A stretch of DNA of 64,000 bases from Ulota crispa. Taxonomy: Eukaryota > Streptophyta > Bryopsida > Orthotrichales > Orthotrichaceae. The DNA lies in contig OY987245.1 of NCBI GenBank assembly GCA_963920765.1, positions 498,501-562,500 of the forward strand, read 5' to 3'. Numbering within the stretch: position 1 is the first letter of the stretch; the number at the start of each line of letters is the position of its first letter. Made by a program: the position numbers and the translations under genes. This document shows positions 1 to 64,000 of the stretch, in pieces. The notes beneath the pieces are model-generated. The model had not been told where the DNA came from. It saw only the letters and a list, made by a program, of their open reading frames with translations, and ran no database searches.

Positions 1-66
1 ATCTAGTTTTATTGCCCTAGTTTCCAGTGGATTTTGGGAAAATGGGTGTGATCTTTAAAGAATTAA
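1..66 (+). mobile_element. O2: right end of an O-type TTAA element
   Basis: About positions 15-66 align with the right end of O1 near 44405-44448, sharing the stretch AGTGGATTTTG and the following GAAAATG. It ends ATCTTTAAAGAATTAA with TTAA at 63-66. Unlike O1, this end is not interrupted, so it serves as the empty-site relative for the E1 insertion. The rest of the copy lies outside the window. Confidence 0.6.
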
Positions 67-179
67 TAGTCATCATGTTCAAAACCCTTAGTTTGACGTT
101 TATGGATGCTCCTACCTTAAACTAGTTTATGAGGCAACAAAAATATCCTTGCAATAAACAAATAGTGTAATAGCAATCT

Positions 180-346
180 TATCCCTGTGCTTCTCTATCT
201 CTATGCTTTCTATCCATGTGTCACCAATCTCCATGCCTCCTATCCTTGTTTCCCATATCCCTATGCCTCCTATCCTTATTCCTTATATCCCCATGCCCCC
301 TATCCTTATTCCTTATATCCCCATGCCCCCTATCCTTGTGCCCCCC
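180..346. repeat. 30-bp minisatellite
   Basis: The sequence holds four units of exactly 30 bp at 211-240, 241-270, 271-300 and 301-330, with a degenerate unit before and a partial unit after. The third and fourth units are identical. Because 30 is a multiple of 3, the repeat stays open in two plus-strand frames and gives Tyr/Pro- and Ile/Pro-rich peptides. These are by-products of the repeat, not evidence of a gene. Confidence 0.85.
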
Positions 347-947
347 AAATTTTACTTTATTCCATTTATAAATTTAATTAAACTTGTACTCTACTCTATT
401 TAACTTTTCATCCAATATGGGAGATTAGGGGCAAAGGTTCGGGAAGAATGGGCAGCTAGTTCAAAGCTAGCTACTTGAATTGAGATAAAACAATTTGTAA
501 TTTATGAACATTAGTTGAAAAACAGGCTACTCAAGATCTAATTTTTTTGTAGTATGAAATAGAAAAAATAATTTGAAATAGTTCCTTTGATAAACTGGTT
601 CAATATGGGAATTGAAGGAAATCAACATGTTAAACTCAAATATTGTCCTGATAGTTACTAGGGGTTGGTTTCAATCCTTTCTAAATTCCCTCCTTCCAAG
701 TGGGTGGGTTTGGCATGAAAAGGCATGATTTTTTACCTTCAAAGACCATCTTTATTTTTGAAAGTACCATTTGAAAATCAAAATTGGCAATCTTGAATTC
801 ATATGTGGATTCAAAAATCCTAAATTAGTCTACTTGGACAATAAAGCAACTAAAATTGATCACTTACAAAATAGAAGCATAATTTTACTATAATTCCTAT
901 TTGTAAGCAGATCGGAGCTTCTTCAACTAGTCCACATATCAATAAAT
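347..947. other. AT-rich spacer, nothing recognised
   Basis: AT-rich DNA without a credible open frame, terminal repeat or RNA gene that I can see. Confidence 0.5.
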
Positions 948-1250
948 GGGAAAATATCATGGATACCCCTGAAGTTTGTCATATTTACAAAGATATCATT
1001 GATTTTTTTAGAAACTACACAAATACCCTTGATCCATAATTTTCAGGTATTTGTTTTGTTATGCACACTACTTTTTTTATGACCAATGTTAAAACAAGGA
1101 GTGCAATAGAAAGGAAAATAAGCAACGTGCACACAAGGGAGAAAGAAGTGACATGCACAATTTAACAAATGCCTAAAAATTATGGACCGAGGATGTTTTG
1201 TAATTTCTGAAAAACTAGGGGTATTTATGTAAATATGACAAACTTCACGG

Positions 1251-1823
1251 TGTCGAGTAGAGGTGAGCACCCTTTGGGAACATGCAGGGTGTCTAGCTGC
1301 AACTGTATCAAATAATTGAATGAAAGACAGTATGAATACAATCTCTCTTAAAATATCATTCCAAGATGATCAAAACATAAGATAACAAAATAAATGAAAT
1401 ACATATCAAGGTATAGAAAATATAATTTGGTTCCAAAAAACAAAATCATATATCAAATATCAAATAAGAATTGGTCTAAAAAAGAAGACAAAACACAACA
1501 TATATGGAGTAATAAATTGGTCTAAAAAGGAAAAAATAATACACTCTCTTCCAATGGGTTTCATCTATATACCAAAGAGAGAAAATATAAAGTAAAAGTC
1601 TTTCTCTAGTATTGGTTCTTGAATTATTTTTCTAAAATAAACTCTAGTGAACTCTAGTTAACTAACACTTCTAAACAGTTGTTGCCTCATAAAAACTTTA
1701 TCTGGAAAAACCTTATTAATCAAGGACAAAATTGCGGGTAAAGGAAAAAAAGTACAACACTTCACATAAATTATAATCTAATCAAATTTTATATATTTAC
1801 TACATACCATGATTTACATCACA
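1251..1823 (-). repeat. 3' LTR of the gag-only element
   Basis: A 573-bp copy that aligns end to end with 3437-4007, with scattered substitutions and small indels. Shared landmarks include AACTCTAGTTAACTAACAC and CATGATTTACATCACA. The divergence between the two LTRs is easily visible, so the insertion is not recent. Confidence 0.88.
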
Positions 1824-1843
1824 AGATTCACCCCCTCTAAACC

Positions 1844-3282
1844 TTACATCTTCCGGTATGTGTCAAGTTCAATTATTTTATTCTTCTGCACCACCTTAAA
1901 TACAATCTTCAATTTTGCTCTTGACTTCCACTTGAATTGCATTTCTTTTTTCTTCAGAATAATATACAATTGTTCATAAATGCTTAGATATGTGGAATGA
2001 AAAATATTTTGCTTCTCATCAACATCTCCAATCTTGATTTTCAAAAATTGACATGCACCATAAAGACTAACTTCATCATTGTTAATTGTCTTCAACATCC
2101 ATCTATAGTTTGTATCAATAGGCCACGTACCTATTTCAAACATCTTCTTTGTGTTTGTCTTAACTCCTCCATGTCTTTTCTTAAATTCTTCATCATTGTT
2201 ATATGTCATTAAAATCTCTCTAGTAAACTCCTCAGAATTTTCTACCACTATACTTGTGGCTCCAAAGACATTTTCTTGAATATCCTCATCCAAATCTCAT
2301 CAACAACATGAATGTCTTTTTTATCAATACTTGTATTATCACATATTGTGGTAAATACTTGGCCAATTTGTTTGTTTCCTTCTTTATCTTTAGTCATGTA
2401 GATATTTGATAATTGTACTATCTTGGTTTCTGTTGCATGTAATGAATTTGTTACTTTGTCCTGCTCAGCTTCAATGGTGTAAGTTCTTGCTTCTTCTTTT
2501 TGATACACTCATTTGCACCTTCAATTCCTTACATTCTTTTATAAGTTCTTCAAAAATAAATTCCTCCATAGCCTTGCTTGTTGTAGAGTTTGATATAATA
2601 AAAATAGGTGATATATTTGCTAAAAGTTTAATAGATGTCATTGTTGTACCTTCCATCTTTGCTCCAAATCCCTTAGCTTTTGCTTGATACTGCTTTGCAA
2701 TGAGGCTCACTGCTTCCTCCAATTTTCTCCAATAATTTGAAATATCATTATATGTTGTCACATCTTGAAGTAAAAAAAAACAATTTATCCTCTAATGTTT
2801 CATTTGTAGCTTGTAAAAAAAACCCTGACTTCATATCTTTAAGAAATTGGTTCTCAAATATTAGAAGTTGTCCAAAGTTTTTATTAAACTCTTTAAGTAG
2901 TTCATTAGGCTCCATGTGTTTGCTTGGCCGCTGCTTCACCCACTCCAAAAAAGCCCTTTTGGTCATCCTTTCCGAGTCTTCATCAAAATACTCTTCACGT
3001 AGCCGCTCAACAAAAGCAGTCCAAGTGTGAGTGAACCTATTTGCGGATCTCTTGTACACGGTTCCAAATATCATGCTCAACGGCCATGTCAAAAATTGCC
3101 ATCATTCAATTTTCATCAACTTGGCGCACTTCCATCTCACAAACATAATCTTGCAAGAACTTGGATATGTCCTTGCCATCAAATCTCTCACTCTTCACAA
3201 CAACATCCTTCAATGCTTTGGTGGTTATTTGTCCAACTTGGTTGGATCGATGCTACTCCATAAACAAAGCCAATGTCCTTAG
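1844..3282 (-). pseudogene. Broken gag-like polyprotein
   Basis: Successive open segments on the minus strand run 3'-to-5' in plus coordinates: about 3130-3260, 2748-3092, 2471-2761, 2248-2508 and 1844-2293. They overlap or abut in different frames, so one reading frame of roughly 450-500 residues seems to have been broken by frameshifts and stops. The first segments contain FDGKDISKFLQDY and, about 70 residues on, EEYFDEDSERMTKRAFLEW. This acidic/aromatic pattern followed by a helical charged stretch is typical of gag-like proteins of plant LTR elements. I see no CCHC zinc knuckle and no DTG/DSG protease motif. The C-terminal 150 residues match nothing I recognise. In the family this protein would form the virus-like particle. 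Here it cannot be made intact. Confidence 0.6.
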
Positions 3283-3436
3283 AAGGTTCTCCATAGGTAA
3301 TTGAGATCCACCGCCACTTCTTACATTGGCATCAAAAACTTCTCCAAGCACCTCAGATCCACCGGCACTTCTTCACTATCTTTCATGTCAACAACTAGTA
3401 CAATTGCCCCAAAGTTCTTTCAGTGGAAGTACCAAA

Positions 3437-4007
3437 TGTTGGGTAGAGAAGAGCGCGCTTTGGAAATACGCAGGGTTTTTAATGGCGACTGTATCAGAGA
3501 ATTAAATGAAAGACAATATGCACACAATTTCTCTCAAAACATCATTCCAAAATGATCAAAACATAAGAGAACAAAACAAATGAAATATATATCAAGGTAT
3601 AGAAAATATAATTTGCTTTCAAAAAACAAAATCATGTATGAGATATCAAATAAAAATTGGTCTAAAAAAGAAGACAAGACACAATATATATGGAATAATA
3701 AATTGGTTTAAAAAAGACAAAACAAGACACCTTCTTTCAATAGGGTTTCATCTATATACTAAAGAGAGAAAATATAAAGTAAAAGTCTTCTACTATTGGT
3801 TCTTGAATTGTTTTTCTAAAATAAACTCTAGTGAACTCTAGTTAACTAACACTTCTAAACCGTTGTTGCCTCATCAAAACCTTATTTGTAAAAACCTTGT
3901 TAATCAAGGGCAAAACCACGGGTAAAGGAAAAAAAATACAACACCTCCCACAAATTATAATCTAATCAAATTTTATATATTTACTACATGCCATGATTTA
4001 CATCACA
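3437..4007 (-). repeat. 5' LTR of the gag-only element
   Basis: A 571-bp direct repeat of 1251-1823. On the minus strand it runs from TGTGATGTAAATCATGG to CTACCCAACA and is followed directly by the candidate primer-binding site. It should hold the promoter, but I could not pin down a TATA box. Confidence 0.88.
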
Positions 4008-4098
4008 ACAAGAGGTATCCATGACATTTTTCCTTAATAAACAAGGAATTATTGAAATGATGGAGGGCAGCCTTGTACACACTGCAATTTCAACATTG

Positions 4099-4660
4099 TT
4101 TTAGAGACGGAGACACAAAGATCCATTCCCAATTCACACCCCTCCCACGCAATCAATACTTCACTAAATCTAAACTTTAAAATCACATATCTCAAAAGCT
4201 CTAATTATAAATTGAGAATATGTTGGTTTTTTAATTGATGGTGGATTTGTAATGATTTTAATAGCATTTTGATCAAAATTTGATGAATTTTTCAAATGTT
4301 TTTTACTAGCACTTCTCCCAACTTGATTCATGTCAAATTTTAGTACATTGTGTCCCTCTTTCTATCTACAAGAGGTTTGCTTGAATTGAGGTAATTTCAA
4401 ACTCCAAAAGATGATTAAAAGCTAAAAACATTGTTGGTGGAAACCTAAAATTTGATGAATATAGCATATTTGATAATAAAAAATAGCACTTGACATGGTT
4501 AAAGGTATGGAGTTGGAGTAGTCTACTCTTCAAATTTTAATACACATTGTCCCCATTTATAAGCTATTAAAATACATAATTGGTTTTGGATTTGGTGAAG
4601 AATTTAGATTACATGAGACAAGTTTGAGTGAGGAATGGATCTTTTTGTCCACATCTCTAA
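4099..4660. mobile_element. Mutator-type non-autonomous element
   Basis: The terminal inverted repeats are TTAGAGACGGAGACACAAAG and the complement of 4632-4660, with the same AGATCCATTCC inside. Weaker pairing continues for about 80 bp. It is flanked by TTCAACATTG (4089-4098) and TTCAACTATG (4661-4670), a 9-10-bp target duplication with two differences, as made by Mutator-like transposases. It is 562 bp long with no coding sequence. Confidence 0.72.
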
Positions 4661-4670
4661 TTCAACTATG

Positions 4671-6386
4671 CAAGTGATACATGCTCATCCAATGTACCAT
4701 AGTTGCATGTATTAAAGCCAAAATTGGAGTTGGTCCTTCCATTGCATCTGGTAACCATACATGTAGTGGAAACTAAGCCGATTTTGCTCAAGCTCCCTTT
4801 TGCCTTTACACTCAAAGGCTGATTTCCATCCAGCCTGATGTTGGGGCCACACAACCATAAAATTGGGTAAGAATTTGGTTGACGTATCACTTTCTAGACA
4901 CACTAATTAGGTTATTTTTGTTTAAAACCTCCAAAGTTTGTCTAATTTGTTCATTTTGATTAATTCAAAAGACCCTAAAATGAGAAAAATAAATTGTGCA
5001 CCTCAATGGAATCAAAATTTATATGTCTAAAGAATTTTTATAAAATTTATAATTTTTTTGGATCCATTCATAGGTGTAAAAAAAAATCCCAAATTTTGGG
5101 ATTTGCAAGCATTATAGTGCACAATTTATTAAATTTTTACTAGTAAAATAAATTATTTTGTACTCTATACAAGTAATTGTAGGTTATATTCAAAAATAAT
5201 ATTAAAATAAATTGTTTGATATTTTAAATGCTTGATTTTGGGGATTCTAGGTAAGTGTGACAAAACTTATTTTTTCAACTAAACAATCAAATAAAATTAC
5301 TTAAAAATCTTTGGTTGTAATCAAACTTTTCCTATTGATATGTTATAAGTATAAAAAACTAAAACCACATTTGGTGAAGTCTTACTTTATTCTAATTAAA
5401 AACTAGATGTGTTTGACACTGCAACACATAGTAACATTGTAAATTGGACAGCTTTTTTGGGTACCCCAACCAAAAACTTGCCCAATTGGCAGTTTGAAAT
5501 GGATAAGAAGTAACTTGTATTTTGGAAAACTGGGAGATAGCTACTTTTCCAAATTTTCATCTACTGTTCACCTAAAGATAACCTCTCCCCCATTCTAGGG
5601 TAGGAGGTTTGAGACGGCAGTTTGTGAACTCTCAAAACTAGTAGTTTTGTATAGACTAGAAAAGTGGGCCCTTGAAAGTCAAAGAATTTGCTTTTTCACA
5701 ATCATGTAAGAACTGCCACCTGTTTTTTACAAATTGCTGGTTTGAACTAGCAATTTTGGCGTGTGTGGACCAGCCTTGAGGAAACCTTTGCACGTCTCCG
5801 TTACCTTATTGCTAGTTTTTTAATTTATTTTTATACTAAATTTAAAAACTTATTTTGACAAAAAAATTAATCCCATCTTCTATATACAAGAGTGAAAGCA
5901 TGTAAAACAAATAAAAAATGTACGTCTTACCAAAAGAACTTTTCTTCTTTGAATTTTTCGATCTTCCCACTCATTTCCTGGAGATAATAGGCAATTAATG
6001 TGTAATTAGCCAATGACAATGCAAAAAGACCCGTCTAACCTTGAAACTACAAGAAAAAATAAGTCAAATTTTCAAAAAACGTATGGTCATAGTCTACAAC
6101 TCTAGGAAATATATAGGAACTTTTTGGTAGATGCTCGTAAGGAACTTTGTTGAAAAGGGGAGGTTTTGGGTATTAGTTGGTGAAGCTCAAAAATCTCCCA
6201 AACATTACGTTTTCGAATAATATAATGCATACCCTTAAGCAAATATCACTTATGTATAAACAATGCAATGTCATGTTGATACTAGTTGTTTGATGTTACA
6301 GTTTACTTCCATTTATAATTGATTTGTGGAGACTTAGCCTTGTCTCTTCATGTGGAATTGATTTGTGAACAAAAGTGTCATAGTTT
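4671..6386. other. AT-rich spacer
   Basis: No credible gene. The minus-strand frames at 4666-4903 (about 74 and 63 codons) overlap each other and match nothing I recognise. A perfect short palindrome, TCCCAAATTTTGGGA, lies near 5088-5102. Confidence 0.45.
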
Positions 6387-7734
6387 TTAACCCCTAAAGT
6401 TCTAAACATTCCTTTTTGGCAATGTAACAATTTTGGGCAACTCACTACCAATGGGTTTTTCATTTTTTTTCTTTGAAAATTTTACACATGATGTGTCCAA
6501 GGAGTAGTTCACCCAATAATTTATCATAACTTTTGACTTCATGGTTCAAAAGTTATTGCATGATCTATACTTTTCTTTGCTCGACAAGTAGTCTGAGCAC
6601 CTCAAATAACTTCATTAAAATTTATATTTTTTGAATTTTGTTTTTTGAAATCAGTTCTTTAGATTTATGTTTACATGGAAAGTTTTAAATCATTCCATTT
6701 TGATCAATGAGGTGAAAGTTATGAGGAGATTTTCTTTGTAGGCACTTATGGATTCTCCAAGAGAGGAAAAATGAGCTCAAGAGAAGGCCCCTATGGGAAG
6801 TGGTTGGAGGGGTCAAAAGCATTTAAATGTAATGTCCTTTTTCAAATAAGAAGAGGCTAATACCCTATACCCACTTACAACTACTTCATGAAAGTAATTT
6901 TTTTTACAATATCATATGCTTTTTGTTTGATGAGTGTCTTGTTTGATTGGGAATTCTAGTCCTAGTTTATTCTTGTGTCCCACAAAAGGTCCTTGCATTT
7001 GTCATTGTCATGTTATAATATTGTTTTCCACCATCAATCCTTTTGTTATGTACCATGGTACATTTGAGTACTTCACACAAGGTAGAGATCCTTGAGTAGG
7101 TACCTTACGTATGCTTCTCCTACCTCAATAAATAGAGTGGTTTGTCAAGGTGTAGGGGCCTTCTCTTGAGCTCATTTTTCCTCTAATGTACTCTAAAATA
7201 AACTTTTGAGTCCTTCCTCAATTTTCAATATTTTGGAGAAAAAACAAAACCAAAAGATGTAAATAGTTTACCACAACATTGTCACCATTGGGATTGGAGT
7301 TTTTAAGTTTTTGACAATTTTGTGGTTTGAATCATTCTCTAATTCTTTTTACTAACTATTTTTTTCCATGTGTTTTACAATTCTAAATGATTTGTGAATT
7401 TTCAAGTGTGTATTTGACTTGCTTTGAAGAAAAAATCCAAGAAATTACAACCATTTTAAAATACAAATTCATACAAATATGACCTTGTGAAGTGCGGCTG
7501 CTCGGATTTTTGTTGAGATAAAAAATGGCTTTTTGTCAATTCAAACTCAAATATCATACAATCTACATGGTGAAAATTTCTGAAACTTTTTCCACATCTT
7601 TTTATACAAGTGTATTACAAGATCTTATGACTACATTTGTCACAAAAAAAAATCTAAAATTTGAATTTTGTACTAGAAATGATAGTTTTGGAGCAATTTT
7701 GGTGAAAAACTTAGCTTAGGACTTAAGAGGTTAA
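6387..7734 (+). mobile_element. A1: TTAA-flanked element, type A
   Basis: It starts TTAACCCCTAAAG and ends AAGAGGTTAA. The interior matches A2 and A4 in order: an early GCAATTTTGGGCA-like block, ACACATGATGTGTCCAAGGAG, the module with TTTGATCAATGAGGTGAAAG, ACCATTGGGATTGGA, and a right part ending TTTTGGTGAAAA. It is 1348 bp because a separate inverted-repeat element occupies 6762-7184. The open frame at 7525-7719 is inside the repeat and is not a gene. Confidence 0.8.
6762..7184. mobile_element. Inverted-repeat element nested in A1
   Basis: A perfect terminal inverted repeat of about 30 bp begins AGAGGAAAAATGAGCTCAAG and runs on to GGCCCCTA. Its complement ends the element at 7184. The 423-bp insert interrupts A1 at the point where A2 and A4 read ATTCTCTACTCTAAA without a break. 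The perfect ends suggest it is younger than A1. Its target duplication is unclear and it has no coding content. Confidence 0.8.
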
Positions 7735-8307
7735 GGAAGTATGGGACCATTGGATTAGAGAAGATTTGGACCAAAAACTATAAGTTAGTCCTCTAATAGC
7801 TAAAGGAGAATTAGTCAAGTTTATAACTTAGATTTATAGACATTAATGTTCTAGATTTTATTCCGTAAACACAAGTAGTTGAAGCGGTACCAAGTACTAT
7901 ATGTTATTATTTATCATAATTTTTTCAAAGGAAAATCTTTGTGATTTTCAATTTCGAAGGCCTATTTACATTAGCAAACATGACGCATTTTCGTGATTGA
8001 GGTTTTGTCTTTTTCTTAGATACAAGTTCAAGCCAACGCACTTACTATCCCCTGAAAAAGTTTAACCACCCAACTCAGGAGATTAAAAAAAAAAAAAAAA
8101 AAAACAATCAGAGGTCACACCTACACTCGGGTAAAAATAAAAATAAAAAATAAAAAAATGGATTTTAAATGTTTCTTATCGTTTGTAAGTCAAACTAGTT
8201 TCACACAAATACAAGTATGGCGTCAGTTGATGCCAAACACTAATCACATTTTTTGAACCACTGATATAGTGACACGTGCATCCCTTTCAATTTTGGCTGA
8301 ATGGCAT
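7735..8307. other. Spacer with poly(A) tract
   Basis: AT-rich spacer. A run of about 25 adenines lies near 8080-8104, followed by an A-rich AAATAAAAAT stretch to about 8157. This could be a retroposon tail or simple-sequence drift. No associated body was identified. Confidence 0.5.
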
Positions 8308-8309
8308 GT

Positions 8310-8953
8310 GTACATGTAGTTTACCCTATTATCATTGGGTCTTATCATTGGGCCTTAGACAAAAAATCAATAAAAATATAGTTATAATATATCAAATGAC
8401 CTAGGTATGGTCTCATTTGAAAGATAATCAAGTTAAGGTTTTGTATCAAGTTCCAAATTCCTAGATGAGTGGAGTATGAAATAGTTATCAAGGTTACAAT
8501 GAGGTAAGGTCATGGTTCAACTTAAATTTGAAGTTGCCCTATTATCACTTCCTTACCACTTCCATAGAGATTTTCATTGTCATACATGATAATATTTTGT
8601 CATTTTCATCTTTGAACTTCTTCTTCCTTTCCTTGACCTCTATGGTCATCCATAAGTGCTAACTTAATTGACAATTTTCATTTATTTTTTATTTTTTGCA
8701 ACTGACATTGCTTTAGCTAAGGCGCTAGGGCAATAAATTGTATATCTAACTAAGGTCTTCGTAGCTAGTACACTATATCTTTTGCAAATTTTGGTCAGAT
8801 GGAACAAAAATTTCACAAGCAGTAAAGGACTCTAAGGCCTTTCTTGCAATACTTGTAAATTTGGATTTGAAACTAAACTCTAAAAGACATGAATTTTTGA
8901 AGATAGAAAAGTGATAACATGAGCGGAGTGATAATAGGGTAAACTACCTGTAC
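8310..8953. mobile_element. Terminal-inverted-repeat element, unassigned
   Basis: The left end GTACATGTAGTTTACCCTAT and about five more bases are mirrored by the complement of 8929-8953, with one mismatch in about 25 bases. It is 644 bp long. The interior is not self-complementary and has no open frame of note. The target duplication is not clear, so the superfamily is open. Confidence 0.7.
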
Positions 8954-9465
8954 CCCTTTTCCCTTCTGTATGGATTTGTTTGATATGTAAGTTACATGAT
9001 TCTAATTGATTTTTTGCACATGGCCTCACTATTCACTCTGCATTTGTGAAACGTGAGGGAGAGTGCGTTAGACATTTTTAGCGTTAGAATTTTTTTTCTC
9101 CATACACAAGGCATCCCCATTTCAAACAATCAACAAGGAAGTCCCATCCCCTATATAACGACAGTAGATGATTATGAAATCAACAATAGGTGGCTTTGAA
9201 AAAGATTTTGAAAGATTCTAAAAGGATGTTACTTTCTTGTATTTGATTGGCTCACACTTGTTTCAAAACAAGGTTCTAGAGGTAACTGTTTAAGATACAC
9301 ACATGAAATAAGAATAGGGTACCAATGAAGAATCCACATTTATATTGCATAAAATATTCATTCTTGAATTTTTATTTTTTAATTTTTTTGCATTCTTCCT
9401 TGTCCTTGTTTTTGCACAAATTGAGCTTAATTTATCAAGCAATTCCCCATATCTTATTACGCTAA
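8954..9465. other. AT-rich spacer
   Basis: Nothing beyond AT-rich sequence is recognisable. Confidence 0.4.
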
Positions 9466-11456
9466 GGATATGTTCACACTTGGTCTTAACCCCTAAAGGA
9501 TCAAGCCCCCTTTTTTAGCAACATAGCAATTTTGGGCAGGTCCCTGTGATTGGAGATTTTCATATTTTAGCTTAAAATTTTAATAGACTGTGGGAACAAG
9601 GTTTATCTTTCATATGCACCAAATTTCATAACATTTGAAAGTATGAATAGGAAGATATGGCCTAATATATATATTTTTTCACTTAGTTGGCAGCCTAGGC
9701 AAATTTTTAAAAATAATTTTTTTCAGAAACAAAAATCTGAAATTGGTTAATGAGGCTTATGTGGATGTGGAAAGCTTTAAATCATTTTGTTTTGATCAAT
9801 GAGATGAAAGTTATGAGGAGACTTTGTTTGCAGGCAGTTATGCAGATTCTCTACTCTAAAATAAACTTTGAGGTCCTTTATTTTACTCAATTTTCATTAT
9901 TTTGGAAAAAATACAAAACAAAAGGATGTATATTGTTCATCACAACATTACAACCATTAGGATTGGCATTTTTCATTTCTTGAATAAATTCTTAATAATT
10001 TTGTGTTTTGAATCATTCTCTACTTATTTTTACTTACTATTTTTTTCCCATATGTTGTATAATTCCAAATGGTTTGAATTTTTGTACATGTACCCTACTT
10101 AGGCAAAATAAGTAATCTAAAGAAGGACCACCAATACGGCCTTTTTTCCTTAGGAATTTTACCTTCTGAAGGGTAGCTGCCCAATTTTTAACAAGACACT
10201 ACTGAATATTCAAGCCATTCTATCTTCCAATCCATGTAGTGGATAATATTGAATATTTTTCCAAATTTTCTCAAACTATCTTGGTACAAGATCCTACAGT
10301 TACATATTCATAGAAATGTTTTTTTTCCAAATTTGGTTGATGCTCTAAAAATGGCACCTTTGGAGAGTTTTTGGTGAAAACACTACTTGATCCTTTAGGG
10401 GTTAACCCCTCATTGACTAAGGGGACAGTGTTTGTCCTCTAGCAGTCCATCATTATAACTTGAAGTTTTGTAACTTTTGTAATTGTTGTCCAAATTTAGT
10501 AAAATTTGTTGATAAAGTTGCACATACTAGTCTAGTTTCTATTATAGAATTTTCATATCAATTTAAGACATATTGAGTTTGTGAAAGCCATTCAAAATTT
10601 AGAGGGTTTATCTAAGTTCACCACAGTGCATTGTGATGGCTACAACTTTGGGGCTTGTATATTTTTCATCAAATGTTTATTTTCAATAAAATTTGTTTGG
10701 TTTAGTTCTCCTTAAAGTTGAGTAATTGTGGTACAATTTCCATGTCAATCCAAGTTTTTTTGAATGTTTGAGGGCAACTCAAAGTTCAAAATCCACCCAT
10801 TTTTGCATTGCACTAAACTTTGGTGGCTTATAACTTCTTGGAAAAGTTGTGCATACGAGTCTAGTTGCTGACTTGCTATGGTTAAAATTTCATATCAATC
10901 CAAGAAGTTATGAGTGAATGAGAAGCATTTTAGTAGAAGGAGGTTTAGCCATAGATGTGATTTTTTGCTGCTTTTTTCATTGTTTTTTGACATTTCAAAA
11001 CAATTTTGCAAATAAAATGAGTATATTGATTGAGGTTTTCTTTCACTAATGTGTTTGCATATTGGTTTGCATCACTTTGCATTTTTTTTTTTTTTTTCAT
11101 TTGAGTAGGTTTAGAAATGAAATTTCACCTCCAAACATATTTTTAATAAAATTCAGCATCTTTTATTAGCACTAAATCATCATAATCTTGCAATCTATGT
11201 GGTCAAATGACCCCAAATTTGATTCACATCATCTACAACATGCACACTACAAGATTGTACGGTTGAGATTTTTATACTCCACTAACATTGAAACTTATGA
11301 CACTTGAAAAGCAAGAATGCCCTAAACCCTCTTTGGACCTTGGGCGGTGAGAGATTAAGAGTGGTAGTAGCAAAGAAAAATTTGGTGCATTTAAATACAT
11401 CTTTAGACTGCATTCATATTCCTAATACCCTCCTAACACCAAGTGTGAACATACCC
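9466..11456. mobile_element. Harbinger-like element carrying A2
   Basis: The ends are GGATATGTTCACACTTGGT and, as complement, GGGTATGTTCACACTTGGT. Both are flanked by TAA (9463-9465 and 11457-11459), the 3-bp duplication made by PIF/Harbinger transposases. With A2 (9486-10405) removed it is about 1.07 kb. No transposase frame is visible, so it is non-autonomous. Confidence 0.72.
9486..10405 (+). mobile_element. A2: TTAA-flanked element, type A
   Basis: A 920-bp uninterrupted type-A copy from TTAACCCCTAAAGGATC to GATCCTTTAGGGGTTAA, with near-perfect ends. It lies 20 bp inside the left end of the Harbinger-like element, directly after CACTTGGTC, so it inserted into that terminal repeat. Its interior gives the reference order of type-A modules. 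The frames at 9750-9983 and 9902-10102 are incidental. Confidence 0.85.
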
Positions 11457-11459
11457 TAA

Positions 11460-11788
11460 GTGGCTTATTTTAACAGTTTATGGTATTTCTACCTTAATGT
11501 GAGGCGTTCAGGTGGTAGGGTTCTGACATCTTCACTCGCTTTAAGATTATTTTCATGTATTTTTATTCTGATTCGTTCTTTTGACGCTTGTTGCTATTGC
11601 AAATACAAATTTGGAAACGTCATTTCAAGGTCCCAAAGGAGGCAGAAAGAATCTCAGTGTCCGACACAAATTAGCAATGGGTCCTGGCCTCCTTGGCTCC
11701 ATGATGACTTTCAGTGACAAACCAGGGCCTTGAGTACCAATGTGTGGACCCTGCCTGCGCAACCTCCACTTATTCTTTGTCCATGGCT
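11460..11788 (+). other. Short spacer, 85-codon open frame
   Basis: An open frame at 11460-11717 starts with Met and has mixed composition, less AT-skewed than its surroundings. I recognise no domain, and with no splice or neighbour support it is most likely chance. Confidence 0.25.
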
Positions 11789-12512
11789 TTAACCTCTAAA
11801 GGACCACTTGTTCCTACAAGGGACAAATGGAATTTTGGACATGTACTTATGGTTAAATTATTTTGTGTAAATTTTTGAAACTTTTATGGATGGGGAATTC
11901 AAAGATCTATGTGGGCATCTATTTTTTTCCTCATTCCGATATTTACTAAAGAAGTTAAAAACAAATTTATGATAATTTTTGTTCAGGGCAGCCCAAAAAC
12001 TTCTTTAAAAGTTGTATTTTCTTAAAATAAAAATTTGAGGTTAGTTCTTTAAACTTACGTATATATGGGAAGCTTTGAATCATTCAATTCTAATTGATGA
12101 GATAAAAGTTATGAAAAGTTTTAGTTTGTGTGTAGGCATAGTTCTGAGATTTTCCACACCAACCCGCAAACTAAAACTTTGCATAACTTTTATCTCATCA
12201 ATTAGAATTGAATGATTCAAAGATTCCCACATATACATAAGTCTAAAGAACTAACCTCAAACTTTTATTTTAAAAAAATGCAATTTTTAAAGAAATTTTT
12301 GGGCTGCCCGTTGAACTAAAATTCTCATAAATTCATTTTTAAATTCTTCAATAAATGTCAGAATGAGGAAAAAAAATAGATGCCCACACAGACATTTGAA
12401 TTTCCCATCTTCCATAAAAGTTGCAGAAAATTAAAGAAAGTAGTTTAGCCATAAGTACCTGCCCGAAATCCCATTTGTCCCACGTAGAGACAAGTGGTCC
12501 TTTAGAGGTTAA
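11789..12512. mobile_element. B1: long foldback TTAA element
   Basis: The left arm from 11789 and right arm to 12512 are inverted complements over about 345 bp each, around a loop of about 30 bp near 12135-12165. The ends are TTAACCTCTAAAGGACC and GGTCCTTTAGAGGTTAA. Each arm carries the module shared with type A, recognised by ATTCAATTCTAATTGATGAG. A transcript across it would fold into one long hairpin. There is no coding capacity: the frame at 12421-12663 simply follows one arm outwards. Confidence 0.88.
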
Positions 12513-12723
12513 TAAAGGAACGATCTGCCCCTATTGTGTGGTACTAGTAAAAATATGTTTTTGTGAGGGGGTTTTCAAAGCTCCAAGAAAGTACAGTTTT
12601 TTCAAGATGTTTTTGCATGAGAAAACGCAATCTTCTTGTGCAAAATTGCGAGTCTATGCATGAAAAACTCAAGACTCTATGTAGTTAGCAAGGAATGCAA
12701 ACTGCAAGCATAAGCTCTCTTGC

Positions 12724-12815
12724 TTAATCCTTAAACGCCCACGGGGACAATTTTTGTCCCCGGCAAATACACTGGGGCCGTGTATTTGCGGGTATACTTG
12801 GCGCTCAAGGGTTAA
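12724..12815. mobile_element. P1: 92-bp miniature TTAA element
   Basis: It begins TTAATCCTTAAACGCC and ends GGCGCTCAAGGGTTAA. The interior is almost all hairpin: GGGGACAATTTTTGTCCCC and then CGGCAAATACACTGGGGCCG followed by TGTATTTGCGGG. It is one of the two smallest complete members. The ends resemble type D (GCGCCC next to the TTAA end) more than type A. Confidence 0.7.
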
Positions 12816-13224
12816 AGAACTGAGGAAACCCTTGTGAAAATAAAAATAAAATCTCACACAAAAAGGTCTTTGCAAAAAAATCAAATTTACATGTAAAAAG
12901 TACCAAGTTTTAAAACCCCCTATTTTGTGGTTGGTTGATTGTGTCTCCTATGATCTTCTTGATATGATTCATTTTTTTGCATTCAACTCTAAATTCAAAA
13001 TCTTCAAAATGGAAAAATTTCATTCTTTATAGTGTAATATTAATTCCCACATTTTTACCACGAGGTAAGAAAATGGATAGTGCATATGATACCTTGTTAA
13101 GTAAGGAGGATACTAAGATGTGATGTTTTGGCTATGCAGGCGATTTAGTGGGAAGTTTAGAAGTAAGCTTAATAGTCTCAAGCAATAGATGTTCTAGTGC
13201 CTCAATTCATGCAAAGTGTATGGC
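12816..13224. other. AT-rich spacer
   Basis: No gene or repeat is recognised. A 71-codon minus frame runs across P1 into this stretch (12669-12884) and is not convincing. Confidence 0.4.
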
Positions 13225-13354
13225 CACTACAAGAAAAACATGGTTGAATCTACAAAAAGTTGACAAAAATTGTGACTTAATCTACAATATATTGTAGATT
13301 AGGTTACAAATTTTGCCAACTTTTTGTAGATTTGACCATGTTTTTCTTGTAGCC
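13225..13354. mobile_element. 130-bp palindromic CACTA mini-element
   Basis: It starts CACTACAAGAAAAACATGG and ends with the complement, apart from the last two bases (CTTGTAGCC). The whole element pairs with itself through CTACAAAAAGTTG and a central CTACAATATATTGTAG. GGC on both sides (13222-13224 and 13355-13357) fits the 3-bp duplication of CACTA transposons. No coding content. Confidence 0.85.
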
Positions 13355-13467
13355 GGCAAGCCTTAACATATGTTTGAAAAGCTAATGAAAGTGCTCACAT
13401 GTAAGTTTCAAGAATCTAAACTTTGAAATAGAATACCTTATCTTTTCAAATTGAAAATGGTTTTGCC

Positions 13468-14366
13468 TTAACTCCTAAACGCACTGTAAGGCACCAAAAT
13501 GGGGTGATGAATAAAATTTGAAACCTGGCCAAAGATAGAGATTTTATTCTTTTTACATTTTTTTGAAGAAACTGCAGTTTGAAGTTAGCTTTGATGTTCG
13601 ATTTTAAAATCCTCCATTCTAATTACTAATTTTTTTGGTGGAAGTCAAACTATAAGCATGCCTCTTGTGCACCAAAAAGTGTAATGAATAGTGTCACTTT
13701 AGAGCCTATGACAAGTTGCCGCATTGGAAAAATGGATAGCAAGTTGAGAATACAATGAAGATCTCCTTTGGGCACCCCCAGCCCCATGGGCAACGTAGGC
13801 AATTCTATTGAAAATTCATCATCAAATAAAGTCCAAATGTGTTTCTAGGCTAATTCACTTGGAATGTCTTTGTTATAGAAGTTGTAATTTATTCAAAATT
13901 GCATTCTCTTCCATTCACAATGATTTTTGGTCAATTGGAGCTAAAAAAATATTTGTATTAGGTGGTAGCATTTTGACAATTGCATTGCAGGCTCATTTGT
14001 GAAATTATGGTCATGAATTTGGAAGGGAGATCATAGTTTTGAAGTAACAACAACAATACTAAATCATCATAAGTGGTTGTTTCCCACTTTACACACAAAA
14101 ATTACCATTTTTGCATTGAAAATCTAGAGCAGCTAAAAAGAAACCAAAAAAATCATACTTTTCCACATTTAATCACAAATATCTTAAAATCCATGTGATA
14201 TTTTTGGAGGTTTTTTTTGATAGCACCATCTAAAAGCCTTAAAGTTGAAGATCCCACGGTTACAATTTTATCTTGATGTTTAATAGTGATCTTACAAGAA
14301 CAATTCAAAAACTTCAAAACTGCCTTCCAAAAACAAGAAAAATACCCTCAGGCATATAGGGGTTAA
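13468..14366 (+). mobile_element. C1: TTAA-flanked element, type C
   Basis: 899 bp from TTAACTCCTAAACGCAC to GGCATATAGGGGTTAA. It aligns with C2 (49153-50050) throughout. Shared landmarks are the GGGCACCCCCAGCCC/GGGCACTCC region, AAATCATCATAAGTGGT and TAGGTGGTAGC. The plus frame at 13808-14002 lies inside and has no recognisable domain. Confidence 0.82.
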
Positions 14367-14883
14367 AGATTGAGGTTTGTAATGAGGGGTTAATAGAAGA
14401 AATCTTCATGGAAGTAAGTCATGTTGTGTATTTCTGAAAATCTAGATACACGATGATTCCCTTTTACAAATTTCAATTTCAAACAATCAAAGCCATGAAC
14501 TAAATTTATGGCTAATCAAATAAATCCATACTCTTCCCTATCCAAGTGAATCCTAATCTTTGAAATGTTATAACTTATATGATATATGTCCAAATGAAAC
14601 AATTGAATAGTGCATTGCAGTTTTTTTGAAAAATAGATCACAAAAGTGGGATTGCTTGTTCCATTTAAAACCTCAAGCTAAAGTTATCTTGAGAAAATAT
14701 AGGCAATAGAATGAAAAATGATGGTTTTTCAAAACTTAAGTAGCCTTGGAAGTTTCCTTACACCCACACTATTTAAAGGAGGGAAGCGGAAAAAAAAGTT
14801 GACCTAATCTTGTAGAAATTACTTTTAGAATGGGTAGCTTCACTAGCTTGGGTGCTTTTCAGTTTGCTCCCACCTCAAGCTAT
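14367..14883. other. AT-rich spacer
   Basis: No gene or terminal repeat recognised. Confidence 0.4.
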
Positions 14884-15538
14884 TAGGGGGTTTCAGATAT
14901 CTCAAAAAATCGGTGAACGAATGGTCGTGAACAAGTTTTTGTTCATGGTGAACGTGAAGTCACAAAAGTAAATGAGTCATGAGGGCCTCCAGGAGGTCCT
15001 CATGGCTTGTTCACAAGTGAACTACGTGCTGCCTCTCCCTCCTTGCCTCTCCCCCTAGTTTCAATTGTGTTCTTGGTGCTCCCGCGCCCCAATTGTGTCC
15101 TATTGCTCCCGCGCCCGTACCCGTGTCCACACCCGAGCCTGTTTGTGTTGTTACTTGCCTCTCAGCTCTTGCTCTAGGCCTTTGGCTATCGCTCTATGCC
15201 TTCAGACAATTTGGATGCATAGTTGATTGTGAGGTCAAGGTCATTCAAGGAATCGCGATGCGCGAGAAGCAACAATGGTGGAGCTGAAGAGATCTTGATT
15301 AGAAGCGGACAATTGTGGAGATGAAGGGTTTTAGATTAGAAGCAATGATGGTGGAGTTCAAGGAATTCGTACGGAATTAGTGATTGTGGGCAAAGTTGAA
15401 AGGTGATGAGTAATTCACTACAATTTGGATATTTGAATGGGTGATTGCAAGGACATGAACAGTGGCTTGACTAACTTGTTCACCAATTTCATTCACGGGA
15501 ACAAAATTATCTCTGAACAACATATCTAAAACCCCCTA
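14884..15538. mobile_element. K1: TAGGGGGTTT inverted-repeat element
   Basis: The ends TAGGGGGTTTCAGATATCTC and the complement of 15520-15538 match with few differences. The shorter relative K2 (55178-55367) shares the ends and the internal GTGAACAAG, ATGGCTTGTTCAC-like and CCTC...GAGG blocks. The 655-bp size includes a GC-richer centre at about 15050-15290, where a 64-codon frame (15093-15287) has no known match. A TA or 3-bp target duplication is possible but ambiguous. Confidence 0.68.
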
Positions 15539-15831
15539 TTATGAGTCTAGGTGGCCCATGGGTGAAATTGGAATCAAGGCATGAAGCCTTCATGTGCACC
15601 TTTTGACATTGATTGAGTGGTGTGGTGTTTGGCTCCGGCTTGGTTTACTGCACATATGTGGCTCAGTTAATTGCACATACGTCAATCTGGGCTCCGCCCT
15701 TGTTAGGGCCACAAATAAATTATCTCCTTGGCTGCTCCTTGTGGCGAGCTGCCCAGAGCGACTCCAGCTTCTGTCATCAAGCTTCATGTGGTCAAGTTAG
15801 GAAGAGGAATTCAAAATATTGGCATCAATTT
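15539..15831. other. Mixed-composition spacer
   Basis: Overlapping frames on both strands at 15590-15909 (65-98 codons) reflect locally low stop density. None has a recognisable domain. Confidence 0.35.
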
Positions 15832-16808
15832 CAAAGTTTCAATTGCAAGCATTTGGTTCCAAAGTTTTTTCAAAGTCCAAAATCACTAAAATTGTATAGT
15901 TGTGAGTAGGAGATGCTAAAAACAACTCTTAGTGAAGTCTTTAGTGAACTCATAAGTCATAAAACTAACATGAGGAGTTCTTAAATAGTGAGATGGGGCA
16001 CTCAAAAATCATCATGTCAATCACCCAAAACCATCAGTTTCTCACCCATAACCATCACTTTCTCACCCATAACCAATTTTTTCCTATACCCGGCAATGAC
16101 TAACAAAATTATGTGTCATATTGGCCCGTAGGCAATGCCATTGGGGACCAACAATTGTTGTCGCAATAAGAAATACTTAGACACAACATATAAGGTAGGA
16201 GTATCCCTCTCCGTTAGTGTCCTTTTCCCAAACATAATGAATCATTGTAGATGATTCATTGGGATCTTTCCATTCTACTGGCTTACGTACGTCAGTAGAA
16301 ACCCAAAAGTATTGTTCAAGCAAAGCCACAAGTCTAATGGCTGCGTGGCTCTCTGCTTTGCACTGAAAGGCGCTTTTTTGCGGTTAGTCAACCTATGGCC
16401 TTGCATGCATTAGGCCAATTACGCAGTAATAGCCAATAAGCCTGAAGCACTTTGGCCTCTACTTGCTATGCTAGTGGAGCCGTATGGAATCAAGGCACCT
16501 TTTAAATGAAATGTCCACAATATAAAAAAAAATCCCCATTACCTACTTGTGTGAGCGATTCATTGACTGAAAATCTTTAAAAAATTGGTTATGGGTGACA
16601 AAGTGATGGTTTTGGGTGATTGACATGATGATTTTTGAGTGCCCCATCTCACTATTTAAGAACTCCTCAAGTTAGTTTTATGACTTATGAGTTCACTAAA
16701 GACTTCACTAAGAGTTGTTTTTAGCATCTCCTACTCACAACTATACAATTTTAGTGATTTTGGACTTTGAAAACACTTTGGGACCAAATGCTTGCAATTG
16801 AAACTTTG
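15832..16808. mobile_element. Large foldback element with ~240-bp arms
   Basis: The left arm 15832-16082 and right arm 16569-16808 are close inverted copies, for example AGTGAGATGGGGCACTCAAA and its complement. The left arm holds an extra 21-bp unit (TCTCACCCATAACCATCACTT-like, 16030-16075). The 490-bp spacer is richer in GC and has its own palindromes around GAATCATTGTAGATGATTC and CTGGCTTACGTACGTCAG. No target duplication was found, so this could be a foldback transposon or an inverted duplication. Confidence 0.75.
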
Positions 16809-18415
16809 GGGAAGAAAACCCCTAGTGAACAATGTTGTGCATGTGAAAAAATGGATGAAATTGCCAAGTCCCTCTCCAAACAATCATGACGTTTGCCAAA
16901 ATTTGGATGAAAATTACCAAAATTAGTAGATTTTACTGATGAACGTGCACAAGTTGATGATTCTATCCCATTCTGTCTGAATTTTTCTTATCTGCTTGCA
17001 TTGCATTGTTAGATGCCTGTTGCACGACCAACAAATTTTTTTTTTAAAGGCTGGGGCCAATGCCAGATGGATAAGTCAGTGAATGGGCGAGGTCGAATGA
17101 ACGAGGCATAAGGGGATTGTGCATGAGAATGCTGGAAGCCAAGTGGCAGAAAGCGATAGGTAGAGCTGGAGAGGTAGGAATAGGCACTCTGGGCGACTGG
17201 GCCTCTGGCTGCAAGCAGCAGCAAAAAACAGGGGTGCATCGGAATCTTGGATAAAGAAGGGACCGTACTGCAGGATCGTCACAGTACCGTGATTGCGGGA
17301 TTTGTCATCTTTGCAGCTTAGAAATGAGAAAAAAACCCTCGCCGATGATGCATCCCGGAGATTCTCTGCTGTAGCTCTTTCATTTTGTTTGGTCACTCAT
17401 CCAGCTACTCTATGCAAGTCACGAGCACATGTAATGAGAACCTATGACGTCAGCTGTACCTCGTGACTTTCATCCACGAACGCGCGAACCGAAACTATTT
17501 CTTTGACGGACTACAGTCACTGATTTCGTGATTTCATCCATTTTCTCAACTACTTTCATTTTTAGAGGTAACGAAGCCCGTGTCAAAACGAGGTAACCTA
17601 CGAGTAAGCTTACGACTGGCGAACATCGCTGCACAAAGGAAATATACTGTAGCTGCAGGGCAGAGGATGGTGCCCCACTGCCCCCCAGCCAGGTTTGTTC
17701 GCAAGGCCATCCCAACTGTTTGGAGCGAGGGTTGAGGAAGTCGTGCGACCCCTTCCTTCCAAGGTTGAACTGGTCGGTGCAACCCCGATGCCCACTCAGT
17801 GGTGATTTTTGCCAAGCACCGCAACAAGTTTTTTTTTGACTTCTTCCTCACACACTTCTGAAGTATACATCAGTTCTTTGGACATTCAAAAATGCCAAAA
17901 GGACCGGTTGCAATAAATACACCCCAAATCACTCAAGCTATATGGAAAGTCTTACAAAATATCACCAAAGAGAATGGATTCTTTGATCCTTCATGGCTAC
18001 TCCACACAATGATGATGGCATTCCAATCAATGATATTTATAAGAATATTTGCACACAAGACATCCGTTAATGCGTCTAAAGTCCCTAATTGTAATTTAGA
18101 ATAAAAGCGACTCTTTAGGAGACTTTGCTTAGAGAAAATCTCCTCCCACACACATTTGTACTATAGGATATTACATTATTACAATCAACTTTCTCTAAAA
18201 CGTGTGCAATCTTGATTATTTTGTAAACCACTTTAGAGTTGTGTTTGCAAATCCCATGTTTTCCACAAATGCCCCGCTCAAACCACCTTGCCTTGCTCAC
18301 CCTTGCTCCATCTTGCTACGCCCTTGCCATCCCTCTCCACGAGCTCCGCCCTCAATGTCTCATTTTAAGTCCACAAGTTTTGAAGGATTTTGGGTTTATA
18401 GGAAATTTATAAAAA
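16809..18415. other. GC-richer island, no gene identified
   Basis: From about 16980 to 17860 the sequence is visibly richer in G and C and more complex than its surroundings. Several overlapping minus-strand frames (17009-17239, 17076-17396, 17470-17715, 17546-17851) cover the same bases in different frames, which argues for low stop density rather than one gene. No domain is recognised. It may be unique host DNA between repeat insertions. Confidence 0.4.
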
Positions 18416-18709
18416 CATGTTATTCATTAATTTGGGAAAACAATGGGTACCATTTTGTACCTCTCCAAAATTGTCATCTTAAATTAAATGAAGGAGGTCA
18501 CTTGAAACCTAGTTAATGAATTTTTGTTTAAAATTTTAGAAGGTAATGAATATTTTGTCTAAAACAAGCGTAATTCTAGAAGATATATATGAATCTTATT
18601 TCATTGGAAAACAGTCAATGGATTCTCAATTCAATAAATATGGCATTTTTTGGAAAAAAAAGCCAGAAGTCCCACTTTGTACGCTTTTTCCCAAATTAAA
18701 AAATAAAAA
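18416..18709 (-). mobile_element. H1: TTAATTTGGGAAAA inverted-repeat element
   Basis: The left end CATTAATTTGGGAAAACAAT and the right end GCTTTTTCCCAAATTAA are complementary. Its interior in reverse orientation aligns with H2 (38729-38948 plus 40518-40599), including ATGAATTTTT/ATTCATTAACTAGG and AAGTGACCTCC. It is uninterrupted and therefore shows what the A3 target in H2 looked like. Confidence 0.7.
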
Positions 18710-19227
18710 ATCGAAAGGAAAGTAAATGCACAACTGGATCTTCATATTATCTTTCAAATATTGGTGAAGGATAATTTTTTTCAACAAGTGTTTGGATGGG
18801 TAATTTTTTCTTAAGTGGTCATGTAATGGGTAGAATTTTGACCTACACCAAATAGTGCATTTAGGTTGCTGCACACTAATTTCTTAACCTTTTACACTAT
18901 TTAAATATTTACAGTTGCTAATGTAACTTTCAACAATAATTACTAGAATAAGAAACTTTTGAAGGCCTAGACAATAACAATACAATTGCAAAGAGACTAA
19001 TCAATGGTGTTTGTGTGGTAAACCATGTGAAATCTTGATATCTAAAAAGTTACATGTGCTTCCAAGTGACCAAGCCATGAGTGATGTGGTAACTTTTCAT
19101 GGTAAGGCAACTTGATTGTTAAGGCAACTTAAATGCACTATTTGCTTTAGCACTTTTTTGGGCGGGCTCAAAATAACTTACCCTTCACTAAAGGATGTTT
19201 TGAGGTGTGAATATGTGATGGGGCTAA
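18710..19227. other. AT-rich spacer
   Basis: Nothing recognised. The 82-codon frames at 18626-18874 and 19116-19364 overlap repeat edges and have no domain. Confidence 0.4.
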
Positions 19228-19537
19228 GAGCATCTCCACCAATTTGGGCTCTTTCAAAGATTTCCATTTTATTTGGCTGGCCCTCAAGAGTCAAGCCCCT
19301 TGATCTTCACCCATGCTCTTCAAAAAGGTGGCCTTGCACTCCAACACACCCCATACATAATTAGTTGACCTCTTATTAAGGAAAGTAGAGGATAAAATTC
19401 ACTTAACTTAGAATGAATAATGTCTTGAAGGGCCCTTGCTAGACAAGGTAGGACAAAGTGTCTTGAGAGGCTTGTGAGAGGGACCTCAACACTTTTCATC
19501 CACTTTGAGCATGTTTGTGCCATTGGTGGAGATGCCC
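19228..19537 (+). mobile_element. M1: Tourist-type MITE
   Basis: The ends GAGCATCTCCACCAAT and complement GGGCATCTCCACCAAT are flanked by TAA on both sides (19225-19227 and 19538-19540). This terminus with a TAA/TTA duplication is common among plant PIF/Harbinger-derived MITEs. The 310-bp interior shares CACTTTGAGC and TCCAACACACCCCATA with M2. No coding content. Confidence 0.82.
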
Positions 19538-19908
19538 TAAGGCAAATGTACCCATACATGAGCAATCCTCAGTCCCGCACTCTACATTTAGGGTGTTCTT
19601 CACACACTCTTGAACCCATAGTGGAGCAATGAATGCCACTTGTACAAGCAAATCTTGCTACATGTCAGTTGCTAAGTTGCTACGAGACGGTTGGGATTGT
19701 GACCATCAAGCACATATATAGGTACACACCAAAGCAGTTTCAAGGGTAGTCTAAAATTGCTAATAGAGACCCTTTGAGCTGCAACTTTACCCTTTGTTAT
19801 AAAATAATCTACAATGTCCACAATAATTATGTTCCATAATTTCATGTTGAAAGGCTAACCCTACAAAATTTTCCTGAATTTTCTGAGACCTTGAAGTACT
19901 CTAAACCC
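19538..19908. other. Spacer
   Basis: No gene or repeat end recognised. Confidence 0.4.
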
Positions 19909-20635
19909 TTAACCCCTAAAAGACCACTTGTCCTTATGTGGGACAAATGGGATTTTGGGCATGTACTTATGGCTAAACTACTTTGTGTAAATTTTTGAAA
20001 CTTTTATGGAAGATGGGGAATTCAAAAATATGTGTGGGCATCTATTTTTTTCCCCATTTTGACATTGATTGAAGAATTTAAAAATGAATTTATGGGAATT
20101 TTTGTTTGGAGAGCAGCCTAAAAACTTCCTTAAAAATTGTATTTTCTTAAAATAAAAATTTGAGATTAGTTCTTTAGACTTACGTATATATGGGAAGCTT
20201 TGAATCATTCAATTCTAATTGATGAGATAAAAGTTATGAAAAGTTTTAGTTTGTGTGTAGGCATAGTTTTGAGATTTTCCACACCTACTCGCAAACTAAA
20301 ACTTCTCATAATTTTCATCTCATCAATTAGAGTTGAATGATTCAAAGATTCCCACATATACATAAGTCTAAAGAACTAACCTCAAATTTTTATCTAAAAA
20401 AATGCAATTTTTAAAAAAGTTTTTGGGCTGCTTGCCAAACTAAAATTCTCATAAATTCATTTTTAAATTCTTCAATAAATGTCTGAATGAGGGAAAAAAA
20501 TAGATACCCACACAGACATTTGAATTCCCCATCTTCCATAAAAGTTGCAGAAAATTTTACAAAATAGTTTAACCATAAGTACCTGCCCGAAATCCCATTT
20601 GTCCCAGTAGGGAGAAGCGGTCCTTTAGGGGTTAA
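19909..20635. mobile_element. B2: long foldback TTAA element
   Basis: 727 bp, a near copy of B1 over its whole length, with arms of about 345 bp. It runs from TTAACCCCTAAAAGACC to GGTCCTTTAGGGGTTAA. The two arms differ at scattered positions, some matching B1, so the palindrome is ancestral to the family and not a local duplication. Confidence 0.88.
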
Positions 20636-21623
20636 TGCTTTGTGAAAAATCAACCGTGCGACAGATGGACAGAGCCGCATTTCAGAGCGAGACAGATGTC
20701 TCTACGGTGGAGTGAAGGGACACTGTGACTGCAAGGCACTGCAGAGACGAACGTGACATAAGGGCAGGGGCGTGGCACAGTGGCACTCACTGGCATCTAC
20801 AGCGAACGTTTCATCGTCACATCCACGGGCGTGGGGTGGGCCGTGGGGGTCAGGGAAGTCGAAGAGCTCCAACCAAGATCTCCATCCAAATCCATCCCCA
20901 GCCAGTGCCATGCAGCGCTGATAGCCTGCGTCTCGGCGTCTCCCTCTCTCGACCTCTGCGTGGCAGAAAAAGAGAGAGAAAGAGAAAGAGAAAGAGAAAG
21001 GAGAAAGGAGAAAGGAGACTGTCAGCCTCGAGAAAAAAGACGACCCCTGCCTTGGCCGGTTCGGCGGCTGAGGTGGCCTCTGCCCTCTAGCCCTTGTACG
21101 TGGGTTCACTCCGTCGACGAGGAAGCGGCGGCCTTGCCTTGTTTCTATCAAAACCCGTATCGTATGCACCGTCTTCGCCCAGAGCCCTGATCACGGCAAT
21201 TGTTGCCCACAGTAGTACATGACGGGTCACGGGCACGGCCATCCGTACGGTTTCTCTTTCTTTGAGAAAGTTGGGGCTTCGGTAGTTTCGCTGTTGTCCC
21301 CACTCCCTGTATGCCCTTCTTATCATTGGCCAACGCCCCCGGACATGCCCAGCTTTCTCGCACGTTCGATTATTATTTTGTAGCCAATTGTAGAGTAGTT
21401 TGCAGGCCACCACATGAGTTACTTTATACGGGACGTTATGCAACTGCTCCATGCTGTCCTTGAAAGCACTCCTGTCAACCACGAGTAGAGAAGCGGTCTT
21501 TGAGAACCGAGCTACTCTGGAAGAGCTTCGTTTCATTGTCTCATTTGGACACCAAATCGAAATGGACATGTGGAATCGAACTCCGACATTGCAGTTTCGT
21601 CCCTCAAAGGGCAAAGCCCCTAA
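20636..21623. other. GC-rich island with overlapping frames
   Basis: A GC-rich stretch in which several frames overlap: minus 20702-21169 (155 codons) and 21087-21656 (189 codons), plus 20725-21090 and 20780-21190. The minus 155-codon frame owes its Phe/Ser run to the GA microsatellite. The 189-codon frame begins inside M2 and has no domain I know. It may contain degraded or untranslated host transcribed sequence, but no gene can be supported. Confidence 0.4.
20967..21017. repeat. GAGAAA-type microsatellite
   Basis: A purine tract of GAGA, then GAGAAA and GGAGAAA units. It creates alternating Arg/Glu/Lys or Phe/Ser runs in the overlapping frames. Confidence 0.85.
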
Positions 21624-22315
21624 GAGCATCTCCACCGGTGACTCTGGCTCGCTCAAAGTGGATGAAAAGTAGCCATGTCTCTCTCAAATTCTCTTAGAGC
21701 ACCTCCAGCCTTGCTTGCCAGACAGCAAAGCACCAAGCCTAGGCTTGCAAGAACACGGAATCTTGGCCCACCGCAGGCTCGCCACACTCGAAATGAAGGC
21801 CGGGCTCCTCAAACTTCTCTTTTGAAATTGTAATTTCTAGAGCATTCAAGAAATTTGATGTGTTCTTAATTTGGAAGCTTGTTTGCTGCTGTGGCCACTA
21901 CCCGCTGCCAGCGCATATTGCTTTTGACAATTCCGGGTAGTTGTCCCACATTTTTCTATTTTCATCCTCGTTTTGGCGAGTCAGGCTGGACCCCCCGCTC
22001 GGAGCCGCACCCTGCACAAGGAAAGTCACACGGGAAAATCCATTTCCAATTCTCTGTTTGGAGAGAAAGGCTAGGGAAGTTTTTATTTGGCGAGTCTAGC
22101 AAGCCACTCTCCAAGCCACTATTCATGCACTATTCACCTTAAGTTTAGTGAGTTTTATTCTCTACTTCCCTAGATAAGTGGTCAATTGCTTATTTATGGG
22201 GTGTATTGGAGTGTAAGACCACCTTTTCAAAGAACATGGGTGGAGATTGAGAGGCTTCAGACCTTGCCATACCACATGAAAAACTTTGAGCAAGTCTTGA
22301 CCGGTAAAGATGCTC
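21624..22315 (-). mobile_element. M2: Tourist-type MITE with inserted segment
   Basis: The ends are GAGCATCTCCACCGGTGACT and complement GAGCATCTTTACCGGTCAAG, flanked by TAA at 21621-21623 and 22316-22318. Both outer parts align in reverse with M1 (CACTTTGAGC and AGGTGGTCTTACACTCCAA-like blocks). A foreign segment of about 450 bp from TTAGAGCACCTCCAGCC (about 21692) to about 22140 lies between them. It is probably another MITE, as it starts with a related GAGCAYCTCC end, but its right end was not resolved. Confidence 0.72.
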
Positions 22316-22963
22316 TAACACCCATATTTTGAAACTACTAAATACTGTCAAATTTGTTATTGTGGGGACACTGAACTTTTTCTAGGCAAATTTTTGCCAC
22401 AATCTTAACTTACCTCATTTTGACATTGGCTGCTAGTCTACTACCTTATCACTTACCAGTAGGCAGTTACAACTCAAAAAGTTGGATGAAAAGTGGATGG
22501 ATGAATGTATATGCGGATGATTCAATCGGTTTTTCCTTACTTGCTTGCATCCTTGGGTGCATGACGCTCGGTCAATAACAAAAAAATCCCTGCTATGGGG
22601 GTCCTGAAATGGTGCCCTTTTTAATCCTTCATTCTTACAAGAGCCGACAATCAACATCCACTATACGAAATTTGAAGAAATTAAAAATTTACTGTATTTA
22701 ACTTGTATGGATGGGCCTTATTCATCCAATTTTTATATAAAAGCGATGGAGGCTTACTTTACATTTCTGTTGTTAAGAGGAAGCATTCATGGATGGTTCA
22801 TAATAATTCATGATTCTACCATCAAATATTGTGCCTCTTTATCGGCCAAAGGTGGGACTTTTTCCAACCGAAGTAATAAGGAAATTAGCAAATAAATTTA
22901 TATGAAACAAAGGAGAAAAACAGAAATACATGTGATTGGCTAGAAAAAAAGGTAAAGGTAAGG
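22316..22963. other. Spacer
   Basis: Frames at 22433-22657 (minus) and 22707-22895 (plus) have no recognisable domain. No terminal repeats found. Confidence 0.4.
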
Positions 22964-23694
22964 TTAACACCTAAAGGCCCAAGTGGCCCTTAGGGACCAA
23001 GTGGGATTTTGGGCATGTATTAATAGCTAAATTATTTTGTGGGATTTTTTGAGATTTTTATGGAAGATGGGAAATTCAAAAACCTGCATGGTATTTAATT
23101 TTTTCTTCATTCCAACATTTATTGAATAAGTTAAAAATGAATTTCTACAAAATGGGGGAGGGCAGGCAACCCAAAAACTTCTTTAAAAATTGCAATTTTT
23201 AAAATAAAAATATGAAACAGGTTCTTTAGACTTATATACATGTAAGGAGCCTTGAATCATTCAATTTTGATAAATGAGATGAAAGTTATTAGAAATTTTA
23301 GTTGGCCAATAGATATAGTTTCTCTCAAAAGTTAAAACCACACCTATTTGCAAACAAAGACTTCTAATAACTTTCATCTCATTTATCAAAATTGAATGAT
23401 TCAAAACTCCTTACATGCATATAAGTCTAAAGAACCAATTTCATATTTTTATTTTAAAAACTGCAATTTTTAAAGAAGTTTTTGGGCTGCCTGCCTTGGC
23501 GCCCTCCGCCATTTTGTAGAAATTCATTTTTAACTTATTCAATAAATGTTGGAATGAAGAAAAATTTAAATACTCATGCAGGTTTTTGAATTTCCCATCT
23601 TCCACAAAAGTCTCAAAAAATCCCACAAAGTAGTTTGTACATGCCCAAAACCCCATTTGACCCCTAAGGGACTACTTGGGCCTTTAGAGGTTAA
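22964..23694. mobile_element. B3: long foldback TTAA element
   Basis: 731 bp from TTAACACCTAAAGGCCC to GGGCCTTTAGAGGTTAA. It is more diverged from B1 and B2 than they are from each other, but keeps the long arms and the module with ATTCAATTTTGATAAATGAG. The right arm has an extra GGCGCCCTCCGCC segment near 23497. Confidence 0.85.
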
Positions 23695-23766
23695 CATGAC
23701 AACACATTTATATTTTAACTACTTACAAGTTTTTATATATGTTAGTATGGAATTTCTAGTTACCAC

Positions 23767-24024
23767 CATGCAAGGTAAATTGGGAAAAACAATACATTTT
23801 GGGACTTCACTATTTTTGCCATTATGTATTAGCATCACAAGAAAGTGAGAGTGCATTTTCTTGTACAATAGTGAAGTCTCAATGGTTGCCCGATTTGCCT
23901 CCAAGAATTTTGATAATTAAAACTTTTGAGCAATAGCTAGTATGCTTACATTTACTGATTTGAAATTAAGGTGGTCCAAGAATACAAAATGGTCCCTCTA
24001 TTTTCCCTAATTTACCTAATATGA
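23767..24024. mobile_element. H5: GGTAAATTGGGAAAA inverted-repeat element
   Basis: The left end AAGGTAAATTGGGAAAAAC and complement of the right end ATTAGGTAAATTAGGGAAAA match. The termini are closest to H3 (57546-57767). No coding content. Confidence 0.6.
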
Positions 24025-24238
24025 TGTTAGTTTCCATGTCTGTAAACATTGGAGATTTTTTAACAATTTGCAAATATTTTTCTTGATAAATGTGCATCTT
24101 ATAATTTGGACATATCTCCAAATAACTTTTGCAAGCATCTTCTAGTGTTTGCAAATCAAAACAATTTTTGGATTATTGATTTATTTCCTCTTAGAGTCAA
24201 AGTCACAGGTAGGAAGGACTCATTTCATAATGACACAT

Positions 24239-24989
24239 CATGGTTGTCACATAGGACCGCCTATCCGTCTGCTTGCTAGTACGCCCAAAGTGTCCAATTG
24301 AGGTCATTGTCCATAAAAATAAGTCAACTCAAAGTTGACTTAAAAAATGGTACAAAATAATAATAAAAAAGCTTACTTTGTACATGTTGGTGACACTCAT
24401 TGTTGCCAACATAGAGTCAAAACGTGAATTCAAAACCATATCACCAAGAGATGTCTTATTGACAGATTTTGGGATCTAGTTGTTGTTTTGTTTGTGTGAC
24501 ATCTAATGTTGCGCATGACAAATGTCAAGTACGCATGACAGTTTTGTGTAATAAGGCCATATTTAACAGCTAAGATAATTTGAAACTTTACTATAAATAT
24601 GACCAAAAATTTAGAATCTAATAAGTGTTTATTGAATTGAGATACTTCAATAAAATGAAACATTAATAACTTAGTATTTAAGATTGGGAATAGAGAGTGT
24701 TTTATTTGAAAGTCAACCTTAAAATTAACTTTACTATATAGACAAAGATACTCTTGTCTATTCATGATGTTGTGTTTGTTGAGTTGTCACCATGTCAGAA
24801 AAGATAATATCATTATCATGATATCACGTAAAAAAATGAAAAATGGTAATTTGATTCTTCCATTTTTAGGTCAAAAACCCTAAAAATGCCCTAAAAATAC
24901 AAGAAGATAGACATGTCTATTTGTGTTGTTTTTTTGTGTGTCCACTTGTGCTGTCCGACAACCAAAACTTGCCCAAAGTAACAACCATG
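24239..24989 (+). mobile_element. I1: hAT-type element with nested J1
   Basis: The ends CATGGTTGTCACATAGG and complement CATGGTTGTTACTTTGGGC are flanked by TGACACAT and TGACAAAT, an 8-bp duplication with one difference. The interior aligns with I2 and I3 (CTCATTGTTGCCAAC, TTCCATTTTTAGGTCAAAAA) except for the J1 insertion at 24446-24819. 8-bp duplications are the hallmark of hAT transposases. No transposase is encoded. Confidence 0.82.
24446..24819 (+). mobile_element. J1: Mutator-type element nested in I1
   Basis: It is absent from the paralogous positions in I2 and I3. It is flanked by CATATCACC and GATATCACG, a 9-bp duplication with two differences. It aligns in reverse with J2 (63308-63664), sharing TGTTGCGCATGACAA and AATAAGTGTTTATTGAATTG-like blocks. 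The minus frame at 24430-24765 is incidental. Confidence 0.72.
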
Positions 24990-25069
24990 TGACAAATTGA
25001 AAAAGGGTGATGGCAAAATTAGGAAACCCAAAAAGAACTGCTTAAGCCTAATTTGGTCTTATCTATGAT

Positions 25070-25202
25070 AATGCTATATTTGTTAATTTGGGAAGAAACC
25101 TTGATTTTGGGAGTTTAGCTTGACCACTTTAAACCAAGCTCTAGATGCAAGGTGAGTACAACTTGGGAAATTGGTTTTCCCAATTTAATGAATGTGGCAT
25201 TT
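25070..25202. mobile_element. H6: short H-type inverted-repeat element
   Basis: The ends AATGCTATATTTGTTAATTT and complement AATGCCACATTCATTAAATT are both followed inward by GGGAARA. It is 133 bp long, the smallest H-type copy seen. Confidence 0.6.
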
Positions 25203-25337
25203 GATACTTCTCTTATTTGTTAAGTCTTACTAGATAGAGCTATGATGTTTATTTTTTGACAAGAAGTTGCTTATACTTGTAGATTAGAAATAAAATAAAA
25301 TAAATAAATGATGAATGTTATCATGTCTAAATTAGAA

Positions 25338-25623
25338 CACCATATTTGTTAAAATGGGAGATTGGGCACCTCCCAAAATAACCAAATGAGATAGAAAACC
25401 GTTCCAGTTTTGAAAGGTTTTATTGCAATTTAGCTCAAATCAAGCTAAATTGCAAGAAAACCTTTCTAATTTTAGGCTAAAACTTTCTAATTTTAGGTCA
25501 ATCTGAAAGATTTTATGTCAATTTAGCTCAAATTGAGTTGATTTGACATAAAACCTTTTGTCAAATTTTCTTTACATTACCTCTCATTTCAATGGAAAAC
25601 TCCCATTTTAATGAATATGAAGT
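25338..25623. mobile_element. H7: H-type inverted-repeat element
   Basis: The left end CACCATATTTGTTAAAATGG and the complement of the right end, CTTCATATTCATTAAAATGG, match. The interior has several copies of CAATTTAGCTCAAAT in both orientations that pair internally. Confidence 0.58.
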
Positions 25624-26370
25624 TTTAGTGGTTTTGTGAGAAGTTTCGAAACTGTCTCATTTCATCAAAATGCAATAAAGGACTCATCCCGACTACAAAT
25701 TTGTTTAGTAGGATTTAGGAAAATGCATTTATAGTTGTGCTGTGCAAGCTTTTATGGTCCATAAATTTGAAGTGTTTTAATCCATACATTATTAAAATGA
25801 GTTGTGGTGAATTATTTAAACAACAATTTCATGTAAGTTTTTCCATGCCCGAAAAAGAACATTAAAAATTTGTAAATTTTCTATTTAAGTGGCAAAAACA
25901 TGCATGTATACTTGATTTTAGAATTCTAGTCTAGGTGCATATACAATCAAAATTGTTAAAATGCTAATAATTTATTTTAGAGAGCCATTACAAGTTACTA
26001 GTCAAAAAAAGTCTAGATGAAGACATTTGGATTCTCATCACTTTTATGGTGTGAAAAAATCAAGAAAGTCCTTTTAATAAAGGGAACAATTTCTAAATGA
26101 ATGTCTTAATGTAAGGAAAGCTTAAGAAAAATGTTTCATCACTTGCACATTCAAATTTTCTCCTAAACATAAACAATCTAGACTAACTAGTACTAGTGAG
26201 ACAAGAGTCTTGTCCGAAAGTCTAGGGAGGCCATATTGGGGTAGGCAGATTGTGCCATTACCTAAAAATAAAATAAAACAAATTTTTTTTCTCAATTAAT
26301 TTCAAGGTTGACATTTAATCTTTCCAGGCATGATAATCAATCTGGACTTCTAGAGGTGAAAGTAAGGTGA
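25624..26370. other. AT-rich spacer
   Basis: No gene, RNA or terminal repeats recognised. Confidence 0.4.
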
Positions 26371-26492
26371 ATTTTGGTCATTATGAACTTATGGAGTTGC
26401 ATGTTATATATTGAGTATATCTGGACCAATGCAATGTCCAGATACACTTCATATATAACATGCAAGTGATGCAACTCCATATTAACCAAAAT
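26371..26492. repeat. Imperfect hairpin of ~120 bp
   Basis: ATGGAGTTGCATGTTATATA and TATCTGGAC on the left pair with GTCCAGATACACTTCATATA, ACATGC and GCAACTCCAT on the right, around a loop near 26428-26436. The right arm has a 9-base bulge (CAAGTGATG-like). The size and asymmetric bulge are compatible with either a tiny MITE or a small-RNA precursor. Nothing in the DNA shows transcription. Confidence 0.7.
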
Positions 26493-26497
26493 ATGAC

Positions 26498-28650
26498 TAT
26501 GAGTAATATATTTGTATGCAAACATGAATAAAAGTAAAGCTCTGACCCTATTTTAGAGTTAGCAATTGACCTCGACATCTCCTTTCTCATCCTGACATCC
26601 AACCGGGCATCCAACTGATCCAAGGTTTAATTTGTTATGTGAGAATCCAAAGATGAAACTGAAGTTTCTAATTTTGGACTTCTGTTTATAAATCTCAAGC
26701 ACATGTATTTTCTCGGAGCTGAAAATCCCAGGTGAAGAATGCAACGAAAGGAGCAGATTAAAATCAGACATGCAAAAGTATTTATACGAGACCGGTGACC
26801 TGAGTGAATGTCGAGTGAGGAAGTAGAAATTCTAAATTTGAGTCCTTACATACACGGGCTCTAATGTGCTTATCAGGCACTCGATTGGATGCACGTTAGC
26901 TAGGGGGTTATCCTACCAGTCAGATATAGGCAGAGGGGGGCAGATAAAGGGCCACAAGCGGGGTGGAGTGTGATACGCCACCTTGCTTGCGCTCAATGCT
27001 TTAAGTACGGCAAACAGTAACATCGTGGACCACTAGCTAGCTACCGCCTTAGCCCTTTGCCGAAACGAGCCCGTCGAGGAGATGGAAGTCTGGGTTGGAA
27101 TAGCCGCATTCGTCGTCTAGGCCAGCGTCTGCCGGCACTTGCCGATGAAGTGGGCGTCCTTGCCGCTAGCACTCCTGAACTCGTACTGAGTCCTGCTGCA
27201 CTTTCTTCTCTGGGGACTCTGCACGGACGAGCGACGCGTCCATCCAACAGGTTCTGGAAGCGCCCATTCTGTCTCCGGGCCGTATAATTGTATGACTGCA
27301 GCTAGCTAGCGTTAGATCGCCAGAAGCCGATGAGTCGCCACCTTCGTTTTGTAAAATCCATCAGAGTGTAGTCTTAAATCGGGTTTTGTCCTGGGAATCT
27401 GTACGCATTTCCCTAGCCTGTGAGTTTCCTATATGTGTCCCTGCGCCCCTCAGCATTTGCCATCTAATGCGCATTGCTTTACATCTGGTGATCGGGGCAG
27501 ATGCATGTCTTCTTTTGACAAGAGGTGGGAAAGGCTAGGCTCACACTGGACACCGCACACGAGACTTCTGTAATCCAGCTAAGAACTACTGCATGCACCC
27601 TCCAAACTGCGTACACTAACTCGAGCCAGAATCATAGCTAATTTCGTCGATGATTGAGTTTCAGTCGCTGCTGCCTGCTGCGTGGGAGGTTCGTGGCCGA
27701 AGCCACTGCAGTCCTGCAAGCGGGCCTGCAAGCTAATTTCTCTGTCCGTGCTCAAGTCGTCATGTCCCTGAGCCTTAGTTGGCTGTCAAAGTCAAGGTCA
27801 AGAATAACGAATTGGTCGTGCAGAACGGAATGATAAATGTCGGGCACATATCGCTTACTGATCAATATCTTCCCGGGATCGGTTTGGTTCAGTCCTTAAA
27901 GATACCCTTAATGACGTTAGAACGATAATCTGTTTAGTTTGTACGAATCGCCGTAGCATTTTATTATGCTTGGTTGTTTGTTTCCAAGCTAAAGATTCGT
28001 TCCATGTACAGAATTTAATGGGTGATATTCAGGGTTGGAAAATACTAAGGTAGGATACTTAGGTTCAACCGTTCAAGTGAGGGTGTATAAGAGTCCTGTA
28101 AAACACTGAATTGCACCACTCTCGCAGTCCTTCGAACCATCTCTAGATAAGATCATAGTATGTAAAGTGTACACGAATTAGCTTCGTGTGTAGGAGAAGT
28201 CGTCTGAGGCAATCATTCATGCAAAATGTGGTCTATTTTAATTGTTTTTCGATTTCAGTGAGATCGACAAGGCAGCATATAATGACTGAACGTGGTTTCA
28301 GCAACCGGCTGGTGCCATCGTCATTGTGAATTGCGAACGTCAGATTGTACCATAATACTTTTCAGTGCCTTCGTCCTCCAAAGTCTGAATTTAAGAATGA
28401 AAGCGTCAGAAATTTGAACTCGGACGTTTGGTCATTAGTTGCTTGTTTAAGGCTCCAGGCAAAAACAGTGTTTATAAGGTCATATATTTCTCACCACGAT
28501 GCTATGCAACCTAGTAGTTGCCTACTTTTGTCAACCGATGAGTAGATTGCTGTAAACGTGTACCACGGTCTTTGCCTTCTCTATCCTGGCAGTTAAGCGC
28601 ACTATTTGTCATGAAACGGCAATTGTAGCAAAGCAAGGAGACAAGATAAA
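26498..28650. other. Complex, GC-richer island
   Basis: From about 26780 to 28560 base composition is more balanced and no member of the window's repeat families is found. Short frames (27041-27247 minus, Arg-rich; 27057-27287 plus; 28345-28545 plus) overlap or lack known domains. It is a candidate for unique host sequence such as a gene flank. I cannot support an exon. Confidence 0.45.
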
Positions 28651-28654
28651 ATTT

Positions 28655-29223
28655 CAGCTTCATTGATCTCTGCAATGTTGAGTCACTGATCTTTCTTGAA
28701 TGCACCTTTTTGTGCTAATTTTTTTTCATGTTCTAATTGTGAGTTTTTATTTTGCTTCTTGTAAACGCCTCAAAAATCTCTCAATCATCAAAGAATGTAA
28801 TGAGTTGTAGTGAACTAGTGATATACATGGAATTTCTTTTTCCTTTTATATTTTAATGGTATCAATAATTATTTTAAATATCCTTTGGTTTCATTTGTCT
28901 TTGAATAAGATATTGGAAAAGTTTAGATATATACAAAGTTTTAAATACAATGTTTTTGAAGCTTAATCATCATTAGTTATTTTTGAAAGTATCAAATTTA
29001 TTTGCATATATGTAATATGTCATTCAACATGAATAAATAAAAATCACTTTCTTTGTTGTTTTGAATTTTAATATTAAACATTGAACAAAAGTCAATTAGA
29101 TTGAAAGATTTGATGTTTTATGAATTGTGATAAATTTATGTTTTCTCATATTTTTTATAATAATAAATTTCATTATTTTAAAAAAGATCAGTGAACTGGA
29201 CATTGCAGAGAATACTGAAGCTG
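28655..29223. repeat. AT-rich core bounded by a 40-bp inverted repeat
   Basis: The left end CTTCATTGATCTCTGCAATG and TCACTGATCTTT at 28658-28694 are mirrored by the complement of 29183-29223 (TTCTCTGCAATGTCCAG, TTCACTGATCTTTT), about 80% matching. The roughly 490-bp core is extremely AT-rich while both flanks are GC-richer. It could be a terminal-repeat element or an inserted AT-rich segment with a flanking inverted duplication. No target duplication was seen. Confidence 0.65.
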
Positions 29224-31823
29224 ACTTCAGTAAGCATGTCTTGAAGTGAGAGCCATGAATAGACAAAGACACTATAGATTCAACGATACTGCAAGTTCAA
29301 CTTATGAAGTGTAATTGCGAGAGAATTGGAGAAATCGAGAGTGACGATTTGTACTACTTAAATGAGGGAGTATGTCTGGATGAAGAGAATCGATACATAC
29401 TATTTCCACAGCATAGGCGGACGTGTAATACTGGGGGCTGATGACGAAGAGGAGCGGTGGACACCCTACTGCAGAAAGCCAAGCTCATGGGGTACGATGC
29501 TGAAATGCAGCGCCCAAGACAAAGACGTGGACAGATCCAACGCAGAAAAAAACAGAATGACGCGCCTGCTGTTGTACGCTACGTCGGAAACACCAAATCT
29601 CGACTCCTGTAGTTGTAAGTTTCGAACTATAAGGTAAGGGAAATGCCGTCGAGTCATACGGCTGCGTTATGACTATGCTGAGCTAGAGCACCTTTACATT
29701 GCATGCAGGCAATGGCTGTCTCTACTCTTGATTGCGAGGTACGTCAAACAGTGGCCTCGTCATCTAGGAGGTTCAACCTCCTACATGTAGTCTTGACTCA
29801 GCCCTGCTGATGACAATACTCGAGTGCAATTGTGCAGAGTATACCCGTAGCTAGATTCGTCTATTCATTTTTGCCGGTATTATCAAACCTTGTTTTATTT
29901 CATAATCACTATACTAACCATCGGTGTGAAGAATTTGAGGGAAATCAGCCTGAGCTCATTCCTTATTATTCTTAGTGCTTACAATTTACATAAAGCGCTG
30001 ACGAATTAAAATATGTGCCTGACAATAACAACGAACTGCGTCTATTGTACATTGCACTTGAAGGAGCGCAGTATTATCCGTCCGCATCAATTCGTGGCTA
30101 CAGCTAATGCTAAGTATGTTCAGTTGAAAGAACGTCATTCTACTTCTCGGATGAACCATTGACTTGTCTTACTTTTCATTTCTAGCACCTAGTCCTTCAA
30201 GACAGCAGCCATTTTACGGTCTTGCATTCGAATCTAATGTGCAGAAATTTACAGTATCTACATGCATCTATTTATATACACACTATTTTGATTAGTTTGA
30301 GTCAACATGGCGTCACAGGGTGTCATCATCCTGGGATTTGCAGAAGGAATGAATTGTACCAGCTCAAATTCTGTTCCGCAAATCACACAAGTGAATTTGT
30401 CCAAAGCGTCATCCACAGGTAGAGTGCAGGTGAGGAATTGGCGATCACCATCCAGACTGAGTACTATTGTATCAAACTGGCGATTCAATAATCAACAGTG
30501 CAACTCCATTTCTGCCACAAGGATTATTTGACCCTGCAGTCTATCGCCCGGAATATGTCAAATCACACTACACAGGGCCACAGGGGTCTTCTACGCAAGG
30601 TTTCCCACCGATCTTCAAAATTAGACATCTGTCAAGATCACCTGCAGGAAACAGGGAAGCTTAACAGGTGGCAAATGCTGGGATTCGTGGCGAAATGTGG
30701 CTCTCGCAGAGAATCCAGCATGGGAACCTGGTGCTAGCTGCTGACAATGCACTTAAACAATATCAATTTATTTTCCGAACTAGCTCATCCGAGATCGAGG
30801 TAGGAATCATTTAACCCATGTCAACACAAACTTTGAGGAAACAAGAGAATCGCGGAAGTTAGCCAGAGCTTAGAAGAGCCCGAGTGCGACTACGTACCGT
30901 GGCAGCAAAGACACCAAGCAAGCTGCTGCACGTCATGCCTAGAACCAAAAGGGGTTAGGCTGAAGATCAGTGCTATGGACATTTGTGTACCAGTGAACTC
31001 CTTCAAGCATGTGCAAAAGGCAAGCAAGTAAGCCAGCCAGCCAGCCAAGCCAGCCAGCCAACGCAGCAACGATGCATGAAGGAGTACACCAGCACAAGAA
31101 TGTCCTCAGCAACGCATATTAACATCTTCAGTAGATCCTTCCGCAGGCACCCTGGTGATGAGGAGGAACCGGCGAGAGCACAGGCAAGCGGCGACTGCCG
31201 AGAGTGAGAAGCATGGGAGAGCTGGCTGGCTAATAACGTAGCGTGGCCACAAACAGGGCAACATTCTCCGGCTTGCCTTGGTCGAGCTGACGGGCAGCTA
31301 CACAGCATGAGAGCGAAGAGAAAAGGGGAAGCCCGGAAACGGAGGGGCCGAGAGCAGGAGGAGCTTCATGACTAAGCCATGAGAGCCCTCATTCCAGCAC
31401 TCTATTTATAAGGCATTTGCGGTTGAGGCCAGTAAGGGTACAAAACTAACAGAACTAGTGATTTTGTCAGTACCGCGAATAATCTCTGGCCAGCACGGTC
31501 ATAGGTTAACCGGTGAATGCTCCTAATGCTCACTGCTGTACTAGAATTCCCATCCTTCTTCACCTTCTCATCCAGGACATCCTATGATATTGCTTTTCTT
31601 TTGCCTTGCATTTTTTAATCTGCATGACGCAAAGCCTCAGATTCTTTGCTGTACAAATTGTGGACAACATCAATCTCATATCAGGAAGCTGCCTAATTTG
31701 TGGCTGTCCGATTGTCCCGTTGTCCGGTTGTTTTCTTGCGGTGGGTTTAGTGAACTGGTTTTTTCCATCAGGCGCGGGCGCCGGTTTTAGCAGTTAACCT
31801 CCAATACTTTCCGGTATTTTTCC
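29224..31823. other. Complex, GC-richer island
   Basis: No window repeat family occurs here. Open frames include plus 29362-29637 (91 codons, Met start) and minus 30258-30488 (76 codons), which contains a lone CVICGTEF (C-x2-C) motif. Overlapping plus frames at 30307-30737 weaken the case for either. It is the best place in the window to look for host exons or a transcript, but nothing is recognisable as a known protein. Confidence 0.4.
31029..31061. repeat. AGCC microsatellite
   Basis: About eight tandem AGCC-type units with one interruption. Confidence 0.85.
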
Positions 31824-32997
31824 TTAAGCCCTGAGCGCCCAAGCCAGCATCACCAAAATTAGGGTTTTGGAAGATCTATAGTCTTCATGTATCGTATCTT
31901 AGTCAGTTGGTGATCCACAAAAATTGACCATTGAAAAAGGTGGAACGTCTACTTAGAAAATGGGTTGCAAATTTTGGGAACAATTGATCATAGGAGATGG
32001 GACATTATAACATTGGATCAAACAACATGTGATGGCAAAATCTCACTTTTTGGCATTTAGTTGCTATTTATTAATTTTTACCAGAATTTATAAACCCTTG
32101 ATTAATCTCAAATTTTGTGAGTAGCAAGGTTAGTTGTGAGTCCATAGACTTGCAAATAATTGAAGACTGTACTTCTTTGTATGTTAAGTTTGAGGGCTTC
32201 AAATAGCTATTACACAAAAAGTAATGATTGGCATAGTTGGTGAAAGCTGCCACAACACGGGTTTAGAACATGCTTGAACCCTTGCTGACAAATTTTTTGC
32301 TACCACAAAGCACATGCAACAAAGTTTGCAAGGAGTATTGAATACTATTAATCAATTGCAACTTGTAAAATGCTACTTGCCATCTTGCCTTGTATGGTGT
32401 TCCACCCAATCAAGACTCTTGAGGCACTCATACAACATTTTGCTTGCCTTGCCATTACTTCACTTACATGGACCACATGAATACCTTGATAAATGTAGTT
32501 TATATCAAGATAAAAAAATTAGATCTACTACCTCAAATTCAAAGGTTTATAAAATCTTGTGAGAATGCTTTTAGTCCTGTGGAGAGTTTATGGATTAATT
32601 TCTAAACACACAAGGGGACAAAAAATTGTATCCTATATGTCCAAAAAATATCTTGCAAGATGGGAAATAAATCTAATTCATCCAATATTTTATTAAAAGT
32701 GGTCATGGAGATGAGTTCCATCACAATATGCCAAAAATAGCCTCATGAATGCCCTCATACTTTTAAAAACTTCAATTTGTGAGAAGATTCACAAGCACAG
32801 TGTTAGGTCATATGCCGCCTTTCTTTGCAATTTTTGTGAGGGTAGCGTGTACTATAGATTTTTCCAACTTTTGGAGACAATATCATAATGTAACTTGTGT
32901 AGGCAACTAGGCATACCATAACATTGTGGAGCACTATAAATCAACTATAGACTATAGGGGGGCATTCACAAGGACTAGCTGAGCGTTCAAAGGTTAA
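31824..32997 (+). mobile_element. D1: TTAA-flanked element, type D
   Basis: It starts TTAAGCCCTGAGCGCCC and ends GAGCGTTCAAAGGTTAA. The left 750 bp align with D2 and (in reverse) D3: GGGTTTTGG, GATGGGACATTATAACATT, AAGCACATGC and CTTGCCTTGCCATTA. The right part is longer than in D2 or D3. At the position where O1 sits in D2, D1 reads CACCCAATCAAGACTC with no insertion. Confidence 0.8.
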
Positions 32998-35191
32998 ATA
33001 AAACTTTTGGATTGACTAATATTTTCTAACTTTAAATTTTCACTAGCACAAAGATGCAATAAGAGCCAGCAATAGGAGTTGGGGGTCTGCAATTGGAACA
33101 CATAGTGCACTAAAATATGTGCAAAGTTGGAAAAGATAAAAGATCCAACTTTTGAAAACAAATATAGCATGTCCAAAACGTTTGTCAAATCTCAAAATTT
33201 TAAAGCAACATGTTGCGGCTTGCAAGATTTAGATATTGACACTTTTTACTTGAACTATGCTCTATAGTTACATGCCTACAAAGCACAAAGAAACAAGCCC
33301 TTTGTTGAATCTAAAAAGCGCAAGTGCAAGGTTGCAAGAGCACAAAGATTGTCAACAACAACATTGCACCAAAATTGACAATTTGACTCTAAGAGCCAAG
33401 AAAGCAAAGAGCACTAATGGCAAGAATTTCATCCAAGAGTACAACAAGAATCAACAATTAGGAGTGCAAAAAACTGTCTACAAAAAAAGCAAGGAATATC
33501 TTAGTTAGCAACATTCAAGGAAATCCAAGGTCAAGAAAATTGAGGTATAAAAGTGCAAGAGCTAAATTGAAAAGGCCAAATTGAAAATAAAACATTGTCA
33601 AAGAGGCACAATGGCAAGACCACAACAAGTACCAAATCCCTTGATGTTTGCCTTTCCAACTTGGAATCTACAATAAAAATGCCACACATTGCCACTTGTT
33701 TGCAAATCACCTTTATATACCATGTTTGTTTGCATCCATTCCACCTTGCCTTGGATATTAGCAAGCATTTGTACCACACAAAGTGTCTAAGTCTTATTGG
33801 CTATAGTTTGACCTTCTAAAAATTGGGTTAGCTAAATTTCATATTTTAATAGTAGTCAGTAAACTCCCTAGTATGCAAGTTTGTTTATAGCCTCATTACT
33901 TGATTTTTGGTCCTTAGGAGATTCTTCTAGCTTTCAAATCTTTACTTTGAAACTTTGGCTAATTCTTTGTCCACTTGAAGATGCCAACATTGTAATGATA
34001 GCCAATTATTCTCAAATTTTTCCAATATGACAAGACTCAAACAAACATAGCCCACTAGAAGTTGGAGATCAATTGATTCTATTTGTTACCTCATAACACT
34101 TGGACATAGCTCTCTCCTAAACTATTTGTATACTTCTTTGTACAATTTTGATTTTCAAGGCTTCAAGAGCGGGTTTAAATTTTGGGAAAGCAATGATCAT
34201 CTTGGTGATTTTGCAAGAGAAAATGGAAGATTTCTCTAGCAAAATCACATTTTTTCATCAAAAAATCCTTTTTTTTTGTGCACCTAGCAAAGTGCAAAAA
34301 AATGCAAGCATGGGCTAAGGATCTTTTGCATAAGAAAAAAAGGAAGACAATAGAAAATCATTTTTGGAATCATTAGGAGGTTTCAAAGCTTTGTACTTTT
34401 CTTTGCTAAAACAAATTGTTTGCTTTGTCAATTTTTCCTAGTAAAAACTTTTGACTTCTCACAATGGTTTCAAGGCCTTTATTTATTGTTGTTTTCTTAT
34501 TTTCTCACAGAAGAAATTTTGTACTTCTTTTATTTTCATGCTAATTACTAGAAAATAGCAACCACAATTACTCATTTTTGTCATTGTCTAATCATTGTGG
34601 ACATGGATTTATTTGAAATGGCAGGAGATCTTGTGCTTGAATTTTTACACACCTTGCTACTTGCTAGATGCGCAAATTTGTTTGATTTTTCCATACAAAA
34701 ATACAATTTTGTGTGAGAAAACTATTACTTTCCTCATGAGAAAATTCTAAAAAACTTTGTTTTTCTCAAGATCTAGAACTTCATACTGTGCAAAATTAAG
34801 GTTTTTTTCTTGCAAAAAGGAGGGGGAAAAATTTAAATTTTTTATAGCCATTTGTCAAGCTTTAAGGCCTCTTTTTGTGATGATTTGCAAACTTATGCAT
34901 ATTTTTTAATTGGAAAATAGGAGTTTATGGGGCGTGCTTCTTAGCAAGCCTCAAGGATTCAAGATTGCACACCAAGGGCAATCTAGTAGTAATTTTTATT
35001 AGTAAACATAGGGCTTGTCTTCATCTTTCCTTAAATCCCTTTTTATATATTATGCAAACTCCAAGATGAACAAAAATCCATTATTTTACTAACAAGTAGA
35101 AATCTACTCTTATTTTGTAATTGTTCATTTCACCTGAATTAATTATAATATTAAGTAATCATCTCTAAATCCAAATATGAGTTTAAAGTTC
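32998..35191. other. AT-rich spacer
   Basis: No recognisable gene or repeat ends. A Lys-rich 83-codon frame at 33257-33508 is compositional. The stretch at 34200-34900 has long A and T runs. Confidence 0.4.
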
Positions 35192-35270
35192 TTAATCCCT
35201 AAATGCTCACAATATCAAAATTTAGAGATAAAAACAGCAAATTCTGATGCTTTGGGCATTCAGGGGTTAA
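35192..35270. mobile_element. P2: 79-bp miniature TTAA element
   Basis: It begins TTAATCCCTAAATGCTCA and ends TGGGCATTCAGGGGTTAA, so about 16 bases at each end are inverted complements with few differences. Between them lies about 40 bp, including ATTCTGATGCTTTGGGCAT, similar to the right end of C3 (41488-41512). It looks like a deletion derivative that kept only the two ends. Confidence 0.72.
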
Positions 35271-37097
35271 AGTGTTAAACTTGACCTGTTGTAGTAAGCC
35301 TCTAAATTCCAAGATTTCTAACATTTACTCTCATGGAAAAATTCTAAAATGTTCAGCTTAAGTTCCACTTGAAGAAAAATAAGAGATTCAAGAAAGATGA
35401 AAGCTGGCATCTAAAAGAGCCTCAAGGACATAAACATTTTCTCAATTGAGAATCTAGTCTTTTACAAAAAGATCCGTCAGTTCTCTATCAGTCAAATTGA
35501 AAAGTGATTTATAGTCTCATCCTACAATTGGAAAGTACGAGCATCTCATAAAGAAAGTGAGCCAATAGAGACATCCAAATAACTGGTTGGACTTTAAAAG
35601 TACAAGATCTAAAATGGGAGGAGAGTTTCTTAGAACCAAAATTCAGGAGGAAAAATCAATGGAATTTCATCCTTCTAATTTCCAATAGGACAAATTTTAG
35701 TTAGTTAGATGGCTTAAAAACTTACAAATACTTAAGGATTGGTGTAGAGTTGGATGGGTACATGATTGGGTTCAACTTGGGGGTTGAAAGATTCATTGGC
35801 CTTTATGTAGTGAAGAGCTATGAAAAGTTATATCCTTCCAAGTCTTGAGGATGCAATAAAAACCAGTAGTTTAGGCTCCGAACCAACAACTTTACCATTA
35901 AAAGTGTCCTTAATAAAAATACCAAGTTTACCAATGTAAATTTGATATTGCAGGAAAAAAAATAGAAGAGTTCGGAGGTAAGTGGATGAAACAGGTGAGC
36001 AGTGGAAAAAATGTGGTCCACTTTATGAAAGGTGGAAAAGTACCAAGAGAACTTTAGACTTCCTCAAATACTGGTGTTATTGCTTTCAATTGCTCTCAAT
36101 GTATGGCTTCTTGAACAAACAAACATATTAAATTAGAAATAGACCGTTAGAGAGAAGAAAAAATGCCCAAACTTGTTTGGGATCTTATAATTAACAATGG
36201 AATAAATCTGTGGATTATTTCAAGGAACTTCTGAACATTGTTCCCTAAGATAGGGTGACTCTTAGATGGTGACTTAAAACTTGCTCTTGCTTTAAAAGAG
36301 GTCTTCATGTGCATTTTGTTGTTTTGATTGCCAATTGAGAATATTTCAAGGTAAAGATGCATTCAGAGTGTCTCCAAATTCGAATTTTTTTAACTAACAT
36401 AGTAAGAGTTGGAAAAAATAAATAAAAATGAATTGAATGCCACTTATATTTGTGAATATTTAAAAAAATATGCAATCTCTTTGAGAATCTAAATCAATAG
36501 TCTGGAAAACGCTTCATGATCAAAGTTACCTTTGTATTTAGCTAGAATGCCCTTCAAAATGTGCACCCGCCTTTGAAGTTCCACGATGTTTGAACTATTT
36601 TAGTTTTGGGAAGCAGTACAATTTCTTTTCACAAAGTTTGTTTAGTTTGTTTTTTGTTTTTGTGGCTGTGCTTTCACAAGGACCTTTTCTTTTGTGTCAT
36701 TGAATTTTTAAGGCCAGGTACCATAGTGTGACATGGCTTTTGTTTTTTTTTACTAATGTCATTATTGTTAAAACACTAATACTTTGAAATAAATGAACTA
36801 CTACCTAGAATTGTTAATAATGCAATTAAAACATATTACACAAAGCTCACTTCCATTCATATACTGTTTGTAAACAACATCATAATTATTAAGTTGTTTC
36901 CGTTTTTATGATCCTCTTGAATTTGAAAGGACATGGTTTTTTTTTCATGATGATTGTATGACTATTGGTGAAATAATTGCATGACTTCAAAACCAAAACC
37001 ATCTTTAATTCATATGAATAATGAATTTAAACAAACCCCTTTGGGTGAAATTCATTTTTTTGTTCATTACAAAATCAAAGGCTAGGTCACACTACGG
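35271..37097. other. Spacer, possibly degraded coding sequence
   Basis: The plus strand from about 35330 to 36360 has long stretches of plausible amino-acid sequence broken by stops in shifting frames, for example around GVELDGYMIGFNLGVERFIG (about 35740-35800). I do not recognise the family. It could be a degraded gene or retroelement, or chance. No terminal repeats were found. Confidence 0.3.
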
Positions 37098-37457
37098 CAT
37101 GGTTGTCACATTGGATCACATGTCCTTCCGCTTGCTTGTCTGCCCAATCTTCAAAGTGCCCAATTGAGCTCCTGTTTGTTTGATGTACTCAACTAATTCA
37201 ACTCACAATTGACTTTAAAAAATGATATAAAAAAATTACCTTGCACATGCTAATGACACTCATTGTTGCCAACATGAAGTTAAAACATGAATACGCAGCC
37301 ATATTGTGTAGTAAAAATGAAAAATAGTAATTTCGTTCTTCCTTTTGTAGGTCAAAAACCTAAAAATGCCTTTAAAAGCGAGAGTGGATAGGTATGTCTG
37401 TTTGTGACGTCCACTTGTGCTATTTGACACCAAATTTTGCCCAGAGTAACAACCATA
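37098..37457 (+). mobile_element. I2: hAT-type MITE
   Basis: 360 bp with ends CATGGTTGTCACATTGG and complement TATGGTTGTTACTCTGGGC. It is flanked by a perfect 8-bp duplication CACTACGG (37090-37097 and 37458-37465). It aligns with I3 over its whole length. No coding content. Confidence 0.9.
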
Positions 37458-37465
37458 CACTACGG

Positions 37466-38296
37466 TACTCTATGTAATGAAAAAAGTTGCGTTGTAATCA
37501 AGAGTTTAGCTCTCAAGGAGTCAATGTACAAATTTAGAACATGCTCATAATTATGAAGATAATTTAGTTTGTGCTTTTATGGAATCATGTATTTGTGAAT
37601 TGTAATCTACAACATTAAATCACAGCCCTTACATGCCACAAGTTCACAACTTGATTTTTGCCAGCACTTTTTCTATGCATCATGTTAGCCTGAGATTTAT
37701 TACAAAGCGTCTACACATTATTTAAATCAAACAAGTGTGATGTTAACGGATAGTAACCTCATATTTTCTGAAATTTTAGATTAAATTAGGATACTTAAAA
37801 TCGCCTTTGAAGTAAAGGAATTATGAGATTCAGTTCACCTTATTTGTGGTCAAAAGGTTTAAAACTTTAAGTACTAGAATGTATAAAATCATGGATGAGT
37901 AGATTTTAAGCTCTTGGAGAACATACCCACACTTAGAGTCACTTTGTTTTAGAACCCATGCCCAATGTAGAGTTGGACCAGTTCACAGTTCCTTGGGTCA
38001 ACATTTATGCCATCAGTTAAGTTGGGGCCTTGATACAAAACCCTTGGGCTCAATGGATGACCCAAATTTGAATTTTTAAAAATGGGCCCAAGTTCTTGAG
38101 TTGGATACTTGGATTGATGTACGATGGTGATTCATTATTTTGGATTTGTGCAAAAAATTGAAGTCAATAAATTTTCTCATACGAAAATATGTAGTCAATA
38201 AAACCAATTTGATAAACCCTCGGCAGAAAACTTTGGGGTGCAATCAATGCCCTCAATGGGTCGAATCCCATTGGTGATTGGTCCATTTGAGGGGTC
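37466..38296. other. Spacer
   Basis: No gene or repeat end is recognised, although it is less AT-biased near 37930-38290. Confidence 0.4.
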
Positions 38297-38948
38297 TTAA
38301 CCCCTAAATATCCAAGGGTGTTTTCCTTGTTTTTGTTTTTGGAAGGCAATTTTGAAGTTGAATTGTCCTCGTAAGATTATTATTAAACATTAAATCAAAA
38401 TTGCAACTATTGAGTCTTGAACTTCAAGGCTTCTAGATGGCGCTACATAAAAATAATCCAAAATGGCCACACGGATTTTAAGATAATTATCTCTGATTGA
38501 ATGATGATGAGTATAGAATTTGTTGTTTTTTTTGGAGCTGCGCAAAACTTCTAATGCAAATTGGCAACTTTTGGATACAAAATTGGGAAACAACCACCTA
38601 GAATGCTTTAGTGTTTATTGTTTTTACTTTAAAAGTAGTAATGGCCCACCTTCAAAATCCATGACCACAATTTCACATATAAGCTTGCAATGCAATTGTC
38701 AAAGTGCAACCATCTAATACAAAGAATGCGTTATTTGTTAATTTGGGAAAATGATTACAAAGTGGAATTTTGGGCCATTTTTTCCAAAGAACGCCATGTT
38801 CATTGAATTGGGAATCTGTTGACTTTTTTCCAATGAAATGTGATATATATCATCCATATCATCCATAAATACACTCTTTTTGGACATAAATTCCATCAAC
38901 TTTTGAAATGCTGGAGAGAGTTCATTAACTAGGATTCAAGTGACTTCC

Positions 38949-40521
38949 TTAACCCCTAAAGGACTGAGTCATTTTTTCAATGAAAATCACTCAAAATTGC
39001 CACTTTTGGGGGGTTAGTAAGAAGGTGATTTTTTTTGAATATTTGGGAATTCCAACTGTAGGATCTTGTCCTAGACTAGATTAGATACTTGTGGAAAGAG
39101 AATTAGGTCATTTTAGATGGAGTTGAGTGAGATATTTATATCTAAAGTGAAAAGAAAAGTTTATTTTCATACAGTCCCAAATTTTTCAGAAGCCTTAGAC
39201 CACCCTTATAACAAAAAATTTGCTCTACGCAACTTTGCACTTCATTATTCCCATATGTGGAATCAAGTTAGGTACATGCGGGAGAATTTTCAAATCAATT
39301 GGAACTACACAACACATGGGAAAAATAAGTAAGTAAAAAGAAGTAGAGAATGAGTCAAATCACTAAATTGTTAGGAATTTAATTATTGAAATGAAAAACG
39401 CAAATCCTAATGGTGAAAATGTTGTGATAAACAATCTACTTCCTTTGGTTTATTTTTTTTCCAAAATAATGAAAATTAAGTAAAATAAAGGACTTCAAAG
39501 TTTATTTTAGAGTAGATAATCCATAACTGTCCGCAAACAAAAACTCCTCATAATTTTGATCTCATTGATTGAAATTGAATGATTAAAAGCTTCTTACCTG
39601 TAAAAAATCTAAGAACCAATTTCAAATTTTAATTAAAAAAATCATTTTTAAAGAAGTTTTTGGGCTGCCCGTGGTGAGAGTACACTAGAGGTATACCACT
39701 TTGGGTGTTACAACCCAAAAATGGAGGTAAACATGATTTTGTACTTGAAATTGCTCAAAGTTAAAAGGGTTTTTTTAGATTTTTTGTTTTGTTTTCCTGT
39801 TAACTATATGAGTTAAGTACATAGGATCATAATTAAAATTGTTAAAAAAAGCATTTTAAGTTGTTAAATTTGTACTTTTGTAGACCACTATTAAAATGTC
39901 ACAATACTAGAAAAGTACTAGAAAATTATGGAAAAGTACAAAAATTTTGGACTTAGAGAAATCATATTCTTCCACCCTTACTTCACAAGAGACATCCATG
40001 GCTCTTCTATCTAAATCTGCATTCAAATTTCTAAAAACATCACAAATTTTTCAAATATCTACAAAAATAATGCTCATTTTTTGCTCATTTTTTTGCAAGG
40101 GATGATTTTGTGAAAAATTATGTTTTCCTTACTAGTGTTTAAGATTCCAAATGATTGCAACTAGGTCTAGAATGGCTCAAAAACAAATTTCCAAACAAAT
40201 ATTTTTCACAAAAGTTATTCAATATTTTAGTGTTTTTGATGTGTTTTTGTACACTAAATATAATAAAAATTATGCTGAAAGTGGTACACCTCTAGTGTAC
40301 TTTCACCCCTCGGGCGGGCAGTCCTCCCCAACTTTTCAGAAATTCTTGCATAACTTCTTCAATAATTGTCGGAATGAGGAAAAAATTAGATGCTTGCATA
40401 GATCTTTGAATTTCCCACCTTCAATAAAAGTTTTAGAAAATCACACAAAGTAGTTTAGCCATAGGTACATGCCTGAACTCCCACCTGTCCCCTAAAGGGA
40501 CAACAGTCCTTTAGGGGTTTA
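38949..40521 (-). mobile_element. A3: chimeric A/B TTAA element
   Basis: The left end TTAACCCCTAAAGGACTGAG and the next 500 bp are the reverse of the type-A right part. The right end, AGTCCTTTAGGGGTTTA, and the 300 bp before it are a type-B arm (GTAGTTTAGCCATAGGTACATG). The change happens at the module that A and B share (AGAAGTTTTTGGGCTGCCC). The right TTAA has become TTTA. A nested element lies at 39671-40309. Confidence 0.78.
39671..40309. mobile_element. Inverted-repeat element nested in A3
   Basis: The terminal repeat GTGGTGAGAGTACACTAGAG continues as GTATACCACTTT, and the complement of the right end reads GGGGTGAAAGTACACTAGAG, GTGTACCACTTT. The match is about 28 of 32 bases. It interrupts A3 directly after GGGCTGCCC. 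639 bp, AT-rich, no transposase. The frame 40151-40453 crosses its right edge and is incidental. Confidence 0.8.
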
Positions 40522-40775
40522 TTCAAATTTAGGTGACAATCTCAAATTCAAGTGAGTACAAATTGGGACACATCTTTTCCCAAATTAACAAATACCACGT
40601 TAAGGAAGTTTTTTAGTTTCAAATTTTGACCAAAAATCATAATGAATGGAAAAAAATTCAATGGTGAATGAATTCTAATTTTTATAATAAAGAAATTCCA
40701 AGTGAAATTAGTTAAAAAGCATTGTTTTAGATTTTGTTAGGTGTCAAAATTTTAAGTAGAAAGGCTCTTACTACC

Positions 40776-41143
40776 CATGGTTGTTACATTGGGCCGCTTG
40801 TCCGTTTGCCCATCCGTTTGCCAGAAGTGCCCGATTGAGCTCATATCCATCTGATGTGGTCAACTCATAGTTGACTTCAAAAAATTGTACAAAATGCTAA
40901 AAAAATTTACTTTGTACATGCTAGTGATACTCATTGTTGCCAATATGAAGTCAAAATGTGGATTTAAAGCCATATCATGTGATAAAAATGAAAAATAATA
41001 ATTTGATTCTTCCATTTTTAGGTCAAAAACCCTAAAAATGGTCATAAAACTATGAGAGGGCAGACACGCCCACCCGTCCTGTCTTTTTTGCTTGCTCAAC
41101 TCTCCCGTCCAATAGCCAAAAATTGCCCGATGTAACAACCATG
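40776..41143 (+). mobile_element. I3: hAT-type MITE
   Basis: 368 bp with ends CATGGTTGTTACATTGGGC and complement CATGGTTGTTACATCGGGC. It is flanked by a perfect 8-bp duplication TTACTACC (40768-40775 and 41144-41151). It interrupts C3. The clean duplication and near-perfect ends make it one of the younger insertions here. Confidence 0.92.
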
Positions 41144-41512
41144 TTACTACCCAAAGAAGCACCCAAGGGAAATCCTCACCTTTTGCTCAACTTGATGCCC
41201 GTTTTTTCAATGTGGCAACTTCTCATAGGCTTTGAGACACTATTCATGACACTTTTCATGATACTATTCAAGACTCTATTCATAACACTATTCACAACAA
41301 AAAAATGTATGCTTGTAATTAACCTTCCACCAAATACAATGAGAATAAGATGTGGATGAAATTAAATTTGAACAATGAAGTTAATTTTAGAGTGCAACTT
41401 TTCCAAAAAAAAAAACTTGAAAATAATAAAATCTGTGCCTTCAACAAGGTTTCAAAATTTCATAAAATTTTTTGAACACCAAAATCTGATGCTTTAAGCA
41501 TTTATGGGTTAA

Positions 41513-42960
41513 ATTGCACCAACAATTGGGCCGTAGTATAATTATAGAGAATAACCCATTCTTCACATTTTGTTTTTTTATTTCTTTTTATATGCTTGAG
41601 GAAAATCAGCACCAGACTTCCACTTTCTGTAATCAGTTCCAAGACCGCGTACCCTGGGTTGCTCAGGGGCGAAGCAAGCAATGACTAACTGAATTAGCTA
41701 TGCAGGGCTCAGAAACATGCTAAAGACGGCCTCGTGTCCATCAGCTACGCTTGCATGGAAACGTTGCCTTTGCATGAGCCATTGGGTTTTCTACAGACAG
41801 AAAGTGAGGCTACTGGGCGGCATGATTAACAAAGCCTACAACGTGGGGAATTGGGAGAGCTAGATCCCGTCTCTGCGGGTAGGAGTTCTGTTCTCGAGTG
41901 TGAGCGCCATGGGGGCAAGGGCATTGGGGCATGGCCTCCAGGGATTGGGAACCTAGTTGAACATCACAGGCTTAACTTACTACCTTAACTTACTGGACTT
42001 CACCGCATTTGATAGCCGGTCAGTCAGAAACTAACTCTCGGCTTCTCCAGATCATCTGTCCTCCCCCTCAGACAGACAGCTGCGCCACTACGGCACTTGT
42101 CTTGTTCCTTCGTTGGTGCTGCCACACGAACCGACGAGTGCATGCAGCAGGTAAGCAAAAAATCGGATAGAATCATCCACCTGTGTACCTTCCTTCTTTT
42201 CGTTCTGCTGCATCTGTCGCTGTGGTTATTAGGGTTTCCAAGCTGGACATCCCTGATCGTTCGATAGGCCTTCTTTTTTTTTGGCTTTTAAACTGTGCAG
42301 TTTCTGCAGCAGAAAATCACTGTTCTTTCATGCAGGATCTGGCTCTCTCATGCACAATCTGGTTCTCTCATGAAAAGATCAAACAGTTTTCTGCACCTCA
42401 ATTGGTTGAGAGAATTTCACCGCAGTGAGATTTTTGGCGACAAGAAATCACCAGATAGCATAGAATTTCTATTTTCTAAACTTCTGTGCGCAATTAGGAT
42501 CCACCTCTTGCGAGAAAGGACGCAAAAAGCCGTTTTGGAGAGAGAGTTAGATTTTGAGTGAGAACCGAACAGTGAGTGAGTCGTTTGAAACTCACTATTC
42601 GTAACTTCCAGCTCCTTGCCCATAGCGTGGCGATCCCAATGTTCCTCTGAGAGGGGTTTGGCAAAAACACCCATTCTTTCACTCCGTTTCTTTTTAGCAT
42701 TGAGGTAGGCTTTGCCAGAACAATGGAGGATTCTGGCAGAAACTTGTCTCCCAAGAATAATAGATTTACATCACCAGATTCCTAGAAACCTACCCCGCGT
42801 GACTGGAGAGATAACTTATCTTCTCATTTTCCGAAACGTCATGAACATCCGGCATTCCACGTGGGCCTCTGTGTGAGTCAGGCAAGGAATAAGCATTCGA
42901 AATTCGAAGAAATCCCAGACACCCTTGGCCCCCGACACTCTGCGGTCTTTGCTACCATTC
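41513..42960. other. GC-richer island
   Basis: From about 41610 the sequence becomes more complex and free of window repeats. Frames on both strands at 42183-42754 (81-88 codons) overlap one another. A local duplication TCTGGCTCTCTCATG / TCTGGTTCTCTCATG lies at 42339-42374. No protein is recognised. It is candidate unique host DNA, ending where D2 inserted after CTACCATTC. Confidence 0.42.
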
Positions 42961-43541
42961 TTAACCCCTGGACACCCAGGCTATTTTCATCAAATCAGGG
43001 TTTTGGGAGACCTATCACTTTGATGCATCATATCTCAGTCAATCAGATGATACACAAACATTGACCACTGAAAATAGTTAAACACTATCCTAAAAAATGG
43101 CTAACCTAAAAATGGCTTGCAAATTTTGGTAATAATTCACCATGGGAGATGGGAGATTATAACATTTGATCAAACAACACGTGATGGCAAAAACTTAATT
43201 TTTAGCAAATAGTTGCTGTTTAATGTTTTTACAAAATTCTATAAACCACATTCATCTCAATTCTTTTGAGTAACAAAATTAGATGTAAATGCACACACTT
43301 GCAAATAATTGAACATTTGACTTCTTTGTGTATTAAAATTTAAGGCTTTGAACAATTTTGCTAAAACAATTATTAGCACAATTGGTGAGGGTTGCTACAA
43401 CAAGGGTTTTGAACATGCTTGAACCCTTGATGGATTTTGCCCTACCACAAAGCACATGCAAGGAAGCTTGCAATGAGTACTAATTAGTTGTAGCTTGTAA
43501 GGCATTGCTTGCTACCACTCCTAGTATGGTGTTTCACCCAA

Positions 43542-44686
43542 TTAACCCTTTAAAGACCATGCAACCTTATTTTGGTCGCAAGGACTGGTTTTTGACTTAT
43601 AGATTGAAATCACTTAGTAATTGGGTATTTGGTCATGAAGAAAGCATGGGATCACAAAATTTTTTGTATCCATCTGAAAAATAACAATGGAATTGGATAT
43701 GTGAGTTGACAAATCAATGGTGTCTATACATGATGGCTTCAAGATACGTATCCATTTTTTGTCAAAGATGGATTAAAGCAACAACACAATACATTAAATA
43801 TGTAAGAAGAATTTCAAATTTCAATAGCATAGTCCTAAAAAATTTCAAAGTGCATAAGAAATACGCTTGTATTGTTTTCCTGTATAGTAACAATATATTT
43901 GTAGTATTTGAAGATCTATTGAAACGGTCTTGTCATTTCATTTTTAAAATTTGTCATCCTATATTTAAGGCCAATTCTTGATTGTTTTCACCAATCAAAT
44001 TTTCCATAATAGTTATCAAATTTCTTGTAGAATTGTTTTAAGGTAGCAAAGAAAGTGGGATTTTTGACCTTTTTTGTTCACTTTGCTACACCTTCGGATT
44101 GCTATTTTTGTCTATTTTGTGTAAAACTAATCTTGTTGGGAAGGTGGGAAACCTTGCTTTCCAGAAATGTAAGGCTCTTCTCAATCAAAGCTTGCATGAA
44201 GCATTAGCATTCAAAACCACACAAGCATGAAACACTAGAGATTTTTTGCATACGGCTCATTCAATCATTATGATATTTCACATCCAAAGGTAAATCTAGC
44301 TAAATTTTGATGCCTTACAACAAACAAAGTGTCCTTTGCATTCATATAGTTGGATTATTCAAACTAAGTTCATACTTAATTCAATTGCACATGTAAGTTT
44401 ACAGCTCTTGTTTTTAGTGGATTTTGTGAAAATGTGTGTGGTCCTTAACCCTTAAAGGACCATAGGGCATAGTATATACGTTGCCATATAATTGACATTT
44501 GATACCAATAAGAAGTTTTAATTTGCAATCTCAAGTAGCTCACTAGAACCATTTTGATCTATTCTCCAACTTCTTTGTTGATTTCAAATGTAGTAAAGGT
44601 GTGAATCTATTCCAAATACAAGAAAAACACCTTGTATTCTACGACTTGCAACAGCATACTCAGTTATTTAGGAGTTAAAGGATTAA
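43542..44686 (+). mobile_element. O1: TTAA element nested in D2
   Basis: It starts TTAACCCTTTAAAGACC, and its right terminus, with E1 removed, reads GGTCCTTAAAGGATTAA. These are inverted complements with one mismatch. It sits in D2 where D1 reads CCAATCAAGACTC, so TTAA (or a close variant) was the target. The 91-codon frame at 43706-43981 has no recognisable domain, so there is no transposase. Confidence 0.8.
44445..44678 (+). mobile_element. E1: short TTAA element inside O1's end
   Basis: 234 bp from TTAACCCTTAAAGGACC to TTATTTAGGAGTTAA. It aligns with E2 (56370-56611) throughout: TATAATTGACATTTG, TAATAAAGGTGTG-like and ATATAAGAAAAA-like blocks. It interrupts O1 just 8 bp before O1's end. 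The related end at positions 41-66 lacks it. Confidence 0.85.
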
Positions 44687-44844
44687 GGCTCTCAAGGCAC
44701 TTGTATAACATTTGGCTTGCCTTGCCATTATTCCACTTGCATAGAACACTTGAATGCCTTGATAATTGTAGTTTATAGCAAGGTCAAAAAATTAGATCCA
44801 ATACCTCAAATAGGCATGTGAAATCATGTGAGGGCCATTTTGGT

Positions 44845-45136
44845 TAGGGTTGTCCCCGTCATGTCAAGTTTGTCAGTCTAGATGTTTGGACGGATGTCAG
44901 GATTCACTCTCAGTGTCTGTCAAGATGACTCCGTCAACAAAACCGCAACAACTAATGAGAACTAGACAATTTAATGGACTTTTTAGTGGACGGTCTGGAC
45001 GGACTTGTCGTCCAATTGACAGACTTCATCCATGGCCGAGACGGACCGTTGGTTTAGGGGATGGATTGTGGTGGGTCACAACGCGTCACGACATGTTGAC
45101 TTGAAAAGCCCACGTCACGTTAGTTTTGCAACCCTG
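44845..45136. mobile_element. hAT-type element nested in D2
   Basis: The termini TAGGGTTGTCCC and complement CAGGGTTGCAAA are classic hAT ends. A perfect 8-bp duplication ATTTTGGT flanks it (44837-44844 and 45137-45144). D1 and the type-D consensus are uninterrupted at this point. It is GC-richer than its host, and the 84-codon frame 44850-45104 has no domain I know. Confidence 0.9.
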
Positions 45137-45163
45137 ATTTTGGTCCTCTAGGGTATTCAAGAG

Positions 45164-45953
45164 TTAACCCTCCTTGACGACCTTTATAGTGGAATTTTAG
45201 CCCATGAACACCCCAGCAATAGGCACCTCTTGCTGGGGATTTCATGGGGCTTTTTGAGGGTTTAGATCTAATTTTTTGATTTTGCTATGAAGTACAATTA
45301 TCAAGGTATTCAAGTGGTCCATGCAACTAGAATAATGGCAAGTCAAGTCAAATCTTGTACAAGTACCTAGGAAGTGTTGATTACATGGAACACCATAATT
45401 GGCAAGGTGGCAAGGAGCATTTTATAGGTTCCGATCGGTCAATATCCTTTGCAAGCTTCCTTGCAATGTGTTTTGTGGTAGTAAGGAATTCATTGGCAAG
45501 GGTTCAGATATGTTCTAGACCCTTGTCAAGGTAATTCTCACCAACTATGCTGGTCATTGTTTTCCGCACCATTGCAGTTTGAAACCCTCAAACTTAGCAT
45601 TCAAAGAAGTACAACCTTCAATAATTTGAAGTGTGTGCATTCACATCTAATCTTGCTACACACAAAATTTGAGATGAATCAAGGGCTTATAGAATTTTGT
45701 AATAATTAGTAAATAACAACTACATGCCAAAAAATAAGATTTTGCCATCATGTGTTGTTTGATCAAATGTTATAATCTCCCATCTCTCACAATCAATTGT
45801 TCCCAAAATTTGTAAACAATTTTCCAAGTAGATGTTCCGCTATTTTCAATAGTCACTTTTTGTGAATCATCTGATTGAATGCGGATATGATGCATCAAAG
45901 TTGCTCCCAAAACCCCCATTTTGGTGAAAACGACCTGGGCGCTCACGAGTTAA
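45164..45953 (-). mobile_element. D3: TTAA element, type D, inverted
   Basis: 790 bp from TTAACCCTCCTTGACGACC to GGGCGCTCACGAGTTAA. In reverse it aligns with D1 and D2, and it is uninterrupted. It is back to back with D2 and shares one TTAA with it. A hairpin CCCCAGCAATAGGCACCTCT followed by TGCTGGGG lies at about 45210-45238. Confidence 0.82.
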
Positions 45954-48054
45954 GGCCATGAATAAACTCGGGGTTTTCTGAACCAACATTTGAGGCCAAA
46001 GTTAAGTTCCAACGGCCGTAAGTACTCATTATAACAAGAGTACAAAACGGTTGTTTGAGGTTGTTTTGACCTCGTTGTCATGATAGTACGCATGATAGTT
46101 GAGGCCATAACTCCAAGCCTTGGTGCCTTACAGTTCTTAAACGAAAAGGAACAAAGATGGAGACCAAACAGAGCCATTGAGATTTCAATTTCAGCTTATA
46201 TTGTTGATTAACCCACTGCAGCATTTTAGTTTAAACTGTTTTATTTTATTGACATATAACAAAGGCCTTAACGCAACAAACTGCTCCTCCATTCATGTTA
46301 ATCCCAGATCTTGTAGTAAAGGCCATGTCATCCTGTCTTTTGAGCATCTCAGTGTTTTTTCAAAGTTTTAACCTTGACTTTTCACCTAAAGGTTATGGGG
46401 TTGATTCAAAAATTCAATCAATGAAAGGCAAAGATAGGAATCTTCTTGGGCTCTAAAACAACTTTCACTCCTATTATAAAATAGTCTTTATATCAACACC
46501 TAAACCATGAGTACAAATGACAATGATTTCTTTGTTGATAAAAAGTTTGCAACTAGGGACAATGAGGGACACCTCACTTGAAATAATTATCACTTGATGG
46601 TCTCTGTTGTAGGCTTGTATTGCAATAATTGCAACAAAAAAACCCAATGAGTCGTGAAGGAGGCCTTGATAAAAAGCTGCAATAGAAAAAGATTCTCCAT
46701 GAATGTTGTTTTATGAAACTTTCATATTGCAAGCTCATTATGTTGTTTTGAACATGGTTTGTTCTTAATTCATAGGATGATCTAGAGTCAAATATTAGTA
46801 TTCCACTCATATAGTTTAAAAGTCTAAATTGTTTTTGTTCTTTTGGGCCAAAGTTCTCTGTTTTTACTTTAAAAGGCCTTTTCTTTTAGTTTGCCAAAGA
46901 ATGCACATAATTTGTTTATCCAATGTCTAGTCAATATTTACTTAATTGCAATGAATGATGATCATCGGTGTACAGCACCTACAACTTAACTTTGTTCACT
47001 AGGCAATTGACCAATTGCACACTACATATTCAAATTTCTCTAATCAATGTTGGCAGTTACATATGTTGTGCACAAAATTCCAAGCTTTAGAAAGTTTACA
47101 TGTTTCCAATGGCTAGGTAAAGATATTAGCTTATGCACAATCAATTCAATACTAGGTTCCATTTTGCAATACTGTGGGGTGAACAAACTTAAGTTGGAGG
47201 CCGCGGTACATAACTTATGAACTATAATATAGTTTCAAAGAATGTTGCTAGAAAATGATTACAAATTTGCTATAAAAAAATGCTTTGTTAGTGTAGAATG
47301 TGCATAAAAGCTTTTACACAATGTCCAAATGGAAATCAATAATATTTTAGTGTATAAGACACTAGTAGTCCATTCAATATTATGAATTTGATGAACAATG
47401 TTGCTTTTGATAAGATTTTTGTACCTTATAGATATTTGTATATTCAAAATTAAGACTTTGACAATCTTTTTTTTTTGGCTTCAAGTCATTTACAAGAAGA
47501 ATTATTACTTCTTAATATTGAAGGCACTCAAAACCAGTTTATGATCATTGCTCTATTTTTGGCAAAATTTTCAAGCCAAAATGGAAATTTAAAGTTTTAG
47601 ATGTTTTTGCATACTAGATTGAATAACCTTTTTATTAGAGCATTCTAAACTAACTAATATTTTCTTTAGTCAAGAATAATTAAGGATAAGTAAATAAAAC
47701 ATTCACTATTTATTTAGGTTCAAAAATTCACTATTAGAAGAATGTCTTGATATTTTCAGCATTATGTCTTTGTGCTTTTATACATAAATGAATCAAAGTA
47801 GCCTTTTTGCCAATTAGTCAAAATCATATTTGTCAAAAAGACAATTAGCAACCATAATTTTAAAAAAATGAAAATTTGGTTTTTATTGTATTTTTGCCCA
47901 GAAAATTTGTTTCGAATAAGCTTGGAACAAGATAATGGTTGATGGGACCTTTAGGGATGAAAACATTGTCACCAAGCAGTTAATATCTTAATTGTATAAT
48001 AACCTCAGTCACCCAACTGAAACCCAGTCTTCCTAATTTTGTGAAAAGAATTAC
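45954..48054. other. AT-rich spacer
   Basis: Four frames of 62-78 codons on either strand have no domain. No terminal repeats were recognised. Confidence 0.4.
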
Positions 48055-48984
48055 TTAATCCCTCAAGGACGAAAGGGTTTTTCAAAGAAACATGGTCAAA
48101 AACTGCGTTTTCTGGGTATGATGATCAAAAATGAAAATCATAATTTTTTTTAAAACTCAACCGTATAAAACTATAGTAAAATATTTATCCAATCTATACA
48201 AAAAAATTCAGTCCATTTGGCCACATGGATTGTAAGATTATAACAAATTTTTTTTCACTCTTGCAAAACAAGGTCAAGCGGTCAGCAAACATTGAGCCAT
48301 CTTGGAGTAAAATTTTTGCTCTACACAAAAATGAGGTTTTTGACCATTCATAAGTATGTGATGTGAGGTTCACTCATAAAAAAATTTAGAAGAAAATGTA
48401 AAATCCAACTTATTCTAAATTACCCTCCAATGCAAGATGGTTACATGAATTGGCAATACACTAGTCATAGTTTTATGATTTTTTGTGCAATGAGGGAGTT
48501 TTTTATTTGAGATTTGAATGATCAAATTTAAAGGTAAACATCTGAAATTATTTGAAAAATATCAAGAGTTTTGAATATATACATTGCAAGAAAATAGGGA
48601 TTGAAGTTAGAAGAAAATATTTTTTCTTGGAGTTGCCTAGACATAGTCAACAAAGTTTGACTCCTCTTAGAACGTGATTTGAGAGCTCATTATTATTATT
48701 TTTTGACAATTGTATACCATGTTTTATTAATTGCATACATGTCAAATTTCAAAAATTGATGAAAATTTTAGCATAAGATTCTCCAAAAATGCCCAAATTC
48801 AATTGGGCAACACAACTTTTGAATCGGACATCTAATTGAGAATTTTTTTTATTTTTCCACTTGGAGGATACATATTTACACCTTGCGTGACAATTTTTGA
48901 GAGCATCCAATAAAATTCACTTCATATGACTCTACTACCAAAGTTCTCAAGTGTCCAATGGACACTTGGACCTTTAGGGGTTAA
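48055..48984 (+). mobile_element. F1: TTAA-flanked element, type F
   Basis: 930 bp from TTAATCCCTCAAGGACG to GGACCTTTAGGGGTTAA. It aligns with F2 throughout: GTTCACTCATAAAAAAATT, GGCAATACACTA, GACTCCTCTTAGAA and GCATAAGATTCTCCAAA. No coding content. Confidence 0.85.
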
Positions 48985-49152
48985 ATGCTTTGGTTATACA
49001 ATTGTGCAGTATTGTTGTGCTCTCATGAACCCTGCACCATGTGGCTTTTCATAAATGGTGCGGATTTGGATTCATGGATTGCATATATTAATAGGAAATG
49101 GCCTGCCAAAACTTGACATTAACATGATTGATTGGGGGAGTTGCATGGGCCT

Positions 49153-50050
49153 TTAACTCCTAAATGCCTAAGGCACTCAAATTGGGAGTCTGGGAAAACT
49201 TGAGACCTTGTTGGAGGCAAGGATTTTTGTTTTTTGTTTTTTGTTTTATTTTGAGAAAGATAAGGTTTGAAAAAAGCTTAAATATCATATTTGATTTCCC
49301 TCCATACCATGTTCAAAATGTTTTTGGTGGAAGCTAAATTGCAAGCATGTCTCTTGTGCATCTTAAAGTGTGATGGATAGTATCACTAAAAAGCCTATGA
49401 TAAACTACCACATTGGAAAGACAAGTAGCAAGTTGAGATTAAAGTAAAAATTTCCCTTGGGCACTCCTTTGGGCAATCAAGGCTCTTTTACTAAAATCTC
49501 ATCATTTAAATGAGTTTTTGAGCTAGTTTCACTTGAAATGTTTTTTTTACACAAATCAGAATCTATTCTCCTTAAATTCTCTTTCATTCAAAATTATGTT
49601 TTGTCAATGATTGGTGCTAAACATTGTTTTTGTATTAGGTGGTAGCTCTTTGACATTTGCATTGCACATTCATTTGTGAAATTGTGCTCATGGATTTGGA
49701 AGGGAGGTCATTAGTTTTGAAGTAACAACAACATTCAAGTACTAAATCATCATAAGTGGTGGTTAATTTCTCAATTTTGTACTCAAAAGCTGCCAATTTG
49801 CATAAAAATTTTTGGGTGGCTACAAACAAAACAAAAATTGTACTCATCCACATTCAATCACAAATATTTTAACAAATTGCATGACTTTTGTAGAATTTTT
49901 TTTTTGCAAAACCACCTAAAAGCCTTGAAGTTCAAGATCCCAAGTTTACGTTTTTTTGTGAATATTTAATAATGATTACAACTACAATTCAAAAACTTCC
50001 AAAGTGCCTCCTTGAATTGAGAAAAGCACCCTTAGGCATTTAGGGGTTAA
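49153..50050 (+). mobile_element. C2: TTAA-flanked element, type C
   Basis: 898 bp from TTAACTCCTAAATGCC to GGCATTTAGGGGTTAA, uninterrupted, the same length and order as C1. The minus frame at 49635-49853 is inside it. The equivalent frame in C3 (38520-38717) differs by indels, so no protein is conserved. Confidence 0.87.
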
Positions 50051-52484
50051 GGTTGAGGCAATAAGAAAGTGGTCAATTTGCACCGTTTGTTCAAAATCCT
50101 TTGTTCTTAAAGTTTGAACAATCAACAACTTAGCATATTCAATTGAACCTCTTTTTCCACCTTGAAAAAAATTTCAAGTGTTTTTGGGATTTTTATCCTA
50201 TCAAAGGAAGTTTAGTTTTTGATTCAATTCCAAATCTTTTGAAGATAAATTAAGGGAGCACTGTCAATTTGGCTTGGGGTGACTCTTCAATTTTTAATAT
50301 ACTACATGAGATAAAAAAGAGGGTTAATTTTATTCATTAAAGATAAATTTTATATCTTTTCTAGATTTATCATAGCATTGGAAAAATATGTCTTGCTTCA
50401 TTACGTGTAAAATAGGGTGGTGAATATTCCTTCATTTTAGAATACTGTAGAAAAAAAAGGGTAGGAATTGTAGGATTACCCTCAAAGAGTTTAGTAGGAT
50501 GAGTGTAAAGTTTAGAGTTCATGAGCAATATGAATGAAAAATGGTTTTTTTTGTCCAAGTTTTGGGTTGTAACTATTTAGGGTGTACCAACAGGCTGTAG
50601 GGTAATTGAAGAAGGGTCAAGCATGCTGGCAAAAGCTGGCATTATTGTGGAATCTCAAAAGTAGGGTTTGTGCTAGCAAGCACATTGGTTTCTTTACACA
50701 CTAGCTTCTTTACATGCTATTATGCTAAGCTTACCACTGCTCTTGTTGGCACTTAGGATTCTCAAATTTGAGATTGCTTTCTTGTTGTTTACAAGATTTC
50801 TCTCCTTGGATTAGTTGAGTGCGTTGAAAGTGATGGCGAGGGTGTTGTGCAATTGAAGCTTCTCACCCTCCTTACAAAATTTTCTTCACATCATTGTACC
50901 TACAAGCGCAGGAGTGTGAGCTTAGTAGAGTTTGCGTTCAGGGTTGGATTTGTAGTCTTCATTGGCGCATTTAGGGATGGATTTCTTATCTTTTTCCGCC
51001 AACGACAGTGGTGAACGTTGACGTTATCGCTCAATTCATTTTGCAATTCTTGACAATATGAGCTCGGGTTCATGCTCAGACTTACCTGCTGTCCTTTGCC
51101 CGGTTTTCTTCCATTCCTCTTTTTTTCTCCATTTTAGAGTTTAATGCTTCAAAGCTTGTCGTTTGCCGTTTTGTGAGTATGCATGTGGTTGAGGGTAATC
51201 TGAATTTTTAAGAATGGATTAGGGTTTAGAAAAGCTGCTTTGTAAGTATAGTTTGAGGGATGTGCTATGTGTTAAATTCTTACACTATTTTCTTGTAGGC
51301 CAAAGATCAAAATCTTCTATAAACCCATTGCATACACAGAATTTCTTCTTTTGATACTTTTGTGTTTGTAAAAGAAATAGGGTTTAAAAAATTAGGTCAT
51401 ATAACCATTTAAAAATAAGCATAGGGTACCCTAAAACACGCTAAAGTAATTTTTTATTTAAAGAAATGGAGAAAAATTTACCTTAAAGAATCCAAATACC
51501 CCCCTTTTAATTACCCCATTATTGCATGTGGTATCCAATTATTAAGGGGTGTGACCCCCAAACAATTTGGACATTTTTTGTCTATTAGGTCACCTTGATT
51601 CAGACTCTTTTTGTCAATTTGAACATCTTAATTAATTTGGACGTCTAACTGCAAACAATTTTTCTTGTAGTATAAGCACATAATAGCTTTTGCAAGTTTG
51701 AAGGATCAGTCATCAGTCCCATTGCCCAACTCATACTATTCAACATATTCACCATTTAAGTATGTGGATCCAAATCTACTTTTAATATGGAAAGTGTAGT
51801 ATATGGTTCCTCATTAAAATTTGCAGCTCCTTCAAAATGAATATAAGTATTTTAGTGAGAGTTTTCTCCACATGAAATTCTGAGTTGATGAACTTGAGAA
51901 GTTGCATTAAATTCATTTTTCGAACACTTTCTAATTTCAAGGGTTATAGAAATCACTTGATTTCGTTCACCACATGTTTACTGATAATGTTTTAATTGCC
52001 TTTCAGATAACTTTTTGAAAAGAAACTGCATTATGATTTTTTTTGAAAATATGTGAAACGTCAATGACCTAAGATAGGCTAATCTATTAAACAACAGATT
52101 TCCCTCACAACAAGGATCGTGCATGAGTGAGCACCAACACTCTACCTACAAAGAACACCATAATACATCCAAACACATGGCGTCAACCTTGGTTTACAAA
52201 GTGGGATCCTTCATTCCTTAGGTTGCTTTCAACATTCAAAATTCCCAATTATAGAATCTGATCAAGCTCATATGCATACTTGTTAGGTATTAAAGCCAAC
52301 ATGCTTCTAGGTTGTTATCTTGTGTTTGTGATAAGCCACACCACTATGAACTAAGGATTGGCCATGATCTGAGCCAATATAGTGTGTAATTGAGCTATTC
52401 TTGAATTGTAAAAAAGAGCATTGTGGCAACTTGATTTACAATTGGGCAACAAGTACTAAGATAAGTGACTATTTATCATGGCAC
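50051..52484. other. Spacer with a solo CACTA-type end
   Basis: From 50580 to 51250 the sequence is more complex than average. At 51661-51671 TTTCTTGTAGTA, preceded by repeated TCAATTTGGAC-like blocks, resembles the right end of the CACTA mini-element at 59850-60004. Its left end was not found. Nothing else recognised. Confidence 0.4.
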
Positions 52485-53262
52485 TAGGGGTGTTAAACCT
52501 TTGATTTTGGGATAACTTTATCTTGAAATTCACTCAAAGTTATGGGTGGTTGCTCACAAGGCAACCCTAGAAGTTATCACCCTTACAAAACTTTACAAAT
52601 CAATTGATAACTATGGTTATTTTCCCACATAACTCCTTTCCCTTTTCACTAGATGCGCAATGGAGTGGATTGTAAAGGAAAACTTCAAAATTTTCTCATT
52701 AAAACTAGCAGTTGGCACTAGCTACTTTGTGCATTCACCATTAGCATTTTATTACGATTTCTGTATATTAAGTCAAATGCAAACTAAAATTTTCAATAAG
52801 TTTTTAAATTGTACCTATGTGATAATATCACAAAGAGTGGACATGTGATATTATAAAGGTGAGGATGTGATATTAAAGAGGGAGAATGTGATAGAGGTGA
52901 GGACATGATATTATAGAGGGAGTATGTGATATTAAAGAGGTAATTGTGATTTTAGTAATATGATGTTGCTACTAATCATACCACTAAAAGCACAATTACC
53001 TCTTTAATATCACATTTTCACCTTTTTAATATCACATTATCCCTCTTTAATATCACATAATCATTGGTTAGCATGCTAGAAGAGAGTTACAAGATCACTT
53101 GACAACTTTTATAAAAATGAGACATAACTTTATAACTCTATCACGTACCTCCGGAGGTGGGTAATAGAGTTATCACACATGATAGCTACAAAAGGTGATA
53201 AAATTATGGACACATTCACCAAAAGTTATCACGTGAAAAAACAGGGGGTTTGACACCCCCTA
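52485..53262. mobile_element. L: TAGGGGTGTYAAACC element
   Basis: The ends TAGGGGTGTTAAACC and complement TAGGGGGTGTCAAACC match. Inside each end lies GATAACTTT. A partial relative ends at 55962 (CTTGACATCCCCTA). Its centre (52850-53062) holds a tandem array inverted on itself. Target duplication unclear. Confidence 0.7.
52835..53062. repeat. Tandem GTGATATTAAAGAGG units and their inversion
   Basis: About five units of roughly 20-24 bp built on GTGATATTAWAGAGG occupy 52846-52945. After a short centre, three units of the complement CCTCTTTAATATCAC-type follow to 53062. The two blocks can pair with each other in several registers. Confidence 0.82.
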
Positions 53263-53692
53263 CTGGTCAATGCATCTCAAGAATGATGAATACGGTTGAT
53301 AATTTAGCTGGCTGAAGCCCATTCTAACAAGCCACATTATCAAAAAAATTGCTTTAAGCCATTACAGCTGAAACTTTTTTGTTGACACATGTAACCATGC
53401 ACAAAGAAGTGTGCTTTGTAATTGGCTAATATAAGGATAAGATTGTACTGTAAATGGGTTTGCATTATTACATATTTTTCAAAAAAAATTGCAAATTTTC
53501 ATAATTTTGGGCTTTAAAAGCGCTATGACAAAAGCAACCACTTAAATTAAAACCACCACTTTTTATGAAAAAATTGGCAATCACTCTCGTTGCTAAACTC
53601 TTGATATTGTTTGCAATAAGCCGCTTGCTTTTCTACATACATCTACTGGTCATAATGACCATCATGTGTGATCAAATTTAACCTAATCTATT
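53263..53692. other. AT-rich spacer
   Basis: Nothing recognised. Confidence 0.4.
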
Positions 53693-54648
53693 TTAACCCC
53701 TAAAGCACGACAGGTGTTGCAGAGAAAAATAAGACCAAATCTGCCATTTTTTGATGATTCATTCAAAATTCAAATTAAAATTTGTTTTTTTGAGTTTCAA
53801 CCGTACAGCAGTGCAATATGCAAGTAAGACAATGTTTGAAAAAAAATTCAGCCCATCTGACCGTGTAGACTATAATGTTATAATGTTTGAAGTGAGAAAA
53901 ACAACTTTGTTACATTCTTGCAAAACAAGGTCAAGAGACTTTGAGCCCTTCTAAAGTAAATTTTTTGCTTTACACCAAAACAAATTTTTTGACCATTCAC
54001 AAGTATATGATATTAGGTTCACTCATAAAAAAATTCAAAAGCAAATATAGAATTTAGCTTATTCTAAATCACCATGTATAGCAAGGAGGTTCAGTGAATT
54101 GGCAATACACTAATCATTTTTCATGATTTCTTGTGCAATGAGGAAGTCTTTTATTTGAAATCCAAACGTTGAAAAGTTAGAGACAAACATCAAGAGTATG
54201 CAAGAAAAAATTAAGGAGCTTGGGATTCATAGATTGAAAGATGATAGGGCCGAAAGTTAGAAGAAAATGTCTTTTCTTGAAACTGCCCAAACATAGTTTA
54301 AAAAGTTTGACTCCTCTTAGAATGTGATGTGAGAGCTCATTTTATTTTATTTTGACAATTGTGTACCATATTTTATTAGTTACATACATGCAAAATTTCA
54401 GAAGTTAATGAGTGTTTTTGCATAAGATTCTCCAAAGATGCCCAAATTGCCCAAGGTGCCCAAGTTCTTTTGGGCATCATAACTTTTTACTCAAGCATCC
54501 AATTAAAGTTATTTTTTCTCACACAAAGGTATTCATTGTGTGCACCTTGTCTCCAAATTTAAAAAAACATCTGCCAAAAAATTACTTCATAGGAATTTAC
54601 CCAACTTTCAATCGATTGTTGAACAAACTCTTGTGGTCTAGGGGTTAA
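53693..54648 (+). mobile_element. F2: TTAA-flanked element, type F
   Basis: 956 bp from TTAACCCCTAAAGCACG to TGTGGTCTAGGGGTTAA. It is collinear with F1. The contained frames differ from those of F1, so no protein is conserved. Confidence 0.85.
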
Positions 54649-55177
54649 GTTGTAGCAAAAAAATGGCATCAATAACATTTGTGAGAAGAGAAAAAGAAAG
54701 TAAATATGTCAGTCACAAAATCAAGGATGCAAAAGCTAATACATGGTAGGATAAACCTTCACTGGGCATGTTTTTTAAAGCCAACCTTACTAAATTCGAG
54801 TAGCAAGTACATACTAATTAAAATTTGTTTAATTAAAAATTGTTTAATTCTAAACCTCCTCTCGTGTTTCTTACATAAGTCTAATTTTGTACAACAATGG
54901 AGCTCGTTGAGCAAACATCTTAAATTTAGGCATTGCAAATCTTCCCGGAACTCTCTTATTAGAATTGGGAAATGTGGTACCAAAATCAAAGTTAGGGTGA
55001 ATTTATATGAAAGTAGAAATCAACTTTAATAGGTGTTGGTATATTTGACACGGAATTTCTAGACCACAAACAAATCTTGTTATTTCCACCAACTTAGCAG
55101 CATCCTCAGCTTGTTATAACCTCTCTAGATGTTCAGAAAATCAAGAAGAGATGAAGGTAGAGGTCACATCACAATAT
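54649..55177. other. Spacer
   Basis: Overlapping frames at 54706-55029 (plus) and 54759-54989 (minus) have no known domain. Confidence 0.35.
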
Positions 55178-55367
55178 TAGGGGGTTTCAAATAAGCCGTT
55201 CACAACCAATTTTGTTCAAGTGGATGAAATTGGTGAATAACCCGGTCAAGTCACTCCGTGAACAAGTCATGAGCCCATGACAACCTCCTAAGGTTGTGAC
55301 AACATATTCATAGGTGACCAAAAACGATCATTTGTTCATTGTTTATTTGAGATATTTGAACCCCCTA
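55178..55367. mobile_element. K2: TAGGGGGTTT inverted-repeat element
   Basis: 190 bp, a short relative of K1, with ends TAGGGGGTTTCAAATA and complement TAGGGGGTTCAAATATC. Shared inner blocks include GTGAACAAGTCATG and GATGAAATTGGTGAA. Confidence 0.72.
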
Positions 55368-56369
55368 TTATGTGGAATCTTGCAATTCAACCACGGTTGC
55401 TAGTAGGCGAGCTTGTGAGAGGGAAAAAAATTTGTAAAAATTAACAACTGGAAACCTATGACCGCGTGGTGAGTTCAAGGAAAAGAATCTAAGATTGTGG
55501 AACTAAGTGTACAAAAGGAGCTAGTTTTGACCCATAAGGGAGAAAATATGCATTATCACCATGAACAAAGACATGGGTGATTACATTTTTTAAACAACTT
55601 CAATAAGAGAATACAATTTGGGGATCACCCACATGCAATCATGTCTTACCCATCACAACACATCGCGCTCATTAAGCAAGTCAAGGAGGCGCTTCCCTAC
55701 GCACTTGTTGATAAGCAATTCTCAGATGAGGTCACCCTGCCGGAAGGGAGGAACCCTACAAGATAGGAACAAGTCCATTACTTTCTTTTTTGATTCTAAT
55801 GACTTACTGTCAAATGGACCATAACTTGTTTGAATTATGCTGCACCTACCGAGGTGCTTGATAGAAGTTATCTGATCTCATAACTTGCAAAAATTATTCA
55901 ACTAAGGGGTGAACTCACTTGGAGTTATCGAGTGAAAAACTCCAAGGCTTGACATCCCCTATTGCCCACCAAGTACAGTACATGGCTCTCTATGGGATTA
56001 ATTGCCTTATTCTAGTGATCTCAAATGCAAGCTTTCGTAGTTAGCTCAAATGGCTTACTTACTATTACATGTGCTAAAAACCCCTAATTTAACCCGTAGG
56101 TATTCTCATTGTTTGTAGCTACATAAAAATTAATATGTAGAACCTTTGGTAACTTTAGCCCCATTTTGAAACAACGTTAAGGGCTTCAGGTTCAAATTTA
56201 GAATAATGAATAAATGTTTACATATATCATGCATACATAAACTTGATCTTCATCATTCATCCATGTGTTATTAAAATCTTTTGTAAGTATTTTCACATTT
56301 GTATTTTGAGAATCTTTAAAACTTTTGTAATCATTATTTTGCACTTCAAAGGTACAAATGTACTTGATG
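55368..56369. other. Spacer with partial L-type copy
   Basis: The stretch 55815-55962 resembles the right half of L: GCACCTACCGAGGTGC, GAGTTATC, GTGAAAAACTCC and CTTGACATCCCCTA. No left end was found. The remainder is AT-rich without a gene. Confidence 0.45.
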
Positions 56370-56611
56370 TTAACCTTTAAAGGACCAAGCTACTATGATA
56401 CATACTATGTATGCTGTTGTATAATTGACATTTGCTATCAACAAATGGTTTTAATTTGGGATCTTGACTACCTCACTTGAACAATATTGATCTATATTCT
56501 AATTTCTTTATTGATCTCAAATGTAATAAAGGTGTGGATGCACTCCAAATATAAGAAAAATACACCATATTGTACTAGTCACAAAGGGCTATTAAGTTGT
56601 TTAAGGGTTAA
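56370..56611 (+). mobile_element. E2: short TTAA element
   Basis: 242 bp from TTAACCTTTAAAGGACC to GTTGTTTAAGGGTTAA, collinear with E1. Confidence 0.83.
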
Positions 56612-58593
56612 AATTACCTTTACAAATACAATAAACCAACTTTTTGAAAGGCAAATTGATATAGATTCTTCAAAAAAAAAAAACAACTAGAAATTCACAT
56701 TGTAAACTTAAAAGAAAAAAACTCTTATTAAAAATATGTTGATTTGTGCATATTTAATTTTATCCCTAGTATTATGAATCCATTCTTTCTTCAAAATTTT
56801 GTCGCAATGCATTACATGTTGTAACTTGGATACAAGGACTCGGGGAGTGCATTCCCTTTTCTTTTTGGTACACGTGTAATCCGATGAAGGGTTATTATTA
56901 AAGTAAATTAGCATCATTAGAATGGGTTTGGGCTTTATATAAAGAAAGTGTAGTCATAGATTTATTATGAAGAATCTTAAAATGCTAAAACTTTTGTTAA
57001 TTTTCTGTTTTTCTATAGTAGTACTAGAATCTATGGATTAATTGTTAGCTTTAGTTATACTAAGAACTGATTAGTGAATCTATAGAACTCTAGTATCTAT
57101 AGCTAGCTGCTAAGGTAGTTATTCTAACCACTCTGGAGAAGGGGTAGAAAAGAGAAATCTATTGTAGAAAAAGGTGAGCAAGAGAGGCTCCAAGAGAGTG
57201 AGAGTTGGAGAGAGAAAGAACAATCGGGTCCTTTTATGTTTAGATGAAGCGGTTGAATGAATCAAAAAAATTGCATATTTGCTATAGTGTGTGCAGATTT
57301 CCTATTGTTGTTTGTGTATGTTATTTGTATTGAATTGATTGTGGATTGTGTATGAGTGCATGTTTGTATCTATGATTGTTGAAATGCCTTGAGTGTTGGA
57401 GAGTTAAACTAAAATTGATTGTGATTTGCAAATGTATGATTGAGGGTTGTTTGAGTTATGTGAATGATTTGGATTGGAATTCAATTGATAGAGCTTGTCT
57501 AGGAGATAGAGGAATCTATAGTTGAAATTAAGAGAATGTAACATCATATTAGGTAAATTGGGAAAAATAAAGGTACCATTTTTACTCCACCTCAAACCAG
57601 ATTCAAAAGCATCAGATTCAGTCTAAGCCATTAAGATTTTTTCTCTCACACATTCCTCCTCTCAAGTGAGGGCACGTGTACAAAAAAAACCTTGGAGCTT
57701 GGTCTGGGGTGATCACCCCAAACCCAGAAGTCCCAAAATATCCACTTTTGCCCAATTTACCTAATATCTCGATATGTATGTTTATATTTTCTAGTGATTG
57801 ATTTTATGTGTGTGATTCATTTGAGATTAAATGTGATATGTGAATGCTTGGTCTATTGCAATTTATTTTTATAGTTATTGTGAGGCTTGGGTTGAGTCTA
57901 TAGATTTGGGATTGAGAGAAAAGTGAATACGAAAATCAATTGTGTTTGGTTAAGAGAGTGAAAGAAACTGATAGTTGAATTAAGGAAATTTAATTGAGAA
58001 ATCAATAGTAATTCAAATGAAGGCCATAGAGATGAATTAAGTACAATAGTTTATCAAATGAGAATGTTTGAATAGAACCTAATTGTAATCTATAGATTTG
58101 GAAGATTAAAAAAGATTATTTCAAAGAAAGAGATTTCATATCTATAGAGAATGTTGTGAGAGTTTAAGTTTAAATCTATAATATCCATGGTGAGATTGAC
58201 AAAATGTCAATAGCCATTTATGAATAGGCTATGACTAGATAATTGAGAGTGATATATGAGAGTGATATAAAGCTGTGGCTATGAGGGCTGATTTGCATTC
58301 AATAGATGCTGAGTATGAATTTATGAAAGATATAGGATTGGAGTCTATAAAGAGAAATAATTCAGAGTGGATTAAAGTAGAGTGGATAACTATAGCAATT
58401 TCAGAGTGATTAATGAATAATCAATTGTGAGTTTCTAGAGAAGGAAGAACTAATTAGACTTTGTTGGATAATAAAAATGTGAGGATCACAGGGAGACGGA
58501 AAGGTGAAAGCATATTAATAATAATTTATGAGTACAAAGTATCCAACTCTATAAAACAACAAAGACATCTCTTAGACTAATCAAGAGATGTGA
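56612..58593. other. AT-rich region with recurrent TCTATAG words
   Basis: Between about 57030 and 58560 the words ATCTATAG, CTATAGA and GTCTATA recur many times at irregular spacing in purine-rich, weakly coding sequence. H3 interrupts it. No open frame is supported. It could be decayed LTR or other retroelement sequence, since the copia element lies just beyond. Confidence 0.35.
57546..57767. mobile_element. H3: H-type inverted-repeat element
   Basis: The ends ATATTAGGTAAATTGGGAAA and complement ATATTAGGTAAATTGGGCAA match almost perfectly. The interior aligns with the right part of H4 (CACCTCAAACCAGATTC, GGCACGTGTACAAAAAAA). Confidence 0.78.
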
Positions 58594-59812
58594 ACACCAT
58601 ATTCTTTAACCCCTAAAGGTCCAAACAGTGTTTTTTTGGTAACATAGCGATTTTGGGCAGCTCACTACAAATGGATTTTTCATTTTTTTTCTTTGAAATT
58701 TTCACACATGATGTGTCCAAGGAGTAGCTTTAAGGCCCAACAAATTTCATAACTTTTGATTTCATGATTCAAAAGTTATTGCATGATATGTAGTTTTCTT
58801 TGTTCGGGGGCAGCTTGGGCAGCTCAAAAAACTTATTTAAAAATTACATTTTTGGAATTTTTTTTTGAAATTGGTTCTTTAGATTTATATATACTTGAGA
58901 AGCTTTGAATCATTCAATTTTCATCAATGAGATGAAAGTTATGAAGAGATTCTATTTGCGGGCAGTTATGGATTCCCTACTCTAAAAAGAACTTTTAAGT
59001 CCTATGTTTTACTCAATTTTTAATATTTTGGAAAAAAAAATAAAGCCAAAGTATGTAGATTGTTTATTACAACATTTTGACCATTGGGATTGGAATTTTC
59101 ATTTTTCATAATTAAATTCTTAACAATTTAGTGTTTTGTATCATTCTCTACTTCTTTTTACTTACTATTTTTTTCCTATGTGTTATACATTTCCAAATGA
59201 TTTGAAAATTTTCAAGTATGTACCTGACTTGCCTCAAAGAATGAATACAAAAAATTACAACCATTTTGAAACTTTTTTCATACAAATATGACCTTGTGAA
59301 GTGCGGCTGCCTAGACTTTTGCAAGGACAAAAAACAACTTTTTGTCAATTCAAACTCAATCACCTAACAATCCACATGGCAGAAATTTCTGAATTTTTTC
59401 CACATCTTTGGATACTAGTGTACTACAAGATCTTACAGTTAGATGTGTCTAAAAATAACTTTTATCTAAAATTTGATGCTTGCACTACAAATGGCAGTTT
59501 TGGGACAGTTTTGATGAAAACATAGTCAAAAGCCTTTAGGGAGGAAAAAATAGGTGTCCCACTTTGTACTCCTCCTTAAACCCAAAAAGTTACCTTAAAC
59601 CAGATTTGAAGGTATTAGATTCAATCTAAGCCACTAAAAGCCACTAAGATTTTTCCCCTTGCAAATTCATCATCTCAGGTGAGGACACGTGTACAAAAAA
59701 AAATGCTAAGCTTGGTTTTAGGTGATCACCTAAAGGCTAAATCCTTCACCTCAAAATTTGAAAGTCCCAAAATGTACCGTTTTTCCCAAATTAACAGATA
59801 TGGTGTTTGTGA
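58594..59812. mobile_element. H4: H-type element split by A4
   Basis: The right end (complement) is ACACCATATCTGTTAATTTG, and the left end at 58594 reads AACACCATATTCTTTAA, where A4 begins. The body resumes at about 59545 with GGAAAAAATAGG, with the TTAATTTG portion lost at that junction. It aligns with H3. Confidence 0.72.
58606..59545 (+). mobile_element. A4: TTAA element, type A, in H4
   Basis: It begins TTAACCCCTAAAGGTCC and is collinear with A1 and A2 to TTTTGATGAAAAC. It ends AGCCTTTAGGG, directly joined to H4 sequence. The expected right TTAA is missing with a few flanking bases. The contained frames at 59148-59525 are incidental. Confidence 0.8.
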
Positions 59813-59849
59813 CTCTTTATGATGTAACTACCTAATCTAAGTTACAATT

Positions 59850-60004
59850 CACTACAAGGGAGCTGTGTCAATTTGGATGTTTCTAGTCAATTAGGACTTA
59901 GGACATATTTATGTCAATATGGACATTATTTTGTCAATTTTTTGTCATTTTGGATGTTTTAGTCAATTTGGACATGTTGATTTGGACACTATTTTCTTGT
60001 AGTG
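59850..60004. mobile_element. CACTA mini-element in the copia LTR
   Basis: The ends are CACTACAAGGGAGCTGTGTC and complement CACTACAAGAAAATAGTGTC. The interior repeats TCAATTTGGAC/G words. Flanks ATT and ATG are a near 3-bp duplication. It interrupts the copia 3' LTR about 16 bp after its start, and the last codons of the minus frame 59989-60627 run into it. Confidence 0.8.
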
Positions 60005-60059
60005 ATGAGACTAACTAACACGCCCCCTTCAAATGTAGAGCTGATCTGATTTGCAAAAA

Positions 60060-60883
60060 GTTGATTTAAGAGACAAAGCTTTTGAAGGAGAATCATTTTC
60101 AGAATACGTCCCCTTGCTACAAAGAAGTGGAAAGGATCTAAGCCCTGAAGGCATGCGTAATGCTTGATCTTGGGGAGTGATTTGGTTAAAATATTGGCCC
60201 ACATGGTTGCTGTAGAAGTAAACTCTAGTTGAAGAAGCTTAGCTTGAAATTTTTCTTGTAAGAAGTGATACCGCAGGTCAATGTGCTTTGAGCAATCATG
60301 ATGCTTGGGATTCTCACTAAGTGAGACACGTGATTGATAATCGCAATAAAAAATATGGGGAAGAGAAAATTGGTAGCCAAGCTCACTGATAATTATTTGA
60401 AGCCGCAAGACTTCTTTTGTTGCCGTGGTTGCTGCAATATGTTTTGCTTTGATGGAAGAGAGAGCTATGATGGATTGCTTTTTGGCTTTGCTAGGACAAT
60501 ATAAAAGATGAGTCAATTTGAAATATGTAACCACCCGTAGATTGGGGTGTGTTGGGATCACTAGCCCAGTCCGCATTACTCTATCCAAAAAGCGTATGAA
60601 GTGGACAAGAATCATTACTAGCACCAATGTATACTATGCCTTCCGTAGAAGTTCCTTGGAGATAGCAAAAAAGTTGTTTCACTCTTAGTCAATGAACTAA
60701 AGCAGGGCTTTGCATGAATTGGGCCAAGTGGTTGACTGCAAAGGCTAAGTCCCAACACGTGCAGGTGACAAGATATTGGAGGCTGCCAAGCGCTTGTTTA
60801 TAGGGAGCTTGATCCATAAGGTGTTGTTCATCATTCGTCAAATTATCAGCTTCGTGTCGAGAATAGCGGACCCTTGCTTCCAT
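60060..60883 (-). pseudogene. copia RNase H and reverse-transcriptase tail
   Basis: The frame at 59989-60627 contains QSIIALSSIKAKHIAA, then FYCDYQSRVSLSENPKHHDC followed by SKHIDLRYHF, and NILTKSLPKIKH. These are the standard motifs of copia RNase H, which removes the RNA strand after first-strand synthesis. The frame at 60689-60883 contains PYKQALGSLQYLVTCTCWDL, the conserved end of copia reverse transcriptase (usual wording RPDIAFAV). The two are separated by a frame break near 60630-60690. Codon changes such as CDYQS for the usual CDNQS suggest long neutral drift. It acts in family members inside the virus-like particle. Confidence 0.88.
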
Positions 60884-60959
60884 AGGCGTTTAGCTATAGA
60901 CAAATATGAAATTTGAGTAACAGATCAGTGGTATACTTTTCTTGCGTTGGTTTTAATGT

Positions 60960-62245
60960 TTTGTTGGAGCAATTTCGTTGAATCTGAACACCAAGTATAT
61001 GCTCAATTTCTTGGTTATCCGTCATAGAGAAATATTGAAAAAGGAGTGCTTTGGTGGTAGATAATAACTAAAAGTTGTCAGGAATTATAATATGGTCGTC
61101 AATGTATAATTCCAAGATTCAAAAAGTAGATAATTGTTTAAGATAAATGTTTTGATCACATTGACATTTTGTAAAGCCCTAGTTTGAGAGAAAAGTATCA
61201 AATGTTTCATACCAGACACAAGGTGCCTGCTTTAGTCCGTATAAGGATTTTAACAATTGGCAAACCTTATGTTTGGTGCCTAGTTTTATATAACCTTTAG
61301 GTTGGGAAATAAAATTTTCCTCACATAGAACTCCATGCAAAAAAGCAGATATCACATCCATTTGATGGATGTGATAATCATATAGTATAGCAACAGCTAA
61401 TAAAAGTCTCAAGGATGTCATCTTCAAAACAAGGAAATTTTTTTTGTAAAAATCAAGGCTTGGTTGTTGGGAAAAGCCTCGAGCTACAAATCAAGCTTTA
61501 TATCTGGCTAACAAGCCATCAGAATTGTACTTGCATTGATAAAGCCATTTTGAGCTAATAATGGAACAATGCAATGGAGGGTCCCCCAGTTCCCAAGTTT
61601 TGTATCTAAGCAAAGAATCATATTTATTATCCATGCCTCCATGGTAAAGTTTCCAATCTTGAACTTTAGAACTAGAAAGGGCTTCGGTCATAGTGAGAGG
61701 TTCAACAAGTTGTGCTAATAAGCCTAAACAATATAGATTTGTATCATAGAATCTAGGGGTAGTTTGTTGGCCTTTATTCTGGCGTTGAGAGATCCTAATT
61801 TGAGGAGAATTTGGTAGTTGAGTTTGACGTTGATGAGAGCATGTGTGGACAAAGAGAGGAGGAGAGTTGAGCGTAGAGTCTGGAGGAGCAGGCAGAAGTG
61901 GGGTCATTGGTGGGTCTTGCTTCAAGTGAGATACTGGTGGAACAAATGGCAAGTTGTTGCTAAGAGCAAGGTGTTGGGGAGATATATCAGGGACCAAATA
62001 TGAACCACCAGTACTGGTGGACCAAGTTAGTGGATTGCTTGTGTTGAGAGAAAGCAAACCACCACCAGATAATAGATAGCCTTCATGAAAAACAACATCA
62101 CAACTGGTAAAGAGCCGGTGAGTATCTTGATTATATAGCCAATATCTTTTAATGCCATTAGGGATACCATAGCCAAGAAATATACACTTTATAGTTTTAA
62201 CGTCAAGTTTTGTTCATTGATGATCAAGTATATGGGCATAAGGGG
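60960..62245 (-). pseudogene. copia reverse transcriptase, linker, integrase tail
   Basis: From the 5' side: an integrase C-terminal piece (IKCIFLGYG, SCDVVFHEGYLLS), a Pro/Ser-rich linker, then PLTMTEALSSSKVQDWKL and ISSKWLYQCKYNSDGLLARY, the usual start of copia reverse transcriptase. The expected Arg codon after ARYKA is TGA, a CGA-to-TGA change typical of methylated-cytosine decay. The frame continues with FVARGFSQQPSLDF, HQMDVISAFLHG (first catalytic Asp) and LLKSLYGLKQAPCVWY. The second catalytic motif is YIDD, encoded at 61095-61106, after further stops. This enzyme would copy the element RNA into DNA, but it is disabled here. Confidence 0.9.
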
Positions 62246-63042
62246 AGATGCAAGCTAAGGGTTCCCACTTGTGGCAAAAAAAAATCTTTTTTTGAGTACA
62301 AAATGGAGTGTTTTTGTGTTCCGGATGAGAATTTTCCCTCTTCTCAATGAGAGTTCCAAATTCCAAAAGTTGGCCACCTTAATTTATGCCATTCTAAGAC
62401 ATTTGAGAAAAGAAAAAAGCTAAAAAAAATGATTTAAGTTAGAGAAATCAATGTCCAAAAGTTTTAGTCATTCAAGAGCACATTGTGTTCCCGATGAGAA
62501 TTCTCCCTCTTCTCAATGAGAGTTCCAAATTCCAAAGGTTGGCCACCCTAGTTTATGCCATTCTAAGACACTTAAGTAAAGAAAAAAACTAAAAAAAACA
62601 ATTTAACTTGGAGAAATCAATCCCCAAAAAGGTCCAAAAATTGTAGTCATTCAGGAGTACATAAAAGTCCTTTTCTCCTAAATATAATTTACATTCATTA
62701 AAAATTTATTTCAAAATGCAATCATCCCAATCTTCCAATAATGATGACAAAAGATTGTGCCCATATTATGAGTACATATCAATCCAAGAGTCCTTTTTAG
62801 CAAGGAAAAAGCATTGTGATAGTTTTAGGAGCTATGTTCAAAAGTCCTTTTTTCTTATCACATTAGAGATATATACTTTAGTTTGGTGGAAATTGGATCA
62901 TCAACAAGTCTACTTTCTAAATATGAGTCCTTTCTTTCTTAAAGACTTCATTTTTCAATGAAAATAGATCCATTTGCTAAAAAAAACCCTTCATTTTTAC
63001 CCTTGTGACTTACATAGTAGTCACCCTTAGCTTGCATCCTCT
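62246..63042. mobile_element. Mutator-type element nested in copia integrase
   Basis: The termini AGATGCAAGCTAAGGGT and complement AGAGGATGCAAGCTAAGGGT are inverted. The flanks CATAAGGGG and CATAAGCAG form a 9-bp duplication with two differences. It splits the copia frame between FGCPAY and the downstream YAHILDHQ segment. 797 bp, no transposase, with a tandem duplication inside. Confidence 0.75.
62316..62663. repeat. Tandem duplication, ~170-bp unit
   Basis: 62316-62484 and 62485-62663 are direct copies from GTGTTCCGGATGAGAAT / GTGTTCCCGATGAGAAT to AGTCATTCA. The second has a small extra stretch (AAAAAGGTCC). Confidence 0.88.
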
Positions 63043-64000
63043 CATAAGCAGGGCAGCCAAAAATATGAAGGTGACTTAAACCAAGTTTGAAACTTGTCTA
63101 GAGCTCATAAGGCATGGTATTTGGTAAAATTGAGCTGTACAAATCAATTTGTAAGTAACAAGCAATGGACATAGCTTCAGCTGAAAAAGTATGTGGTAAA
63201 CTAGCAACACTGAGCATACTGCAAGCTGCTTTTACTAATGTCTAATTTTTGAGTTCAGAAATTCTGTTTTGTGCTAGATTATAAAGAGTGGTAAATTGGC
63301 GTTGATTATGGTTGTCTTCCTTGACATGATGACAACTCAACAAACTCAACGTTGCGTACGGACAAGAGACCCTCCATCTGTTTAAAAAAATCAACTTTAA
63401 AGTTGACTTTTAAATAAAGCATTTTCTATTTCTAATCTTGACATATTAACGTTTCATTTTATTGAAGTATCTCAATTTAATAAACACTTATTAAATTCTA
63501 AATTTTGGGTCATATTTAAAATAGATTTATCTAATTATCTCAACTATTAAAAAGGTCCTTATCAGACAAAAACGTCACTCATACTTGACACTTGTCATGC
63601 GCAACATCAATCATTAGACAGACAACACAACAACCAGAGCCCAAAATATGTCTGACAAGACAACTTGACGTTGAATGCCATGATCAAGACAAAATGTATT
63701 AAAGGCTTTAGACATAAATTTGCCCCCATTATCATATCAAAGAATAAGAATCCTGTGATTGGAAATTTGATTTTCCACAAGTTGTTTGTAAATTTGAAAA
63801 TAATTTAAATTTTCAGATTTCTTAGCTAGAAAATACATTGTTGTAAACTTTAAGAAGTTTTCTATAAAAGTAAGAAAATAAGGAGCACCACCAAGTGATG
63901 GTGTGCGCATAGGTCCACATAAATCTGACTAGATTAATGCAAGAGGCAAAGTAGCTCGCATAGCACCATCAAGTGGGTAAGATAAATTTGTTTGTTTGCC
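63043..64000 (-). pseudogene. copia integrase core, split by J2
   Basis: On the minus strand from 64000: GKQTNLSYPLDGAMRATLPL, then SDLCGPMRTPSLGGAPYFLT with the first catalytic Asp. Further on is YDNGGKFMSKAFNTFCLDHG with the second Asp (usual SDNGGE), then IQRQ. J2 (63308-63664) interrupts here, and the frame resumes with RQFTTLYNLAQNRISEL, which keeps the catalytic Glu. Next come CSMLSVASLPHTF and LSHLHIFGCPAY, where the second nested element begins. Several in-frame stops are present. Integrase inserts the DNA copy into the genome. Confidence 0.9.
63308..63664 (-). mobile_element. J2: Mutator-type element nested in copia integrase
   Basis: The ends are GTTGTCTTCCTTGACA and complement GTTGTCTTGTCAGACA. 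The flanks TTGGCGTTGATT (63296-63307) and TTGACGTTGAAT (63665-63676) form a long duplication with two differences. Both encode the same IQRQ/QRQ codons of the host frame, which shows the duplicated target. It aligns in reverse with J1. Confidence 0.82.

Follow-up and report, generated by a model that had tools for sequence, protein, structure and literature searches.

piggyBac is a cut-and-paste element best known from insects. Kolobok targets TTAA, and TTAA targeting by itself fails to separate TTAA superfamilies such as Kolobok and piggyBac. According to passages of one study, the piggyBac left end carries a palindrome near bp 25 that is the binding place of the Cys-rich domain, and the configuration of two left ends (LE/LE) is inactive for native insect piggyBac (PMC7351741). 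In plants, a section of a review names PiggyBac among the angiosperm MITE superfamilies (PMC10004981), an excerpt of a survey lists it among the superfamilies present in every group studied (PMC4438587), and part of a recent beetle study terms plant piggyBac occurrences "occasional" (PMC12732532). A sequence-only reading of the DNA analysed here had considered a dominant TTAA family notable in a plant. PiggyBac as such is already recorded in plants by the first two of these sources, but the titles and abstract openings covered by our literature search contain no report of piggyBac dominating a land-plant genome. A Niphotrichum moss paper was rejected as a piggyBac record, the word in the portion retrieved being "piggybacking".

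Here we analyse a 64-kb stretch of DNA (the window) together with the whole genome to which it belongs. The host is a bryopsid moss, as indicated by its plastid MatK, and because it is a moss the earlier description of the genome as "plant-like" is correct. The top MatK match is a protein at 94%, the best named one being Orthodontium at 84%; a placement in Hypnales finds no support there (Campylium 81%).

Results

TTAA-bounded elements in the window and in the genome

Sixteen TTAA-bounded intervals, picked from self-alignment and a terminus scan (two of them, shorter than 100 bp, being weak), occupy 16,865 bp, or 26.4% of the window, in agreement with the previous estimate of about a quarter. 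Some contain nested copies; the former count of "about 20" elements is fair because at least two further elements, 38949–40521 and 43542–44686, are nested within the 16 intervals. The window holds 23 exact TTAAnYCYTRAR termini (13 on the plus and 10 on the minus strand), against 2.2 expected from a first-order Markov model and 1.43 from a second-order model (maximum 5 in 100 runs). Exact plus-strand termini with an exact minus-strand partner 60–1600 bp downstream number 7, compared with 0.01 expected. The self-alignment breaks at TTAA, for instance where 11789–12512, 19909–20635 and 22964–23694 are mutually compared. TTAA was said to be almost invariant at both ends; exceptions are the element at 58606, whose right TTAA is lost, and 38949–40521, whose right border is TTTA. 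Searching the window against Rfam gave no match at gathering thresholds.

In the whole genome, the search for exact termini returned 28,732, as opposed to 1,819 for a reversed-pattern control. By rough extrapolation, piggyBac-type elements may make up ~18% of the genome, which was unexpected. An inverted partner was present 0.9–1.1 kb downstream at all of the first eight loci in the genome (exact at seven); in the upstream control, six of these loci had a terminus with 7 or 8 of 8 matches, and at two it was exact. A genome search with 13468–14366 gave 1,945 first-look candidates, a figure that is not a copy number, and 40 of them were scored.

Full-length elements with a piggyBac transposase

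A PF13843 profile search gave 120 matches in the genome (best 1.3e-73) and none in the 14 control genomes. In 20 piggyBac loci, neither a window-type end pair nor a TTAA pair reaching the match thresholds was found within 1.5 kb of the domain, because the elements are longer and their ends lie farther out; wider sequence resolved the ends. Inverted repeats inside these loci were rejected as element ends, being hairpins on one side of the domain that do not bracket it. Among 13 extended PF13843 loci, eight have the transposase inside a TTAA-CCY-bounded element of 5.0–8.8 kb, with CCY-type short terminal inverted repeats at both ends; both ends were not found in the other five (L030, L038, L039, L040 and L041). 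An exact window-type terminus is present at both ends of five of the eight delimited elements. The ends of L031, L034 and L035 are defined by the motif pair alone, and L029 matches L030 at 90.5% over 5 kb, the alignment stopping at the TTAA ends of L029. Boundaries 617–6637 for X32 in locus L032 were rejected; 617–1542 is a nested element.

The proposed search for full-length piggyBac copies with the same ends yielded four: X32, X36, X37 and L033 each combine exact window-type ends with a piggyBac DDE_Tnp_1_7 domain. We met no copy with these ends encoding another transposase, the four having been located via the PF13843 search only. All four transposase domains contain stops, therefore no active copy is demonstrated among them. 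The first piece of L033 matches PF13843 at 2.6e-59. Among PDB entries, L033 matches piggyBat at 1.7e-16 and piggyBac at 3e-13, covering the first two catalytic Asp columns; the PDB match over the third column is 2.5e-4. The three Asp columns, which we take to be the catalytic triad, align with 6x67 and 9c0f (in L033 only, its two pieces searched separately). The tail of L033 is Cys-rich, its alignment to 9c0f being below significance. As regards accessory genes, one upstream frame of L033 has no Pfam match. Long frames upstream of the X36 and X37 transposases resemble diverged N-terminal parts.

Descent of the window families

DNA similarity marks several window families as end-plus-end derivatives of the four parents. 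The element at 6387–7734 (plus strand) is a deletion derivative of an X36/X37-type piggyBac, running from left to right end and keeping ~450 bp of parental interior (6762–7200). This interior matches X36 8125–8573 at 85%, and 7496–7738 resembles the X36 right end (60%). To the same family belongs 9486–10405 (plus; left end 9486, right end 10405), with TTAA at both ends and the right-end motif AAGGTGCCATTTTT. Self-alignment and termini place 58606–59541 (plus) as its kin; here the sequence terminates ...CTTTAGGG/AGG at 59541.

Three elements derive from L033. In 13468–14366 (plus), left end 13468 is joined to right end 14366: 14366–13788 corresponds to L033 element positions 1–586 (79%, right-end side) and 13746–13468 to 5469–5746 (61%, left-end side). 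Likewise, 49153–50050 (plus) joins left end 49153 to right end 50050, with 50050–49468 equivalent to 1–589 (74%) and 49297–49153 to 5600–5746 (64%). The third, 38297–41512 (minus; right end 38297, left end 41512), comprises 38297–38739 (1–431), 40602–40752 (415–563) and 41377–41512 (5612–5746) and is split by a later insertion (about 38728–40602), which in turn took in the derivative 38949–40521 (minus; right end 38949 bordered by TTAA, left end 40521), with an empty-site relative near 18491. Both 38297–41512 and 42961–45953 are composite, and therefore the full length of each is not one element.

The element at 48055–48984 (minus; right end 48055, left end 48984) is probably so oriented, given a palindrome at bp 13–33 of the 48984 end. 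Its family member 53693–54648 (minus) has the right-end motif at 53693 and resembles, at 80%, a nested 926-bp copy within the X32 piggyBac. The long foldback at 42961–45953 (42960–43550 inverted relative to 45954–45372, 73%) contains nested insertions, among them the TTAA insertion 43542–44686, which includes the short element 44445–44678 and has an empty-site relative at 32310–32503 with one TCAA. Kin to the foldback is 31824–32997, with a GCGCCCA-type terminus and a right boundary drawn from the terminus only; kin to 44445–44678, by self-alignment, is the short TTAA element 56370–56611. For neither the 31824/42961 nor the 44445/56370 family did we find a parent; only terminus and TTAA are shared. 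Finally, terminus pairs of 92 bp (12724–12815) and 79 bp (35192–35270) may be minimal elements, both weak.

Unexpectedly, an abundant family is built of two left ends in inverted orientation. The foldback 11789–12512 is 84.9% similar to its own reverse complement, both arms matching the X36/X37 left end and neither matching a right end; self-alignment and left-end matches identify 19909–20635, used as genome-search query, and 22964–23694, of a diverged subfamily, as the same LE/LE type.

Left-end palindrome and empty sites

Pooling eight left ends revealed a palindrome centred at bp 24–25 (39 versus a null mean of 21.6; 0/2000), which pooled right ends do not show (19 versus 23.2). The internal palindrome at bp 17–33 is strongest in X32, X36 and L029 and absent from X37 and L031; when ends were tested singly with the centre free, L029 and L034 were non-significant. 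Judged by position in the sequence, the moss palindrome lies where the piggyBac Cys-rich domain binds.

The X32 insertion has TTAA on both sides, and three related uninterrupted copies have a single TTAA (one with a small indel just past it; a fourth relative aligns less cleanly). In the window, the single TTAA at 14184–14187 is the empty site corresponding to the X32 insertion point in a related copy. Empty sites had been proposed as a check on whether TTAA is absent before insertion; since the three related sites keep one TTAA, it was present before X32 inserted. Because TTAA is palindromic, the X32 empty sites alone fit a duplication of 3 bp as well as one of 4 bp. Most of the 185 joined flank pairs proved to be mispaired ends or self matches, leaving three insertions that could be interpreted; a fourth was found by eye.

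Discussion

The window elements are very probably non-autonomous piggyBac elements of a bryopsid moss, mostly internal deletions of 5–9 kb elements, mobilised in trans. The assignment to piggyBac proposed from the letters alone is supported by the PF13843 domain in elements with window-type ends and by their homology to window families. Internal deletion would leave ~150–600 bp at each end; a transposase made elsewhere in the genome would recognise the retained ends, excise the copies and insert them at TTAA, which would be duplicated. Several piggyBac lineages would each yield their own swarm, with copies inserting into one another, and one abundant family would join two left ends head to head. 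We infer that mobilisation was in trans, that excision was seamless, that exactly four bases were duplicated and that the foldbacks moved as LE/LE units.

That the elements stem from Kolobok or a different TTAA-targeting superfamily, with piggyBac domains merely coexisting in the genome, is highly improbable. The two family groups lacking a parent would suit such an origin; however, the piggyBac domain lies inside four full elements whose ends are exactly window-type and which show homology to window families, the left-end palindrome sits at the binding place of the piggyBac Cys-rich domain, and the shared ends of the X32, X36, X37 and L033 families speak against it. Still harder to credit is an origin as MITEs that duplicate 3 bp (Tourist-like, PIF/Harbinger) or 2 bp (Stowaway-like, Tc1/mariner) within a TTAA-like context. 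A passage of the MITE review gives TAA/TTA and TA duplications for Tourist- and Stowaway-type elements (PMC10004981), and the palindromic nature of TTAA means that the empty sites also fit TA or TTA/TAA duplication in an invariant context, but a piggyBac transposase is present in the full elements with window-type ends, and their left ends are built like those of piggyBac.

Within the piggyBac reading, local inverted duplication of LE/RE copies could have generated the foldbacks on repeated occasions. We regard this as unlikely, although it is favoured by the failure of native insect piggyBac to move LE/LE ends (PMC7351741). The foldback search gave 7,995 first-look candidates (not a copy number), and the best 40, a selected set, match about the whole unit at 88–100% in the better orientation. 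The 100 exact 25-base ends that were listed include 15 plus/minus pairs spaced 494–752 bp apart, 13 of them at 721–752 bp. Ten full-length copies have TTAA at 19 of 20 ends and flanks that are mutually dissimilar by eye; the recurrence of one internal junction in copies at unrelated sites speaks against their having originated independently.

A bolder proposal, to which we give somewhat less than an even chance, is that in this moss lineage piggyBac has grown into a dominant part of the genome and that its transposase accepts two left ends, partly still bearing the palindrome to which the Cys-rich domain binds. If so, the unlike-ends rule of insect piggyBac would not hold superfamily-wide, and LE/LE foldbacks would provide a separate path of amplification. 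With LE/LE families occurring naturally, plant sequences offer a direct test of why piggyBac requires unlike ends. A second view of end requirements comes from a moss in which several piggyBac lineages have diverged and termini number in the tens of thousands. Our data also suggest that bryophyte repeat annotation may leave much piggyBac material unclassified.

Compared with known systems, the moss elements share with piggyBac of Trichoplusia ni and with piggyBat the DDE_Tnp_1_7 domain, the Asp triad, the TTAA target, CCC-rich termini, unlike ends and a left-end palindrome centred near bp 25. They differ in their host, a moss, in the abundance of LE/LE foldbacks and in the transposase of L040, which appears divided among several exons. 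Unlike Kolobok, moss elements with window-type ends contain a piggyBac transposase. The eight delimited elements measure 5.0–8.8 kb, in part because of nested insertions, whereas a passage of the beetle study gives 2.07–3.47 kb for intact elements (PMC12732532). In the fern Ceratopteris, PiggyBac is listed at 0.00% in the portion of the report consulted (PMC6890710), and the density in the moss is far higher. The angiosperm PiggyBac MITEs of the review excerpt (PMC10004981) are, like the window elements, non-autonomous and filed under PiggyBac; on the other hand, the moss genome also holds transposase-bearing parents with the same ends.

Results

Exact TTAAnYCYTRAR termini occur 23 times in the window, where a second-order Markov model predicts 1.43, with at most 5 in any of 100 runs. 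Seven plus-strand termini have an exact inverted partner 60–1600 bp away (0.01 expected). When the window is aligned with itself, many copies lose mutual similarity at the TTAA. Sixteen TTAA-bounded intervals, hand-picked from this self-alignment and the terminus scan, total 16,865 bp (26.4%), two of them, of <100 bp, being weak; at least two more elements are nested within the sixteen. In the whole assembly (274.8 Mb, 157 contigs), the pattern TTAANYCYTRARG is found at 14,405 + 14,327 places and its reversed control at 892 + 927. The window holds nine such termini (6 + 3), compared with a genome average of 6.7 per 64 kb. Extrapolating the 26.4% by terminus density, after correction for the control, puts piggyBac-type elements at very roughly 18% of the genome, an estimate that rests on these nine termini. 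An inverted terminus lies 0.9–1.1 kb downstream in all of the first eight genome loci, exactly matched in seven, while in the upstream control of the same loci a minus-strand terminus matching at least 7/8 positions was present in six and exact in two.

The piggyBac transposase domain (PF13843) has 120 matches in the assembly (best 1.3e-73; 528 candidates, 116 scored); 14 control genomes gave no match. Among the matches listed, ten are free of internal stops. One 368-residue transposase piece has 17 relatives at E ≤1e-5 among 5.8 billion proteins, the best-scoring being 45% identical over 98% and the sole organism-named one a mollusc protein (34%). This piece aligns with the solved structures of piggyBat (1.7e-16) and piggyBac (3e-13), including the first two catalytic Asp, and a downstream piece aligns with piggyBac (2.5e-4) at the third. 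At locus L040 (1891–5138; contig C1:1177200–1184500), the transposase is apparently divided among three open exons, and the three catalytic motifs are all present; the left end of this element was not found in the extended locus. Identically scoring, inverted matches lie ~15–20 kb apart at C7:18203169/18223004 and C2:36765124/36779670, representing either recent palindromic duplications or assembly artefacts.

No pair of window-type ends was found within 1.5 kb of the transposase domain at 20 piggyBac loci. Both ends were found in 8 of 13 loci with extended flanks (L029, L031, X32, L033, L034, L035, X36, and X37), those of L031, L034, and L035 solely from a motif pair. The L029 element (1863–6889, TTAA on both sides) was delimited by aligning two longer loci and is 90.5% identical to L030, whose left TTAA is not intact. 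The sequence-only reading had tentatively assigned the window elements to piggyBac; full-length copies with the same ends and a piggyBac transposase do exist, with exact window-type termini at both ends in L031, X32, L033, X36, and X37.

Sequence alignment connects several window elements with these parents. Those at 13468–14366 and 49153–50050 are the joined two ends of the L033 element, and 38297–41512 is another such derivative, broken up by a later insertion. The element at 6387–7734 retains 450 bp of interior (85% to X36), and 38949–40521 has ends of the X36/X37 type, the right one at 74% and 66% and the left one at 81% and 78%. X32 contains a nested 926-bp copy; 48055–48984 and 53693–54648 are 69% and 80% identical to the copy nested in X32. 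No parent for the 31824/42961 and 44445/56370 families was found among the piggyBac loci compared.

X32 (8,033 bp) is flanked by TTAA at either end and lies within an L033-type element. Uninterrupted relatives have a single TTAA at window 14184–14187, window 38392–38574 (with a small indel just past it), and L033 160–337; a fourth relative, window 49961–49784, aligns less cleanly. Elsewhere, the empty site related to 43542–44686 has one TCAA, 38949–40521 is bordered by TTAA/TTTA versus one TTCA, and X32 2217–3012 by TGAA/TTAA versus one TTAA; we read this TGAA as a mutated TTAA copy. The TTAA therefore predated the insertions and was copied. Because TTAA is palindromic, duplication of only two or three of its bases also fits the sites taken alone. 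It is the transposase, rather than the target sites, that decides for piggyBac. A different inverted-repeat element with ends TTATTTGTTAATTTGGGAAAA (38728–40602 and 18491–18706) is the target of a piggyBac derivative.

Defining the left end as that upstream of the transposase, we scored symmetry at bp 24–25, a centre taken from a piggyBac structure paper (PMC7351741). Eight left ends score 39, compared with an average of 21.6 for shuffled sequences (0 of 2000 shuffles), and eight right ends 19 against 23.2; the test was not blind, palindromes having already been noticed in these ends. Single left ends score 8 (X36), 7 (X32), 6 (L029), 5 (L033, L034), 4 (L035), and 2 (X37, L031). AAACTGCCATTTT or a similar motif, spotted post hoc, lies near bp 42 in 6 of 14 right ends shown versus 0 of 20 left ends.

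In the foldbacks at 11789–12512, 19909–20635, and 22964–23694, both arms match the X36/X37 left end and neither matches a right end. Of their six ends, one has a clear palindrome; in the other five it is degraded or weak. The best 40 of 7,995 candidate genome copies, which include the query and the 11789 copy, cover essentially the whole unit at 88–100%. The 25-base foldback end occurs at 764 + 747 places with ≤2 mismatches (control 0), some of which may be left ends of ordinary elements with one left and one right end. Among 100 exact places listed, there are 15 plus/minus pairs 494–752 bp apart, 13 of them at 721–752; for none of the remaining 70 does the list contain an exact partner so near. 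For ten full-length copies both ends were retrieved: 19 of these 20 ends carry TTAA and one TTGA, and the flanks of the copies, judged by eye, differ from each other.

Other repeats were also seen in the window: an LTR-like direct pair (1251–1824 and 3437–4008, 88%) flanking a 1.6-kb interior, whose open frame has no Pfam match; minus-strand Copia-type retrotransposon-like pieces (59989–62213), with a Pfam match in the second frame (PF25597) and none in the first; a hairpin (15832–16808) with 223-bp arms, 98% complementary, and a 531-bp spacer; and a dispersed repeat (24175–24993, 37006–37456, and 40676–41147; 70–78% mutual identity).

Judged from its MatK sequence, the host is a bryopsid moss. 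matK is present on contig C157 and in a stretch of C7; the closest MatK relative overall is 94% identical, the best named ones being the mosses Orthodontium (84%), Bartramia (83%), and Campylium (81%), and identity drops to 55% in Sphagnum and Takakia and to 42–45% in liverworts and a hornwort. The stop-free MatK frame at C7:6541578–6542525, on a 22-Mb contig, is probably a recent plastid insertion.

Discussion

The transposon is of a familiar type, present here in a moss at very high density and with an unusual configuration of ends. The category is not new, since PiggyBac has previously been listed for land plants (PMC4438587, PMC10004981, PMC6890710); a literature search, mostly at title and abstract level, found no published report of such dominance. 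As to the ends, native insect piggyBac with two left ends (LE35/LE35) is described as giving neither excision nor integration in human cells, and the hyperactive enzyme as giving both, to a lesser degree (PMC7351741). Set beside these results, the foldback family suggests that the moss transposase would tolerate an LE/LE configuration.
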